Part shown: positions 1 to 64,000 of the stretch, piece by piece | How the letters are laid out: every line of letters begins with the position of its first letter | Numbering within the stretch: position 1 is the stretch's first letter | Assembly: GCA_963995525.1 (NCBI GenBank) | Contig: OZ023210.1 | Location: 2,972,073 to 3,036,072 of the forward strand | DNA: 64,000 nt | Source of the DNA: Escarpia spicata | Taxonomy: Eukaryota > Annelida > Polychaeta > Sabellida > Siboglinidae | Direction of reading: 5' to 3' | Notes under the pieces: model-generated | What the model saw: the letters and a program-made list of their open reading frames with translations, nothing else | Database searches by the model: none | Told to the model about the DNA's origin: nothing | Position numbers and translations under genes: made by a program

Positions 1-1655
1 GATGGCACGCACAATGTTCTTACCCATTAACTTTGTTGATAATGGCACGCACAATGTTCTTACCCATTAACTTTGTTGATGATGGCACGCACAATGTTCT
101 TACCCATTAACTTTGTTGATGATGGCACGCATAATGTTCTTACTCAGTAACTTTGTTGATGATGGTACGCATAATGTTCTTACCCATTAACTTTGTTGAT
201 GATGGCACGCACAATGTTCTTACCCATTAACTTTGTTGATGATGGCACGCACAATGTTCTTACCCATTAACTTTGTTGATGATGTCACGCACAATGTTCT
301 TACCCATTAACTTTGTTGATGATGGCACGCACAATGTTCTTACCCATTAACTTTGTTGATGATGGCACGCACAATGTTCTTACTCATTAACTTTGTTGAT
401 GATGGCACGCACAATGTTCTTACCCATTAACTTTGTTGATGATGGCATGCATAATGTTCTTACCCATTAACTTTGTTGATGATGGCATGCATAATGTTCT
501 TACTCATTAACTTTGTTGATGATGGTATGCACAATGTTCTTACCCATTAACTGTGTTGATGATGGCACGCACAATGTTCTTACCCATTAACTTTGTTGAT
601 GATGGCATGCATAATGTTCTTACTCAGTAACTTTGTTGATGATGGTACGCACAATGTTCTTACTCATTAACTTTGTTGATGATGGTACGCACAATGTTCT
701 TACTCATTAACTTTGTTGCTGATGACACGCACAATGTTCTTACCCATTAACTTTGTTGATGATGGCATGCATAATGTTTTTACTCATTAACTTTGTTGAT
801 GATGGCACACACAATGTTCTTACCCATTAACTTTGTTGATGATGGCACGCACAATGTTCTTACCCAGTAACTTTGTTGATGATGGCACGCACAATGTTCT
901 TACACTTTAACTTTGTTGATGATGGTACGTACAATGTTCTTACTGATTAACTTTGTTGATGATGATACGCACAATGTTCTTACTCAGTAACTTTGTTGAT
1001 GATGGTACGCACAATGTTCTTACTCAGTAAATTTGTTGATGATGGTACGCACAATGTTCTTACTCATTTACTTTGTTGATGATGGTACGCACAATGTTCT
1101 TACCCAGTAACTTTGTTGATGATGGTACGCACAATGTTCTTACCCTTTAACTTTGTTGATGATGGCACACACAATGTTCTTACCCAGTAACTTTGTTGAT
1201 GATGGCAAGCACAATGTTCTTACCCAGTAACTTTGTTGATGATGGTACGCACAATGTTCTTACCCATTAACTTTGTTGATGATGGCACACACAATTTTCT
1301 TACCCATTAACTTTGTTGATGATGGCACGCACAATGTTCTTACTCATTAACTTTGTTGATGATGGTATGCACAATGTTCTTACCCATTAACTTTATTGAT
1401 GATGGTACGCACAATGTTCTTACCCATTAACTTTGTTGATGATGGTACGCACAATGTTCTTACCCATTAACTTTGTTGATGATGGTACGCACAATGTTCT
1501 TACTCATTAACTTTTTTGATGATGGTATGCACAATGTTCTTACCCAGTAACTTTGTTGATGATGGCACGAACAATGTTCTTACTCATTAACTTTGTTGAT
1601 GATGGTATGTACAATGTTCTTACTCATTAACTTTGTTGATGATGGTACGCACAAT
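1..1655. repeat. 40-bp tandem array
   Basis: About 41 copies of a 40-bp unit (gatggcacgcacaatgttct then tacccattaactttgttgat) with point variants c/t and a/g. It runs off the left window edge and ends ~175 bp before nup155 exon 1. The unit segments gttcttac and actttgtt resemble bases 1,803-1,825 just before that exon's acceptor. Confidence 0.97.
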
Positions 1656-1830
1656 GATACACTCATGCACACCGCATACGTACATACATGATACAACTAT
1701 ATATTGAAGTAACTTCACATTTTCCTATAAACCAAGCGTGTCTTTTTTGTGTGAGATATGTTGGTAACTGTTACCTTAACGTGACACAAGTGTTAATTCG
1801 GTGGTTCTTACAGTGTACTTTGTTTTCCAG

Positions 1831-1904
1831 ATCCTCTCCTACACATTAGTATAGATGACAGCAGGAAACTGCTGTATACATTATCAGAGAAAGGAACCAT
1901 TCAG
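1831..1904 (+). CDS. nup155: nup155 exon 1 of window
   Basis: Acceptor ttttccag|at and donor cag|gtacaa bound 74 nt (2 + 24 codons). It encodes (D)[16 protein letters not shown] followed by LSEKGTIQ, the beta-propeller strand matching DPLHISIDNSR...SEKGVIQ of vertebrate Nup155. It ends in phase 0. The preceding DNA back to base 1 is a 40-bp satellite. Confidence 0.9.
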
Positions 1905-4900
1905 GTACAATGTTTCTTATTGGTTATGGTATTTTATTTTATTTTAAAGTTGTATTATGACACAAATAATATTTCAATTAACTTGCAAACTTGTTATCAA
2001 AAAATAAATGTAATTTTACAAGTATTGGTAATTGTGCAATGTTTATAGGAAATGTTGTTTATGTTAGCAGTGTTTACACAGAGATGTTTACACAAAGATC
2101 CCATCATGTCTAATCCTGTTCAGGTCTCCAGGATTGATAAAATCATAGCTTTAAAAATGACACTTATTTGTCATTGAGTAAAAGTTATAAATAAAAATTA
2201 CAACTAAATCTGTGGTCAGATCTTCTAAAACACAGGGATGAGAAATTTCCGTTTTTGCCGGATTTCCGGTTTTTATACTGCTCCAAAGAGCATTTTTGTG
2301 AATCGTGTAAATCCGGGGAGAAAAAAATGAATGTTGGGGGGTAAGGCATATAAAATCCTGGACAATTCACTGACGATCTATCTGCGCATTGAGTTAACCA
2401 TCTATACCGGGTGTCGCCACGTGTTAATGACGTTGCCTGGCGATTAGAGACAGAACCGACCCAACCGAACCCGTGAATCTGCGAAGTAAAACCCTTACTT
2501 CTGTCAGCTGTTCGCTATTGAAAATGTTAACATTTTCTATTGAATATTGCTCAAAATACACCATATGTTGTCTACAATTAAAACATATCTCTGAGGTGTC
2601 CCCCCTTCCCCATTAGATGAAACAGTCCTCTCGGACTGAAATGTGGGCCACAGCAAAATTTCCGTTTTTTTCTCTGAATGTTACTCTCATCCCTGAAAAC
2701 AGGATCACTACACAGATCATAAAATGCTTGCATAGAACTTTTAAAGACATTTTATGTATGTAAATGGGTCGAAACTGGATCTTTACTCAGTGTCAAAAAC
2801 ATAGACATACATGCATTGATTGAATAATAACTGTTCGTGCCCAGTTCTGTAGACATATGTTGAATGGAGTGTTTGCCATGACAGCTGTTTGACCTTGGAG
2901 AAGACGGCAAGGGCATGGGGCGGGTGGCAGCCATATCTCAGCAGACGACACTCCAGAACTCTGCTCTTGTGGCCAGGTGAGTTCTACAGAAGACGTTTTG
3001 ATTGGTCTCCCAAGGATAAAAACTATTTTTATTACTGTTTGTCTTTTATGTGTAGTTGTAAAATATGCACTTGTAAGTTGCTTCTAGATTCAATTACGTT
3101 CATAATTTGGAAGTGTAGTAAGTTACCTTTCTGAGTCCTTGTTTGCTCAGATAGAGCTTTCAGAATCCTCTCGATGCTTTCATCAGTGTTGTGAATCTGT
3201 GTGTGTCTGTGTGTCTGTGTGTGTCCATGTGTCTGTGTGTGTCTGTGTGTATCCATGTGTGTCCGTGTGTGTCCATATGTGTCCGTGTGTGTCCATGTGT
3301 GTCTGTGTGTTTATATGTGTCCGAGTGTGTCCATGTGTGCATGTGTGTGTCCATGTGTGTCTGTGTGTCTGTGTGTGTCCATGTGTGTCTGTGTGTGTTC
3401 ATATGTGTCTGTGTGTGTCCATGTGTGTCCGTGTGTGTCCATATGTGTCCGTGTGTGTCCATGTGTGTCTGTGTGTTTATATGTGTCCGAGTGTGTCCAT
3501 GTGTGCATGTGTGTGTCCATGTGTGTCTGTGTGTGTCCATGTGTGTCTGTGTGTGTTCATATGTGTCTGTGTGTGTCCATGTGTGTCTGTGTGTTCATAT
3601 GTGTCCGTGTGTGTCCATGTGTGTGTCCGAGTGTGTCCATGTGTGCGTGTGTGTGTGTCCATTTGTGTCTATGTGTGTCCGTGTGTGTCCATGTGTGTCT
3701 GTGTGTGTCCATATGTGTCTGTGTGTGTCCATGTGTGTCCGTGCGTGTGTGTCCATGTGTGTCTGTGTGTGACCATGTGTGTCTGTGTGTGTCCGAATAT
3801 GTCCATGTGTGCGTGTGTGTCCATGTGTGTCTGTGTATGTCCATGTGTCTGTGTGTGACCATGTGTGTCTGTGTGTGTCCATGTGTGTCCGTGTGTGTCC
3901 GTGTGTGTCCGTGTGTGTCCGTGTGTGTCCGTGTGTGTCCGTGTGTGTCTGTGTGTGTCCATGTGTGTCCGAGTATGTCCATGTGTGTCCATGTGTGTCT
4001 GTGTGTGTCCGTGTGTGTTCATGTGTGTCCATCTGTGTGTGTGATGAGAACATATTTAAAAAGAATACACTGTTGGTTTCCATAGAACTATAGACAAGTC
4101 AAACTTCAAGCCAATAGTACACATCGCTGCCATCCCAAAGACGGAGTCCATTAATGTCCACCTGGTGGCCATTACACACACTGGTGAGTGCCATTAAGTC
4201 AGAAAAATGCACTTGAAATGTTACACAAGTTTCATGTATCGCTGCATCTTAAATGCACAGTTTTATTGGCAGAAATGGAAAAATGCAATACATTAGCTGT
4301 TTTATACAAAATGTGTGTTTTACATTAACAACTAAAAATAAAGTTGAAATAATAAACTTTTTGATGTAAACAAAATGTACCATGCTTATTTTTTCCAACA
4401 AATTTTTGTTTTTGATCATTAAACCTATTTGAAAATTTGTGTAAACATGCATCTCAGAATCGCTGAGTGGGCGACGTAAACATGCTGAATATGAGACTAG
4501 AGACAGTGGAATAAACTACGCTGTGTTTGCAGGAGTGCGCCTGTACTTCACAACGTGTCCCTTCTACCAGCGAAGTCGCCCCTCCATGTTGTCTCTCATC
4601 CACGTGCCCATGCCCCCGGGGTTCTCTGCCAGTGCCCCTCTGCAACGTCCCACTCGTGTCCACATCGCCCACTACAGGAAGGGTATGGTACCGCCATGTG
4701 GGGGTCATTTAAATCTCCGCCATTTTGTGCAAATATTGTCTAATTTGGAAACGCTGCCATTCTTTAACGAACACATACAAATATAATTCTTGAAAATGTT
4801 CACTATACATTCTATTGCATTTGTTAAAATGCTGTGTTTAAATTTTTTTAATAACTGGTAAAATGCAGAAAATACTTTATGCAGAAGGAACAACGCAAGT

Positions 4901-7900
4901 CAGGTATTGATTGAATTAGGCCAAATTAATGACATGCAATTTTATTGACTGTATATTGTTATAAATTGTTACATATACATCCATTGTGACAACGACAGCA
5001 AGCATGCCGGCCCCTGACTGCTAAGCACTACTGTCTACTACGTACAATTCATCATATGTGTGTGGGTCACTCCACCAATATATACACTATTCACCACATG
5101 TGTGGGGGGTAAAATGCAGAAAATACTTGTTTGTTTTGCAATAAATACTGGTTTAACTTTCAAACTATTGATGTTTTTTTATTTTGGGTAATTGCACAGA
5201 GTATAGTATGCTGAATGCAACATTGAAAACCTTAATTACCACCAGAAATAAATTTTTTCCAAATGCAGAATTTTTTTGGGTTGTTGAGAAAATAGGAAAA
5301 TAGTCATCAAAGATTGCATAATGGATTTGATTACTTTATATATCGACACACTTGATCCGTGAATAATAGTTATTTAGAAGTAAGTAATTGTTATAAAAGT
5401 AGACTTTATTGAAACTACAATCAGCCCAATCAAGGGATGAGTGAGTAAAACAAACGAAGCTATCATAATCTTGCAGAAAACCAGTTTGAGTAATTTTTGT
5501 CAAAAAGCACCATTTCACTTGGCGTGTCTGGACTTAATGGTTGATCAGAATGGAATGAATGTGTTTTTTACCTTGGAATGTTCATTGGAAATTAACACAG
5601 TTCAAGAGGTTGTTCGATGCAAGTCGGTGGCTGTGGACATTGTAAGCTTAAAAAACCAACCCTAAGATGGTGTAAGTTATTGTCAGATGTGTACATTTTA
5701 AAGATTCAGCTTTGCAAAACATTTTATGTAGTGCGAGTTCTGCAGAAAACATCACACACAAATACGTAGTCACTCTTACCTTGTGTGGCCCTGTATAACA
5801 ATCTTACCTTGTGTGGCCCTGTATAACAATCTTACCTTGTGTGGCCCTGTATAACAATCTTACCTTGTGTGGCCCTGCATAACAATCTTACCTTGTGTTG
5901 CCCTGTATAACAATCTTACCTTGTGTGGCCCTGTATAACAATCTTACCTTGTGTTGCCCTGTATAACAATCTTACCTTGTGTTGCCCTGTATAACAATCT
6001 TACCTTGTGTGGCCCTGTATAACAATCTTACCTTGTGTGACCCTGTATAACAATCTTACCTTGTGTGGCCCTGTATAACAATCTTACCTTGTGTGACCCT
6101 GTATAACAATCTTACCTTGTGTGGCCCTGTATAACAATCTTACCTTGTGTTGCCCTGTATAACAATCTTACCTTGTGTTGCCCTGTATAACAATCTTACC
6201 TTGTGTGGCCCTGTATAACAATCTTACCTTGTGTTGCCCTGTATAACAATCTTACCTTGTGTGGCCCTGTATAACAATCTTACCTTGTGTGGCCCTGTAT
6301 AACAATCTTACCTTGTGTGGCCCTGCATAACAATATATTAAGTTGGCCAAGTTCTGAGAGAATTACTCAGGTAGAGATATAATTTTTTTTAATCCTAACT
6401 TGGTGGTGATTGTGTAGCCTATATCACTTGATGGTGATTGTGTGTCACTTGGTGGTAATTGAGTAAGCCTGTGTCATATGGTGGTGACTCTGTAGCCTGT
6501 GTCACTTGGTGGTGATTGTGTAAGCCTGTGTCATATGGTGGTGACTCTGTAGCCTGTGTCACTTGGTGGTGATTGTGTAAGCCTGTGTCATATGGTGGTG
6601 ACTCTGTAGCCTGTGTCACTTGGTGGTGATTGTGTAAGCCTGTGTTACCAGGGACTAAGCTGTTGGTGGTGACTGTAGCCTGTGTCACTTGGTAATTGTG
6701 TTGCCTGTGTCACCTTGTGGTGATTGTATAGCATGTGTCACCAAGGACCATGTTGTTGGTGGTGTCTTTGTAGCCTGTGTCACCACGGACCATGTTGTTG
6801 GTGGTGACTCTGTAGCCTGTGTCACCACGGACCATGTTGTTGGTGGTTTCTGGGAAAAACTGGTTTTTGACAGGGCAGCGGGAAATACCCGGCATTTACC
6901 GGTATTTACCAGTCATTTCCGGGAATAACTCCTAAAACGAGAATAAGTCCATAACTGAGATTAACATTCGTTAGTTCCTGTAACTAAACCTAGTCCAGCT
7001 GGAAAGATAATTAATATCGAGAGCAAATACTGGTTACCAGTCCAGGCCTAATCCTTGTTTGTGTTTGCCAGGAAATCCATGACATGAAAGAGTAAAATAT
7101 TCAGTTAGTAAATAAATGTCATTGTTACTTTCATAAAGGACAGTGCTCAATTCTGCTGTCTGGGTCTTCTTCTAAAGAAGTATGGTGATGAAGTCATATA
7201 GCCTGTACTAGTGCTGTCTCATATTGTCAGGTGTCAGTTTGCAATCTGTTTAAAGAACAAAGAAATGTTGAGCTTTGGACATTGGCAGGTACGTATCAGG
7301 GTCCATACACAATGACAGATACCAAATTCAAGGCATTTTAATAGAGAATGAACTGGTGCCAGACTATTGACTGCAACCCACAGCTGGTCAACAAAAGATG
7401 GAGTGACATGAAAATGCTAACCAGTAACACATAGTAACAGCCATGTCAATTTAAGTGGTCATGGAAGATAAATTTGAAAGAACAGGAAGCCCTGCATCAT
7501 AGAAAGGGTCCATGGGACCATGGGCAACTGTTGTGCAATATATGCTGATGGGCAGCAGAAGTGCTCCCCTGCCAGAGTGGGGAGGGTGGCTACTGATGAA
7601 CAAAGGTTACCAGGGTCAGTGGGCAACTGTAGCCAACAGCAGTTCCATGGGTTATGCAATATAAGCTGATAAGGCAACTTTATTTATTTGTTGCAGTTTT
7701 CAGTCAAACTACATTATGTTTGTCCAGAATCATTCTGGTGATGGTACAGTAGCTTTATTGCAATACAGCTCCAAATTTAATACTTTTAAATGTTTTTCCC
7801 ATTATCCTGGTTTTTACCACTTGTTGAGGGTTTTTCCCAAGACAGCATTTACCGGTATTTTTCACCCGGTGTTTACCAGGGTGGGAAAAACGTGCCAACC

Positions 7901-10900
7901 CTGGTGTCACTTGGTGGTGACTCTGTAGCCTGTGTCACTTGGTGGTGATTGTGTAGCCTGTGTCACTTGGTGGTGATTGTGTAGCCTGTGTCACTTGGTG
8001 GTGATTGTGTAGCCTGTATCACTTGGTGGTGATTGTGTAGCCTGTGTCACTTGGTGGTGATTGTGAAGCCTGTGTCAACAGGAAACATGTTGGTGGTGAT
8101 TGTGTAGCCTGTGTCAACAGGAAACATGTTGGTGGTGATTGTGTAGCCTGTGTCAACAGGAAACATGTTGGTGGTGATTGTGTAGCCTGTGTCACCAGGG
8201 ACCATGTTGTTGGTGACTCTGTAGCCTGTGTCACCAGAGACCATGTTGTTGGTGGTGACTCTGTAGCCTGTGTCACCAGGGACCCTGTTGCTGGCAGCAG
8301 CCACTGCAGAGGATGGGGACGTGTTGTGGACGACGACTGCTGACAGTTTCCCCTTCCAACTCCACCTGCGCGAGACACACGTGAGTGCAGCTTTATTCTC
8401 ACTCTCTCATTTTGTGCTTTATAAGAGTGACACACAACATGTTCCATTGCCATTGGCGGGGTAACGTTTTATGGTCAGTCACGAGGGAGCCATCTGAGTC
8501 TGTGCAGCTGATTGAAGTTGCTGTATCAATTTATTAAATCATGAACTGCAGTTTAAGTTTTGGCATACAGCAGTGTCAACTGGCCATGGCACTCTGAAGC
8601 AGAGAGAGTAAGATCCAAGTAGTTGTCTTGGTATTTTTGCTGTGGAATGATAATATCATTGTGAAATGTTAAAGATCTATGTGGTGACATTTTGTTTTCT
8701 TATTTGATGTTACTTTGTTGATGAACATTGCACATTAAAATGTCATCTTATAAATGTTATGTTGCTGTTTTAATGGCTTTTGTCTTGTCCACTGAAGATG
8801 ACAATGGCTACAAAAGGGTGAAATAATTAATCTGTCCGTTATGTCACATGTTGCCTAGCAACCAGGTCTTTCAAAAATGTTGCCATAAATGTAAAGCTGC
8901 CAGACATTGTATTTTTCGTGGGAATTCTAGCCCCAACTTTTTCTTGGCAAAAAGGGCAAATTTGCCTAAGCGAGAACATTATATGCGGGAATGGTTAATA
9001 TGTTGTATGTATGAGGCCACTGAACTTCACTGTATGTAGGAAGAGATCCAGGATGTGTCTTGTATGTAGGAAGAGATCCAGGTCAGAGTCTGGATGTTTC
9101 TTGTATGTAGGAAGAGATCCAGGTCAGAGTCTGGATGTGTCTTGTATGTAGGAAGAGGTCCAGGTCAGAGTCTGGATGTGTCTTGTATGTAGGAACAGAT
9201 CCAGGTCAGAGTCTGGATGTGTCTTGTATGTAGGAAGCGGTCCAGGTCAGAGTCTGGATGTGTCTTGTATGCAGGAAGAGGTACAGGTCAGAGACTGGAT
9301 GTGTCTTGTATGTAGGAAGAGGTGTAAGTCAGAGTCTGGATGTTTCTTGTATGTAGGAAGAGATCCAAGTCAGAGTCTGGATGTGTCTTGTATGTAGGAA
9401 GAGGTCCAAGTCAGAGTCTGTATGTGTCTTGTATGCAGGAAGAGGTCCAGGTCAGAGTCTGGATGTGTCTTGTGTGCAGGAAGAGGTCCAGGTCAGAGTC
9501 TGGATGTGTCTTGTGTGTAGGAAGAGGTCCAGGTCAGAGTCTGGATGTGTCTTGTGTGCAGGAAGAGGTCCAGGTCAGAGTCTGGATGTGTCTTGTGTGC
9601 AGGAAGAGGTCCAGGTCAGAGTCTGGATGTGTCTTGTATGTAGGAAGAGGTCCAGGTCAGAGTCTGGATGTGTCTTGTGTGTAGGAAGAGGTCCAGGTCA
9701 GAGTCTGGATGTTTCTTGTGTGTAGGAAGAGGTCCAGGTCAGAGTCTGGATGTGTCTTGTGTGTAGGAAGAGGTCCAGGTCAGAGTCTGGATGTGTCTTG
9801 TGTGTAGGAAGAGATCCAGGTCAGAGTCTGGATGTGTCTTGTGTGTAGGAAGAGGTCCAGGTCAGAGTCTGGATGTTTCTTGTGTGTAGGAAGAGGTCCA
9901 GGTCAGAGTCTGGATGTGTCTTGTGTGTAGGAAGAGGTCCAGGTCAGAGTCTGGATGTTTCTTGTGTGTAGGAAGAGGTCCAGGTCAGAGTCTGGATGTG
10001 TCTTGTGTGTAGGAAGAGGTCCAGGTTAGAGTATGGATGTGTCTTGTGTGTAGGAAGAGGTCCAGGTCAGAGTCTGGATGTTTCTTGTGTGTAGGAAGAG
10101 ATCCAGGTCAGAGTCTGGATGTTTCTTGTATGTAGGAAGTGGTCCAGGTCAGAGTCTGGCTCCAAGCGCTTTACCCTTTACTTCCTGGCTGACCTGTTCA
10201 ATCGATCACCATCTTGACGTCTCTGGGAAGCATTGAGCCACACTGCAATAAATGCGCGAAGACTATTTGTACACAAATATCCACCACTGTCTCTAGCCAG
10301 GTACTCATTCATACAGCTAAGTGAATTGAAGCAATGTAGAGTAAACAAACTTGCCCAAGGTTCGACCCCACGCACAGGATTTGAACCCGCATTCTCTCAG
10401 TCGAGAGTCAGAGGCTCTTACAGCTGTGCTACTGCGCCCCTGCTGTGTCTTGTAGGAAGTGATGCCAATCCAGGGTCAGAGGCTCTTACAGCTGTGCTAC
10501 TGCGCCCATGCTGTGTCTTGTAGGAAGTGATGCCAATCCAGGGTCAGAGGCTCTTACAGCTGTGCTACTGCGCCCCTGCTGTGTCTTGTAGGAAGTGATG
10601 CCAATCCAGGGTCAGAGGCTCTTACAGCTGTGCTACTGCGCCCCTGCTGTGTCTTGTAGGAAGTGATGCCAATCCAGGGTCAGAGGCTCTTACAGCTGTG
10701 CTACTGCGCCCCTGCTGTGGCTTGTAGGAAGTGATGCCAATCCAGGGTCGGGCGTGGGCAATCTCGGAGATGCCGTCCTGGAGCGCTGGGAGAGATTTGT
10801 CTAATGGAGGAGACGGGAAAGGCAGACCCCCCAGCCGTCGTCACCCAACACCTTGACCCACCCAGGAAGTTTGTCCTCATGAACTCACAGGTGAGGGGAT

Positions 10901-13900
10901 CATTGTCCTTAACTCACAGGTGTGGGATCATTGTCCTTAACTCACACGTAGTGATCATTGTCCTGAATTCACAGGTGTGAAGATCATTGTCTTTAACTCA
11001 GGTGAGGAGATCATTGTCCTTAACTCACAGGTGAGGGGTCATTGTCCTTAACACACAGGTGAGGGGATCATTGTCCTTAACTCATAGGTGAGGGATCATT
11101 GTCCTTAACTCACAGGTGAGGGATCATTGTCCTTAACTCACAGGTGAGGGGATCATTATCCTTAACTCACATGTGAGGGGATCATTGTCCGTAACTCACA
11201 TGTGAGGGATCATTGTCCTTAACTTATAGGTGAGGGGATCATTGTCCTTAACTCATAGGTGAGAGATCATTGTCCTTAATTCACAGGTGAGGGATAATTG
11301 TCCTTAACTCATAGGTTTGGGGATCATTGTCCTTAATTCACAGGTGAGGGGATCATTATCCTTAACTCACATGTGAGGGATCATTGTCCCTAACTCAGGT
11401 GAGGGATCAATGTCCTTAACTCATAGGTTAGGGGATCATTGTCCTTAACTCATACAAGGGGATCATTGTCCTTAACTCACTGGTGAGGGGATCATTTTCC
11501 TTAAATCACAGGGGACGGAGTCTTGGTAATCGTCATCAAAAACAGTTAAACATTAGTATTATTTATCAAATTATTTTGTATTTTTCCATATCAGAATCCA
11601 AATGCAACATTTGACAGTGGAAGAGTCACACTGCATTGTACATGTTGATAATTGTTAACGAGTGGTCTGTGGGCAGCTCTAATGTATACCTTTGCCTCTG
11701 CAGGGCTGCTACCTCATGACGAAGCAGCAGCCAGTAGACCAGCTGCGACAGCTGCTGCTGAATGCATCCCCTGACTCGGAGCAAGTGAAGGCATTCTTCA
11801 AACTCCACCGGGTAGGTCATCCACACCCTCTCCCTCATCCACACCTTCTCCCTCATCCACACCCTCTCCCTCATCCACACCCTCTCCCTCAACCAAAACC
11901 TCTCCCTCATCCACACCCTCTCCCTCATACACACCCTCTCCCTCATCCACACCTTCTCCCTCATCCACACCCTCTCCCTCATCCACACCCTCTCCCTCAA
12001 CCACACACTCTCCCTCAACCACACCCTCTTCCTCATCCACATACTCTCCCTCATCTACACACTCTCCCTCAACCACACCCTCTCTCTTATCCACACACTC
12101 TCCCTCAACCACACCCTCTCCCTTATCCACACATTCTCTCATCCACACCCTCTCCCACATCCACACACTCTCCCTCAACCACACCATCTCCCTTATCCAC
12201 ACACTCTCCCTCAACCACACACTCTCCCTCAACCACACCCACTCCCTTATCCACACACTCCCTCATCCACACCCTCTCCGTCTCCCTCATCCACACCCTC
12301 TCCCTCATCCACACCCTCTCCCTCAACCAAAACCTCTCCCTCATCCACACCCTCTCCCTCATACACACCCTCTCCCTCATCCACACCTTCTCCCTCATCC
12401 ACACCCTCTCCCTCATCCACACCCTCTCCCTCAACCACACACTCTCCCTCAACCACACCCTCTCTCTTATCCACACACTCTCCCTCAACCACACCCTCTC
12501 CCTTATCCACACATTCTCTCATCCACACCCTCTCCCACATCCACACACTCTCCCTCAACCACACCATCTCCCTTATCCACACACTCTCCCTCAACCACAC
12601 ACTCTCCCTCAACCACACCCACTCCCTTATCCACACACTCCCTCATCCACACCCTCTCCCTCTCCCTCATCCACACACTCTCCCTCATCCACACATTCTC
12701 CCTCAACCACACCCTCTCCCTCATCCACACCCTCATCCACACACTCTCCCTCATCCACACCCTCTCCCTCATCCACACACTCTCCCTCAACCACACCCTC
12801 TCCCTCATCCACACACTCTCCCTCATCCACACATTCTCCCTCAACCACACCCTCTCCCTCATCCACACCCTCATCCACACCCTCTCCCTCATCCACACCC
12901 TCTCCCTCATCCACACCCTCTCCCTCATCCACACCCTCTCCCTCATCCACACCCTCTCCCTATCCACACCCTCTCCCTCATCCACACCCTCTCCCTCATC
13001 CACACCCTCTCCCTCATCCACACCCTCTCCCTCATACTCACCCTCTCCCTCATCCACACCCTCTCCCTCATCCACACCCTCTCCCTCATCCACACCCTCT
13101 CCCTCATCCACACCCTCTCCCTCATCCACACCCTCTCCCTATCCACACCCTCTCCCTCATCCACACCGTAGTCCACAACATTGGAACTGCTGACACCATT
13201 ATATAATATAAAACGTTACATTTGTGATATGTATCCTATAAACAGCTTCTATGATCTTGGATAATTCATGGGCAATACTTATGGCAAAGTTACAATTTAT
13301 TATAATGATTCCATTAAACCCCTGGTTATTATTAATGAAACAATGTGTTGCATTAATACACATTACGTGCCACGTCCCCATCACAATCAACGGTCCTCAT
13401 CAATGGTCCTCATCAACGGTCCTCATCACTTGAGGACAACTTCAGGAACTGTGCATAGCATCATGAACAAGTGATTTACGTTCATCTGACGTACTGTACG
13501 AATCCAAAACCCGGTAATAATCCTTAACCAATGGGGAATTTCAAAAAAAAAGTTACTTTTCTTCGGTTGTGTAATCGCTGAAGGTTTGGCATCTAAAAAG
13601 CAACGCATCTAGGAGTAAACATTGACCCGCCTCCACACCTCCATGCCTCCACACCTCCATGCCTCCACACCTCCACACCTCCATGCCTCCAAGCCTCCAC
13701 CCCTCCATGCCTCCACACCTCCATGCTACATAGGCTAGCTGGGTTAAAGTAGTAGCTGGGTGTTGATTGATGTGTGTGTTTGTAGGAACAAGCGTGTGCC
13801 ACCTGTCTAATCCTGGCTTGTAGTACTCGGGCGGTCGACAAAGAGGTGGGTCTTGTAGATGACATCACCTTCGTGTGACCTTCACAGCTCCTGTGTAGCT

Positions 13901-16900
13901 CTAAGTTAACTATCTTGCAAGGTATTCAGTAGTCGTTGAAGTTTCTTGTAGAATTTGCTAGATGTATGAATAGGCTTTTCAACTATATTTTTGTTTAAAC
14001 TTTATATTCAGTATACAAATCTTTAAAATAATTTAATATATTAGCAATGTGTAGAAAACAGCGGTTTTCTGCATTCCACAACTTTGTACCATTTCTGTAC
14101 ACTGTAGAGCTGAATAATGTTAAACTTGGCAGACTTAAAACATCGCTGTTTTGATGTGTATGATGCGCTACCAAACACCCGTCCAGCGCCATGTGTTTCT
14201 TTGTCGTCCACATCGTCATGCCTAACTGATGTTCACCATCGTCATGCCTGATTGATGTTCACCATCGTCATGCCTGATTGATGTTCACCATCGTCATGCC
14301 TGATTGATGTTCACCATTGTCATGCCTGGCTGATGTTCACCATCGTCATGCCTGGCTGATGTTCACCAGTTGGGGTCATGGTCATTACCAGTGTCTTCAT
14401 TGTTCATAGATATCAACATTACACATCTGCAACACTTCAGCCTGACTGCAGTGAAATAATGTCAACAAACATATGAGAGTATTCATTAATGAATGCTCTT
14501 CTACCCTTACCATCAATTTACGTGTATAATACGCCCCCATGTATAATATGATCCTGACTTTTGCTAACTTTTGATAGAATTTCTATATCATGTATAATAT
14601 GCACCCCGACTTTTGAGATAAAAACCCGATTTTCCCGCTTATAATATTTTGCTTGAATCCATCTGAGAATCGTAAACATGTCACCTACACAAGTTATGGC
14701 ATTGCTGCCGGCTTGTCACTTGCTAGTGACTAATGTGTACGCACTACTTAACTTGTGTTGTAGCTTGACGATTGCGCAACTGATTAAATCAGTGCGTGCT
14801 AGAACTTACATTGTGTCGTTCTGATTTCACTTTTAAATTAACACCAAGTTCTATTCTGAAATGCTACATATAAACCTGGTACTTTCAACTGCGAAGCACA
14901 CATGCACTACATTCGTCTTTATTTACATTCACAACATTTGCATTCACAATTTTAAACATGGAGTCACACTTGTAGACACTTGACCCTTGATGCGGGCATC
15001 ATTCACGTGATTCAAGAATGCCAATCATAATCATAGCGGGACGCTTCCCGGTCTCGTACGCTTCCCACTCATTGGTGTTATTCGCGAAGTCAGACATATG
15101 GGCTCTCGTCTTTTTCATTTCTCGCTGCTAGTTTAGGGCTAGAGAGGCAGTTACGGGAGTGCGATTCTTGCCTTTCGTGATAATATTACTAGTTTTCTAG
15201 CAGTGTTATCCTGGTCTACAAACATTGATAAATTGATCAGAGAAATTTAGTTTAGCCTTAGCACCATGTATAATATGCACCCCAACTTTTGAGTAAAAAG
15301 TGAAGGAAACAAATGCGTATTATACACGGAAATTTCCGGTATTTACGTTTACCTCCTCAGACTGTGACACTGATAGGGAACACCTGACTAACATGTGATC
15401 GGCTGTTAAGTTACGCAACTAAAGACAAATAGAACGAGAAACTTAGTGCTGAAATTGTCTTATTCAAATTTAGTGTCGTCATAGCGACATCGAGACGTGA
15501 CTTGTTTGTGGTTGTTCACAGGTGGTGGAGGGAGCGACCCGGGCTTACTTCCTGTATGGGGGAGAGCCGGAATGTAACTTTGCTGTGTCTGCAAGGGGAG
15601 TCAACACCATGTATAGTGAGTGACATGTGTCACCAAGACACTATTCTTGAGACATCAACAATTGTCCTGGTGGCGCACCCTGGTCATCATTTCTCAATAT
15701 GCAACATCACTGTTACAGAACAAAATCAACTTTTAAGAGCAGATTTGAGCTTATGAGCTGATAAGAACGTTAGTGAGACGGTCCCCAGAGCATTCTTATG
15801 AGCTGATAAAAATGTTAGTGAGATGTTCCCCAGAGGATTCTTATGAGCTGATAAAAATATTAGTGAGATGTTCCCCAGAGCATTCTTATGAGCTGATAAA
15901 AATGTTAGTGAGATGGTCCCCAGAGCATTCTTATGAGCTGATAAAAATGTTAGTGAGATGGTCCCCAGAGCATTCTTATGAGCTGATAAAAATGTTAGTG
16001 AGATGGTCCCCAGAGCATTCTTATGAGCTGATAAAAATGTTAGTGAGATGGTCCCCAGAGCATTCTTATGAGCTGATAAAAATGTTAGTGAGATGGTCCC
16101 CAGAGCATTCTTATGAGCTGATAAAAATGTTAGTGAGATGTTCCCCAGAGCATTCTTATGAGCTGATAAAAATGTTAGTGAGATGTTCCCCAGAGCATTC
16201 TTATGAGCTGATAAAAATGTTAGTGAGATGGTCCCCAGAGCATTCTTATGAGCTGATAAAAATGTTAGTGAGATGGTCCCCAGAGCATTCTTATGAGCTG
16301 ATAAAAATGTTAGTGAGATGGTCCCCAGAGCATTCTTATGAGCTGATAAAAATGTTAGTGAGATGGTCCCCAGAGCATTCTTATGAGCTGATAAAAATGT
16401 TAGTGAGATGGTCCCCAGAGCATTCTTATGAGCTGATAAAAATGTTAGTGAGATGGTCCCCAGAGCAGTCTTATGAGCTGATAAAAATGTTAGTGAGATG
16501 GTCCCCAGAGCATTCTTATGAGCTGATAAAAATGTTAGTGAGATGGTCCCCAGAGCATTCTTATGAGCTGATAAAAATGTTAGTGAGATGGTCCCCAGAG
16601 CATTCTTATGAGCTGATAAAAATGTTAGTGAGATGGTCCCCAGAGCATTCTTATGAGCTGATAAAAATGTTAGTGAGATGGTCCCCAGAGCATTCTTATG
16701 AGCTGATAAAAATGTTAGTGAGATGGTCCCCAGAGCATTCTTATGAGCTGATAATAATGTTAGTGAGATGGTCCCCAGAGCATTCTTCAGTGTCATTATT
16801 TTATTCCACGTTAATCTTCATGTAATTGCGTAGTGTGGTATAACTATTCAAGGGTAAATACTGATTTTAGCTCTGTGAAATTCTATTCATGTCTGTGATG

Positions 16901-19900
16901 GCTCTTAATTATATCAGTTTCCACGCTGTAATGCAGAAAGATATTTCATAGATGATTGTTTCTTGTGGGAAACAAATTGTAAGTTTGCTGCTATACTTTA
17001 CCTGCTGATGCTGCTAAATAAAACATTCTTGTGAATGAAGTTGTGAGACTACTAGATGAACTCACAGAAGAACTCTGACTTGCAGATAGGCCGCAGTCTT
17101 TCCTGAGCGGAGCCAGTGGATTCGGTACACCAAGGAGAGGAGGTGAATTCAACATTTATTTTGAAATACGACTTGCAGGTCATGTGACTTGTTTGACCGA
17201 TGTGTCTGTAAGTCATGTGACATGTTTGACCGGTGTGTCTGTAGGTCTTGTGACATGTTTGACCTGTGTGTGTCTGTAGGTCAAGTGTGTCTGTGGATCA
17301 TGTGACATGTTTGATCGGTGTGTGTCTGTAGGTTATGTGACATGTATGACCAGTGTGTGTCTGTAGGTCATGTGTGTATGTAGGTTATGTGACATGTTTG
17401 ATCGGTGTGTGTCTGTAGGTCATGTGTGTCTGTGGATCATGTGACATGTATGACCAGTGTGTGTCTGTAGGTCATGTGTATCTATAGGTTATGTGACATG
17501 TTTGATCGGTGTGTGTCTGTAGGTCATGTGTGTCTGTGGATCATGTGACATGTTTGATCGGTGTTTGTCTGTAGGTCACGTGACATGTTTGACCGGTGTG
17601 TGTCTGTAGGTCATGTGTATCTGTGGATCATGTGACATGTTTGATCGGTGTGTGTCTGTAGGTCACGTGACATGTATGACCAGTGTGTGTCTGTAGGTCA
17701 TGTGTATTTATAGGTTATGTGACATGTTTGATCGGTGTGTGTCTGTAGGTCATGTGTGTCTGTGGATCATGTGACATGTTTGATCGGTGTGTGTCTGTAG
17801 GTCACGTGACATGTTTGACCGGTGTGTGTCTGTAGGTCATGAGACATGTTTGACCAATGTGTGTGTAGGTCATATGATATGTTTGACCGGTGTGTCTAGG
17901 TGAGTTTCCCCAGACGTCCACTCCATTCCCCAACGTCACGCAGCAACTGCAGTTCCAGAGTCCATCATCCAGCGCCTTTGCTCCAGGCTCCCCGGAGGTC
18001 ATCCACTCCGGCAAACACAATGGCCTCTGTCTCTACCTCTCTCGCATTCTCAGGTGTGTTAAGTATATCTGGCTCTCTCGCATTCTCAGGTGTGTTAAGT
18101 ATCTCTGTGTCTCTCGCATTCTCAGGTGTGTTAATTATCTCTGGGTCTCTCGCATTCTCAGGTGTGTTAAGTATCTCTGGCTCTCTCGCATTCTCAGGTG
18201 TGTTAAGTATATCTGGGTCTCTCGCATTCTCAGGTGTGTTAAGTATCTCTGGGTCTCTCGCATTCTCAGGTGTGTTAAGTATCTCTGTGTCTCTCGCATT
18301 CTCAGGTGTGTTAAGTATCTCTGGGTCTCTCGCATTCTCAGGTGTGTTAAGTATCTCTGGGTCTCTCGCATTCTCAGGTGTGTTAAGTATATCTGGGTCT
18401 CTCGCATTCTCAGGTGTGTTAAGTATCTCTGGGTCTCTCGCATTCTCAGGTGTGTTAAGTATCTCTGGGTCTCTCGCATTCTTAGGTGTGTTAAGTATCT
18501 CTGGGTCTCTCGCATTCTCAGGTGTGTTAAGTATCTCTGGGTCTCTCGCATTCTCAGGTGTGTTAAGTATTTCTGGGTCTCTCGCATTCTCAGGTGTGTT
18601 AAGTACTGTACATTTGTCTCATGCATTCTCATGTGCCACTGTGGGGGTGTTTTCTGTCCTGACTGTACTTGTTGTTGCCAGGCCACTGTGGGGTGTGTTC
18701 TGTCCTGACTGTATTTGTTGTTGCCAGGCCACTGTGGTGTGTGTTCTGTCGTGACTGTATTTGTTTTTGTCAGGCCACTGTGGGGTGTGTTCTGTCCTGA
18801 CTGTATTTGTTGTTGCCAGGCCACTGTGGGGTGTTTTCTATCCTGACTGTATTTGTTGTTGCCATGCCACTGTGGGGTGTGTTCTGTCCTGACTGTACTT
18901 GTTTTTGTCAGGCCACTGTGGGGTGTGTTCTGTCCTGACTGTACTTGTTGTTGCCAGGCCACTGTGGGGTGTGTTCTGTCCTGACTGTACTTGTTGCCAG
19001 GCCACTGTGGGGGTGTGTTCTGTCCTGACTGTACTTGTTGTTGCTAGGCCACTGTGGGGTGTGTTCTGTCCTGACTGTACTTGTTGCCAGGCCACTGTGG
19101 GGGTGTGTTCTATCCTGACTGTACTTGTTGTTGCCAGGCCACTGTGGGGTGTGTTCTGTCGTGACTGTACTCGTTGTTGCCAGGCCACTGTGGGGGGTGT
19201 TCTGTCCTGACTGTACTTGTTGTTGCTAGGCCACTGTGGGGTGTGTTCTGTCCTGACTGTACTTGTTGTTGCTAGGCCACTGTGGGGTGTGTTCTGTCCT
19301 GACTGTACTTGTTGTTGCTAGGCCACTGTGGGGTGTGTTCTGTCCTGACTGTACTTGTTGCCAGGCCACTGTGGGGTGTGTTCTATCCTGACTGTACTTG
19401 TTGTTGCCAGGCCACTGTGGGGTGTGTTCTGTCCTGACTGTACTCGTTGTTGCCAGGCCATTGTGGGGTGTGTTCTGTCCTGACTGTACTTGTTGTTGCC
19501 AGGCCACTGTGGGGTGTGTTCTGTCCTGACTGTATTCGTTGTTGCCAGGCCACTGTGGGGTGTGTTCTGTCCTGACTGTACTTGTTGTTGCCAGGCCACT
19601 GTGGGGGTGTGTTCTATCCTGACTGTACTTGTTGTTGCCAGGCCACTGTGGGGTGTGTTCTGTCCTGACTGTACTTGTTGTTGCCAGGCCACTGTGGGGG
19701 TGTGTTCTGTCCTGACTGTACTCGTTGTTGCCAGGCCACTGTGGGGGTGTGTTCTATCCTGACTGTACTTGTTGTTGCCAGGCCACTGTGGGGTGTGTTC
19801 TGTCCTGACTGTACTCGTTGTTGCCAGGCCACTGTGGGGTGTGTTCTGTCCTGACTGTACTTGTTGTTGCTAGGCCACTGTGGGGTGTGTTCTGTCCTGA

Positions 19901-22900
19901 CTGTACTTTTTGTTGCTAGGCCACTGTGGGGTGTGTTCTGTCCTGACTGTACTTGTTGTTGCTAGGCCACTGTGGGGTGTGTTCTGTCCTGACTGTACTT
20001 GTTGTTGCTAGGCCACTGTGGGGTGTGTTCTGTCCTGACTGTACTTGTTGCCAGGCCACTGTGGGGTGTGTTCTATCCTGACTGTACTTGTTGTTGCCAG
20101 GCCACTGTGGGGTGTGTTCTGTCCTGACTGTACTCGTTGTTGCCAGGCCACTGTGGGGTGTGTTCTGTCCTGACTGTACTTGTTGTTGCTAGGCCACTGT
20201 GGGGGTGTGTTCTCTCCTGGCCATACTTGTTGTTGCCAAGCCACTGTGGGGGTGTGTTCTGTCCTGACTGTATTTGTTGTTGCCAGGCCACTGTGGGGTG
20301 TGTTCTGTCCTGACTGTACTTGTTGTTGCCAGGCCACTGTGGGGGTCTGTTCTGTCCTGACTGTACTTGTTGTTGCCAGGCCACTGTGGGGATGTGGTAT
20401 GGTCAAGGAAATGCCTGCGCCATCTGGACAAAAGAAATATGTAAGTGCAATGAACGTTCTTCAGGATAAAGCCGGGTAGTTAGCAGAATTAGGTGTTGAG
20501 TGTAGGGGAACCAAGTGAACGCACCGCACATCAAAGGACAAATGTGGTTAGTCATACCTGCCTCTGTAATACTGCTAATAACAGCTGTTTACAATAGGAA
20601 TGTTTTGTTGACATTTGTGGGCACAACTTTGCAAAGATGGTCTGTGTATATACCGTCTTTTCCTTTTTCGTTTTGAAATTAGCGAATGAAAAAGGAAAAA
20701 GCAAACAATGTTAATTTTTCGTTTTCATATTTGATGTGTACAAAAAATTAATACAAACTACTATTCGTGGTATTTCTAATACAGGTTAGAAAAACAAAAA
20801 ACGATAAAACAATTTTTCGTTTTCACTGCATCAGAATGAAAAACGAAATATGACTGCAGCGCCATTCGTTTTTAGTTTTTGCATTTACGAAGCTTCGGCT
20901 GCCTTACCGCTTTAGCTAGGGGGCTTCAGCGGGACAATTTGATCGCACTGGCGGCATTTTGAAAACAAATTCGCTGAAATTGCATCGCTGACAAAGTGGT
21001 ATTGTTATCGATGCGACTAGTATGGACGAATATTGGTCGTTTCAGCGCCGTTATTTTATGAAAGGTTTCAACTGTTAAATTTATTATACTGTACTATAAT
21101 ATGTTTTTTGGATAAGCACCATATCTTCAGATAATGCGTTTTTTATGTCCTCAGCTGATAAGTTTTTTTCTGTCATCAACTAATGAGTTCTTCCTGTCAC
21201 CAACTGATGAGATCTTTCTGTCACCAACTAATGAGTTCTTTCTGTCACGAACTAATGAGTTCTTTCTGTCACCAACTAATGAGTTCTTTCTGTCACTAAC
21301 TAATGAGTTCTTCATGTCACCAACTGATGAGTTCTTTCCGTCACCAACTAATGAGTTCTTTCTGTCATCAACCAATGAGTTATTTCTGTCACAAACTCAT
21401 GGATTCTTTCTGTCACCAAATAATGAGTTCTTTCTGTCAACAATTACTGAGTTCTTTCTGTCATCAACCAATGAGTTATTTCTGTCACAAACTCATGGAT
21501 TCTTTCTGTCACCAAATAATGAGTTCTTTCTGTCACAAACTCATGAATTCTTTCTGTCACCACCTAATGAGTTCTTTCTCTCACAAACTAATGAGTTCTT
21601 TCTGTCACCAACTCATGAATTCTTTTTGTCACCAACTGACAGGTTCTTTCTGTCGCCACCTAATGAGTTCTTTCTCTCACAAACTAACGAGTTCTTTCTG
21701 TCACCAAATAATGGATTCTTTCTGTCACCAACTGATGAGTTCTTCCTGTCACCAACTAATGGGTTATTTCTATCCTCAGCTGATGAGTTCTTTTTGTCAT
21801 CAACTAATGAGTTATTTCTGTCACCAACTCATTACTTGGTGACATAATGAATCCATGAGTTGGTGACAGAAATATCTCATTGGTTGGTGACAAAAAGAAC
21901 TCATCAGCATAGGATAGAAATAACTGTTACCAACTAATGAGTTCTTTCTGTCACCAACTCATGGATTCTTTCTGTCACTAACTGATGAGTTCTTTCTGTC
22001 ACCAACTAATGAGTTCTTCCTGTCACCAACCAATGAGTTCTTTCTGTCACCAACTCTTGGATTCTTTCTGTCACTAACTGATGAGTTCTTCCTGTCACCA
22101 ACCAATGAGTTCTTTCTGTCACCAACTCATGGATCCTTTCTGTCATCTACTGATGAGTTCTTCCTGTCACCAACCAATGAGTTCTTTCTGTCACCAACTC
22201 ATGGATCCTTTCTGTCACCAACTGATGAGTTCTTTCTGTCACCAACCCATGGATCCTTTTTGTCACCAACTAATGAGTTCTTCCTGTCACCAACCAATGA
22301 GTTCTTCCTGTCACCAACTCATGGATCCTTTCTGTCACCAACTGATGAGTTCTTCCTGTCACCAACTTATGAGTTATTCCTGTTACCAACTCATGGATCC
22401 TTTTTGTCACCAACTAATGAGTTCTTTATGTCACCAACCAATAAGTTCTTTCTGTCGCCAACTAATGGGTTCTTTCTGCTTTCTGTCACCAACCAATGAG
22501 TTATTTCTGTCACCAACTCATGGGTTTTTTCTGTCATCAACTGGTGAGTTCTTTCTGTCACCAACTAATGAGTTCTTTCTGTCACCAACCAACGAGTTCT
22601 TTCTGTCACCAACTCATGAGTTCTTTCTGTCACCAACTCATGAGTGTTTTCTGTCCTCAGCTGATGAGTCGATTCTACGGTGAACAACTCAGCTGGATCC
22701 TGGTCAAGTTGAATGCCATGCACGAGTTCATGAACAGAAACTCAGTTCAGTTCTCCTATCCCCATGGAAAGGTATTGATGGGGTGACTAATGGGCATAAG
22801 TTTACTGTGATAGTTCAGTGCACTATTAATGATAACTAGTGATAGTTCAGTGCACTGTCAATGATACATCACATCAATTATTATTGTGCATCAGTAGTTC

Positions 22901-25900
22901 AGTGTATCTGTGCTTAGTATTGTGATCATGCAAGAGAAGTTGTCCAAGAGGTTCTGTCACATACTTCCTGCATATTCGTATTTTAGAACACAGTGCAACA
23001 CGCTTATATTGAACACGGATACAACGAATTGACAGATATAACGAAACAATTTCTTACGTGCAGGTTTTTTCCCTATCCTCCATTATAAGCGTTATAAGTC
23101 ATATTATGAACACGGGTATAACGAATTCACAGTTATTACGAACACCTTTTCCTGAAAAAATTTCGCAGTATACAAAATTTCTGTCCAACTGAAAAACGCC
23201 CGGTTATTCGCAAATACTACCCGCCCGTGACCTGGAAGCCATGCCATGGACGCGCAGAGCACAGTGTAAATGAGGGAAATCACTTGTAACAGGGCTAGGC
23301 AGTGAAACAACGCTGCAGTGCACTGCGACTGGCTTGAGGATTTCCTTTTGTCTGGTGCCCTAGCCAACAGCAAACAAGCGTCAATCGAGGACTTCTTCAA
23401 AGCAGATTAACTGGTGTCATTCTGTTTGTGTTGTACAAGAAGTAGTAGTTACCTTAGCTCCGTCCTGCCACAGTTCATGTTTTAGAGTGCTTGAATGCGA
23501 CATGCTCGCCATGTGTTTACATCATACTGTATTTCGTGAGTTTTTTACAGACGGACTGCTATCTTATACTATAACTACACTTAATAGTAACATTTGTAAC
23601 TGTTTGATGTGCCATCTAAATAAATGTTACAAAAATATATTTGCGTTTGATAGATACCTGGCGAATAGTTTAAAAACTGTCACATGCAACACTGCCTCCT
23701 AGTGGGTAAATGCGTAGACGTATATAATGAATTCACTGATATAATGAACTCGTTAGCTACCTGCAAAGTAGTTCGTTATAAGCGTGTTGCACTGTATTTT
23801 ATTTGCTGTGTAAGTGTGTGCTAGATGCACTGATGAGTGTCTGTGATGATTCGACGTCTCTTGCTGTGTTTTGTAGTGTCCATGGTTTGCACCACCAGAG
23901 GGCCGGCGGGTACCGAGGCGATACCCTCGCTGACGAACAAGTCAGACGAAAGTATCAAGGTAAGTCTTGTCAGATGCAAGCAGCTAATATATGATTCAGT
24001 AGACCTATTTATTGCTCCACCTTAACCTATGTAGTTTATTTATATTTACTGATGGCACGTGTGGAAAGGCACAGGATAATGCTATGTCATTAAAGTTGGT
24101 CTTAGAGGAAGGAAAGTAACCATCAACACAGGCATATTCACAATTGTCTCGCAAATTCATGTGAGGATTCTGGTTGCGAGAGTCACCTCAGTTGGTGTTG
24201 TGTCCAACATTAAATAAGATAGTAATACTTTAAATAAGCTACTAGTTTCATCAAAATTACATAAAACTAATTTCACAACCGAATGAACTTGAATTGGGAT
24301 GAGCAAAACACTGGTTAAGCGAGGTTTCCATGTTTTTGTAGCAGAGGCAGACAACCAAGAGAGTCAGTCTCTGAAGCAGTTGCATGTGCTGGTGGCGCGG
24401 ATGTATGAGTCTCTCGCCCTCTGGAAGATCCTCTGTGACCACCAGTTCCATGTCATTTGTGCTGCACTCAGCGCGGTTGGTAACTTTATTTCAATTCATT
24501 TCAACATTTTTACTAGGCGTAATCTACTGACATTTTTACAGCTTCATTATTTTATTTCTGTATTTAAATATAATTTACTTGTACCACTGATATATTGGTT
24601 GTGTTTCTTGTGCTGTGTACTTATATATTGATTGTGTTATGCTGTGCTGTGTACTTATATATTGATTGTGTTATGCTGTGCTGTGTACTTTATATTGGTT
24701 GTGTTTGCTGTGCTGTGTACTTATATATTGGTTGTGTTTGCTGTGCTGTGTACTTATATATTGGTTGTGTTTGCTGTGCTGTGTACTTATATATTGGTTG
24801 TGTTTGCTGTGCTGTGTACTTATATATTGGTTGTGTTTGCTGTGCTGTGTACTTTTATGTGTATCATGCTAATTGTGCTATATAAGATCGATACTTTTTA
24901 TCAATATATCAGCTTAGTGGAAGCCTGATCATGGTATAAATCAGCTTTGTTTACTGTACTGCTGGAAATAACATTGCAGATTTGCATTAAGATTTGTGCG
25001 TAACTTGTGCATCATTTTTGTGGTGCTTCAGAACCATAAAAATATACGCGTAAGTCATCTTGACAACTACAAAATTTATATACTAAAACTCACATTAATC
25101 CCATTTTGAGATGGTCATGATACAGGGGTGTTCTTTACAGTGGTCATGATACGGGGTGTTGTTACAATGGTCATGCTACAGGGGTGTTGTTATGATGGTC
25201 ATGATACAGGGGTGTTTTTATAATGGTCATGATACTGGGTGTTGTTACTATGGTCATGATACAGGGTGTTGTTACTATGGTCACGATACGGGGGTGTTTT
25301 TATTATGGTCACGATATGTGGTGTTGTTACGGTGGAATACATTGTAATTGTATAAACATAAATTTTCTTGGTTATAAAGTAAACTTTCAGTTTCCATGAG
25401 TGGAATCCTCTTATAAATATTTTGAGTTTTTGTTTTGAAACATTAGATACTTTATCTTTTGTGATATAATACAATAAACATTATTAAATGAAGTATTTAT
25501 GCGTTGGTCTTACTTCTCTCCATTGTAGGATCAACAGAACACATTGCGCGGGATGACATTCCGTAACTTTGTCATCATGGGACGCGAGGTAGGCAACTCT
25601 TGCCTTCAGTTACTTGTTGACTTAGATTTGTGCCTTGGAGACAGCACTGTCATTAAAGAGCAAGATAAAAACATGACCTTTATGACATTCTTAAACCGTA
25701 GTCCATCGTTACTCCTCACGTACAGTTTTGTTACAGAAAATAACAAGTGTCAACATAATTAACCTATCCATCACGTCACCTTTTACCTAGCAAAACCTCC
25801 ATCAAGCCATCTGAAAACATGTGGCGTGTTCGGACATTCCATTGTATATGTTGTTGAAATTCTGGCCACAAACGTGTTTCTTTATGACAAACACATGAGG

Positions 25901-28900
25901 AAAAGTTTTTAAAGTGACGACTGTATGCAGGAAGGTTTGATTGATGAGATATCATACCACAATAGTAATGTAATTCATTATCAACATTGTTGGCATAGTT
26001 TGACGGAGGTCACGTACTAGGTTGACGGAGGTCACGCACTAGGTTGACGGGGGTCACGCACTAGGTTGACGGAGGTCATGCACAAATATTCGATTGTGAC
26101 TTGGGCAAACCGTGACGTATTGAATACATTAATTACACAGAGGTATACCACGCAGACATGATACCATTCCAGTGATTTAGTAACATTTGTTGAAATATCT
26201 ACAAGCTTGGTTGTAAAACTATATGTAACATTGTGTGACTCGTGATATTGTGTAACTTGTAACACTGTGTGACTTGTGACATTGTGTAACTTGTAACACT
26301 GTGTGACTTGTAACACTGTGTGACTTGTAACACTGTGTGACTTGTGACATTGTGTAACTTGTAACACTGTGTGACTTGTGACACTGTGTGACTTGTGACA
26401 CTGTGATATTGTGTGACTTTGTGAGACTTGACATTGTGTGACTAGTGACAATTTGAAACTTGTGACATTGTGTCATTGTATGATTTGTGACATTGTATGG
26501 TTTGTGACACTGTGTGACTTATGGCACCATGATATGTGACATTGTGTGACTAGTAACAATGTTTGATTTGTTAATTTTTGTGACATTGTGTGATATGAGA
26601 CATTGTGTGACACATGTGACTTGTGACATTGTGTGACTTGTGACATTGTGTGACTTGTGACATTGTTACAGATCAGTCGGGTGCTCATCCAGTCTCATCA
26701 AAATGTACCTGGATGACAACGCAGCGACAGACGCCATCAGCCACCGTCTGCGAGAGGTCTGTCCTACGCTGTACAGCCCAGAGGACGCCATCTGCTCCAA
26801 GGTAGGGATACACATAGACTCCCTTCTTCTCCTCCTTCATCTTCTTCTTCTGCTCCTTCTTCTCCTTCTTCTTCTTCTCGTTCTTCTTCTTCTCGTTCTT
26901 CTTCCCCTCCTTTTTCTCCTTCTCCTTCTCATTCTTCTCCTTCTTTTACGACTTATTCTCCTTCTTCTTCCCCTTCTTCTTCTTCTCCTCTTTCTTCTCC
27001 TTCACCTTCTTTTTCTTCTACTTCTCCTTCTTTTCTTCCTTCTTCTTCTTCCCCTTCTTCTTCTCCTTCTTCTCCTTCTTCTTCTTTTCCTTCTCTTTCG
27101 TCTCCTTCTCCTTCGTCTCATTCTTCTCCTTCTTCTCCCTCTCCTTCTTCTTCCCCTTCTTCCCCTTCTTCTTCTACTTCTTCTCCTCCTTCTTCTTCTT
27201 CTTCTTCTTCTCTTTCTTCTTCTTCTTCTTTTCCTTCTTCTCTTTCTTCTTCATCTCCTTCTTTTCCTTCTTCTTCTCTTCCTTCTTCTCCTTCTTCTTC
27301 AATTTCTTCTTCCCCTTCTTCTTCTTCTGCTTCTTCTTCCCCTTCTTCTTCCCCTTCTTCTTCCCCTTCTTCTTCTCCTTCTTCTCCTTCTTTGTCTCTG
27401 TCTTCTTCTCCTTCTACTCCTTCTCCTTTGTCTCCTTCTTCTCCTTCTTCTTCTCCTTCTTCTTCTTCCCCTTCTTCTTCTCCTTCTTCTTCTCCTTCTT
27501 CTTCTCCGTCTTCTCCTTCGTCTCCTTTTTCTCCTTCTGTCAGCTCTGGTGTGGAGCACTTGTCAGCTCCAGTGTTGAGCACGTGTCAGCTCCGGTGTTG
27601 TGCACCTGTCAGCTCCGGTGTGGAACACCTGTCAGCTCTGGTGTTGGGCACCTGTCAGCTTCGGTGTGGAGCATCTATCAGCTGCGGTGTTGAGCACCTG
27701 TCAGCTCCGGTGTTGAGCACCTGTCAGCTCCGGTGTGGAGCACCTGTTCCAGCTGAGCTTTAAGAGTGGACACTGGTGCTTTCAGGGCAATGAGAAGATG
27801 CAGATTGCCCGGACTGCCCAGCAGCCCGCTGACCGCAACAAGGCCTTGCAGGAAGCTCTACAGGTCAGTTCTAGTAGCCAGTGGTTAGTGTTGTGGTCAA
27901 GTAGGTCATTCAACAGTCAGGAGGATACTTTGTCTGTCGTCAGTCAACGTAGTTAAAAATACTTAATTTGAAATGCGAAAGCAAAACGTTTTAGTAACTG
28001 CAGGTTCTATTTGTTTTATAGCTTTATTTTTAGGAACATGAGTCACTGCAGTTACAGTTTACGTAAATATTTTCAAACTTGTAAGTGTAAATAAAATTTT
28101 ACTGTAACATACTTTTCTTGCCGTATCCAGAGTTGTGCATTTTTTATTGTGTGACTTTGTCTAGTTGTTCAAAAATGTGACTGTTTATTAGTGGTTCATG
28201 GATGGTGTGACTTTTTCTTGTAGTAGTTCAGTAATGATGTGAGTTCTTATGTAGTTGTTCAAGGGTGTTGTGACTTTGTCTAGTAGATGTTTCAGTACAT
28301 TGCGGCTTTGTTGTATGTTCGTTCAAGAATGTTGTGACTTTGTCTTGTGGTTTTTCTACGATAGTTTGACTGTCTTGTAGTTGTTCAACAATGGTATGAC
28401 TTTGTCTTATATTTGTTCAATGACATTTTGACTTTGTCATTAAATTATTTTTGATCATTATGACTTTGTCATGTAGTTGTTCATGGTCACTGTGACTTTG
28501 TCTTGTAGTTGTTCATGGATGTTGTGACTTTGTCATGTAGTTGTTCAATGACATTTTGACTTTGTCATTAAATTATTTTTGATCATTATGACTTTGTCAT
28601 GTAGTTGTTCATGGTCACTGTGACTTTGTCTTGTAGTTGTTCATGGATGTTGTGACTTTGTCATGTAGTTGTTCATGGTCATTGTGACTTTGTAGGTATT
28701 CATGATCATTGTGACTTTATTTTGTTGTTGTTCATGATCATTGTGACTCTGTCCTGTAGTGTCATGTTCAAGGATGTTGTGACTTTGTCAAAAAGACCAA
28801 AAGACATCAGTTGGCATGGAAAATACAGTTATCTTCAGAATCAGGTTCAATATAAGAAGAAACAGACCAAATCAGACTTCACTGCTAACAAGGCTGACGA

Positions 28901-31900
28901 TTTCAAACTATAACCAAAGAAGTTATGGCAAATGCTGGAAAGCCTCGGAACTTTGTCTCAGCATAAAACTAAGCCAGGGAGTATAGGACTCGATATCAAT
29001 AACGACATTTTTTTTGATAAGTCAATAGTATCTGAGCATTTTAACAATTATTTTACTAACCAAGTAGACTGTAATGGTAAATATGAAGGGCAACACATCC
29101 AAGACTTCTACAGGTCACTGGGTGTCACCTGTAATAGTTTCTGTTTAGTGAAGTCAATGAGAACAAAGTACTACGTATTCTTAGCAAACTAAACTCAAAC
29201 AAGGCAACTGGTCTGGATCTATTGTCACCCAGATTTATTAAGGATGGTGCCAGGCTCATTGCGTCTTCTTTGACACATTTTAAATTTATCTTTGTCCACT
29301 GGCGAAATTCCAGAAGATCTTAAATCAGCAAGGTGTTGCCCAAGGGTGATTACAGGCCGATCTCGATTCTAAATATGATCTCGAAATTATTTGAGAGGAT
29401 CGTGTATCAACAGCTGGACGAGTATCTCAAAGCATATCAGCTCCTATATGAGCAACATCAGCTCCTATATGAGCAACATCAACTCCTATATGAGCAACAA
29501 CAGCTCCTATATGAGCAACATCAGCTCCTATATGAGCAACATCAGCTCCTATATGAGCAACATCAGATCCTATATGAGCAACATCAGATCCTATATGAGC
29601 AACATCAGATCCTATATCAGCAACATCAGCTCCTATATCAGCAACACCAGCTCTTATATGAGCAACACTAGCTCCTATATCAGCAACATCAGCTCCTATT
29701 TGAGCAACATCAGTTCCTATATCAGCAACATCAGCTCCTATATCAGCAACACCAGGTCCTATATGAGCAACATCAGATCCTATATGAGCAACATCAGCTC
29801 CTATATCGGCAACATCAGCTCCTATATGAGCAACATCAGCTCCTATATCAGCAACATCAGATCCTATATCAGCATCAGTCTCAATCTAGATCCTTCTATT
29901 CTACCGAAACATGTTTAATACTTCTCATAGACTTCTTAAAACTGGAGTAAGATAAATGTAATTCTATAGATATGGTGCTTTTTGACGTTCAATCAGTTGA
30001 AATTGGTGGTACCTTATTGAAACCGATGACTGTCACATGTGGTGTACCTCAAGGGTTAATTCTCGGACCCTTACTGTTTCTAATATATATTAATGATATT
30101 TCATCGGCTGTTCGCTTCAAACTTCTTTTGTACGCTGACAATTTGGCCCTCATAGTTTCGGGTAAGATCACCCAACACATCCAAGAAAGTGTCTCTTCGG
30201 AGCTTGAGGCAGCCAGCAACATCAGCTCCTATATGAGCAACACCAGCTCCTATATGAGCAACATCAGCTCGTGTATGAGCAACATCAGTTCCTATATGAG
30301 CAACATCAGCTCCTATATCAGCAACATCAGCTCCTATATGAGCAACATCAGCTCATATATCAGCAACATCAGCTCCTATATCAGCAACATCAGCTCCTAT
30401 ATCAGCAACATCAGATCCTATATCAGCAACATCAGCTCCTATATCAGCAACACCAGCTCCTATATGAGCAACACCAGCTCCTATATGAGCAACACCAGCT
30501 CCTATATGAGCAACACCAGATCCTATATCAGCAACACCAGCTCCTATATGAGCAACACCAGGTCCTATATGAGCAACACCAGATCCTATATGAGCAACAC
30601 CAGCTCCTATATGAGCAACATCAGCTCCTGTATCAGCAACATCAGCTCCTATATGAGCAACATCAGCTCCTATATCAGCAACATCAGATCCTATATCAGC
30701 ATCAGTCTCATTCTAGATCCTTCTATTCTACCGAAACATGTTTAATACTTCTCATAGACTTCTTAAAACTGGAGTAAGATAAATGTAATTCTATAGATAT
30801 GGTGCTTTTTGACCTTCAATCAGTTGAAATTGGTGGTACCTTATTGAAACCGATGACTGTCACATGTGGTGTACCTCAAGGGTTAATTCTCGGACCCTTA
30901 CTGTTTCTAATATATATTAATGATATTTCATCGGCTGTTCGCTTCAAACTTCTTTTGTACGCTGACAATTTGGCCCTCATAGTTTCGGGTAAGAACACCC
31001 AACACATCCAAGAAAGTGTCTCTTCGGAGCTTGAGGCAGCCAGAGAATGGCTGATAAATAACAAACTGTCCCTCCATTTAGGCAAAACTGAATCAATTCT
31101 TTTTGGATCAAAACGTAAACTGCACACATGCAACTCCATCCAGGTGAAATGTGCTGGCAACACATTGACGTGTCAGACGCATGTTAAATACCTTTAATGT
31201 TAAGTACCTCGGTGTAGAGTTAGATCAGTCACTAACTGGAGGAGTGGCTGAGAAGATAATTTGTAAATCAAATGCTAAGTTAACATTCTTGTACAGGCAA
31301 ACAAGAAATGTCAACATGAAAACAAAAACACTTCTTACCTCTAATTCGAAACTTTCATTTTTCATATCCAAGAATCATGTTAAATTACCTGGTAGAGGCT
31401 TTCGTTGACGTGTCACGTCGACTTCATCAGTACCTATGACGCTGAATGACGTCATCGTACACGTGAGGCAGTTCGTAATTGCCCTCGTCTCTGTTGATGG
31501 GTGTTTGGGTTTTTCTGATCCAGATGGCTTCCTTGATTTGCCGAATTCTTCTGTTGGGTTCTTTGTCAACAATTTTCACTCCCTCCCAGTCTATGATATG
31601 GTTTTCAGTTGTCGCATGGTCTGTAAGGGCGGATTTATTGATGGTAGACATCAATCTTTTTTTTCCGCTCCTTGTGTATTTCTCATTTTTCGTGTTGTCT
31701 ACGTCCTTTCTGTGTTCCTCCAGTCTGGTTTTGAGTAGTCTTCCTGTCTCCCCAATGTATTCCCCACCACAATTCTTGCACGGTATTTGGTACACCAGTT
31801 TGCCCTGTTCTTCTAGCTGTACTTTGTCCTTGGGATGTACCAACAGGTGTCTGAGGGTGGTGTGGGGACGCATGGCCGTTGCTACTCCATATTTTTTCAG

Positions 31901-34900
31901 TACTCGATGTACTCTCTCCGATACCCCCTCTATGTATGGGATGACTACTTGGCTCCGATAGATTTTGTCCTTAGTCTTTTTGTTGGTCTTTTTCTTCTTA
32001 CTGCTATCTGTCGCCTTTTTCAAGGCCCACGACGGATAGCCACATACTCTTAGAGCTCCTCTCAGGTGTTCCACCTCTTCTTTCTTGTCCCCCTCCTCCG
32101 AAGTTATTGTCTCACACCTGTTCATAAGGGTTTTGACAACTCCCAACTTCTGATGTTTGGGGTGGTGGGATGCAAAATTCAGGTATTGGTCAGTGTGCGT
32201 CTTCTTCCTGTACACTGTGGACTTCACACTGCCATCTTCCTTTCTGGTGAACTTTGCATCCAAGAAGGGCATGCTGTTGTTCTCTTCGTCTTCCCGTGTG
32301 AAAATGATGCTACCTGTGGGGTCTACAGTGTTCATGTGTTGTTGTAATTTCTTTGCCTTTCCTGTGTGTACCAGGCAAATTACATCGTCCACATATCGCT
32401 TCCAGTTTCTCGGTTGGCAATCGACTGGTGCTGTGGCTATGATTTTCTGCTCCAGGTCCTCCATGTACAGGTTCACAACAATGGGGGACACTGGACTGCC
32501 CATGGCTACCCCAAACTTCTGTTGGTAAATTTCTCCTCCAAATCTGAAGTATGTCGTCTCCAAGACAAATTTCAACAACTCCATGATGTCGTCTACGTTT
32601 ATATTTGTTCTCTTCTTTAGTGTCTTGTCATTCTCTAGTCTTTTTCTGATGACTTTGCAAGCTTCTCTGATTGGGGTCTTCGTGAACAGTGACACAACGT
32701 CATATGACACAAATGATTCTCCTTCTTCCATTCTCAGCTTTGTCATTTCTTTCACCAATTCTTGTGAATTTTCCGTATGGTGTTCTGTTTTTCCAACAAG
32801 TGGTTGTAGTATGTTGGCCAATTCTCTGGATACTCTGTATGCTATTGTCTGTGTGTAGTCGACAATTGGTCTGAGTGGCACCTTCTCCTTGTGGATTTTT
32901 GGTGATCCATACATCCGTGGTACTTTTTCTAGCGTAGGATATAAGTACCAGTACTGATCTTTGGTGATCTTCCCCTCCTTCTCCAAGGAATTTACCATTC
33001 TGATGAGTTCTGCCTTATATTTCTTGGTCAAACACCCATCAACAGAGACGAGGGCAATTACGAACTGCCTCACGTGTACGATGACGTCATTCAGCGTCAT
33101 AGGTACTGATGAAGTCGACGTGACACGTCAACGAAAGCCTCTACCAGGTAATTTAACATGATTCTTGGATATGAAAAATGAAAGTTTCGAATTTGAAAAC
33201 GAACTATCCTGAAGAATGTTCAGTAAACTTCTTACCTCTGTCTTAATACAATGTCATTTTGACTATGCCTGTTCATCATGGTTCTCGGGTTTAACCAAGA
33301 AATATAAAACTAGACTACAGTGCACCCAGAACAAGGTAATCCGTTTCCTTCTTAATGCACCAGCCAGAACCCACATTGGATCAACAGAGTTTAGACAGGT
33401 CAACATGTTACCAGTGGATCTACGGGTTAAGCAACTAAAATTGAACCTTGTCTATAATATTGTCAATGACAGAGCACCGATTTATTTGTCCGATTCTTTC
33501 AACGTAACACGCAAGCAGCATGGTATAAATACAAGATTTAGTACTTTGTCTCTTCATGTGACGTATGTTAAATCTTTCGGTCAAACTTCTTTTTACTACA
33601 CAGACATGGAATGAATTGCCATATAACATACAAGGTGCTACGAACAAGAACCAATTTAAACATTTAGTCAAACAGTTTTTGTTCAATTACCTTAATGATC
33701 ATTAAGCCAGCACAGTTGTTTACTTTTAATTCATCGTATTTTTGAGGGACATGTATTTTATGTTTCATTTTTTATTGATTACGCATCTTTTGTAAAAAGT
33801 TTTTAATTTAAAAACTGGTATGTATTTGTAGTACATGAGTCGGTTTTTCAAATGACTTAATAATGCTTATAATCAGGAGGTAATCTCCCTCCCTTAATAT
33901 TACAATTATCAAGGTCTTTTGACATCTGAACAGTAACTAGTATTTGTTTATTATTGTTGTTTTAGTATGTTATTTTGTTATATTCTATTAATATATGTCT
34001 CATGTATTTGTCTGTGTCTGTCCAAGGACCACAATGGAGACAAGTGCTGCACTTTCTTGTGTCATCCTTTATATTTAATGTAACCTGTATTTATATTTTA
34101 TGTGTACAAGCTGACACTTTATATGGAATAAATCAATCAATAGTTGTTCATGGTCATTGTGACTTTGTGTTGTAGTTGTTCATGGTCATTGTGACTTTGT
34201 GTTGTAGTTGTTCATGGTCATTGTGACTTTGTGTTGTAGTTGTTCATGGTCATTGTGACTTTGTAGGTGTAGCTGTTCATGGTCATTGTGACTTTGTTTT
34301 GTAATTGTTCATAGTCATTGTGATTTTGTTTTGTAGTTATTCATAGTCATTGTGATTTTGTCTTGTAGTTGTTCAAAGACGTTGCAGCCGAGTTAGACCT
34401 GCCGACTGTGTGTAACCAGTTCGCGGCGGTTGGCTTCTACTCTGGCATCGTGGAATTGACATTGACTGCATCAAAGAAGAGAGACCTGCAATGTTGGGGC
34501 CTGCACTTCTACAAGAATGGGGAGCCACCCACTGACTCCCAGGGCCTCATTGCCTACAGCAACAGGTGAACTAACCTTAAGCCTCTCACTCCCAGGGCCT
34601 CATTGCCTACAGCAACAGGGGAACTAACCTTAACCCTCTCACTCCCAGGGCTTCATTGCCTACAGCAACAGGTGACCTAACCTTAACCCTCTCACTCCCA
34701 GGGCCTCATTGCCTACAGCAACAGGTGAACTAACCTTAACCCTCTCATACTCAGGGCATCATTGTCTACAGCAACAGGTGAAGTAACCTTAACCCTTTCA
34801 CTCCCAGGGCCTCATTGTCTACACCAACAGGTGAAGTAACCTTAACCCTCTCACTCCCAGGGCCTCAGTGCCTTCAGCAACAGGTGAAGTAACCTTAACC

Positions 34901-35627
34901 CTCTCACTCCCAGGGCCTCATTGCCTTCAGCAACAGGTGAAGTAACCTTAATCCTCTCACAAGGCATATGACCACATTTTACCTACAGCATTGCCGAGGT
35001 GAAGAAGAGATGTGTTTGTTGACAGAATGGACTGCTACAAGTGTATCACGGAGACCCTCAACTACCTGCTGTCAGCCAGTCAGTCCCACCCCCACGCCCC
35101 CAGCGTACCCAAGCTGCCCGGTCCACTGCAGGTCACTGACGATCCCAACAGACTGGCCAACAGTTTGAGGACTTCACGAATGTGTGGTCCAGTCACCCTT
35201 GAGTCTTACAAAAAACATCCAGCTTCACCCCTTTGGGGCCCAACAAAACCTCCACTTACACCCCTGAGGCTTAACAAAACACCAAACTGCATCCTCCTGA
35301 GGTTCAACAAAACCTCCAAGTGCATCCCTTTTGATGCCAAGATAGAGGGGCATACACACGATCAGCCCTGGTTATTGTCTCGTTTTCTACTCTACCTTGC
35401 CCAGTACTCTTTGCAAGACCCACTTTCTGTTTCCGTCCTTGTGCTTAGTAACTCTTCTCTTGTTTTGGAGAACATCTTCACCCGTATGTGCATTGAGTTG
35501 CATGAAACATTTCTGTTGTGTTTAGTCAGAGGAAGTATTCCGCCTCTCGTTGAGGTCTGATGACGAGCTCTTCCACGTGGCCCTCTACGACTGGCTCATC
35601 AACAAGAATCTCTCTGAGAAGTTACTT
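1831..35627 (+). CDS. nup155: nup155 gene, partial (about 21 exons)
   Basis: This is the spliced coding region of nucleoporin 155, a scaffold of the inner ring of the nuclear pore at the nuclear envelope. Conceptual exons follow vertebrate Nup155 in order: [13 protein letters not shown] and [11 protein letters not shown] (beta-propeller), [31 protein letters not shown], then the solenoid segments [36 protein letters not shown] and [14 protein letters not shown]. Most exon phases join without conflict. The start lies before the window. No match to the last ~450 residues of the family was seen after 35,627. Exons 6 and 17 have lengths that break frame (163 and 130 nt), and the exon 20/21 boundary is unclear. 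The gene may be functional with assembly indels, may continue beyond b9d1 in a very long intron, or may be a decaying copy. Identity is certain from the sequence; intactness is not. Confidence 0.9.
2233..2695 (-). mobile_element. non-autonomous hAT-like element, copy 1
   Basis: 463 bp bounded by inverted ends cagggatgaga / tctcatccctg, a hAT-type CAGGG terminus. The six bases aaaaca occur on both sides, a possible degraded 8-bp target duplication. It carries a non-coding tract shared, in opposite orientation, with 42,500-42,795. It sits in the intron between nup155 exons 1 and 2. Confidence 0.7.
2885..2976 (+). CDS. nup155: nup155 exon 2
   Basis: 92 nt between catgacag|ctg and gccag|gtgagt. 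It encodes [15 protein letters not shown] then [15 protein letters not shown], matching VYDLGQDGQGMSRVASVSQ of the family. It starts in phase 0 and leaves AG, completed to Arg by the next exon. Confidence 0.9.
3197..4045. repeat. GT-rich minisatellite
   Basis: About 850 bp of gtgtgtccatgtgtgtctgt variants (roughly 14-28-bp period) ending 40 bp before exon 3. Long open frames on both strands (Cys/Val or His/Thr) are by-products of the period, not genes. Confidence 0.95.
4086..4183 (+). CDS. nup155: nup155 exon 3
   Basis: 98 nt between ttccatag|a and act g|gtgagt. It encodes [18 protein letters not shown] then [14 protein letters not shown], matching TIDRSVFKPIVQIAVI of vertebrate Nup155. Both boundary phases agree with the neighbouring exons. 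Confidence 0.9.
4533..4682 (+). CDS. nup155: nup155 exon 4
   Basis: 150 nt, acceptor tttgcag|ga and donor aag g|gtatgg. It encodes [18 protein letters not shown], then [15 protein letters not shown] and HIAHYRKG. This is one of the most conserved parts of the family (GVRLYFSTCPF, HVRLPPGFSAS) and the strongest single proof of gene identity. Confidence 0.95.
5772..6334. repeat. 28-bp tandem array
   Basis: About 20 copies of cttaccttgtgtggccctg + tataacaat in the exon 4-5 intron. The unit shows no resemblance to the flanking splice sites. Confidence 0.97.
6398..6847. repeat. minisatellite containing copies of the exon 5 acceptor (distal block)
   Basis: Interleaved units gcctgtgtcacttggtggt and tgtcaccagggaccatgttg. 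Four units hold tgtcaccag/ag + gaccatgttg, corresponding to exon 5's tgtcaccag|ggaccctgttg. The block is separated from the proximal block by an unrelated ~1.05-kb insertion. Confidence 0.85.
6848..7902. other. ~1.05-kb insertion splitting the exon 5 acceptor array
   Basis: Non-repetitive DNA interrupting the minisatellite. Both ends contain gcatttaccggtattt and gggaaaaac motifs, and the right end reads ggtgggaaaaacgtgccaac then cctgg, whose complement starts ccagggttggcacg like hAT termini. The left terminus does not mirror it clearly, so a decayed DNA transposon is only a suggestion. No coding potential seen. Confidence 0.4.
7903..8279. repeat. minisatellite containing copies of the exon 5 acceptor (proximal block)
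   Basis: Units run directly into the exon 5 acceptor. Successive units carry tgtcaacag|gaaacatgttg (3 copies), then tgtcaccag|ggaccatgttg and tgtcaccag|agaccatgttg, before the real tgtcaccag|ggaccctgttg. The exon edge is thus part of the repeat. Confidence 0.92.
8280..8380 (+). CDS. nup155: nup155 exon 5
   Basis: 101 nt, acceptor tgtcaccag|gg and donor acac|gtgagt. It encodes [16 protein letters not shown] then [15 protein letters not shown], matching ILLMAASENEDNDILW...DTFPFQKPMMETQ. The acceptor and first ~12 coding bases form the template for the minisatellite just upstream (about 6,400-6,847 and 7,903-8,279). Confidence 0.9.
9036..10160. repeat. 41-bp array related to the exon 6 acceptor
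   Basis: About 27 copies of a 41-bp unit: cttgtgtgtaggaagaggtc + caggtcagagtctggatgtgt. The segment cttgt..tag|gaag..gg resembles exon 6's cttgtag|gaagtgatgcc, so this looks like an older, diverged copy of the same junction. Confidence 0.85.
10185..10440 (-). mobile_element. tRNA-derived SINE, copy 1
   Basis: On the - strand a tRNA-like head shows an A-box-like tagcacagctgtaag and B-box-like gggttcaaatcc, followed by a body containing cttgggcaag and ttgaatgagtacctgg-type sequence (reverse of ccaggtactcattcatacag). A second copy lies at 35,852-36,018. The head sits immediately upstream of the exon 6 acceptor region. Confidence 0.8.
10441..10727. repeat. 68-bp array made of SINE head + exon 6 acceptor + exon start
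   Basis: Four pseudo-acceptors cttgtag|gaagtgatgcc at 10,455, 10,523, 10,591 and 10,659 precede the real one at 10,727, at exactly 68-bp spacing. Each unit is about 22 bases of exon 6 (gaagtgatgccaatccaggg) joined to the SINE head (gaggctcttacagctgtgct) and then the acceptor. The join has a short ggtc/agtc similarity, as expected for a tandem duplication through microhomology. Confidence 0.93.
10728..10890 (+). CDS. nup155: nup155 exon 6, apparent +1 frameshift
   Basis: Acceptor tcttgtag|gaa and donor tcacag|gtgagg. The first part reads [15 protein letters not shown] (family DGHSWALSAIDE). The last part reads [16 protein letters not shown] then VLMNSQ (family [22 protein letters not shown]), but in a different frame. 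Flanking exons require phase 0 at both ends, yet the exon is 163 nt, one base too long. The shift probably lies near the ggga/gagag run around 10,785-10,800. Sequencing error and a real inactivating insertion are both possible. Confidence 0.85.
10882..11515. repeat. 29-bp array of the exon 6 donor junction
   Basis: Exon 6 ends aactcacag|gtgagggg and about 20 copies of aactcacag|gtgagggg + atcattgtcctt follow. The unit contains the last nine coding bases, the donor and 20 intronic bases. Many copies keep the perfect CAG|GTGAGG donor. Confidence 0.95.
11704..11811 (+). CDS. nup155: nup155 exon 7
   Basis: 108 nt (36 codons), acceptor ctctgcag|ggc and donor caccgg|gtaggt. It encodes [18 protein letters not shown] then [17 protein letters not shown], matching GSLMFHKLRPVDQLRHLL...FFKLHQ. 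The long CTCATCCACACC array begins six bases after the donor. Confidence 0.95.
11817..13170. repeat. 18-bp array (ctcatccacaccctctcc)
   Basis: About 1.35 kb starting six bases after the exon 7 donor. A larger duplication is visible: the cacattctctcatccacacc variant at 12,130 recurs at 12,510, giving a ~380-bp higher-order period. Long open frames on both strands are artefacts of the 18-bp period. Confidence 0.97.
13383..13725. repeat. two small arrays
   Basis: Three copies of aacggtcctcatca (13,383-13,430), and further on about six copies of cctccacacctccatg (13,627-13,725), both in the exon 7-8 intron. Single-copy DNA without visible genes lies between them. Confidence 0.85.
13786..13845 (+). 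CDS. nup155: nup155 exon 8
   Basis: 60 nt, acceptor ttgtag|gaa and donor aaagag|gtgggt. It encodes [20 protein letters not shown], nearly identical to family [21 protein letters not shown]. Phase 0 at both ends. Confidence 0.95.
14211..14366. repeat. 26-bp array
   Basis: Six copies of catcgtcatgcctgattgat + gttcac in the exon 8-9 intron. Confidence 0.93.
14508..15341. mobile_element. non-autonomous DNA transposon with ~27-bp TIRs
   Basis: Left end taccatcaatttacgtgtat + aatacgc; the complement of the right end is taccggaaatttccgtgtat + aatacgc, 21 of 27 bases matching. Subterminal copies of atgtataatatgcacccc lie near both ends in direct orientation. No open frame inside. Superfamily not identified. 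Confidence 0.7.
15522..15615 (+). CDS. nup155: nup155 exon 9
   Basis: 94 nt, acceptor gttcacag|gtg and donor tat a|gtgagt. It encodes [17 protein letters not shown] then [14 protein letters not shown], matching SAWATRAFFRYGGEAQ of vertebrates. It ends in phase 1, completed by exon 10. Confidence 0.88.
15745..16790. repeat. 45-bp array
   Basis: About 23 nearly identical copies of ttatgagctgataaaaatgt + tagtgagatggtccccagag + cattc. Because 45 is divisible by three, ~350-codon open frames appear on both strands; homogeneity and strand symmetry argue against coding. The unit part atgttagtgag resembles exon 9's donor atgtatagtgag. Confidence 0.97.
17086..17142 (+). CDS. nup155: nup155 exon 10
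   Basis: 57 nt, acceptor acttgcag|at and donor gga g|gtgaat. It encodes (N)[18 protein letters not shown], the low-complexity Ser/Gly/Pro linker seen in Nup155 between propeller and solenoid. Support comes from phase agreement on both sides and composition, because this linker is poorly conserved. Confidence 0.65.
17165..17899. repeat. minisatellite containing the exon 11 acceptor
   Basis: Units gtgacatgtttgaccggtg + tgtgtctgtaggtcat repeat to the exon 11 acceptor, which itself reads gtttgaccggtgtgtctag|gt. Every unit therefore carries a tgtgtctgtag|gt pseudo-acceptor. Confidence 0.88.
17900..18053 (+). CDS. nup155: nup155 exon 11
   Basis: 154 nt. Acceptor tgtgtctag|gt was chosen over the downstream ccccag because only it fits the phase left by exon 10. 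Donor is cattctcag|gtgtg. It encodes [16 protein letters not shown], then [19 protein letters not shown] and LSRILR, matching [21 protein letters not shown]. The 3' edge (SRILR codons plus donor) is the template of a 16-copy array. The 5' acceptor region resembles the upstream array. Confidence 0.9.
18054..18605. repeat. 36-bp array of the exon 11 donor junction
   Basis: Sixteen donors cattctcag|gtgtg (one cattcttag|gt) from 18,054 to 18,594 at exactly 36-bp spacing. Each unit has 16 coding bases for SRILR, the donor and 20 intronic bases. Read-through stays open in the exon frame, adding 12 residues ([12 protein letters not shown]) per unit. Confidence 0.97.
18638..20379. repeat. 46-bp array of the exon 12 acceptor junction
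   Basis: About 38 copies of gccactgtggggtgtgttct + gtcctgactgtacttgttgt + tgccag, ending at the true acceptor ttgttgccag|gccactgtgggg of exon 12. Nearly all copies keep cag or tag before gcc. Confidence 0.97.
20380..20440 (+). CDS. nup155: nup155 exon 12
   Basis: 61 nt, acceptor ttgttgccag|g and donor tat|gtaagt. In phase it reads (R)[20 protein letters not shown]. This aligns without gaps to [20 protein letters not shown] of vertebrate Nup155 (W, V, E, SG conserved). Its acceptor and first ~12 bases are repeated about 38 times upstream. Confidence 0.8.
20441..21125. other. intron stretch without genes
   Basis: Mostly single-copy DNA. Bases 20,660-20,880 contain several cgtttt/aaaacg inverted motifs (e.g. 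tttttcgttttgaaa and gaatgaaaaaggaaaaagc), possibly a decayed palindromic transposon; no open frame or clear termini. Confidence 0.4.
21138..22660. repeat. 24-bp array derived from the exon 13 acceptor, with an inverted patch
   Basis: About 60 copies of ttctttctgtcaccaactaa + tgag. Junction-like gtcctcagctgatgag occurs at the first unit (21,148), mid-array (21,774) and at the real acceptor (22,653). Bases ~21,845-21,912 are the inverted complement of ~21,771-21,835, making a near-palindrome inside the array. Confidence 0.93.
22661..22771 (+). CDS. nup155: nup155 exon 13
   Basis: 111 nt (37 codons), acceptor tgtcctcag|ctg and donor gaaag|gtattg. It encodes [18 protein letters not shown] then [19 protein letters not shown], matching [25 protein letters not shown]. 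The junction gtcctcag|ctgatgag is the apparent source of the 24-bp array before it. Confidence 0.9.
22991..23794. mobile_element. pogo/Tigger-like MITE
   Basis: Perfect 18-bp TIRs cagtgcaacacgcttata / tataagcgtgttgcactg, with repeated inner motifs such as cgaattnacag and ataacga. A TA follows the right end. CAGTnnAAC...TATAACGAA-type ends are typical of pogo/Tigger elements. The short - strand frame with KSSIDA may be a transposase remnant. Confidence 0.8.
23899..23959 (+). CDS. nup155: nup155 exon 14
   Basis: 61 nt. Acceptor caccaccag|agg is preferred over ttgtag 23 bases upstream because it alone preserves phase 0. Donor is caa g|gtaagt. It encodes [20 protein letters not shown]. The end matches QQELQRKFH of the family. 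Confidence 0.75.
24342..24475 (+). CDS. nup155: nup155 exon 15
   Basis: 134 nt, acceptor tttttgtag|ca. It encodes [20 protein letters not shown] then [19 protein letters not shown] and CAALSA, matching [28 protein letters not shown]. The phase-compatible donor is the weak gcg|gttggt. A better-looking gtaact four bases later would break frame with exon 16. Confidence 0.9.
24591..24855. repeat. ~33-bp array
   Basis: About eight copies of ttgctgtgctgtgtactta + tatattggttgtgt in the exon 15-16 intron. Confidence 0.93.
25110..25333. repeat. ~27-bp array
   Basis: About nine copies of atggtcatgatacaggggtg + ttgttac in the exon 15-16 intron. Confidence 0.9.
25529..25588 (+). CDS. nup155: nup155 exon 16
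   Basis: 60 nt, acceptor cattgtag|gat and donor gcgag|gtaggc. It encodes [20 protein letters not shown], matching [20 protein letters not shown]. Phase 0 on both sides. Confidence 0.9.
25999..26080. repeat. 22-bp array
   Basis: Four copies of ttgacggaggtcacgcactag + g in the exon 16-17 intron. Confidence 0.85.
26222..26670. repeat. 17-bp array abutting the exon 17 acceptor
   Basis: Units tgtgtgacttgtgacat and tgtgtaacttgtaacac run up to cttgtgacattgttacag|atc. The polypyrimidine side of the acceptor is part of the array, but the exon edge is not visibly repeated. Confidence 0.9.
26672..26801 (+). CDS. nup155: nup155 exon 17, apparent 2-nt deletion
   Basis: Acceptor gttacag|atc and donor tccaag|gtaggg. 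The first 11 codons match only as ISRVLIQS, then the match jumps frame to [37 protein letters not shown] (family [21 protein letters not shown]...DAICSK). The length of 130 nt is two short of a phase-0 exon. Loss of one CT from cagtctcatc would explain it. Assembly slippage or a real lesion are both possible. Confidence 0.88.
26822..27540. repeat. ~720-bp polypyrimidine (CTT/CTC) tract
   Basis: Almost pure ttc/tcc on the + strand beginning 21 bases after the exon 17 donor. Mirror-symmetric polypurine-polypyrimidine DNA can form triplex (H-DNA). Poly-Leu, poly-Ser, poly-Arg and poly-Glu open frames here are not genes. Confidence 0.97.
27538..27752. repeat. 23-bp array
   Basis: Nine copies of tgtcagctccggtgttgagc + acc before exon 18. 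Confidence 0.93.
27786..27863 (+). CDS. nup155: nup155 exon 18
   Basis: 78 nt, acceptor gctttcag|ggc and donor ctacag|gtcagt. It encodes [13 protein letters not shown] then [13 protein letters not shown], aligned with [26 protein letters not shown]. Phase 0 at both ends. Confidence 0.85.
28135..28785. repeat. 32-bp array of the exon 19 acceptor (distal block)
   Basis: Units ttgttcatggtcattgtgac + tttgtcttgtag contain ttgtag|ttgttca, copying exon 19's cttgtag|ttgttcaaag. The array is broken by the nested LINE/Penelope insertion and resumes at 34,138. Confidence 0.92.
29430..29880. repeat. 21-bp in-frame minisatellite inside LINE RT (first block)
   Basis: About 21 copies of ctcctatatgagcaacatcag. 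In the LINE frame they read LLYEQHQ, continuous with upstream EYLKAY and downstream [15 protein letters not shown]. The repeat therefore looks like an expansion of an RT segment (LLYEHQ-type) in multiples of 7 codons. Confidence 0.93.
30214..30710. repeat. 21-bp in-frame minisatellite (second block)
   Basis: About 23 copies of the same 21-bp unit, joined abruptly after gaggcagcca and followed by a second copy of the LINE segment that follows the first block. This indicates an ~830-bp tandem duplication mediated by the array. Confidence 0.93.
31391..31434 (-). ncRNA. hammerhead-ribozyme-like motif (left flank)
   Basis: Exact inverted counterpart of the right-flank motif (same 44 bases on the - strand, the coding strand of the Penelope frame), located in the element's 3' region. 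Confidence 0.72.
31427..33100 (-). CDS. Penelope-like RT with GIY-YIG endonuclease
   Basis: 557 codons without interruption. The protein copies RNA into DNA and nicks target DNA. Visible motifs in order: YGSPKIHK and [50 protein letters not shown] (catalytic DD), [11 protein letters not shown], then [19 protein letters not shown] with LEEHRKDV (GIY-YIG nuclease with Cys pair), and the usual C-terminal [16 protein letters not shown]. The first ~24 residues ([14 protein letters not shown]...) are read from the inverted 3' repeat, so the original N-terminus is missing (full family members are longer). RT and nuclease domains look intact. The ATG is probably an accident of the inversion. Confidence 0.93.
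   Translation of the reverse strand: MTLNDVIVHVRQFVIALVSVDGCLTKKYKAELIRMVNSLEKEGKITKDQYWYLYPTLEKVPRMYGSPKIHKEKVPLRPIVDYTQTIAYRVSRELANILQPLVGKTEHHTENSQELVKEMTKLRMEEGESFVSYDVVSLFTKTPIREACKVIRKRLENDKTLKKRTNINVDDIMELLKFVLETTYFRFGGEIYQQKFGVAMGSPVSPIVVNLYMEDLEQKIIATAPVDCQPRNWKRYVDDVICLVHTGKAKKLQQHMNTVDPTGSIIFTREDEENNSMPFLDAKFTRKEDGSVKSTVYRKKTHTDQYLNFASHHPKHQKLGVVKTLMNRCETITSEEGDKKEEVEHLRGALRVCGYPSWALKKATDSSKKKKTNKKTKDKIYRSQVVIPYIEGVSERVHRVLKKYGVATAMRPHTTLRHLLVHPKDKVQLEEQGKLVYQIPCKNCGGEYIGETGRLLKTRLEEHRKDVDNTKNEKYTRSGKKRLMSTINKSALTDHATTENHIIDWEGVKIVDKEPNRRIRQIKEAIWIRKTQTPINRDEGNYELPHVYDDVIQRHRY
33102..33145 (+). ncRNA. hammerhead-ribozyme-like motif (right flank)
   Basis: Core ctgatga, stem II gtcgacgt-gac-acgtcaac (7 pairs and one C.A mismatch), cgaaa, a minimal stem III loop, then cleavage-type ctc before tacc, which pairs with ggta ahead of the core as stem I. 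This is the type I, short-stem-III hammerhead layout known from Penelope-like elements. One extra A follows the ctgatga box. Confidence 0.72.
34138..34368. repeat. 32-bp array of the exon 19 acceptor (proximal block)
   Basis: About seven copies of tagttgttcatggtcattgt + gactttgtgt, ending in the true acceptor tcttgtag|ttgttcaaagac. Pseudo-acceptors ttgtag|ttgttca keep the first seven exon bases. Confidence 0.95.
34369..34565 (+). CDS. nup155: nup155 exon 19
   Basis: 197 nt, acceptor tcttgtag|ttg and donor caacag|gtgaac. It encodes [20 protein letters not shown], then [31 protein letters not shown] and GLIAYSNR, matching [20 protein letters not shown]...GLHFYKHGEP. Both edges are templates of tandem arrays: the acceptor side (32 bp) and the donor side (53 bp). 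Confidence 0.95.
34536..34965. repeat. 53-bp array of the exon 19 donor junction
   Basis: Eight copies of ctcccagggcctcattgcct + acagcaacag|gtgaac + taaccttaaccctctca. The first 30 bases are the end of exon 19 (SQGLIAYSN) and the rest is intron start. Read-through of the first donor meets tga at once, so only the first donor yields a continuing frame. Confidence 0.96.
35026..35162 (+). CDS. nup155: nup155 exon 20 (3' end uncertain)
   Basis: Acceptor ttgacag|a completes Arg from exon 19. It encodes [18 protein letters not shown], then [20 protein letters not shown], matching LNSYKCITDTL...SPSVPKKPGP...DPNMLSN. After NRLAN no strong donor exists. The listed end uses a weak gtttga. A shifted frame reads QFEDFTN before gtgtgg, which resembles the family HHFEQ, so a small indel here is possible. 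Confidence 0.8.
35526..35627 (+). CDS. nup155: nup155 last recognisable exon (21)
   Basis: After tgtgtttag the sequence reads [16 protein letters not shown] then [18 protein letters not shown], matching [29 protein letters not shown]. Similarity stops at 35,627, and the open frame ends at a tag 24 bases later. Only weak donors (gttact inside the Lys codon, or gtgtat) are available. No later Nup155 exon was recognised in the window. Confidence 0.8.
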
Positions 35628-35851
35628 ATACTCCTAAGCTGGTGTATTTAGGTGGGCATTAGGCCATGGATGCCCCCTTTCATAAATATGTTTTTAATTA
35701 TTGTTAGCTAATTGTGAAACCATAATAACACCATTATATATTGAATTTAGTATGGCTTATTCCTGTTGTTAATATTTTACTTGTCAACTATGTTAAAGCT
35801 TTAATTAAGTGGGTTAATGCAAAATAGCTGTACATATAAAATACTTTATAT

Positions 35852-36018
35852 CCACAACTGTCTAATCCCAGGTACTCATTCATACAGCAGAGTGACCTGG
35901 AGCAACATAGAGTTAACAAACTTGTCCAAGGTTTGACACTGCAGCACAGGATTCAAACCTGGGTTCTCTCGGTCGAGAGTCTGAAGCTCTAGCTACTGCT
36001 CCACTGCGCTCCGCTCCA
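35852..36018 (-). mobile_element. tRNA-derived SINE, copy 2
   Basis: - strand tRNA-like head (agtagctagagcttcagactc, cccaggtttgaatcctg) and body shared with copy 1, including the reverse of ccaggtactcattcatacag. The 3' part is shorter than in copy 1. Confidence 0.8.
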
Positions 36019-36903
36019 CGAAAGCCTTTGTATGGAATATTGTTTGGCAGATTATTGTATCTATTGGTACACCATAATGATGTTAATTTGTTTGTCAATT
36101 AATAATTTATGTGTTATAATTATAATGTGGTTTTAAAAGTTGAATTGAATAAACTCTCCACATGTCTCATTATATTTTGCAAAGTGTTGGTCGGCTCTAA
36201 AAAGAAATGTGTGTTGTTCTTATTTCTTCCGATAGCTACAGTCAGCTATGTCCTATTGGCTGGTCAAACTGAATAAACCCTTCAGATGTCCAAGAGGGTT
36301 TCTTTCCGGATTTGACATCTTGCCGTGTCGCACTCTCACTTGTTTCGAAACTTTGCCTTCATCCACTTGAAGTGCAAACGTTATAATATGTCATTATATT
36401 CACAGCCTTATATCATGGCACGGAAGTGCTATCCACGTGGAACTTCAGAATCAGACTACAGCCAAATCAGGCCCATAATGTTTTATGGGTGTATTATTGT
36501 ATAGACCTGCATTTAAAGGCTCCCATAAACCTTATACTGCACCTCTCTTGATACATTACTCTAACCCCCATTTAGATATGTTTTCCCTTGAGTGAAACGT
36601 TTTCCTACACTGAATGTGTATTGCCACGCCACATTATACTTATTGATTTCACCCGTTTTTAATACTTTGGGCCAAAGGTCCAATGGACGTATGACATTAC
36701 TCCACGTCCACCGTGCGCCGTTAGCTGCCACATCTCAGAAACCGTTCAGCAACTTTTTCTCTAATTTTGCGTAGACATATCGTCGGGTACTGCCACTATG
36801 CACAAGAAATCTGTATTTGATCGAATCATTCTAAGGTAAATTTTCACATTTTGCCTATTTTTTGCAAAACCTCTTCAGTAACTTTTTCTTAAATTTGGCA
36901 TAG
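36019..36903. other. gene-poor DNA with an old tandem duplication
   Basis: No gene seen. Bases 36,750-36,838 (ctttttctctaattttgcg...gaatcattctaagg) recur at 36,880-36,903 plus 37,949-38,013; the second copy is split by the long-TIR transposon. A good guide to the empty target site. Confidence 0.6.
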
Positions 36904-37948
36904 GGGTCATTCCATGTGAACGCAACCAAAATTCCTGAAATTTTTTGCCTTCATCTTTTAGATTTTTGAAAAAATCAGTTTGGTGAAAGTATTTGTTAAG
37001 ATGAGCAAGAATCTGAAATTTGAGTGTTCTAGCTCCAGTAGTTTTCGAGTTACATTTTGAAATTTGGAGAACAATTACACAAAGTTTCATTGACACAGGT
37101 TAAATAGTGGTAGAGATATTAACCTGTGAAATGTGAATAATTTTATTTATACCCTGCTGATGCTTACTGGCAGAACCCTGAGCTTGTTTGCTATAATAAT
37201 TGAACAAGAATTAATGTAGTTGGTAACGGTCATTTAATAATTGTAACCAACAGGAACAAACCAAATACATCACTCGATGAGATAAAGCTTAAGCGCTAAA
37301 CAACTTCCAGGTACTACAAACAATTATTAAATGACAAATCAGATTAGTAAAGGTGGGTGGTAATTTTTCCCCACCCCATATCAAACAATAATGTGTATAT
37401 ACATATTCAGCACAGGTACAATAGACAATTGGACGTGCTAAACACAACTATCTCCAACGTTATGGTAACACGTACAAGGAAAACATAGGCACATACAAGT
37501 GCAGCAGGTTCATCAAAACCTGCTGCCAAAGAAATTAAATATAATTAGGTATCATGCAACAAAGTATCATGGTGGTAGTAAGGGGAGGATGGTGGGTTGA
37601 AGTAAATCTTCCTTTGTGTTGAAACGGCAAAGACGTTCGCTGCTATCAGATTCCAACACAAAGGGGCAGTCCACACCCAGCCTCGTTTTGATCCTGGGTG
37701 CTTACGTAACTCGGAACATTGGTAGATTATCGTGACAACGAATCGTTGACGGATTATCCGCATCACATTGCATAAACACTATTTATTTTTAAGAAGCCGT
37801 CCCAAATTTCAAATTGCCGTAACTCGAAAACTACTTAAGCTAAAACACTCAAATTTCGGATACCTGCTTATCTTTCCAAAGGCTGATTCATTCAAAAATG
37901 TAACAGATGAGTGCCGCACCCATTGATTGCGTTCACATGGAATGACCC
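36904..37948. mobile_element. non-autonomous DNA transposon with ~180-bp TIRs
   Basis: Ends gggtcattccatgtgaacgc / gcgttcacatggaatgaccc. Similarity continues inward for ~180 bp (gaaatttgagtgtt, gtagttttcgagttac, tttgaaatttgg on the complement of the right side). Comparison with the undisrupted tandem copy gives a very short (ata/TA-type) target duplication. No transposase frame seen. Confidence 0.8.
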
Positions 37949-38853
37949 ATATACGTACCTTAGGGTAGTGCCACTATATACAAGAAATCTGTATTTGACT
38001 GAATCATTCTAAGGGCACCTTAGGGTCCCCAAAAATGCTAAATTGTCCTACTTTTTCTCTACTGATGTAAGCCTCCTGGGGTGAGACCACTGTTAGATTT
38101 CGCATTAGCGACCATGTTAACGTTTTGTCAGATTATAAGAAAACTGTACATAACAAAAATCTGAAATTCATTCACACCAACTGCTATCATGTCATTGATA
38201 TATACTGATGAAATTTCGTCAAAATCACATACCTCCAGCTCTTTTAAAATGTATGCATACACGGTGCGCATCGATATTGACCAAAATAACCATGTTTTTC
38301 TGCACCCGCGTGTGTTATGTGGAAACAATTGCAAAAATCACTCCGCCAACTACACTCTTCCAAATATGCGTCATTTCACTTACTTTTGTGCACTCAGTTC
38401 ACATAAAAAAGGGTCTCAAATTTAAAATATCACCATTTTCAGGGCACTATGTTTTACCTTAACACAACAGGAAGTCTACCAGTGGTCTCAGCCCTAATAG
38501 AAATGGTAATTATGGAGAAACATGTCGAATTTAGCCTGTTTGTAAAGATACATGCATATCATGCAGACTACCAAAACAATTTATGAAATCCCTACACCTA
38601 ATAATTTGCTATCAACTTGAGAAGTGACCACCCTTGCTGGACAACACACACACAATAGCCAGTACTGTATGAATTTCTCTTTTACCTAGTGCTTTTATTG
38701 ACCCACACTGCCCATGACCGCTTGCACAGATAAACTTCTGGCGCACCTTTCGAGATCTGTTATAAAAGCATATAATGTCAGCTATTATTCTTTAGTAAAA
38801 TATATAAATTATTTCACTTTCTAATATAGACTGAAGAAAAGCCACACTTCTTC

Positions 38854-38885
38854 ACACGCACGCACGCACGCACGCACGCACGCAC
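38854..38885. repeat. (ACGC)n microsatellite
   Basis: Seven acgc units directly before the orphan exon-like segment. Confidence 0.9.
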
Positions 38886-38902
38886 TTGGGAATGGATGTC
38901 AG

Positions 38903-38982
38903 CAGTAGAGTCCCATGTGAAAGAGGCGTATGAGAAGGCACTGAGGAGACTGGAGGAACTGAAGCCTTATGAGGACGCACTG
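38903..38982 (+). CDS. orphan exon-like segment, unidentified
   Basis: Reads (A)VESHVKEAYEKALRRLEELK then PYEDAL between gatgtcag|ca and gcactg|gtaact. Codon use and the charged, helix-like composition resemble a real exon, perhaps of a TPR-like or coiled-coil protein. It does not match Nup155 or B9D1, and no neighbouring exon of the same gene was recognised. Could be the remnant of another gene or chance. Confidence 0.4.
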
Positions 38983-39263
38983 GTAACTCAACGAGTTTAC
39001 ACTTCAGACATACACATGTGACCTGCAACAGCGAAGTGGGTATTAAATCGCAAAATTGTGAGAGTTTTATACATTTTTGGATTCCACGGATCGTGTGTAA
39101 AATGATACCTGATTTGTTATAATATCTTCTGTAGTTTTTGATTTATCGCTAAAATTGTAGCTCTTTTAAAATGTGATGTTATGAAAAATAAGGTCATACT
39201 GATTGTGGCTGTTGTTGAATGTAGGGACCACTTAGTGTGTTGTGGAGCGCAGTGTATAGTGTA

Positions 39264-41690
39264 TGCTCTAACTACTACACAACCACGCTGCACTCACGAT
39301 GCTCTAACTACTACACAACCACGCTGCACTCACGATGCTCTAACTACTACACAACCACGCTGCACTCACGATGCTCTAACTACTACACAACTACGCTGAA
39401 CTCACGATGCTCTAACTACTACACCACTACGCTGAACTCACGATGCTCTAACTACTACACAACTACGCTGAACTCATGATGCTCTAACTACTACACAACT
39501 ACGCTGAACTCATGATGCTCTAACTACTACACCACTACGCTGAACTCATGATGCTCTAACTACTACACCACTACGCTGAACTCATGATGCTCTAACTACT
39601 ACACCACTACGCTGAACTCATGATGCTCTAACTACTACACCACTACGCTGAACTCAAGATGCTCTAACTACTACACAACTACGCTGAACTCATGATGCTC
39701 TAACTACTACACCACTACGCTGAACTCATGATGCTCTAACTACTACACAACTACGCTGAACTCATGATGCTCTAACTACTACACAACTACGCTGAACTCA
39801 TGATGCTCTAACTACTACACAACTACGCTGAACTCATGATGCTCTAACTACTACACAACTACGCTGAACTCATGATGCTCTAACTACTACACAACTACGC
39901 TGAACTCATGATGCTCTAACTACTACACCACTACGCTGAACTCATGATGCTCTAACTACTACACCACTACGCTGAACTCATGATGCTCTAACTACTACAC
40001 CACTACGCTGAACTCATGATGCTCTAACTACTACACAATTACGCTGAACTCACGATGCTCTAACTACTACACCACTACGCTGAACTCATGATGCTCTAAC
40101 TACTACACCACTCGCTGAACACACGATGCTCTAACTACTACACCACTACGCTGAACTCACGATTCTCTAACTACTACACCATTACGCTGAACTCACGATG
40201 CTCTAACTACTACAACACTACGCTGAACTTATGATGCTCTAACTACTACACCACTACGCTGAACTCATGATGTTCTAACTACTACACCACTACGCTGAAC
40301 TCACGATGCTCTAACTACTACACCACTACGCTGAACTCACGATGCTCTAACTGTTTCAACACTACGCTGAACTCACAATGCTCTAACTACTACACCACTA
40401 CGCTGAACTCACGATGCTCTAACTACTACACCACTACGCTGAACTCACGATGCTCTAATTACTACACAATTACGCTGAACTCATGATGCTCTAACTACTA
40501 CACCATTACGCTGAACTCACGATGCTCTAACTACTACACCACTACGCTGAACTCATGATGCTCTAACAACTACACCACTACGCTGAACTCACGACGCTCT
40601 AACTACTACACCACTATGCTGAACTCACGATGCTCTAACTACTACACCACTACGCTGAACTCATGATGCTCTAACTACTACACCACTCGCTGAACACACG
40701 ATGCTCTAACTACTACACCACTACGCTGAACTCACGATGCTCTAACTACTACACCATTACGCTGAACTCACGATGCTCTAACTACTACACCACTACGCTG
40801 AACTTATGATGCTCTAACTACTACACCACTACGCTGATCTCATGATGCTCTAACTACTACACCACTACGCTGAACTCACGATGCTCTAACTACTACACCA
40901 CTACGCTGAACTCACGATGCTCTAACTGCTTCAACACTACGCTGAACTCACAATGCTCTAACTACTACACCACTACGCTGAACTCATGATGATGTAACTA
41001 CTACACCACTACGCTGAACTCACGATGCTCTAACTACTACACAATTACGCTGAACTCATGGTGCTCTAACTACTATACCACTACGCTGAACTCATGCTGC
41101 TCTAACTACTACACCACTACGCTGAACTCACAATGCTCTAACTACTACACCACTACGCTGAACTCACAATGCTCTAACTACTACACCACTACGCTGAACT
41201 CACGATGCTCTAACTACTACACCACTATGCTGAACTCATGATGCTCTAACTACTACACCACTCGCTGAACACACGATGCTCTAACTACTACACCACTACG
41301 CTGAACTCATGATGCTCTAACTACTACACCACTACGCTGAACTCACAATGCTCTAACTACTACACCACTACGCTGAACTCATGATGCTCTAACTACTACA
41401 CCACTACGCTGAACACACGGTGCTCTAACTACTACACCACTACGCTGAACTCACGATTCTCTAACTACTACACCACTACGCTGAACTCACGATGCTTTAA
41501 CTACTACACCACTACGCTGAACTTATGATGCTCTAACTACTACACCACTACGCTGAACTCATGATGCTCTAACTACTACACAACTACGCTGAACTCACGA
41601 TGCTCTAACTACTACACCACTACGCTGAACTCATGATGCTCTAACTACTACACCACTACGCTGAACTCATGATGCTCTAACTGCTACATC
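39264..41690. repeat. 36-bp satellite with 575-bp higher-order repeat
   Basis: About 67 copies of gctctaactactacaccact + acgctgaactcatgat. Rare variants recur at fixed spacing: ctcgctgaacac (a 35-bp unit) at 40,111, 40,686 and 41,261, and ctgtttcaac/ctgcttcaac at 40,351 and 40,926. Period 575 = 15 x 36 + 35. Confidence 0.97.
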
Positions 41691-42499
41691 GCCACGTTCA
41701 ATTCATGATGTACATTCATGATGTTTGGCACTCGCTTAGCCAGTGTGTTACGCCTGCACATTCAGCACAAAATCATGGTGTAATCTTTGATGATAATTTC
41801 AATTTTTAGACGGCATATTTCTCAAACTTGTCACTGCTGTTATTGTCATATTCGTGATTTACGACGTATTTGCCGTTATTTGCCTCTTTCTGTTGCAAAA
41901 AACTGTCGCAACTGTACTTAGCACCCTAGATCGTCCTGATTATATTTATACTGAACAATATTATTGCGTTACTTCTGAAGTAGGCGGACTGCATTTCGTC
42001 ATCGTGATTAAAAAAGAAGTTTTATGCAAAGTCCATTTGCATATCACCTGTATCCTTGTCAATGGCGCCCTTAGCTTCTTGCGTCATAGCGTACTGATTT
42101 GTATAGGTCTTTGAGTCTGACAAAAAACTATTCCTGGGAAAACGTCTACTTCAATTCCCCAGCGGTTTCATCCTTTGTCATAAAATATTTGTATAACCAT
42201 TCTCCATCTCGATTCGTTTTTATTCTGGCATCTTGATTGGATCTGTCATGTTTTGAGTAACTATTCAACATCCTTCTTTTGATGCTTCTACAGGAAATAG
42301 TCAGGATCTACGTCATCAATATGTTCTCATATACTACACAGGCGTTTCACCAATGTTGACGTAGTCGCAGCATCATTAATGCGGATAACCGCAAATACAG
42401 ATTTAGAATAATTGTAATTGACTAATTGAAAATTACTTTGTACTATGTTGGTACACCGTGACACGGAACCTCCTCAATACCTTGGCTGGAGCACTTCGA

Positions 42500-42795
42500 A
42501 AGCGCCGAAGCGAACAGCCGACAGAACTAAGGGTTTCACTTTGCAGATTCACGGGTTCGGTTGGGTCGGTTCTGTCTCTAATCGCCAGGCAGCGTCATTA
42601 ACACGTGGCGACACCCGGTGGATAGATGGTTAACTCAATCCGCAGATAGATCGTCAGTGAATTGTCCAGGATTTTATATGCCCTACCCCCCAACATTCAT
42701 TTTTTTCTCCCCGGATTTACACGATTCACAAAAGTGGTCTTTGGAGCAGTATAAAAATCTAAATTCCGGTAAAAACCGGAAATTTCTCATCCCTG
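42500..42795 (+). mobile_element. hAT-like element, copy 2 (truncated)
   Basis: About 295 bp shared in opposite orientation with 2,233-2,520 (e.g. cattcatttttttctccccg, gacacccgg, gggttcggttgggtcggttc), ending in tctcatccctg at 42,795. The other terminus is missing. Confidence 0.75.
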
Positions 42796-43180
42796 AAAAT
42801 GATACCAAAACTGAGGGATCTTAGTTATGAACAACGCCTAAAAGAATGTGGTTTAACAACACTAGAAACCAGGAGATTGAGAGGAGAGCAGATAGAAGTG
42901 TTTAAAATATTGAATGGTTATGAAAATATTGATAGAAATATGTTTTTTTTTTCAGTTAAGAAAGATAGAAAGAGTAGAGGACATGAAGTTACATTAGTAA
43001 AGGAGCAATGTAGATTTGACGTAAGAAAGTTCTAATTTTCACAAAGGACTGTGAATGAATGGAACAGATTATCTGATGATTGTGTGGGTGCTAGTAGTGT
43101 GAATATGTTTAAAAAATAAAATCGAAACATACCTCAGAAGGGCTGGATATATGTAAATAAATGGGTTGGACTCTCAATAA
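42796..43180 (+). mobile_element. LINE 3' fragment (C-terminal RT tail)
   Basis: Reads LRDLSYEQRLKECGLTTLET, RRLRGEQIEVFKILNGYE, then after a stop FSQRTVNEWNRLSDDCV and SSVNMFKK. This is the characteristic tail of jockey/CR1-type LINE reverse transcriptases. One in-frame stop. Confidence 0.8.
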
Positions 43181-43339
43181 GCCAACGGGCTTCCTTGTCC
43201 ACCAGCTGCCATCTAGAGTTAATTCTCTGGATAATACATATTTAGAATAATTGTAATTGACTAAGTGAACATTACTTTGTACTGTGTTGGTGCACAGTGA
43301 CACGGAACCTCCTCAATAGTTTGGCTGGAGCAGGACGAG

Positions 43340-45286
43340 TTCCTTTCATTCTTTTTCTCTTGTGCAATATTGGGTCTCGTTTATGTTGTATGTGTTCATG
43401 CTGTACTTAGATATTCAGGGTGTCGTGTGCATCTGCCTGTTTAAACAACTTGAGACTTTCGTATACAACATCAAACTTGCTATACCCTTCATGTTTGACC
43501 TCTTCCTCGCAGTGGACGCTGTTGCATTTTTGTCTTGTCTTTCTCTGAAGATTGGGCCATATTTCCATACCACCTTTGTTACTTGCTTAAGCGCCAGCGG
43601 TCGATCCAATTAAAACGCAGCTTAGTTTCAAGTCCGTTAGGCATCTTACGATGCTCATAATATTGGTAATAAAATAGATCCGAACTTCTGAAATTACACA
43701 TTGTTGATATCAGAAGTAGACAGAATAATTCCTAACTGCAATAATTGAATATGTTTTATTTAATGATGATTTCCTAGGTCCACATTTATAGTTACAAGAC
43801 TAACTAGAAGCCAAAGATTACTTACAAATGTACGGAACACCATCGTCGCAGCAAGTGGCACAGATTCTTTAACTTATTGCTCGACAGCGTCCCACACATT
43901 ACCACGTCGCACGTGGTCGCGCCATTGTATACACAACTAAAGCTTGGTACCGGGCGTAATCGTTTTTGTGTGAAATGCTGTATTTTTATGAACATTGTGT
44001 ATTTCAATGGCGACAATTCTGACCTATTGATTATTATTTATGTATTGAAGTAACTTGTTCGTTATTTTTTATCAATCCAAATTTTAGCTTGTTATCGGGC
44101 GTAATTACCAGTTAAAGTTTGGCTATTTTTTTTATTTGCTCAAAGATCAAATCTATGGACAATATAATAGTAACTGTTAAAAAAATAAACACACAAAACA
44201 TTGAATATATATATATACCAGTTTAGTACCAACGTTAACTTTTAAAAATAAACAGTTTGTAATCGTGGCACATCGGTGAAAAAGATTGGTATCGGGCGTA
44301 ACCACAAAAAGGGCCAATTAGCTATTGCAAAATAATGGGTAGAATTATGTATCATAATATTATGTGGAACTGTATTATTGTTCGTTACGTCGATAATATA
44401 TGTGAAAACAAATTGTGATCTGTCTGGAGAAATACAATTTAGAAATATCGTTATGTATAATTACTATATTTTCATTTTTGTTGCGAATAAATAATTACTA
44501 CAAAAAAAAAAAATACATACAAACAGTACAACATAGTATACAAAATGATTTGGGTTACATTACTTTGTGAAAACATAAAAAATATAAAGAAAATCAATGG
44601 TTTGGTGTCAGGATTGAACCGGCGTCGCCCGATTGTAAAATAAATGAAATTATTCTGAAAACGAGCCCAACCTCGGCGAAACCTAGTCAATTTCTGAGCC
44701 CATTCGCATTCATTGTTTTGAATAAAATTTGATTCATGTGGAACCGTAAGATAACGGCTTGTTCCTCTATGGTGACTAGTGTTTGCATTAGATCGGAATA
44801 TTGCACAATGACTCATTCTGACGCTCGTTTCGACCGAAAAGCTATCCTTGTAAACATGCTCTGAATGCATGGAAAGGGTCGTCCTGGTGGGAGTGTGGGT
44901 CATATGTGACGTCACGATACCACGTGATCGCCTAGCTCATTAAATTTTTATTTTCTGCGGGAATCGCTACATAGACGGGTTTAAAATCGGATTTTAGCTA
45001 ATGCCTTGTTTTTTTCCCTTTAATGTCGAGGATTCGGAGGTGAAAACAAATAGAGAGAAAGGGGGGGGGGCTAAAATATTTGGTTCATATCTTAATACTT
45101 ATATACTAATTACTACACATGTTTTCTACATCGGTGCGTAATAAACGGGATGGCAGGAACCAGTAAATTTAAAGGAAATGTCAGTAGAATGTAGATACCC
45201 AAAATTGTATATTATGAGTTATCGTACATCACATATCGATTTTCGGTTAGCGTACGTCGAACCTACGTATACACAGGGCTATATCA
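43340..45286. other. gene-free AT-rich DNA
   Basis: No gene seen. The motif cgggcgtaa follows ggtac/ttat/ggtat at 43,950, 44,096 and 44,292. A short (at)n lies at 44,204 and a G10 run at 45,061. Confidence 0.5.
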
Positions 45287-45290
45287 TTAA

Positions 45291-46434
45291 AGGGATTCTT
45301 TGAGAATTGTAATATGTAATGCACGCAATTATTAGGTAATCCTGTTAATATGATTATTTCATGTAATTATATGCCTTTATTTCCTTATAATTCTGTTTTA
45401 TTAATCACTAATGACTTTACAATAATATCGAAAAAATAACTCTGCGGAGTTTCTACTTCAATACAAAGTTGAATGTAACGTAACAACTGGCTGTATTGAA
45501 TTTTCTTATAAAACACATATTGGACTTTCTGGAAAACTGAATCAGGAGTTCATAGTGCCAACTGAGACCGTTGTGCTGGATTACAAATTGTCCAACAGCA
45601 AAGTGTTGATTTTTCTGGTGCTTTGCCAAGTTTGGTGGCATCTTTGAAATGTGTATAAAACACAAACACGTGGAGGGATTACCAAAAATAAAATTGCACA
45701 GTGCTTGTAACATGGGTGCCTATAAAGTTTGTCGTTTTCAAATTTTTTCTCCAAAATCACCATGTCTATTTGGGGTCAGGACACTGTTGGACTTCCTACT
45801 TGGTTACAGACGAAAAAAAGTGCATTATATTTTTGAGAAATGATTTTTTACAATGTTCACTTGCTCTGACATAAGTGCATTTTAGTAGTCAGATTTCCCG
45901 GTGTGATTGTAGCAGCTGTTGACAGTAAAATGGAGTCTTTTTAGCTGATTTTACTAAGCGGAAGGGTATCTGGCAGCAATTTGGCTAGTTGACACTTTAG
46001 CCGGATTACTGCCTGCATGCATTTGTAAATATTGACGGGTGTCATACATACAGGCATTTTGCAAGAGCTAGAGATATTAGATTTTGACTAAAATCGACCA
46101 GCATGTCAATGAGATGATAATAACAGCAGGTGGGAAGTTTACGAAACTTTGTAGGTCACGTTTTCTTATAATTACCCGAAACGTTAATATGGTCGCCAAT
46201 GGAAAAACTAACAGTGTGCTGAGCCTTTATACTCGGGCTGCAGAATTAATCATCCACGTGGCAACAAGCTCAAAATTATTCGCGTAAACACAATTGATTA
46301 TCGGCTTTTTGCGCAGATAACACCCAAATTATGCATAACATACAAAACATAAGTAGCAGAGAAAGTACTTATGGGAAATTAATACGTTGTGATACGATAC
46401 ACCTCGAATGTGTATTAGCTTACAAAGAATCCCT
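45291..46434. mobile_element. TTAA-flanked non-autonomous DNA transposon
   Basis: Terminal inverted repeats agggattctttg / caaagaatccct with TTAA on both sides (45,287-45,290 and 46,435-46,438), the target choice of piggyBac- and Kolobok-type elements. Interior open frames are short and unrecognised. Confidence 0.82.
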
Positions 46435-46438
46435 TTAA

Positions 46439-49400
46439 AAACAAAAACATCGTATTGTCGCTGAGGATCCGAGGCTGTGCGTGTTAGGCAACGTGCGATT
46501 GCAAAATCAAGATTCAGGGGCTATTGCACTTAAATAACACGCATACAGTGGTTAGATGGAGGCTTGAACACCTCAAGATCATAGATTCGTGATACAAAAT
46601 CGATTGTATTTATCAAAATAGTACTTACTAGTAAGATTACCGGTCATGAAGATACGCTCTGGTTCTTTGTGTGGCGGTTTGGCGCCTTCTTGTGTTCCTA
46701 CAACTCGTCGGAAGGCTCAAAAATGACCATACACCACCTAGTGTCAAACGGGCGAAGTACGCCAACGGGCGACGTACCATAACAGTCACTAATTGGACCA
46801 TAAAACACCTAATGTCTTATACCACTATTTACCTTAGCATATGCCCACAATACTGCTAGATTATTTCCTACTAATATTTAAATCCCACCACACAAGTATT
46901 ACCCACACGTGCGGTGTACGACAACACGGTTCCCTACCCCACTTTGGAGATCTCTCCCAGATAATTGTTGTAGCCAGAATCGTTTTTTAAGTAGCATTTC
47001 AAAAATATAGGCCCAGGTGCTCTTGTTCTGGGTGAAATCGGGATTATCTACTGTATTTCTCTACACCAAACACTTATAAACTTGAGGGGCGATGTATGAT
47101 AATAAAAAAATACCTCAACAGATAAACAATTACTGGTAATTCATACACGAAATCTGAAGTCAAAAACTGGAGGTCTGGCATTACTAACATAGAGATAAGG
47201 CTAGCCAAATAGTAACTGGATGTATATAACACAGTGTTTACTACTGACAGACAGCTGGAAATAGCGAGATAGTGGAATCACACGAAAATTACACTAAATC
47301 TTGCGATTTATGAGCTGCAGGACTCAAAGATCGCATTTTACATATACAAAAGTGGGATCCCCAGATAGCCCTCATCGAGACGCACACGTAGGATCTCATT
47401 CCAGCCTTGTAATCAGTTTAATAACAGAGATACGGCCCTGAGACCCATTTGCAGCAGTTTGATGAGAAGTGACCATAATTATGTTCTTTGACGCGTTATG
47501 TGAATAATTCAGCCAGTTGTTTCCTTACTGCTTTGATCTACGCGTTCTTGTGTATATCAATCAATTTGACATCCTATCGAGGGATTTTACCTTTTCATCT
47601 TCTCAAGTGCTTGTTCTATTTAAGTAATGGTTAGTGTTTGTGTTATCGGACTGTGGGCAGTGGTAAGACTTCTCGTCTCTACGAACTTTTACTATTTGAA
47701 ATAGTCCAACTATTAGCTGTTTTATTGTTTTTGTAGTATACTAGTATGCATCTTTTTACATTGTGAACTTTCCTGGTTCCTTATTTTGTCTTCTTCAGGT
47801 TGTCTTGGGTAGTATTTTAAGGTCTACGTTTTATGCAGTGCTATTCTGTTTCATTCCAATAATTACATTCTAGAACAAAGTCAATTGCATTTCTGCTGTT
47901 CTATGTTCAGATACCTTCTTTCTGAAACAAATATCCGAGTTAAACATCGAACTTGTTGTCGAGTTATGATTTAACATCAAGTTTGATCTTCTCTTATGTT
48001 GCGTTTATTTACGCAACAATACGACAGATACCCCTGGATTAATTTCAGCCTTAGGTATACGTATAGTCCGTCAACAATTTGCGCTACTATGTCAGGAGTA
48101 CAGTAACATTTCCAACTGATGATATATCCACATTTGACGTATGGCGTTATTTTTATTTAAAATGCTACTCTCGTAACATATAAAGCAGTCAACCTGACAA
48201 CAGCTAATAAGACGAATATGCGCACACCTAAGGTAAACGCAGAAAAAAAGAATCTGGATGTCAAAGGTGATATACAGTATTTCAAATTAATGGATTGTGT
48301 CAGGTTTAACGATGTTTGATACATCGAACTGATGTATTTGATACGAAAGCCGAACAATATTCAGAATTATGAGAACAGCGTGATGAATAAGCGTTGCGCT
48401 TGAGAGCTGGCAGCTGATGTACATAATCATGATAGATGCATAAGCACTGTCTTAATGGGCTTGTGTGGGAACATGGATTAAGACCTTTGCTGGATTTATT
48501 TACCTAATGTATTCAGTATTTATGTATAACGCGATATCGAATTGCAATAAATAATAATTGCACCACGATAATAAATTACCTTCAAATGTGTCTGGTACAT
48601 TGTATTTAGTATAGTGATTCTGACTGATTTAATACAATAGTTGCTAATAATTGTCTAGCTGGATACACCATTCTTGAAAACAATCGTCATAATAAAAATT
48701 GTTTTACGTTTAACGTTTAAAAACAGAGAAACAGTGTCGGACTAACGTAGAGGGCATTGTGTTATTGTACAGACACAAATTAGTCCATACTTCGAAAGCG
48801 TCATAAAAATATTAGGCTAATTTTTATGAGTGGAATAACCATTTGCTGCGGACACAGTCGCGCATGAGTGCGTGCGTAATCCAGGCGCTAAGTGCAATGC
48901 ACTAGGAAACAGCTTTTGTTGCAGGAATAACATTAGGGTGTCCTTCCGACCCGCTTGAGTGCGTCTGTTCCATTTGACATAATGTAAGTTTGCAGCGATA
49001 ACGATATGCAACGGTGTTTTGCCTCATGCGTGTGGAATCGTGCATATGCATCACGCCAGTGCATTCGACACCTCGTAACTTAACGAGTGTCCGTCTCGGA
49101 GGGCGACATCAGCCAACAGGAGCAATAGATTCCTGCGAGGCGGTAATACGACACGGGTGGCTGCACACGGCGATATGTCACTCGTGGCCGCACATGCTAC
49201 ACGGCGTAGCTTCGTCGAAGGTTCTACGTTGTCGCGAGAGGTGTCGAAGACCGGGAGCTGCGAGCTCTGGGTGGTGGCGGCAGAGATGTCTCGGGTGCCG
49301 TCGTTCCCAAAGACGTTTCCCCGTTCCTTGACCTGGTGGGAATGCCACTTGTACCGTGATCGCATCGTCAGGTCGTTGGCCGTCTGGGTTTCATTGCTGT

Positions 49401-52250
49401 GGTCTCCATTACTACAACAATTAAAGCTATATGTATTAACAGGAACAATGTCTTCCATTAAAAAAACAAATTACAAATTTTATTGCTGGCAATGCAATAT
49501 GTACCTACGGGAAAATTTCCATTTTAGTGCAATGCTTTATACTAATAATACATTGTTTTAATCTTGAAAATGAAGTAATGAAAATGAACGGTAGCGCACG
49601 AAGTAGGACCTAACACCGACAAAACGACTGTTCTAATGATATGTCACTTGGAAATTGCATTGCTTCCTGTCAAAAAGAACGATAAATTATTTGGATACCT
49701 CATTTGCTAAATATGTTAATGTTAGGAGTGTCAAAGGTGTTTAACACACAAACACTAAATATTATACAGATGTTTGCCACTATCGGAATATACACACAAG
49801 AGAGGATACTTCGCGTGACAACCTTGTCAACACAGCTTATATTATTATCATCATAACGTCGACCATTATCATTATGTGAACTAGGCTCTGAGTTCCCATA
49901 AAATTACAATTGAAGCGTAGATTATGCTCCGCAGTTCGCATTAAACATCGCGCCAGAGGTCAGTATTTGGCGACTGTGCTGCTATACAACCGAGATAGTG
50001 AAACATCCACGTAAGGCACAGCTATATTTGCTGTCAAAACAGGAAGAGGACACACCTAAGCTTCGATAACACACTTCGACATCGATTTACTGAATGAGAC
50101 ATGAATATATTGAGAGATGAATGGAACCACAGGGAAGGAGGACACGTGCACACCAACGGGACACACCGACCGTCGTCTGACTCCACGTCTACCGCAGTCA
50201 ACGAACCAACCTTTCATTCTTTGCCATGGTGACATATGGATGTTTTCGAGTCTTCTCCGAGAAACTGTTGGGACACCGACGAAAGATGGACGGGACGTAG
50301 TCAGAGTGATGTGGGTCATCTCTCGGTCTCCCTGCGGCAAACAACCTGCTTGTTAGATCGTCAATTGGTGCGAATGCTACTTCAGTGTTGAACTAATATT
50401 TGTCCGTCCAAGTCAAGGAGATCGTAGTCATTATTCATGACACAGGCACTTAGGCTGAGAGGGTGCGACAATTGCGTTCGCACACCGCTGAAGCAAAATA
50501 ATTGCGCACGAGAGAAAAATAGTTCCGCCCAAGGGTGCAGTTAGATGTTTTGGGGCGCGTCAATGGGGTGCAATTGGAGGTTTGGGGGGGAGCATGCAAT
50601 CGTACGTCAAAAATGCACCCTCGCCAAAAAACAACCACGCTACGGGCCTGTTACATGTGTACATTTACAGTTTCAATCACCAAAATGTATTTGTTTTACT
50701 AAACCTATTGTGTGTGAACCAGTATAAATGTTATAAACTTGTTGTCATCAGTTACAGATATGGTTAATATATAAGCCAAAGTCGTTCCTGCCCACTTCCA
50801 TTTTGTAATTTTCCGCTATCCCTTATTGTAATTGCTGGACTACAATAAGTTAATTACACTGTTAGGTTAACACCGAGTCTTTGATCACTAAATTGGTCCC
50901 ATTGCCTTCTTTTTCTGATTTCAGTTTGTACGCCTCTTTTGTGTCATTCCTATACCTGACATACATTCCGCTACAATAATGTTATCACTGCGTGTAGCAC
51001 AACTTAATGTTTTGCCCGTTTTTATTTACTATGCTCCAGAAACTTAAGCATACACTGTATCATACTTTTAAGTGCAATTCTAAATGTATTTTGGATGTGT
51101 TCCTTGCATATTTCTTTTACTATTTCATTTGTGGTCCCTTTAATTTCATGTTACTTGTAACTTGTGCCGCCATCAAAGTCTTTGATAACTGTAGGCACAT
51201 ATCCTTAGTTACTGCTCTCTGTAAGATAAACCCACCCTTCGTTAATATGTTTTCTATGTGTGCAAAGCTCCAGTTCGCACGAAACCGATGCCTCCCATAT
51301 AATTTCTACTGCATTTGTACTTGCAAAGCTCATACAACAGGCTGACTAGTCGTACGAAAACAACCTAATTACTATTACTCCATAATATGAAACTCAAAAT
51401 GAAACTCAGATAAGGTACAAACATGATTAAACTGCCATTTTAAAAATTTTGATGCTACAGTTATTTGTTTGAAAGCATGTAAAGAAAGCAAGATGACTGC
51501 CATATTAGAACATCCGAGATTGTAATCACGAAAACGTAAACAAATTACGGTTTTTGATATTTTCGTAACGTGATATAGTATAGACATGACTAAGCTGCCA
51601 TTTTATATTTTGCGAAAATAACAAACACCGTTACATATATATATATATATATTATGACAGTTGAATCATGTTTACACCGTATCGGGTTCCGAGAAATCCT
51701 TAATAAGTTGATGTTTACGTTTCGTGCGGATATTATCCACATCTCTATCAATGAGTATATATATATCATAGACGCGGGAACAGGGGGGGGGGGGGCAAAG
51801 GGGGCAGCTGTCCACTGGAATTTATCTGGGGGGACAGACATATGGTTCTGCCCCCCCCCCCCCAATTAAATGTGAGCGTGAATGTTTTTTTGTGTGGCGA
51901 GTGTCAATGGCGGGTGAAAATGTAAATTTGATGAGACGATTAATGTGTAATTTGGTCTACTGTAATTAAGAACGAAACGGAGAGGTAGTGCTAACAATCG
52001 GCATATATCTCCTTCAAGTGCACCTGCTGCAGATTCCTTGCATTGCTTATATGGACCGATAAAACATAATTGATGCACAACACGGCCTTCCTAAACCAAC
52101 ATCCTGGGCGTAACAACGTATACTCGTAATTTGGCTAATGTCTTCGGTAATCATCAGGCATCAGCGTCACCCCAAGGAACAGGATTACTACAATGGTAGC
52201 TGCGGGGGTCACTTTAAGATGAGTAGCCTCGGTGACAACTTTAAGACAAC
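46439..52250. other. 5.8 kb without recognisable genes
   Basis: AT-rich single-copy DNA. Notable spots: a CpG-richer block at about 49,050-49,400 with overlapping short frames on both strands but no recognisable protein, an (at)n run at 51,636-51,652, and G13 (51,783-51,795) facing C13 (51,851-51,863). Confidence 0.5.
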
Positions 52251-52499
52251 GTCCGCCAATTTGCATGTGACACTATCCTTTATAAGACCATCAAGACTAA
52301 AGAAGACTACATGAAACTCCAACAAAATGACGTGAGTTGAGTTGACTGTTCACTGCACAGCCAAATCACTGGGTGTGGATATCAACAAAAACCTACACTG
52401 GGGTAACCATGTCAAGACAACCGCGAAGGCGAACAAAACCAGCTAGCGCTTTCACTTACATAAAACGTAAAAGGTATCTATAGGCGTAGTCCAACGTAA

Positions 52500-54860
52500 T
52501 AGTCAGGTACCTTAGCAACTTGATGGGGACAGACCGGATAAAAGCACCACATTTTTGGTGCTTCCTTGAACAATAAGATTTAACTTTTTGATGGAGTCAG
52601 CAAATTGTTTGGGTGGGTCCATAAGTTTTCACCCCCTCCTATAAATAGCTATATGCCGTGTTACTAATATTTCCCAGGGGGTGTGGTACGGACCAGATAA
52701 ATGTGCAAAATGTTTTGTGTTGCTTCATTAAACAATAATACTCCGCTTTTAGATTGGAGTTAACAAATTGTTTGGGTAGGTCCTGTATCTTTATCACTTA
52801 TTGGACCGAAATATGCCGTTTTACTACATTTTTATGGGATTATACAGCGCATACCAAGCAAAAGCATTAACTTGTTTTGGCTGCTTCCATAAGCAATGTT
52901 TGGTTAGAATTTGCAAATGTTTTGGGTGGGTCCATAATTCCTCCCCCACCGCTGAACCCTTAGCCCTACGCCGTTTTATTACATTTTCCTAAGACATATG
53001 TTACAGACCGGACAAAAGTACAATTTTTTTGCTGTTTCACGTAACACTGATATTCCACTGTTGTTATTGGCGCCAGCACATTTTTAGGTGGGTCCATGCA
53101 CTTTAACCCCTCACTGAACCGATGTATGCCGTTTTATTATTTTTGTCAAGGAAAGGGAAAATCCGGCTAAATTTAAAGCACCACATTCTTGTTGCTCCTT
53201 CAATAATAACATTTCATTTTTTGATCGATGTCAGTACAAATTTGGAGGTCCATAATTGTTCACTCCAACTGAAATTATAAATGCCGTTTTATTGAAATTG
53301 TTTCATGGGATATGTAAGAAACCAGAAAAAGCACCACATTTTAGCTATTTCCTTAAACAATACGCTTTCACTTTTGAATCGAAGTCTCCACATTTTGGGT
53401 GCTTCGATGGGCCCGGTTATCAGAGTTTGAGAAAGCATACCGAAGTTGACGAAAGCCAGCATCATAAGGAAAGCTTCTTTATGGTACACGCCGCCCGCGC
53501 GATCGAAGCATTGGACAAAGATGAGTACAACAACAATGATAAATCTGTGATCGTTGACATCATGCATTCCATCCATGTCGCATTAAAGAAGCGCTCAAGC
53601 GCCCTCTACAAATGCCCTACGGCTACGCCACAGTCCAAAACCAAGCAGGCGGGACAAATATCAAAGCTGAAGAACTGATTGACGATCTTCTATCGGTTAT
53701 ACGTCGTCTTGCAACAAAGAACCTATACATGTGTGCATATTTCAGACAAGAATGGTAACGGCATCTGCCATGCTCTGTGAAAATACAAGTCAACGTCCTT
53801 GTCAGTTTCCACGGTTTAGCGGAGGTGCAATACGACGTCTGCATTCATCGGCAATGGGTGGAAGACGGCATGAGACACCTTGAATGCATACCATGAAGTG
53901 ACCTAAGCATTAGTTTACATGGCACTGAATCCATACGTCCATTTGGATCTGGATTCGCGACAGTTATACTCCTGGAACACTTCATCGTTATACTCCGTGG
54001 CTAGAGTATTAATCTGGTCTCCGTTATAGAGGCAATGATAAGGTTATTCTGCCAAGGGAATGATACCATGACGATATTCCACTAACCAGGATGCTCTATA
54101 GCAGCATTCAAAGAGCATTGCCTACCAAGCTTCTATTTGGTTGACCAGTACACTAGTCCACTAGCAGTCACCCATTGCAAATGTATCGGGCTGGACATGG
54201 GACGAGAAGTGTGCTATGACATCCAGTGGGTAGATTGGATAATGACCAAAGTGCTGTAAAAGCCATAATATCTTATTAAGTTATGACACAAAGCTGTATT
54301 GTATGGCAAACTGAACATATGGCGAATTATATATATATGTTTCCGTCCATTACACATACTGTTTCCAAAAATATATATAGCATGCTGTACTGAAATATGG
54401 CGAAATCCAATAAAACGGTATTCTCGACTCAACGGGTTGGGGGTAAAATATGGGTCCAACCAAAAAATTACTGACTCTGATCAAAAAGTAAATCAAAGAA
54501 ACAAAGTAGCATCAGAGAAACACTGTTCGTGATGTAAGTTAGTCTGTACACATACCCAATGGAGAAATGTGGTAAAACGGCCGATCTCTTAATTGATTAA
54601 GGGTGACAAATAATGGAACCATTCAAGAAATGTTCTGATTCCGTTCAAAAAGCCAAAGTTAATAACCATAAGATGCAAAAAAAAACATTTCGTGACGTTA
54701 ACCTAATTGTATCCATATCCAATGGAGAAATGTTGTAAAAACGCAGATTTTGGTTGATAAGGGGTGAACAATAATGGACCCACCCAAACAATATTCTGAC
54801 TCCGATCAAAACGTTAAAGTTAGTAACAAACGTATCCCCCAGTCTATACGTCACCAGTCG
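52500..54860. mobile_element. foldback-like element with subrepeated long TIRs
   Basis: Left arm (52,500-53,400): five or more diverged ~165-bp units with caaattgtttgggtgggtcc and atgccgttttatta. Right arm (54,370-54,860): about three units of the inverted form (ggacccacccaaacaat, actccgatcaaaa, ccaatggagaaatg). The centre carries a decayed open frame. Confidence 0.75.
53410..53740 (+). pseudogene. decayed unidentified ORF inside the foldback-like element
   Basis: GC-richer than its surroundings. Reads YQSLRKHTEVDESQHHKE, FFMVHAARAIEALDKDEYN, SVIVDIMHSIHVALKKRSS, then one frameshift later TNIKAEELIDDLLSVIRRLA. Not recognised; perhaps a remnant of the element's own protein or captured host sequence. 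Confidence 0.4.
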
Positions 54861-55214
54861 AACCGAGACAGCGAAAGCTGGAGATGAAGTTATAACGGCG
54901 CGGGCCCGAAAACATTTCTACACTATTTCGTTCGACAGCCAGTGCGCCAGTGGAGGTTTGTGCCCCCTTAGATTACCCTCTGTGGACATGCTCCTGGTCC
55001 CTACAGATGGCTGACCAGCCCAGTGTTAGAGTATGCCTCCGTCGTCTGGGATCCTCACCTGCAGACCCTCAAGTCTGACGTGTGGGCGCCTAGACCTATA
55101 GATGAATCAGAGAAGAGCTGCTAGACGAATCTTCCACGATTTAAGTCCACCACCGGAAGTGTCAGCTGCAAAACGCTAGAAATTATGCTGACAGAAAGTT
55201 GCATCAATCAGGTT

Positions 55215-55575
55215 CTTCATAATAAAAGTGAAGAAGGAGGAAGTCGAGGTGGATGAAGATAATATAGAGAGAAGGAAGATTATGGGAGTAAAATAATACG
55301 GAAGAAGACGAAGAGGACTACGAGGAGGAAGAGGGGGAAATGTAGAAGGAATAGGAGAAAACAGAGGAGCAGATGACGGGGAATAAGATAATACGGAGGA
55401 GGAGGAAGATAAGGACGAAGAGGAGAATGCGGAGGAGGAGGAAGATAAGGATGAATAGGACAATGCGGAAGAGGAGGAAGATATAAGGATGAAGAGGAGA
55501 ATGCGGAGAAAGATGATGAGGAAGATGATGAGAAAGAGAAGAATACGAAGGAGCTAGGGGAAAGATGAGAAGGAA
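55215..55575. repeat. purine-rich (GGAGGA/GAAGAA) tract
   Basis: About 360 bp of gaagaggaggaagataagga-type sequence on the + strand. Confidence 0.85.
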
Positions 55576-55768
55576 TAATTCGATTATTGTGACCTATAAA
55601 ATGCCATATATACTGGTGGTATTATTACCAGTTAGTCATCTTAATTTATCTGTGTTATAAATACGAAACTGTGAAATAGACATACAAGAACACGTCTGTT
55701 AATGCACAACAATTTGTTAAGTAGTTACATGTTTGTAGTTTGCCTATACAGTATCTGTAATTACGTAC

Positions 55769-55964
55769 CGGTTATAAAATGTTCGCCGCACAAAACCGTG
55801 TACCTCGAAGGCCGCCACCCCGACCCGTCAAGATTCACCCTTTTCACAGCAACTATCCACTTCTCACGTCTTTTCTGGTCGACGGGAAATATATGAAACG
55901 AAACCTTCTTGTCTTTCATCATATTATGGTTGTGACAAGCAACGGCACAACAACTTTTTGGCAT
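55769..55964 (-). CDS. THAP-domain protein, first coding exon
   Basis: Reads MPKSCCAVACHNHN, VSFHIFPVDQKRREKWIVAV, NLDGSGWRPSRYTVLCGEHF, ITG, then donor acc g|gtacgt. The C-x4-C ... W ... C-x2-H signature, the FP pair and the start at MPKSC are those of the ~80-residue THAP zinc finger, a DNA-binding domain of nuclear regulators and of P-element/Kolobok transposases. An in-frame ATG four codons earlier (MSYK) is an alternative start. Further exons to the left were not recognised. It is divergent from b9d1 with 360 bp between start codons. It may be a host gene or a transposase remnant. Confidence 0.8.
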
Positions 55965-56324
55965 TTTGTACGACAACTCGTCTTTGTTTTCACCCAGTTG
56001 CCACGCTACCTTCTGCGCATGTCACGAATGAAGCACGCTGGGTCCGCGTCCGTAACTACCAGCTGCTGTTTACATTATTCGCATCAGTCATCGACTTTTA
56101 TAATCATTTCTAACATATGAATATATTCCCCTTTAACATATCGCGCATCATTTTGCAGCATTATAATTCTAGAATATAAATGTGATATATGAAGCATAAA
56201 ATTAACAAGAATACTACATTTACAGTCTAAAAGGCCAACATTTTTTTCGTGACAGATCTCAAAAACCCCCATACTGCAGCGCGCGCAACGTTCGCGCTAA
56301 CTTCGGCTGACTACACGCAGAAGA
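55965..56324. promoter_or_regulatory. putative bidirectional promoter, THAP / b9d1
   Basis: 360 bp between divergent start codons, CpG-rich next to b9d1 (gcagcgcgcgcaacgttcgcg at about 56,278). A gttgccacgctacc at 55,997 resembles one half of an RFX X-box, the usual ciliary-gene element, but its second half is imperfect. The promoter role is inferred from layout. Confidence 0.4.
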
Positions 56325-56384
56325 ATGGCGTCTCCGTCGTCGGTGTTTCTGTTGATGGCTAGTGGACAGATAGAAACGGCCGAG
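56325..56384 (+). CDS. b9d1: b9d1 exon 1
   Basis: 20 codons from ATG. It ends gccgag followed by gcatgt: the phase-compatible donor is GC, not GT. The nearest gt (gcat|gtacag) would shift exon 2 out of frame, so a GC-AG intron is inferred. Confidence 0.9.
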
Positions 56385-59300
56385 GCATGTACAGTGTTTC
56401 ACAACATATATAGCAATGATAAATAGAGCTAAGAGGTAGATAGTGATACAGTCAGTTACAAAACTGGGTAAATAAATAGACGGCGAACGTGTCGCAACTT
56501 GAGTTGTGACGTTTCCAAACTACATCACAGGAATAAAATAGAATAGCATCTAATATATTGATGCAACATCCTCAATGAAAATAGTTAACCAGATTGAACC
56601 ATTAGAGAAATCACTTTGTGTTAAGCCTAACTTAACATTGGTATATATGTCTATAAGATGGGCATCACCCAAAATATCCGTAGGTACACCTATTATCGCT
56701 CACATTATGGATCCTGGCATGTATATGTATTACTGATGCCGGTAGTACTGTAGCCAGAATTACCCCAGCTGCGTGAGGTGGAACCACCGTTTGCTGTACA
56801 CAAGAGGGCCTCGTTAGAATAGTAATGGGCACTTGTGAAGTGGTGTAGAATTTGGGCCCACCACGATTTTGTGTAATAGTAGGGCCTAGCTAATAGGCTA
56901 AATTTAATATTTCAAATAGGGTACTTAGAATCAGTGTGTTAATTACCACATACCACATCATTCCAGATAGAACATGATACCAAATTGTGTCTTAGAAACA
57001 CTGTTTGTGATGTAAGTTTTTTAGCACTGTTTTTACACCCAAATAGCGCACCAGTTATTATGTGTTATATATTCCTCATTTCAAGCGTGCAGTAATGTGT
57101 GATGCAAACTGGAGTGCTGTCTGGGCCTTAAAAATGCCATAAAACACAACAGTTTTATGCAAAATAACAATGCAAGTACACATTTAAAAAAACAAATAAT
57201 GTCATTTATCTGCCTAAAATATAGAGCATGCAGCCGTTCACAATCTATCTCTCCTTACATACCCCTTGAGACTTGAGACAATCATTGGGATATGCCACCA
57301 TGTTAACGTATAATGTATAATTATCAGGATTTCCACCAGAAAAAATAATTTGGGTATTGTATTGTATTTATTCAGTTTCCAACAGGTCCAGTGTACCCAG
57401 TAACAGGACTGATAACTGAAACAATACATATAAATAATAAGAACAATAATAGAATAATAAGAACAATGAGGACATAGAAACCACACAATATCAACATAAT
57501 CTATACCAAGCAAACATATGTTATACATATAAATGTCTTTGAATTGAGGATCTAAATGGTTCAGCTCCTGAATATATATCACAAGTTGGATCACTTAAAT
57601 ACAATGTGTTGAAAGTAGTCATACATCTGTTCAAAACACAGTGTTTTCTAATGTTGATTCTGCTATTGGAAACTCTAAAAGGGATGTAGTTACGTAGAGA
57701 TTGTGAAGGACAGTGAAATTGGAGGTACAGAGTTAGTCAATATTTAGACCACAGAACTGCCAAGCGAAACCTGCCATGGGCAGCATAGGTGCCCCAATGG
57801 TGCCCCCTGAAAAAATTGGATTTCTAGATGCTCAGAGAAGCGATTTCCAGGCATTTAGAGTCGGAAATCCCACCCGGCTCATGGTTATCATTTCCACGTT
57901 TCATAAGAGAATGAATAACAAATGTAACAGTCAGCAGGAAAATTGTAAACTTGCCTTCACATTTTAAAATAAATGGTCCGATTCATGATGTAGTATGGTG
58001 TCTTGTTGTGTTATTTTTCTTCACCAAGAAACAATTAATGCTCGAACACATCGCAAAAAATGTACAGCCATGACAGCAGGCCATATTCTTTACATTAGGC
58101 CTACCAATATACCGGTACACCATGTTCTATCCTGAGGTGAAAGCATCAATCCCGTACTAAATACCATGTTTAACCAATCACAGAATAGCTAGCATAAAAG
58201 TGTTGGCACAGGCTCATTCTTCACTATTAATTTTTTTTTATTTTGGGTACATATTTGTACCCTAGCAAGGCTAGAATTATTTTTGGGTAGGTAATTTTAC
58301 TCTGCTGGCGGAAACCCTGATTATATAAACACACACGCCCACAAAGTAGATGGATGAGTTTGCCATGCACATCATCCAGTGATGGATACGGCACACTCCT
58401 CTTAGACCAGAATTTGGGGGAGAATCATCATGGGAGATGGTCGAGTCATTCACAACCTCCAGAGAATGTCAGTCATCCTAACCTACATAGTACATACTGT
58501 CTGGTTGCACATCCATGCTGAACGGATTTTGTAGCAATTTTGCATCTAACACATTGAGAACCGAGAAGTTAGTCTGGAATTCAGTTGGCATTGATGACGT
58601 GAACATGCACCTGCACAATTTCTCCCATCATAAAATGCTGGTGTTGTCCTTCCCTTTGTTCCATGTTCACGCTGAATGCTCATACTTTGTCTACAACACC
58701 AGTCACCATTGCGAACAGGGCTTGGAGTGTTTGGTGTTTTGTGAGTTCAGGCGGGGAATATATCATTCAAGTAAGCCAGTGTCAAAAATAAGCTTTTTCC
58801 TATAGGGACTTCTCGACAAATTTTGGAAAAATATCTCGTATTTTAGCGACTACTCTAGTTCCATGTCACATGTTCCATTACAGTCAAGTGGACTTCGCTG
58901 TGGAATAGCTGTGCACATTGGTTTGAATCAATTGTTGGCAAAAGAGGTAGTTCAATTGAGTACTGAGGATGCTTCAATTATGTTTCTCTTCCTGAAACCC
59001 TGGTTGACTGCTTACCATGGCAGATGCACCATCAGGTGTACACACACATACAGTGTACCAAAATAGTTCCTCGGCCCGAAAACATTTGAAGACCTCCCAG
59101 AAGAAATCCTCGATCTTCAAAGGATGACCGAACAGGAACATTTCTTTGAAGTCCCCAGATGTTTTTGATTATAACACGCAGACACAACAAACACATAATC
59201 GCGACTTCCTTAGTTTCAGCCAGCACATCGCATACCCCCTGGAAAATCTCTCACATACCCTTGAGGGTAAGCATACCCCAGTTTGGTAACCGCTGCATTA

Positions 59301-62300
59301 AAGTATCAAATTTATGCTACAATTGTAATGGCAAAATCAAGATGGTCCCAGATACTACGCAAGTGTCTGGTATTGTTTCGAAGTAATTGTTTGTGTTATA
59401 TATTTAAGATGGTTCAAATTAGAGTATGTACAATACCACTTGAAGTAATTTAAAGACTAAGTGCAGTTAACCTTTTTTATTCCCAATCTGAATGAATTAT
59501 ACTTTAAAAATAGTGTCCTGCTATTCAAATATTTTTGACCCTCTGTATCACCCTGTTCAAGGCCTCTTTTGGTCACATTTTTCTGTACATTTTCTGCACA
59601 GTTTGTTGCGACCTTTGGTGACGTCACGGAAGTGTAGGACTTGGACTTAGCATGGTATGCATCTGTGCGCATTAGTTTTTCAGGCTGTACCTGAAATTTA
59701 AATTGCAGAATTTAATATTTTTATATCACCATATGGATAACAATCTTACCTATAAATGTGTCACTGGATGTATGCAGGGATTGTTTTACTTTTTGAGTTA
59801 TTGCCTTTTTTAACATGGTGAATGTTCAAACTTGCAGTGGGATTTAATATTTTTATATCACTGTAAAAATAATAATCTTGTCTACAGAATGCCACTGGGT
59901 GTACCCAGGGTTTGTTTTTAGAGTTGTTGCCATTTAAACATCGCAAATGCATAATCCTGCTAAATATATACGGCCGCGAATATAACATATGGTTGAGCAT
60001 TTGCAATGTTCAAATGTAATAACTCCCTGTGTACAACTAACTTGTAGATAAGATTATTATCTTTATGGTGATATAAAACATATTAAATTCCTTGACTGCA
60101 GTTTCAGAGAAAGCCTGAATCATTATCACAAACTGCATAGTGACACTACATGCAAACAGGCTGGGGTTGCTCAGCTGCACAATTTACTCTCTTGACATCA
60201 CTAACATCTGACAAGCTCATTGTTTTGTGACATGCAAATGACCATGTTTGAGCGGGCTTAGTGACATGAGTTCACAATCAATAGACTTCATGTTTGGCAC
60301 ATTACTTGAAAGAGCATTAAGTTTATGTATACAAGGTTTCAAAGAAATTTAACATTTCATTTCACTTAGTCTTTAATAGTTTGTTCGATGGTTTCATCAA
60401 CATTAAACACATTATTTAGCATATTGTAGTCGAGGCACTTTCATTTATCACAAACAATATGTAGGATTTGTAATAAGCCTCTGACGAACTAGCTTGATAT
60501 AAGACATTGCTTGGGGCATATGAATCCCTTCCACTTCTCATTAACTAATGAGGGTGTTGGCTGCTAGTTGATAGCCTGTCTACTGCCTCTTAGGTAATGA
60601 GAACTCCTTCTAAGAGATCTACTAAGATATTCTGGCTGTATGGTAAATCTACACCTTGCTGTCTCATTAACACACCCTGTTGGAACAATGCCACAGTTTT
60701 AGTAAAAGGTGATTGTGAATTTTAGTACTTTGTAAAAGTGGAGACTTTCCAAAGTTTCACTAATCACCAGATACAATTATTATTGAATGGATAAGGAGTT
60801 TGTAAGACTGGTGGATTGTGGATTTAAATTTGTCAAAATGAACTTGTCCCAAAGAAACAACGGCCAGGAGGGATTGACATTGCTCAAATTTTCTGTTTAA
60901 CCTGAAAAATTAATATTGAATGTTGTGTATTAAAAATACAAAATCTGGTTGTTGTAAAATCATGCTATTTATCTACTCTAAAATCATGATTGCCCAAATC
61001 TGTTTTTGTTTTAGTGAGCCACCCTTGTTTCTTATAGTTTCACGTACTTATATGTTTGTGTGTGTTAATGTTAAGCATGCAGTGTTGACTGACACGTGTT
61101 ATTTAAGTAAGTATTTCAATTTAATACATAATGGACAAATAACATTAACAAATTGTCAGTCATTGAACACTCATAATGTACACAGTGTAGTTATAATACT
61201 TTTTAATGATAAACATGATCAGATTGTACATTTTAAGAAAAACTTATTATTATGTTTCCTTTCGTAATTTTCAAGGCTGCTACAGGTCGGGAGATACTTG
61301 TCTTGTCATACATTCTGTGGTGATTGTATATGTAGTATTATGTGTTAACAGTTAGAAGTATGTGCAGCAACACCTGAATACAAATCAAGGTGACGGGTAC
61401 GTGTTCTATTTCAGTTTCCAGAATTTGATGACATCTACTTTCGATACAGCTTTACCTTTGGTCGGGACTGGGTCATAACGTCTGTAAGTATTATGTAGAA
61501 GAATCACATGACTAACCACAAATATCATAAAGCTAGACAGTAATTATGAGTTTAAATACAATTATATTGCTATCTTTGTATGGTGTATTTTACTGTACAC
61601 ATATTTCAGCTGAGCCCCAACATTTTGTTAATTATTTTGGTGAGCATCAAGGGTAATGTAGTTGGAGACTCCCAAACAATCTGCAACAATGCACCCCCCT
61701 CAAATTACAAACATTCTTCAACACTACCCCTCTCAAACACTGAACAATTTCCAGTACTACCACCTGGAATTTCAAAAATCTTCAACACTGCACCCCCTAG
61801 ACACCACACAAAAATCTCCAACATCACACCCCCACTGACACCGTGCAAAATGGTCAACATTACCCCTCTGTCTGAATTGTGTTATGTAAATTAAATTATA
61901 TAATTTCACATTGTTGTAGTGTTTTGTGAAGGTAACAATTTATTATTGATATCAAGGTAATTGATGTGTATTGATTTTGTGTCCCAAATATAATTATTGA
62001 TGATGAAACAAAGGGTTTTGGAGCAAAATGCAATCATCAGTTTTATCAAGTTTGCTGATTTTGAGAAAAACTCCCTTTAGTCATGTTTCAATCTCAGAGT
62101 TTAAGTGGAGACTTGGTCATGATTCATTGCATTACCTTACGTACCCTCTTCATGCCTTGTGGCCCACAACTCCACCATCTCAGCCTGTGGAGACTTGGTC
62201 ATGATTCATTGCATTACCTTACGTACCCTCTTCATGCCTTGTGGCCCACAACTCCGCCATCTCAGCCTGTGGAGACTTGGTCATGATTCATTGCATTACC

Positions 62301-63736
62301 TTACGTACCCTCTTCATGCCTTGTGGCCCACAACTCCGCCATCTCAGCCTGTGGAGACTTGGTCATGATTCATTGCATTACCTTACGTACCCTCTTCATG
62401 CCTTGTGGCCCACAACTCCGCCATCTCAGCCTGTCAACAGCTATGTGTCTTGCTTCGCTTCAAGTTGTCCTTCCCAATTGGTTTCGTTCTTTTTCCACTG
62501 GTTCACCATGTTGTTTTTGGCCAACCAACATTTCTCGTTCCTTCCGGCATCCATGTCAGTGCTGTCAGGCAGTGGTAGTTCTATCTCGGCATGTGCCCGA
62601 TCCAATTCCACCTTATTGTCTGTGCTGGTCTTTGTTCAGGATACATATGGGAATAATTTAAGATACAAAAATCGAAGAAAATGGTTACAATGGCTGAATG
62701 TTGTTTGCAGATTTGTTATACAAAATGTGATACAAAATTAGATTTTTATGAAAACATGATATATCCATGCCTTTTTTGTCAAAACGTGACATATCCATAC
62801 TGTGAGGACCATCACTACGTCTTGAGGGAGAAGGACAGAGATGCTGATTGGCTGATATGGATGTATGGACTTTTGGTAAAAGAGGACAGGTGGCATTTAT
62901 TGCCGTTGGAAAACAAGCACACTTGTGCACATTGTTTAACAGGGATATGTCACATTTTGGTATAAAATAATAAATTAGATATTGTACTACAATTCAACAT
63001 GTGATTAAATTAATTATCTGAAATGGTATTTAGCATGTTTTGCCATTAAACATTTCAAACATGAAAGCCAACACTGAATTTTCGCAAGATGTCATCAGAC
63101 ATATTTTCATGCGCACCTGGGAATTTGGGTGGTTAAACCCATTTCGTAATAAACTACACTCAGTGTTATCTTACTGAGATTGAACATACCAGGTAGCTAT
63201 TTAACGTCATGTGATACCCTGCGAGACTATCCATATGATACTTGATAGTCTTGCATGAAGCAGTTGTAATAAATACTTCAGCATTTATTGTCTGGCCTGT
63301 CAAACAAAAGAACACAATTGAAACTAATATGACATCTTCTGGTACAATTATTTCAATAACATAACTAACGGCAACATTTTGTAATGCATTCTTGGAATTC
63401 AAGTTGCACACGTTGCTGTTTAATACACACTGGATTATGCAAATACATGAATACTTCTGGATTATTTCACTTCAGATAACTGTAATAATTTAACTCCGTA
63501 GCATAACATGTTTGACCAACTAAATTTACTGTACTTGACGTGCACTATAATAGAGAGTACATTTGGAACATGTCAGTTTTGCCAATACCAGAAACTTGAG
63601 TGTTGTGATTATTGCCTTTGACAGGGTCTGGAGGAGGGAATCACACAGACTTCAAAGAAGAGTCGCGATGACAGACAACTGTTTGTTCTCAATTTCCCTC
63701 TTGAAGTCACATTCAAAAGTACCAACCCATACGGAT
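56325..63736 (+). CDS. b9d1: b9d1 gene, 5' part (exons 1-3)
   Basis: B9 domain-containing protein 1 is a subunit of the MKS/B9 complex at the ciliary transition zone. Exon translation [20 protein letters not shown] / [19 protein letters not shown] + VITS / [35 protein letters not shown] follows human B9D1 ([29 protein letters not shown]...[10 protein letters not shown]) from its first residue to the middle of the B9 domain. All phases agree. The remaining exons lie beyond the window. Introns are 5.0 and 2.1 kb. Confidence 0.95.
57340..57790 (-). mobile_element. probable LINE 3' end
   Basis: On the - strand a coding-like stretch ([27 protein letters not shown]) leads to a tail gttggaaactgaataaatac + aatacaatac, a typical LINE 3' terminus with short tandem end repeats. 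Confidence 0.45.
59681..60117. mobile_element. MITE with long imperfect TIRs
   Basis: Outer ends caggct / agcctg. Inverted similarity continues through ctgaaa, ctgcagt..gaatttaata and ttatatcaccata..gataata on both arms; the arms themselves contain a partial internal duplication. Confidence 0.65.
61415..61483 (+). CDS. b9d1: b9d1 exon 2
   Basis: 69 nt between ctatttcag|ttt and acgtct|gtaagt. It encodes [19 protein letters not shown] + VITS, the start of the B9 (C2-like) domain. Confidence 0.95.
62108..62435. repeat. 82-bp tandem array
   Basis: Four near-identical 82-bp units (gtggagacttggtcatgatt ... ccacaactccgccatctcag + cct) in b9d1 intron 2. Open frames across it are artefacts. Confidence 0.95.
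63625..63736 (+). CDS. b9d1: b9d1 exon 3
   Basis: 112 nt between tttgacag|ggt and ggat|gtaagt. It encodes [19 protein letters not shown] then [18 protein letters not shown], leaving T for the Trp codon found in the family (NPYGW). Confidence 0.95.
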
Positions 63737-64000
63737 GTAAGTAGAACATATGAGGAGCAGTCATTGTTTCATAATAGACACATGCGTGCGAATCTTGATG
63801 TCATGTCATCCCTGTTTTATAACCATTCCCACATTACCACCCACCCCCATATTGGCCACATACAGAAACACATTTGTTATTAAAATATAGAATATAAACT
63901 TGTAGAAATGCAACAAAATGTCATGTAATCCCCATTGAACTACCTCTGGTATAACAGGGTGTCGTCCATTAATAATACTAATTAGAGCATTTATAAAGCG

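Follow-up and report, generated by a model that had tools for sequence, protein, structure and literature searches.

Intronic tandem arrays that cross splice junctions are present in six of the eight genes of this annelid that were examined (NUP155 and seven myosins), and they do so more often than random placement predicts. Their repeat unit contains the edge of an exon together with the splice dinucleotide and adjacent intron sequence, and the copy adjoining the coding exon is the exon edge called by protein homology. We consider it probable that these arrays are mirages that began as local tandem duplications over splice junctions and underwent anchored re-expansion from a preserved exon copy.

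Junction-crossing arrays in a repeated NUP155 copy

The window, the whole 64,000-nucleotide stretch analysed here, is C6:2972073-3036072 of a 1.06-Gb genome in 1097 contigs. The mitochondrial COX1 of that genome (translation table 5) is 94% identical to an ENA protein and 86% to a cluster labelled Siboglinidae, and the next named entries among the 120 matches listed are annelids at no more than 78%; we take the genome for that of a siboglinid annelid. Exons in the window were placed with a custom spliced protein-to-DNA profile aligner, with nine NUP155 relatives as guide. The identification comes from matches to human NUP155 (the window's first five exons, best E 5.5e-60) and, for the joined exons, to NUP155 of other animals; the same aligner places two further NUP155 exons upstream of the window, in locus L055. 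GT-AG borders were obtained for 116 of 116 introns in the eight genes, a figure that the aligner almost imposes by construction. The last base aligning to NUP155, position 35627, lies in the middle of exon 21, and in the remaining window sequence no C-terminal exon was recovered by the spliced aligner. The reading frame breaks at 10806, in exon 6, and, judged by eye, a second time in exon 17.

Much of this DNA recurs in the genome. Positions 33900-36400 are found at at least 39 other places (from the best 40 scored of 6,683 candidates) with main matches of 97-99%, and the right end of every main match among those 39 places corresponds to window position 35627; positions 23700-28290 are found at at least 25 further places (from the best 26 scored of 4,391 candidates) at 90-100% identity. 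When a Priapulus NUP155 query was compared with the genome, the best 40 scored of 631 candidates were all exon 19. The segment 23700-35627 is a truncated NUP155 with its introns inside a large repeat, the exon 19-21 part of which is present at 39 or more other sites, spread over several chromosomes and numerous small contigs. Because many copies end at 35627, the frame is broken and the C-terminal exon was not found, we take the window's NUP155 to be one member of a large repeat bearing a truncated NUP155 and not a clean single-copy gene; the first-pass annotation had treated it as one ordinary nup155 gene. Two arrays not at junctions, at 24586-24858 and 25996-26083, have extra copies in many genomic copies of the locus.

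One related copy stands out, at C4:284 kb. By eye, its exon 19 differs from that of the window at 2 of 197 nt and encodes a proline at a position that is leucine in the window and likewise proline in the shark and Mya relatives; this copy may belong to the complete NUP155 gene. It carries both exon-19 arrays, acceptor and donor, which makes the arrays older than the split of the copies.

Nine arrays cross the 44 junctions of the 22 NUP155 introns (eight within the window and one starting 45 bp before it), reaching 7-39 exonic nt past the exon edge. The features are as follows, in window coordinates:

1831..35627, + strand: NUP155-like exons 1-21 (window numbering), from the spliced alignment, which ends inside exon 21
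1..1656, + strand: 40-bp array (starting at L055:9956), distal part of a donor mirage; crosses donor L055:9964 with 9 exonic nt; GT intact in 18 of 43 copies
6441..6797, + strand: rows of the exon-5 acceptor family in intron 4, with 57- and 94-bp units, from the array list and unit alignment
7904..8294, + strand: 28- and 39-bp arrays; the 39-bp one crosses the exon-5 acceptor (exon start 8280) with 15 nt; AG in 6 of 6 copies
9051..10159, + strand: 41-bp array; has the acceptor core of exon 6 in common with the 68-bp array by eye only, unflagged by the junction-alignment test
10159..10440, + strand: dispersed SINE-like repeat; its last ~33 nt supply the first half of the 68-bp unit
10407..10749, + strand: 68-bp array; crosses the exon-6 acceptor (exon start 10728) with 22 nt; AG in 5 of 5 copies
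10882..11512, + strand: 29-bp array; crosses the exon-6 donor (exon end 10890) with 9 nt; GT in 21 of 21 copies; 77% of intron 6
17201..17895, + strand: intron-10 array; unit aligns over the exon-11 acceptor (exon start 17900), and the array stops short of it
18038..18605, + strand: 36-bp array; crosses the exon-11 donor (exon end 18053) with 16 nt; GT in 16 of 16 copies
18635..20396, + strand: 46-bp array; crosses the exon-12 acceptor (exon start 20380) with 17 nt; AG in 36 of 38 copies
21167..22669, + strand: 24/48-bp array; crosses the exon-13 acceptor (exon start 22661) with 9 nt; AG in only 2 of 31 copies
28306..28790, + strand: distal part of the exon-19 acceptor array family, separated from the rest by retroelement insertions at about 28790-34120
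34141..34375, + strand: 32-bp array; crosses the exon-19 acceptor (exon start 34369) with 7 nt; AG in 7 of 8 copies
34527..34960, + strand: 53-bp array; crosses the exon-19 donor (exon end 34565) with 39 nt; GT in 7 of 8 copies

The first-pass annotation had named nine splice edges as lying within arrays, and eight of them are indeed crossed by one. The ninth, the exon-11 acceptor, is reached by unit alignment only: the best-scoring row of the intron-10 array, 17201-17841, ends 58 nt before exon 11, and a weaker row continues to 17895, 4 nt short of it, while the unit aligns over the acceptor junction with a score of 34 against at most 22 at 30 control junctions. The further proposal that the arrays arose independently, each with its own unit, survives in part. 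Units do differ between junctions, but the four rows of intron 4 are one acceptor-derived family and those of intron 18 are one family split by retroelements. Intron 11 is an extreme case, 99% of it being made up of its 36-bp donor array and 46-bp acceptor array.

Two other segments deserve description. The nested retroelements within the exon-19 acceptor array family (28790-34120) include a reverse-transcriptase element, and the first element holds a 21-bp array; on the minus strand there is a frame with RVT_1, a GIY-YIG match just below the cut-off and inverted arms of 168 nt, from which we infer a Penelope-like element. At 5774-6334, the minus strand of a 28-bp array resembles an acceptor plus a donor (ACAG, AAG/GTAAGA).

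Myosin genes and the test against chance

Seven myosin genes, M1 to M7 (94 introns, 188 junctions), were taken from the hit list of a myosin-head search and not by their arrays. M1 to M3 were chosen before any myosin array had been seen, and M4, M6 and M7 without an array seen beforehand; an array of M5 (loci L026 and L033) had, however, been seen before that gene was taken, and the count was therefore repeated without it. Arrays were called with TRF, leaving out those with a period below 15 or fewer than 1.9 copies and, among overlapping rows, all except the best-scoring one. Also left out were predicted exons shorter than 16 nt and an M4 exon call at 29124-29174, which lies inside an array (28427-30000) running to the end of its stretch; an M6 array that opens its stretch (1-185) was not scored as crossing. 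Over the modelled part, the frame is open in M1 to M5 and M7, and M6 has one frame break. The 188 junctions carry 12 crossing arrays (M1 2, M2 0, M3 2, M4 4, M5 2, M6 2, M7 0), so that M1, M3, M4 and M5 are open-frame genes, as far as modelled, with crossing arrays. The largest case is intron 7 of M4 (C4, about 68.64-68.66 Mb), where 150 copies of a 46-bp unit containing the acceptor and 13 exonic nt fill 95% of a 7.4-kb intron.

Under a random-placement null, in which each array is moved at random within its own intron and its unit is allowed into the exon, 12 of the 78 intronic arrays of the myosins cross a junction vs 5.0 expected (P 0.002). The corresponding counts are 9/33 vs 2.9 for NUP155 (P 0.0002) and 21/111 vs 7.9 for all eight genes (P 3e-6), the latter comprising 11 arrays on the donor and 10 on the acceptor side; the first-pass claim that exon edges enter array units more often than chance, on both sides, is borne out by this count. 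For the myosins, a circular-shift null again gives 5.0 expected (P 0.003) and exon-avoiding gene-wide placement gives 6.0 (P 0.014). Leaving M5 aside, the count is 10/67 vs 4.4 (P 0.006; circular shift P 0.007). Since NUP155 had been selected for its arrays, the myosin figures, with their roughly two-fold excess, are the trustworthy ones. Scored by alignment, units matched over a junction of their own intron, with a score of at least 24 and above 30 control junctions, in 30 of the 111 arrays; a control junction reached 24 for 4 of the 111.

Could this excess come about with no special process, from gene choice and few samples, in a genome where minisatellites are everywhere in introns and junctions are unprotected? 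Arrays make up as much as 69% of intron sequence (M4; 1% in M2 and M7), and their coverage falls from 42% deep in introns to about 10% at the junction and to nil at the 2,947 positions lying 40-60 nt inside exons, so that arrays as such are scarcer near junctions than deep in introns. M1 to M3 alone give 4/41 vs 1.8 (P 0.09), and an earlier four-gene test (period cut-off 9) gave 4/49 vs 1.9 outside NUP155 (P 0.11). A genome-wide search for donor pairs 24-54 bp apart returned 395 matches vs 278 in a reversed control, a weak signal in which many of the listed matches come from single arrays, and at a 15-bp period there was no excess (22 matches vs 65 in the reversed control); such a pattern seems unable to discriminate, donors with the exact consensus being too rare. 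These points lean towards an ordinary origin, but the myosins depart from chance under all three nulls, the departure persists without M5 under both nulls applied, and NUP155 departs more strongly still. We therefore consider it unlikely that no special process is involved.

Crossing arrays go with longer introns (median 1360 vs 776 bp, P 0.004), a difference that includes the length of the array itself. M2 (C6:35258001-35278000) and M7 (C13:30535001-30545000) are almost without arrays. The 30 single-exon loci L009-L038, kept outside the counts, add one independent crossing donor, in a C3-type myosin family; their other crossing arrays repeat those of M1, M4 and M5. Elsewhere, a sequence with weak similarity to the adaptin family is repeated at intervals of about 65 kb at C6:13.8-14.3 Mb and occurs again on many small contigs.

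The excess is concentrated in particular arrays. In the eight genes, 11 of 34 arrays with at least 10 copies cross a junction vs 2.5 expected, whereas those with fewer than 3.5 copies show no junction excess (2/44 vs 2.3; Fisher P 0.0016 for the contrast); the myosins alone give 6/19 vs 1.5 and 2/40 vs 2.0, respectively. The ratio is largest in arrays with a match of at least 95% (5/27 vs 1.2), and there is little excess in degenerate arrays with a match below 85% (5/39 vs 3.1). The exonic share of the unit averages 0.39 and is slightly off uniform (KS P 0.02).

These contrasts bear on the possibility that splice junctions are hot spots of breakage or replication stress, linked for example to R-loops or co-transcriptional splicing, whose repair duplicates the junction. 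The excess of crossing arrays, at its greatest among well-matched ones, the involvement of donor and acceptor sides alike and the not quite uniform exonic share would all suit such hot spots. Duplication aimed at junctions should, however, be visible in low-copy arrays, the closest available proxy for newly born ones, and its absence there speaks against targeted breakage, the splice-site-centred cause that the first-pass annotation had listed among the possible ones; we regard this explanation, too, as improbable. We read the excess in high-copy arrays instead as the outcome of expansion from, or retention at, a conserved seed on a constrained exon edge. The low-copy class includes old degenerate pairs, so that its missing excess is not clean evidence about array births; moreover, the small excess in degenerate arrays is contrary to pure retention, and the exonic share is contrary to a purely random start.

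Look-alike splice sites and the history of the arrays

A single real site can stand beside up to about 150 look-alikes. The splice dinucleotide is kept in 329 of 403 copies examined, a count that includes the genuine copies and in which a 7-kb array was read only over the 4 kb next to its exon. The real site is equalled or outscored by at least half of the remaining copies in 11 of 21 arrays. Two large arrays have lost most of their dinucleotides, namely that of the exon-13 acceptor (2/31 intact) and that of donor L055:9964 (18/43). Use of a strong look-alike site would cause a frameshift in 227 of 370 cases and introduce an in-frame stop in 126; the other 17 would stay open, 15 of them in the 36-bp exon-11 donor array (15/15 open). 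Two general rules were considered and rejected: that units preserve the frame and are translated, as 353 of 370 look-alikes shift the frame or bring a stop, with the exon-11 donor array as the exception; and that look-alike sites are selected against, as most arrays keep them.

It is very unlikely, in our judgement, that the arrays are retained because spare splice sites buffer or regulate splicing. Intact dinucleotides in most arrays and the high scores of many inner copies fit such a role, but the frame shifts and stops that nearly all strong look-alikes would cause, the loss of dinucleotides in the two large arrays and the decay of myosin copies do not.

Several loci act as natural experiments on how the arrays changed. 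One donor mirage is common to six myosin loci of the C3 type, which lie on C3 and on small contigs and are either paralogues or uncollapsed haplotypes. Its exon copy is identical at 44 of 44 positions in all six loci, whereas inner copies match the exon copy at 29-39 of 44 positions, with donor sites partly decayed; unit numbers differ among the loci, and in some of them units resemble fusions of two neighbours. In this family, then, inner copies vary in number and decay, and the exon copy does not.

In NUP155, the 68-bp unit at exon 6 consists of the last ~33 nt of the dispersed SINE-like repeat, the acceptor and 22 exonic nt; since it joins the tail of a dispersed repeat to the exon-6 acceptor, this array formed in place after the insertion. 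In the window the exon-19 acceptor array comprises 7.3 units; the second copy, on C4, has 11 or more. Across the at least 39 other places, 21 have an acceptor stretch shorter than that of the window by 32 bp (one unit) and nine by 96 bp (three units); of the remainder, five are shorter by 29-33 bp and four differ otherwise. Array length is thus unstable, with whole-unit differences between genomic copies and different unit numbers among myosin loci. An assembly artefact, which the exon-6 frame break and the many copies of the locus might suggest, can be set aside with near certainty, as the array copies carry distinct variants, and the order of these variants recurs in separate genomic places (the window and locus L057; the six myosin loci).

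Probable anchored re-expansion and the relation to known mirages

We envision that each array would start with a local tandem duplication across a splice junction. The outermost copy would be the one spliced, as the protein homology of the adjoining exon suggests, helped by the full exon with its enhancers and partner site, and the inner copies would be tolerated as intron. Kept intact by selection, the outermost copy would serve as a durable seed for renewed growth of the array by slippage or unequal exchange. Such anchored re-expansion would yield a high-copy excess at junctions without junction-targeted breakage, together with longer introns. Against this explanation, the excess outside NUP155 is about two-fold and rests on seven genes.

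The closest known systems are the mirages of amphioxus. According to the globin paper, those of Adh3 and the globins BflGb6 and BflGb9 are minisatellite-like tandem copies of the exon-intron boundary, on the 5' and the 3' side, in which many copies have intact AG/GT, length differs between haplotypes and splicing is regular by RT-PCR (PMC3087553). The suggestion in the first-pass annotation that arrays on both sides go beyond amphioxus falls with this, as both boundaries had already been reported there. The likeness is otherwise close: the arrays described here are tandem minisatellites with units that fall between tens of bp and about 160 bp (TRF), the unit spans the exon-intron boundary (in 21/111 arrays by position, 30/111 by alignment), many but not all copies keep AG/GT and array length is unstable. 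Units measure 20-118 bp here vs 150-160 in the amphioxus globins and 10-72 in Adh3. The host is an annelid and not a chordate; copy number reaches 150, entire introns are built of such copies, and six of the eight genes examined have them. RT-PCR support for normal splicing belongs to amphioxus, whereas the present arrays are known from DNA sequence; likewise, somatic instability is a feature of the Adh3 mirages, and the present data come from one assembly.

Two other systems are more distant. In the potato RdRp gene, a tandem duplication over an intron-exon boundary carried the splice signals along (PMC4974935); there, one duplication created a new intron, whereas the present arrays lie within existing introns. 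Intron 1 of an earthworm metallothionein gene contains long tandem repeats with a mean monomer of about 180 bp (PMC12783039), which resemble the present arrays in being long minisatellites in an annelid intron; the passages on these repeats make no mention of a splice junction inside the unit. A literature search over titles and abstract openings, with subscription journals mostly outside it, found no report of annelid mirages. The arrays are the amphioxus-type mirage, known on both sides, now in another phylum and apparently on a larger scale.

Two introns, intron 11 of NUP155 and intron 7 of M4, consist almost wholly of copies of their own splice sites. Tentatively, and as a bolder proposal that we hold with less than even confidence, junction amplification anchored on a conserved exon edge might be a main engine of intron growth in this lineage, with introns re-seeded from their own splice sites to the near-exclusion of anything else and the spliceosome picking the outermost site among tens to hundreds. 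Open-frame genes that hold between a few and 150 nearly identical donor or acceptor sites offer a natural test of how the spliceosome chooses the true site among neighbours bearing the same signals, and equally of how introns lengthen. As junction-spanning minisatellites of the lancelet type now occur in a second phylum, the process may operate generally in genomes rich in minisatellites.
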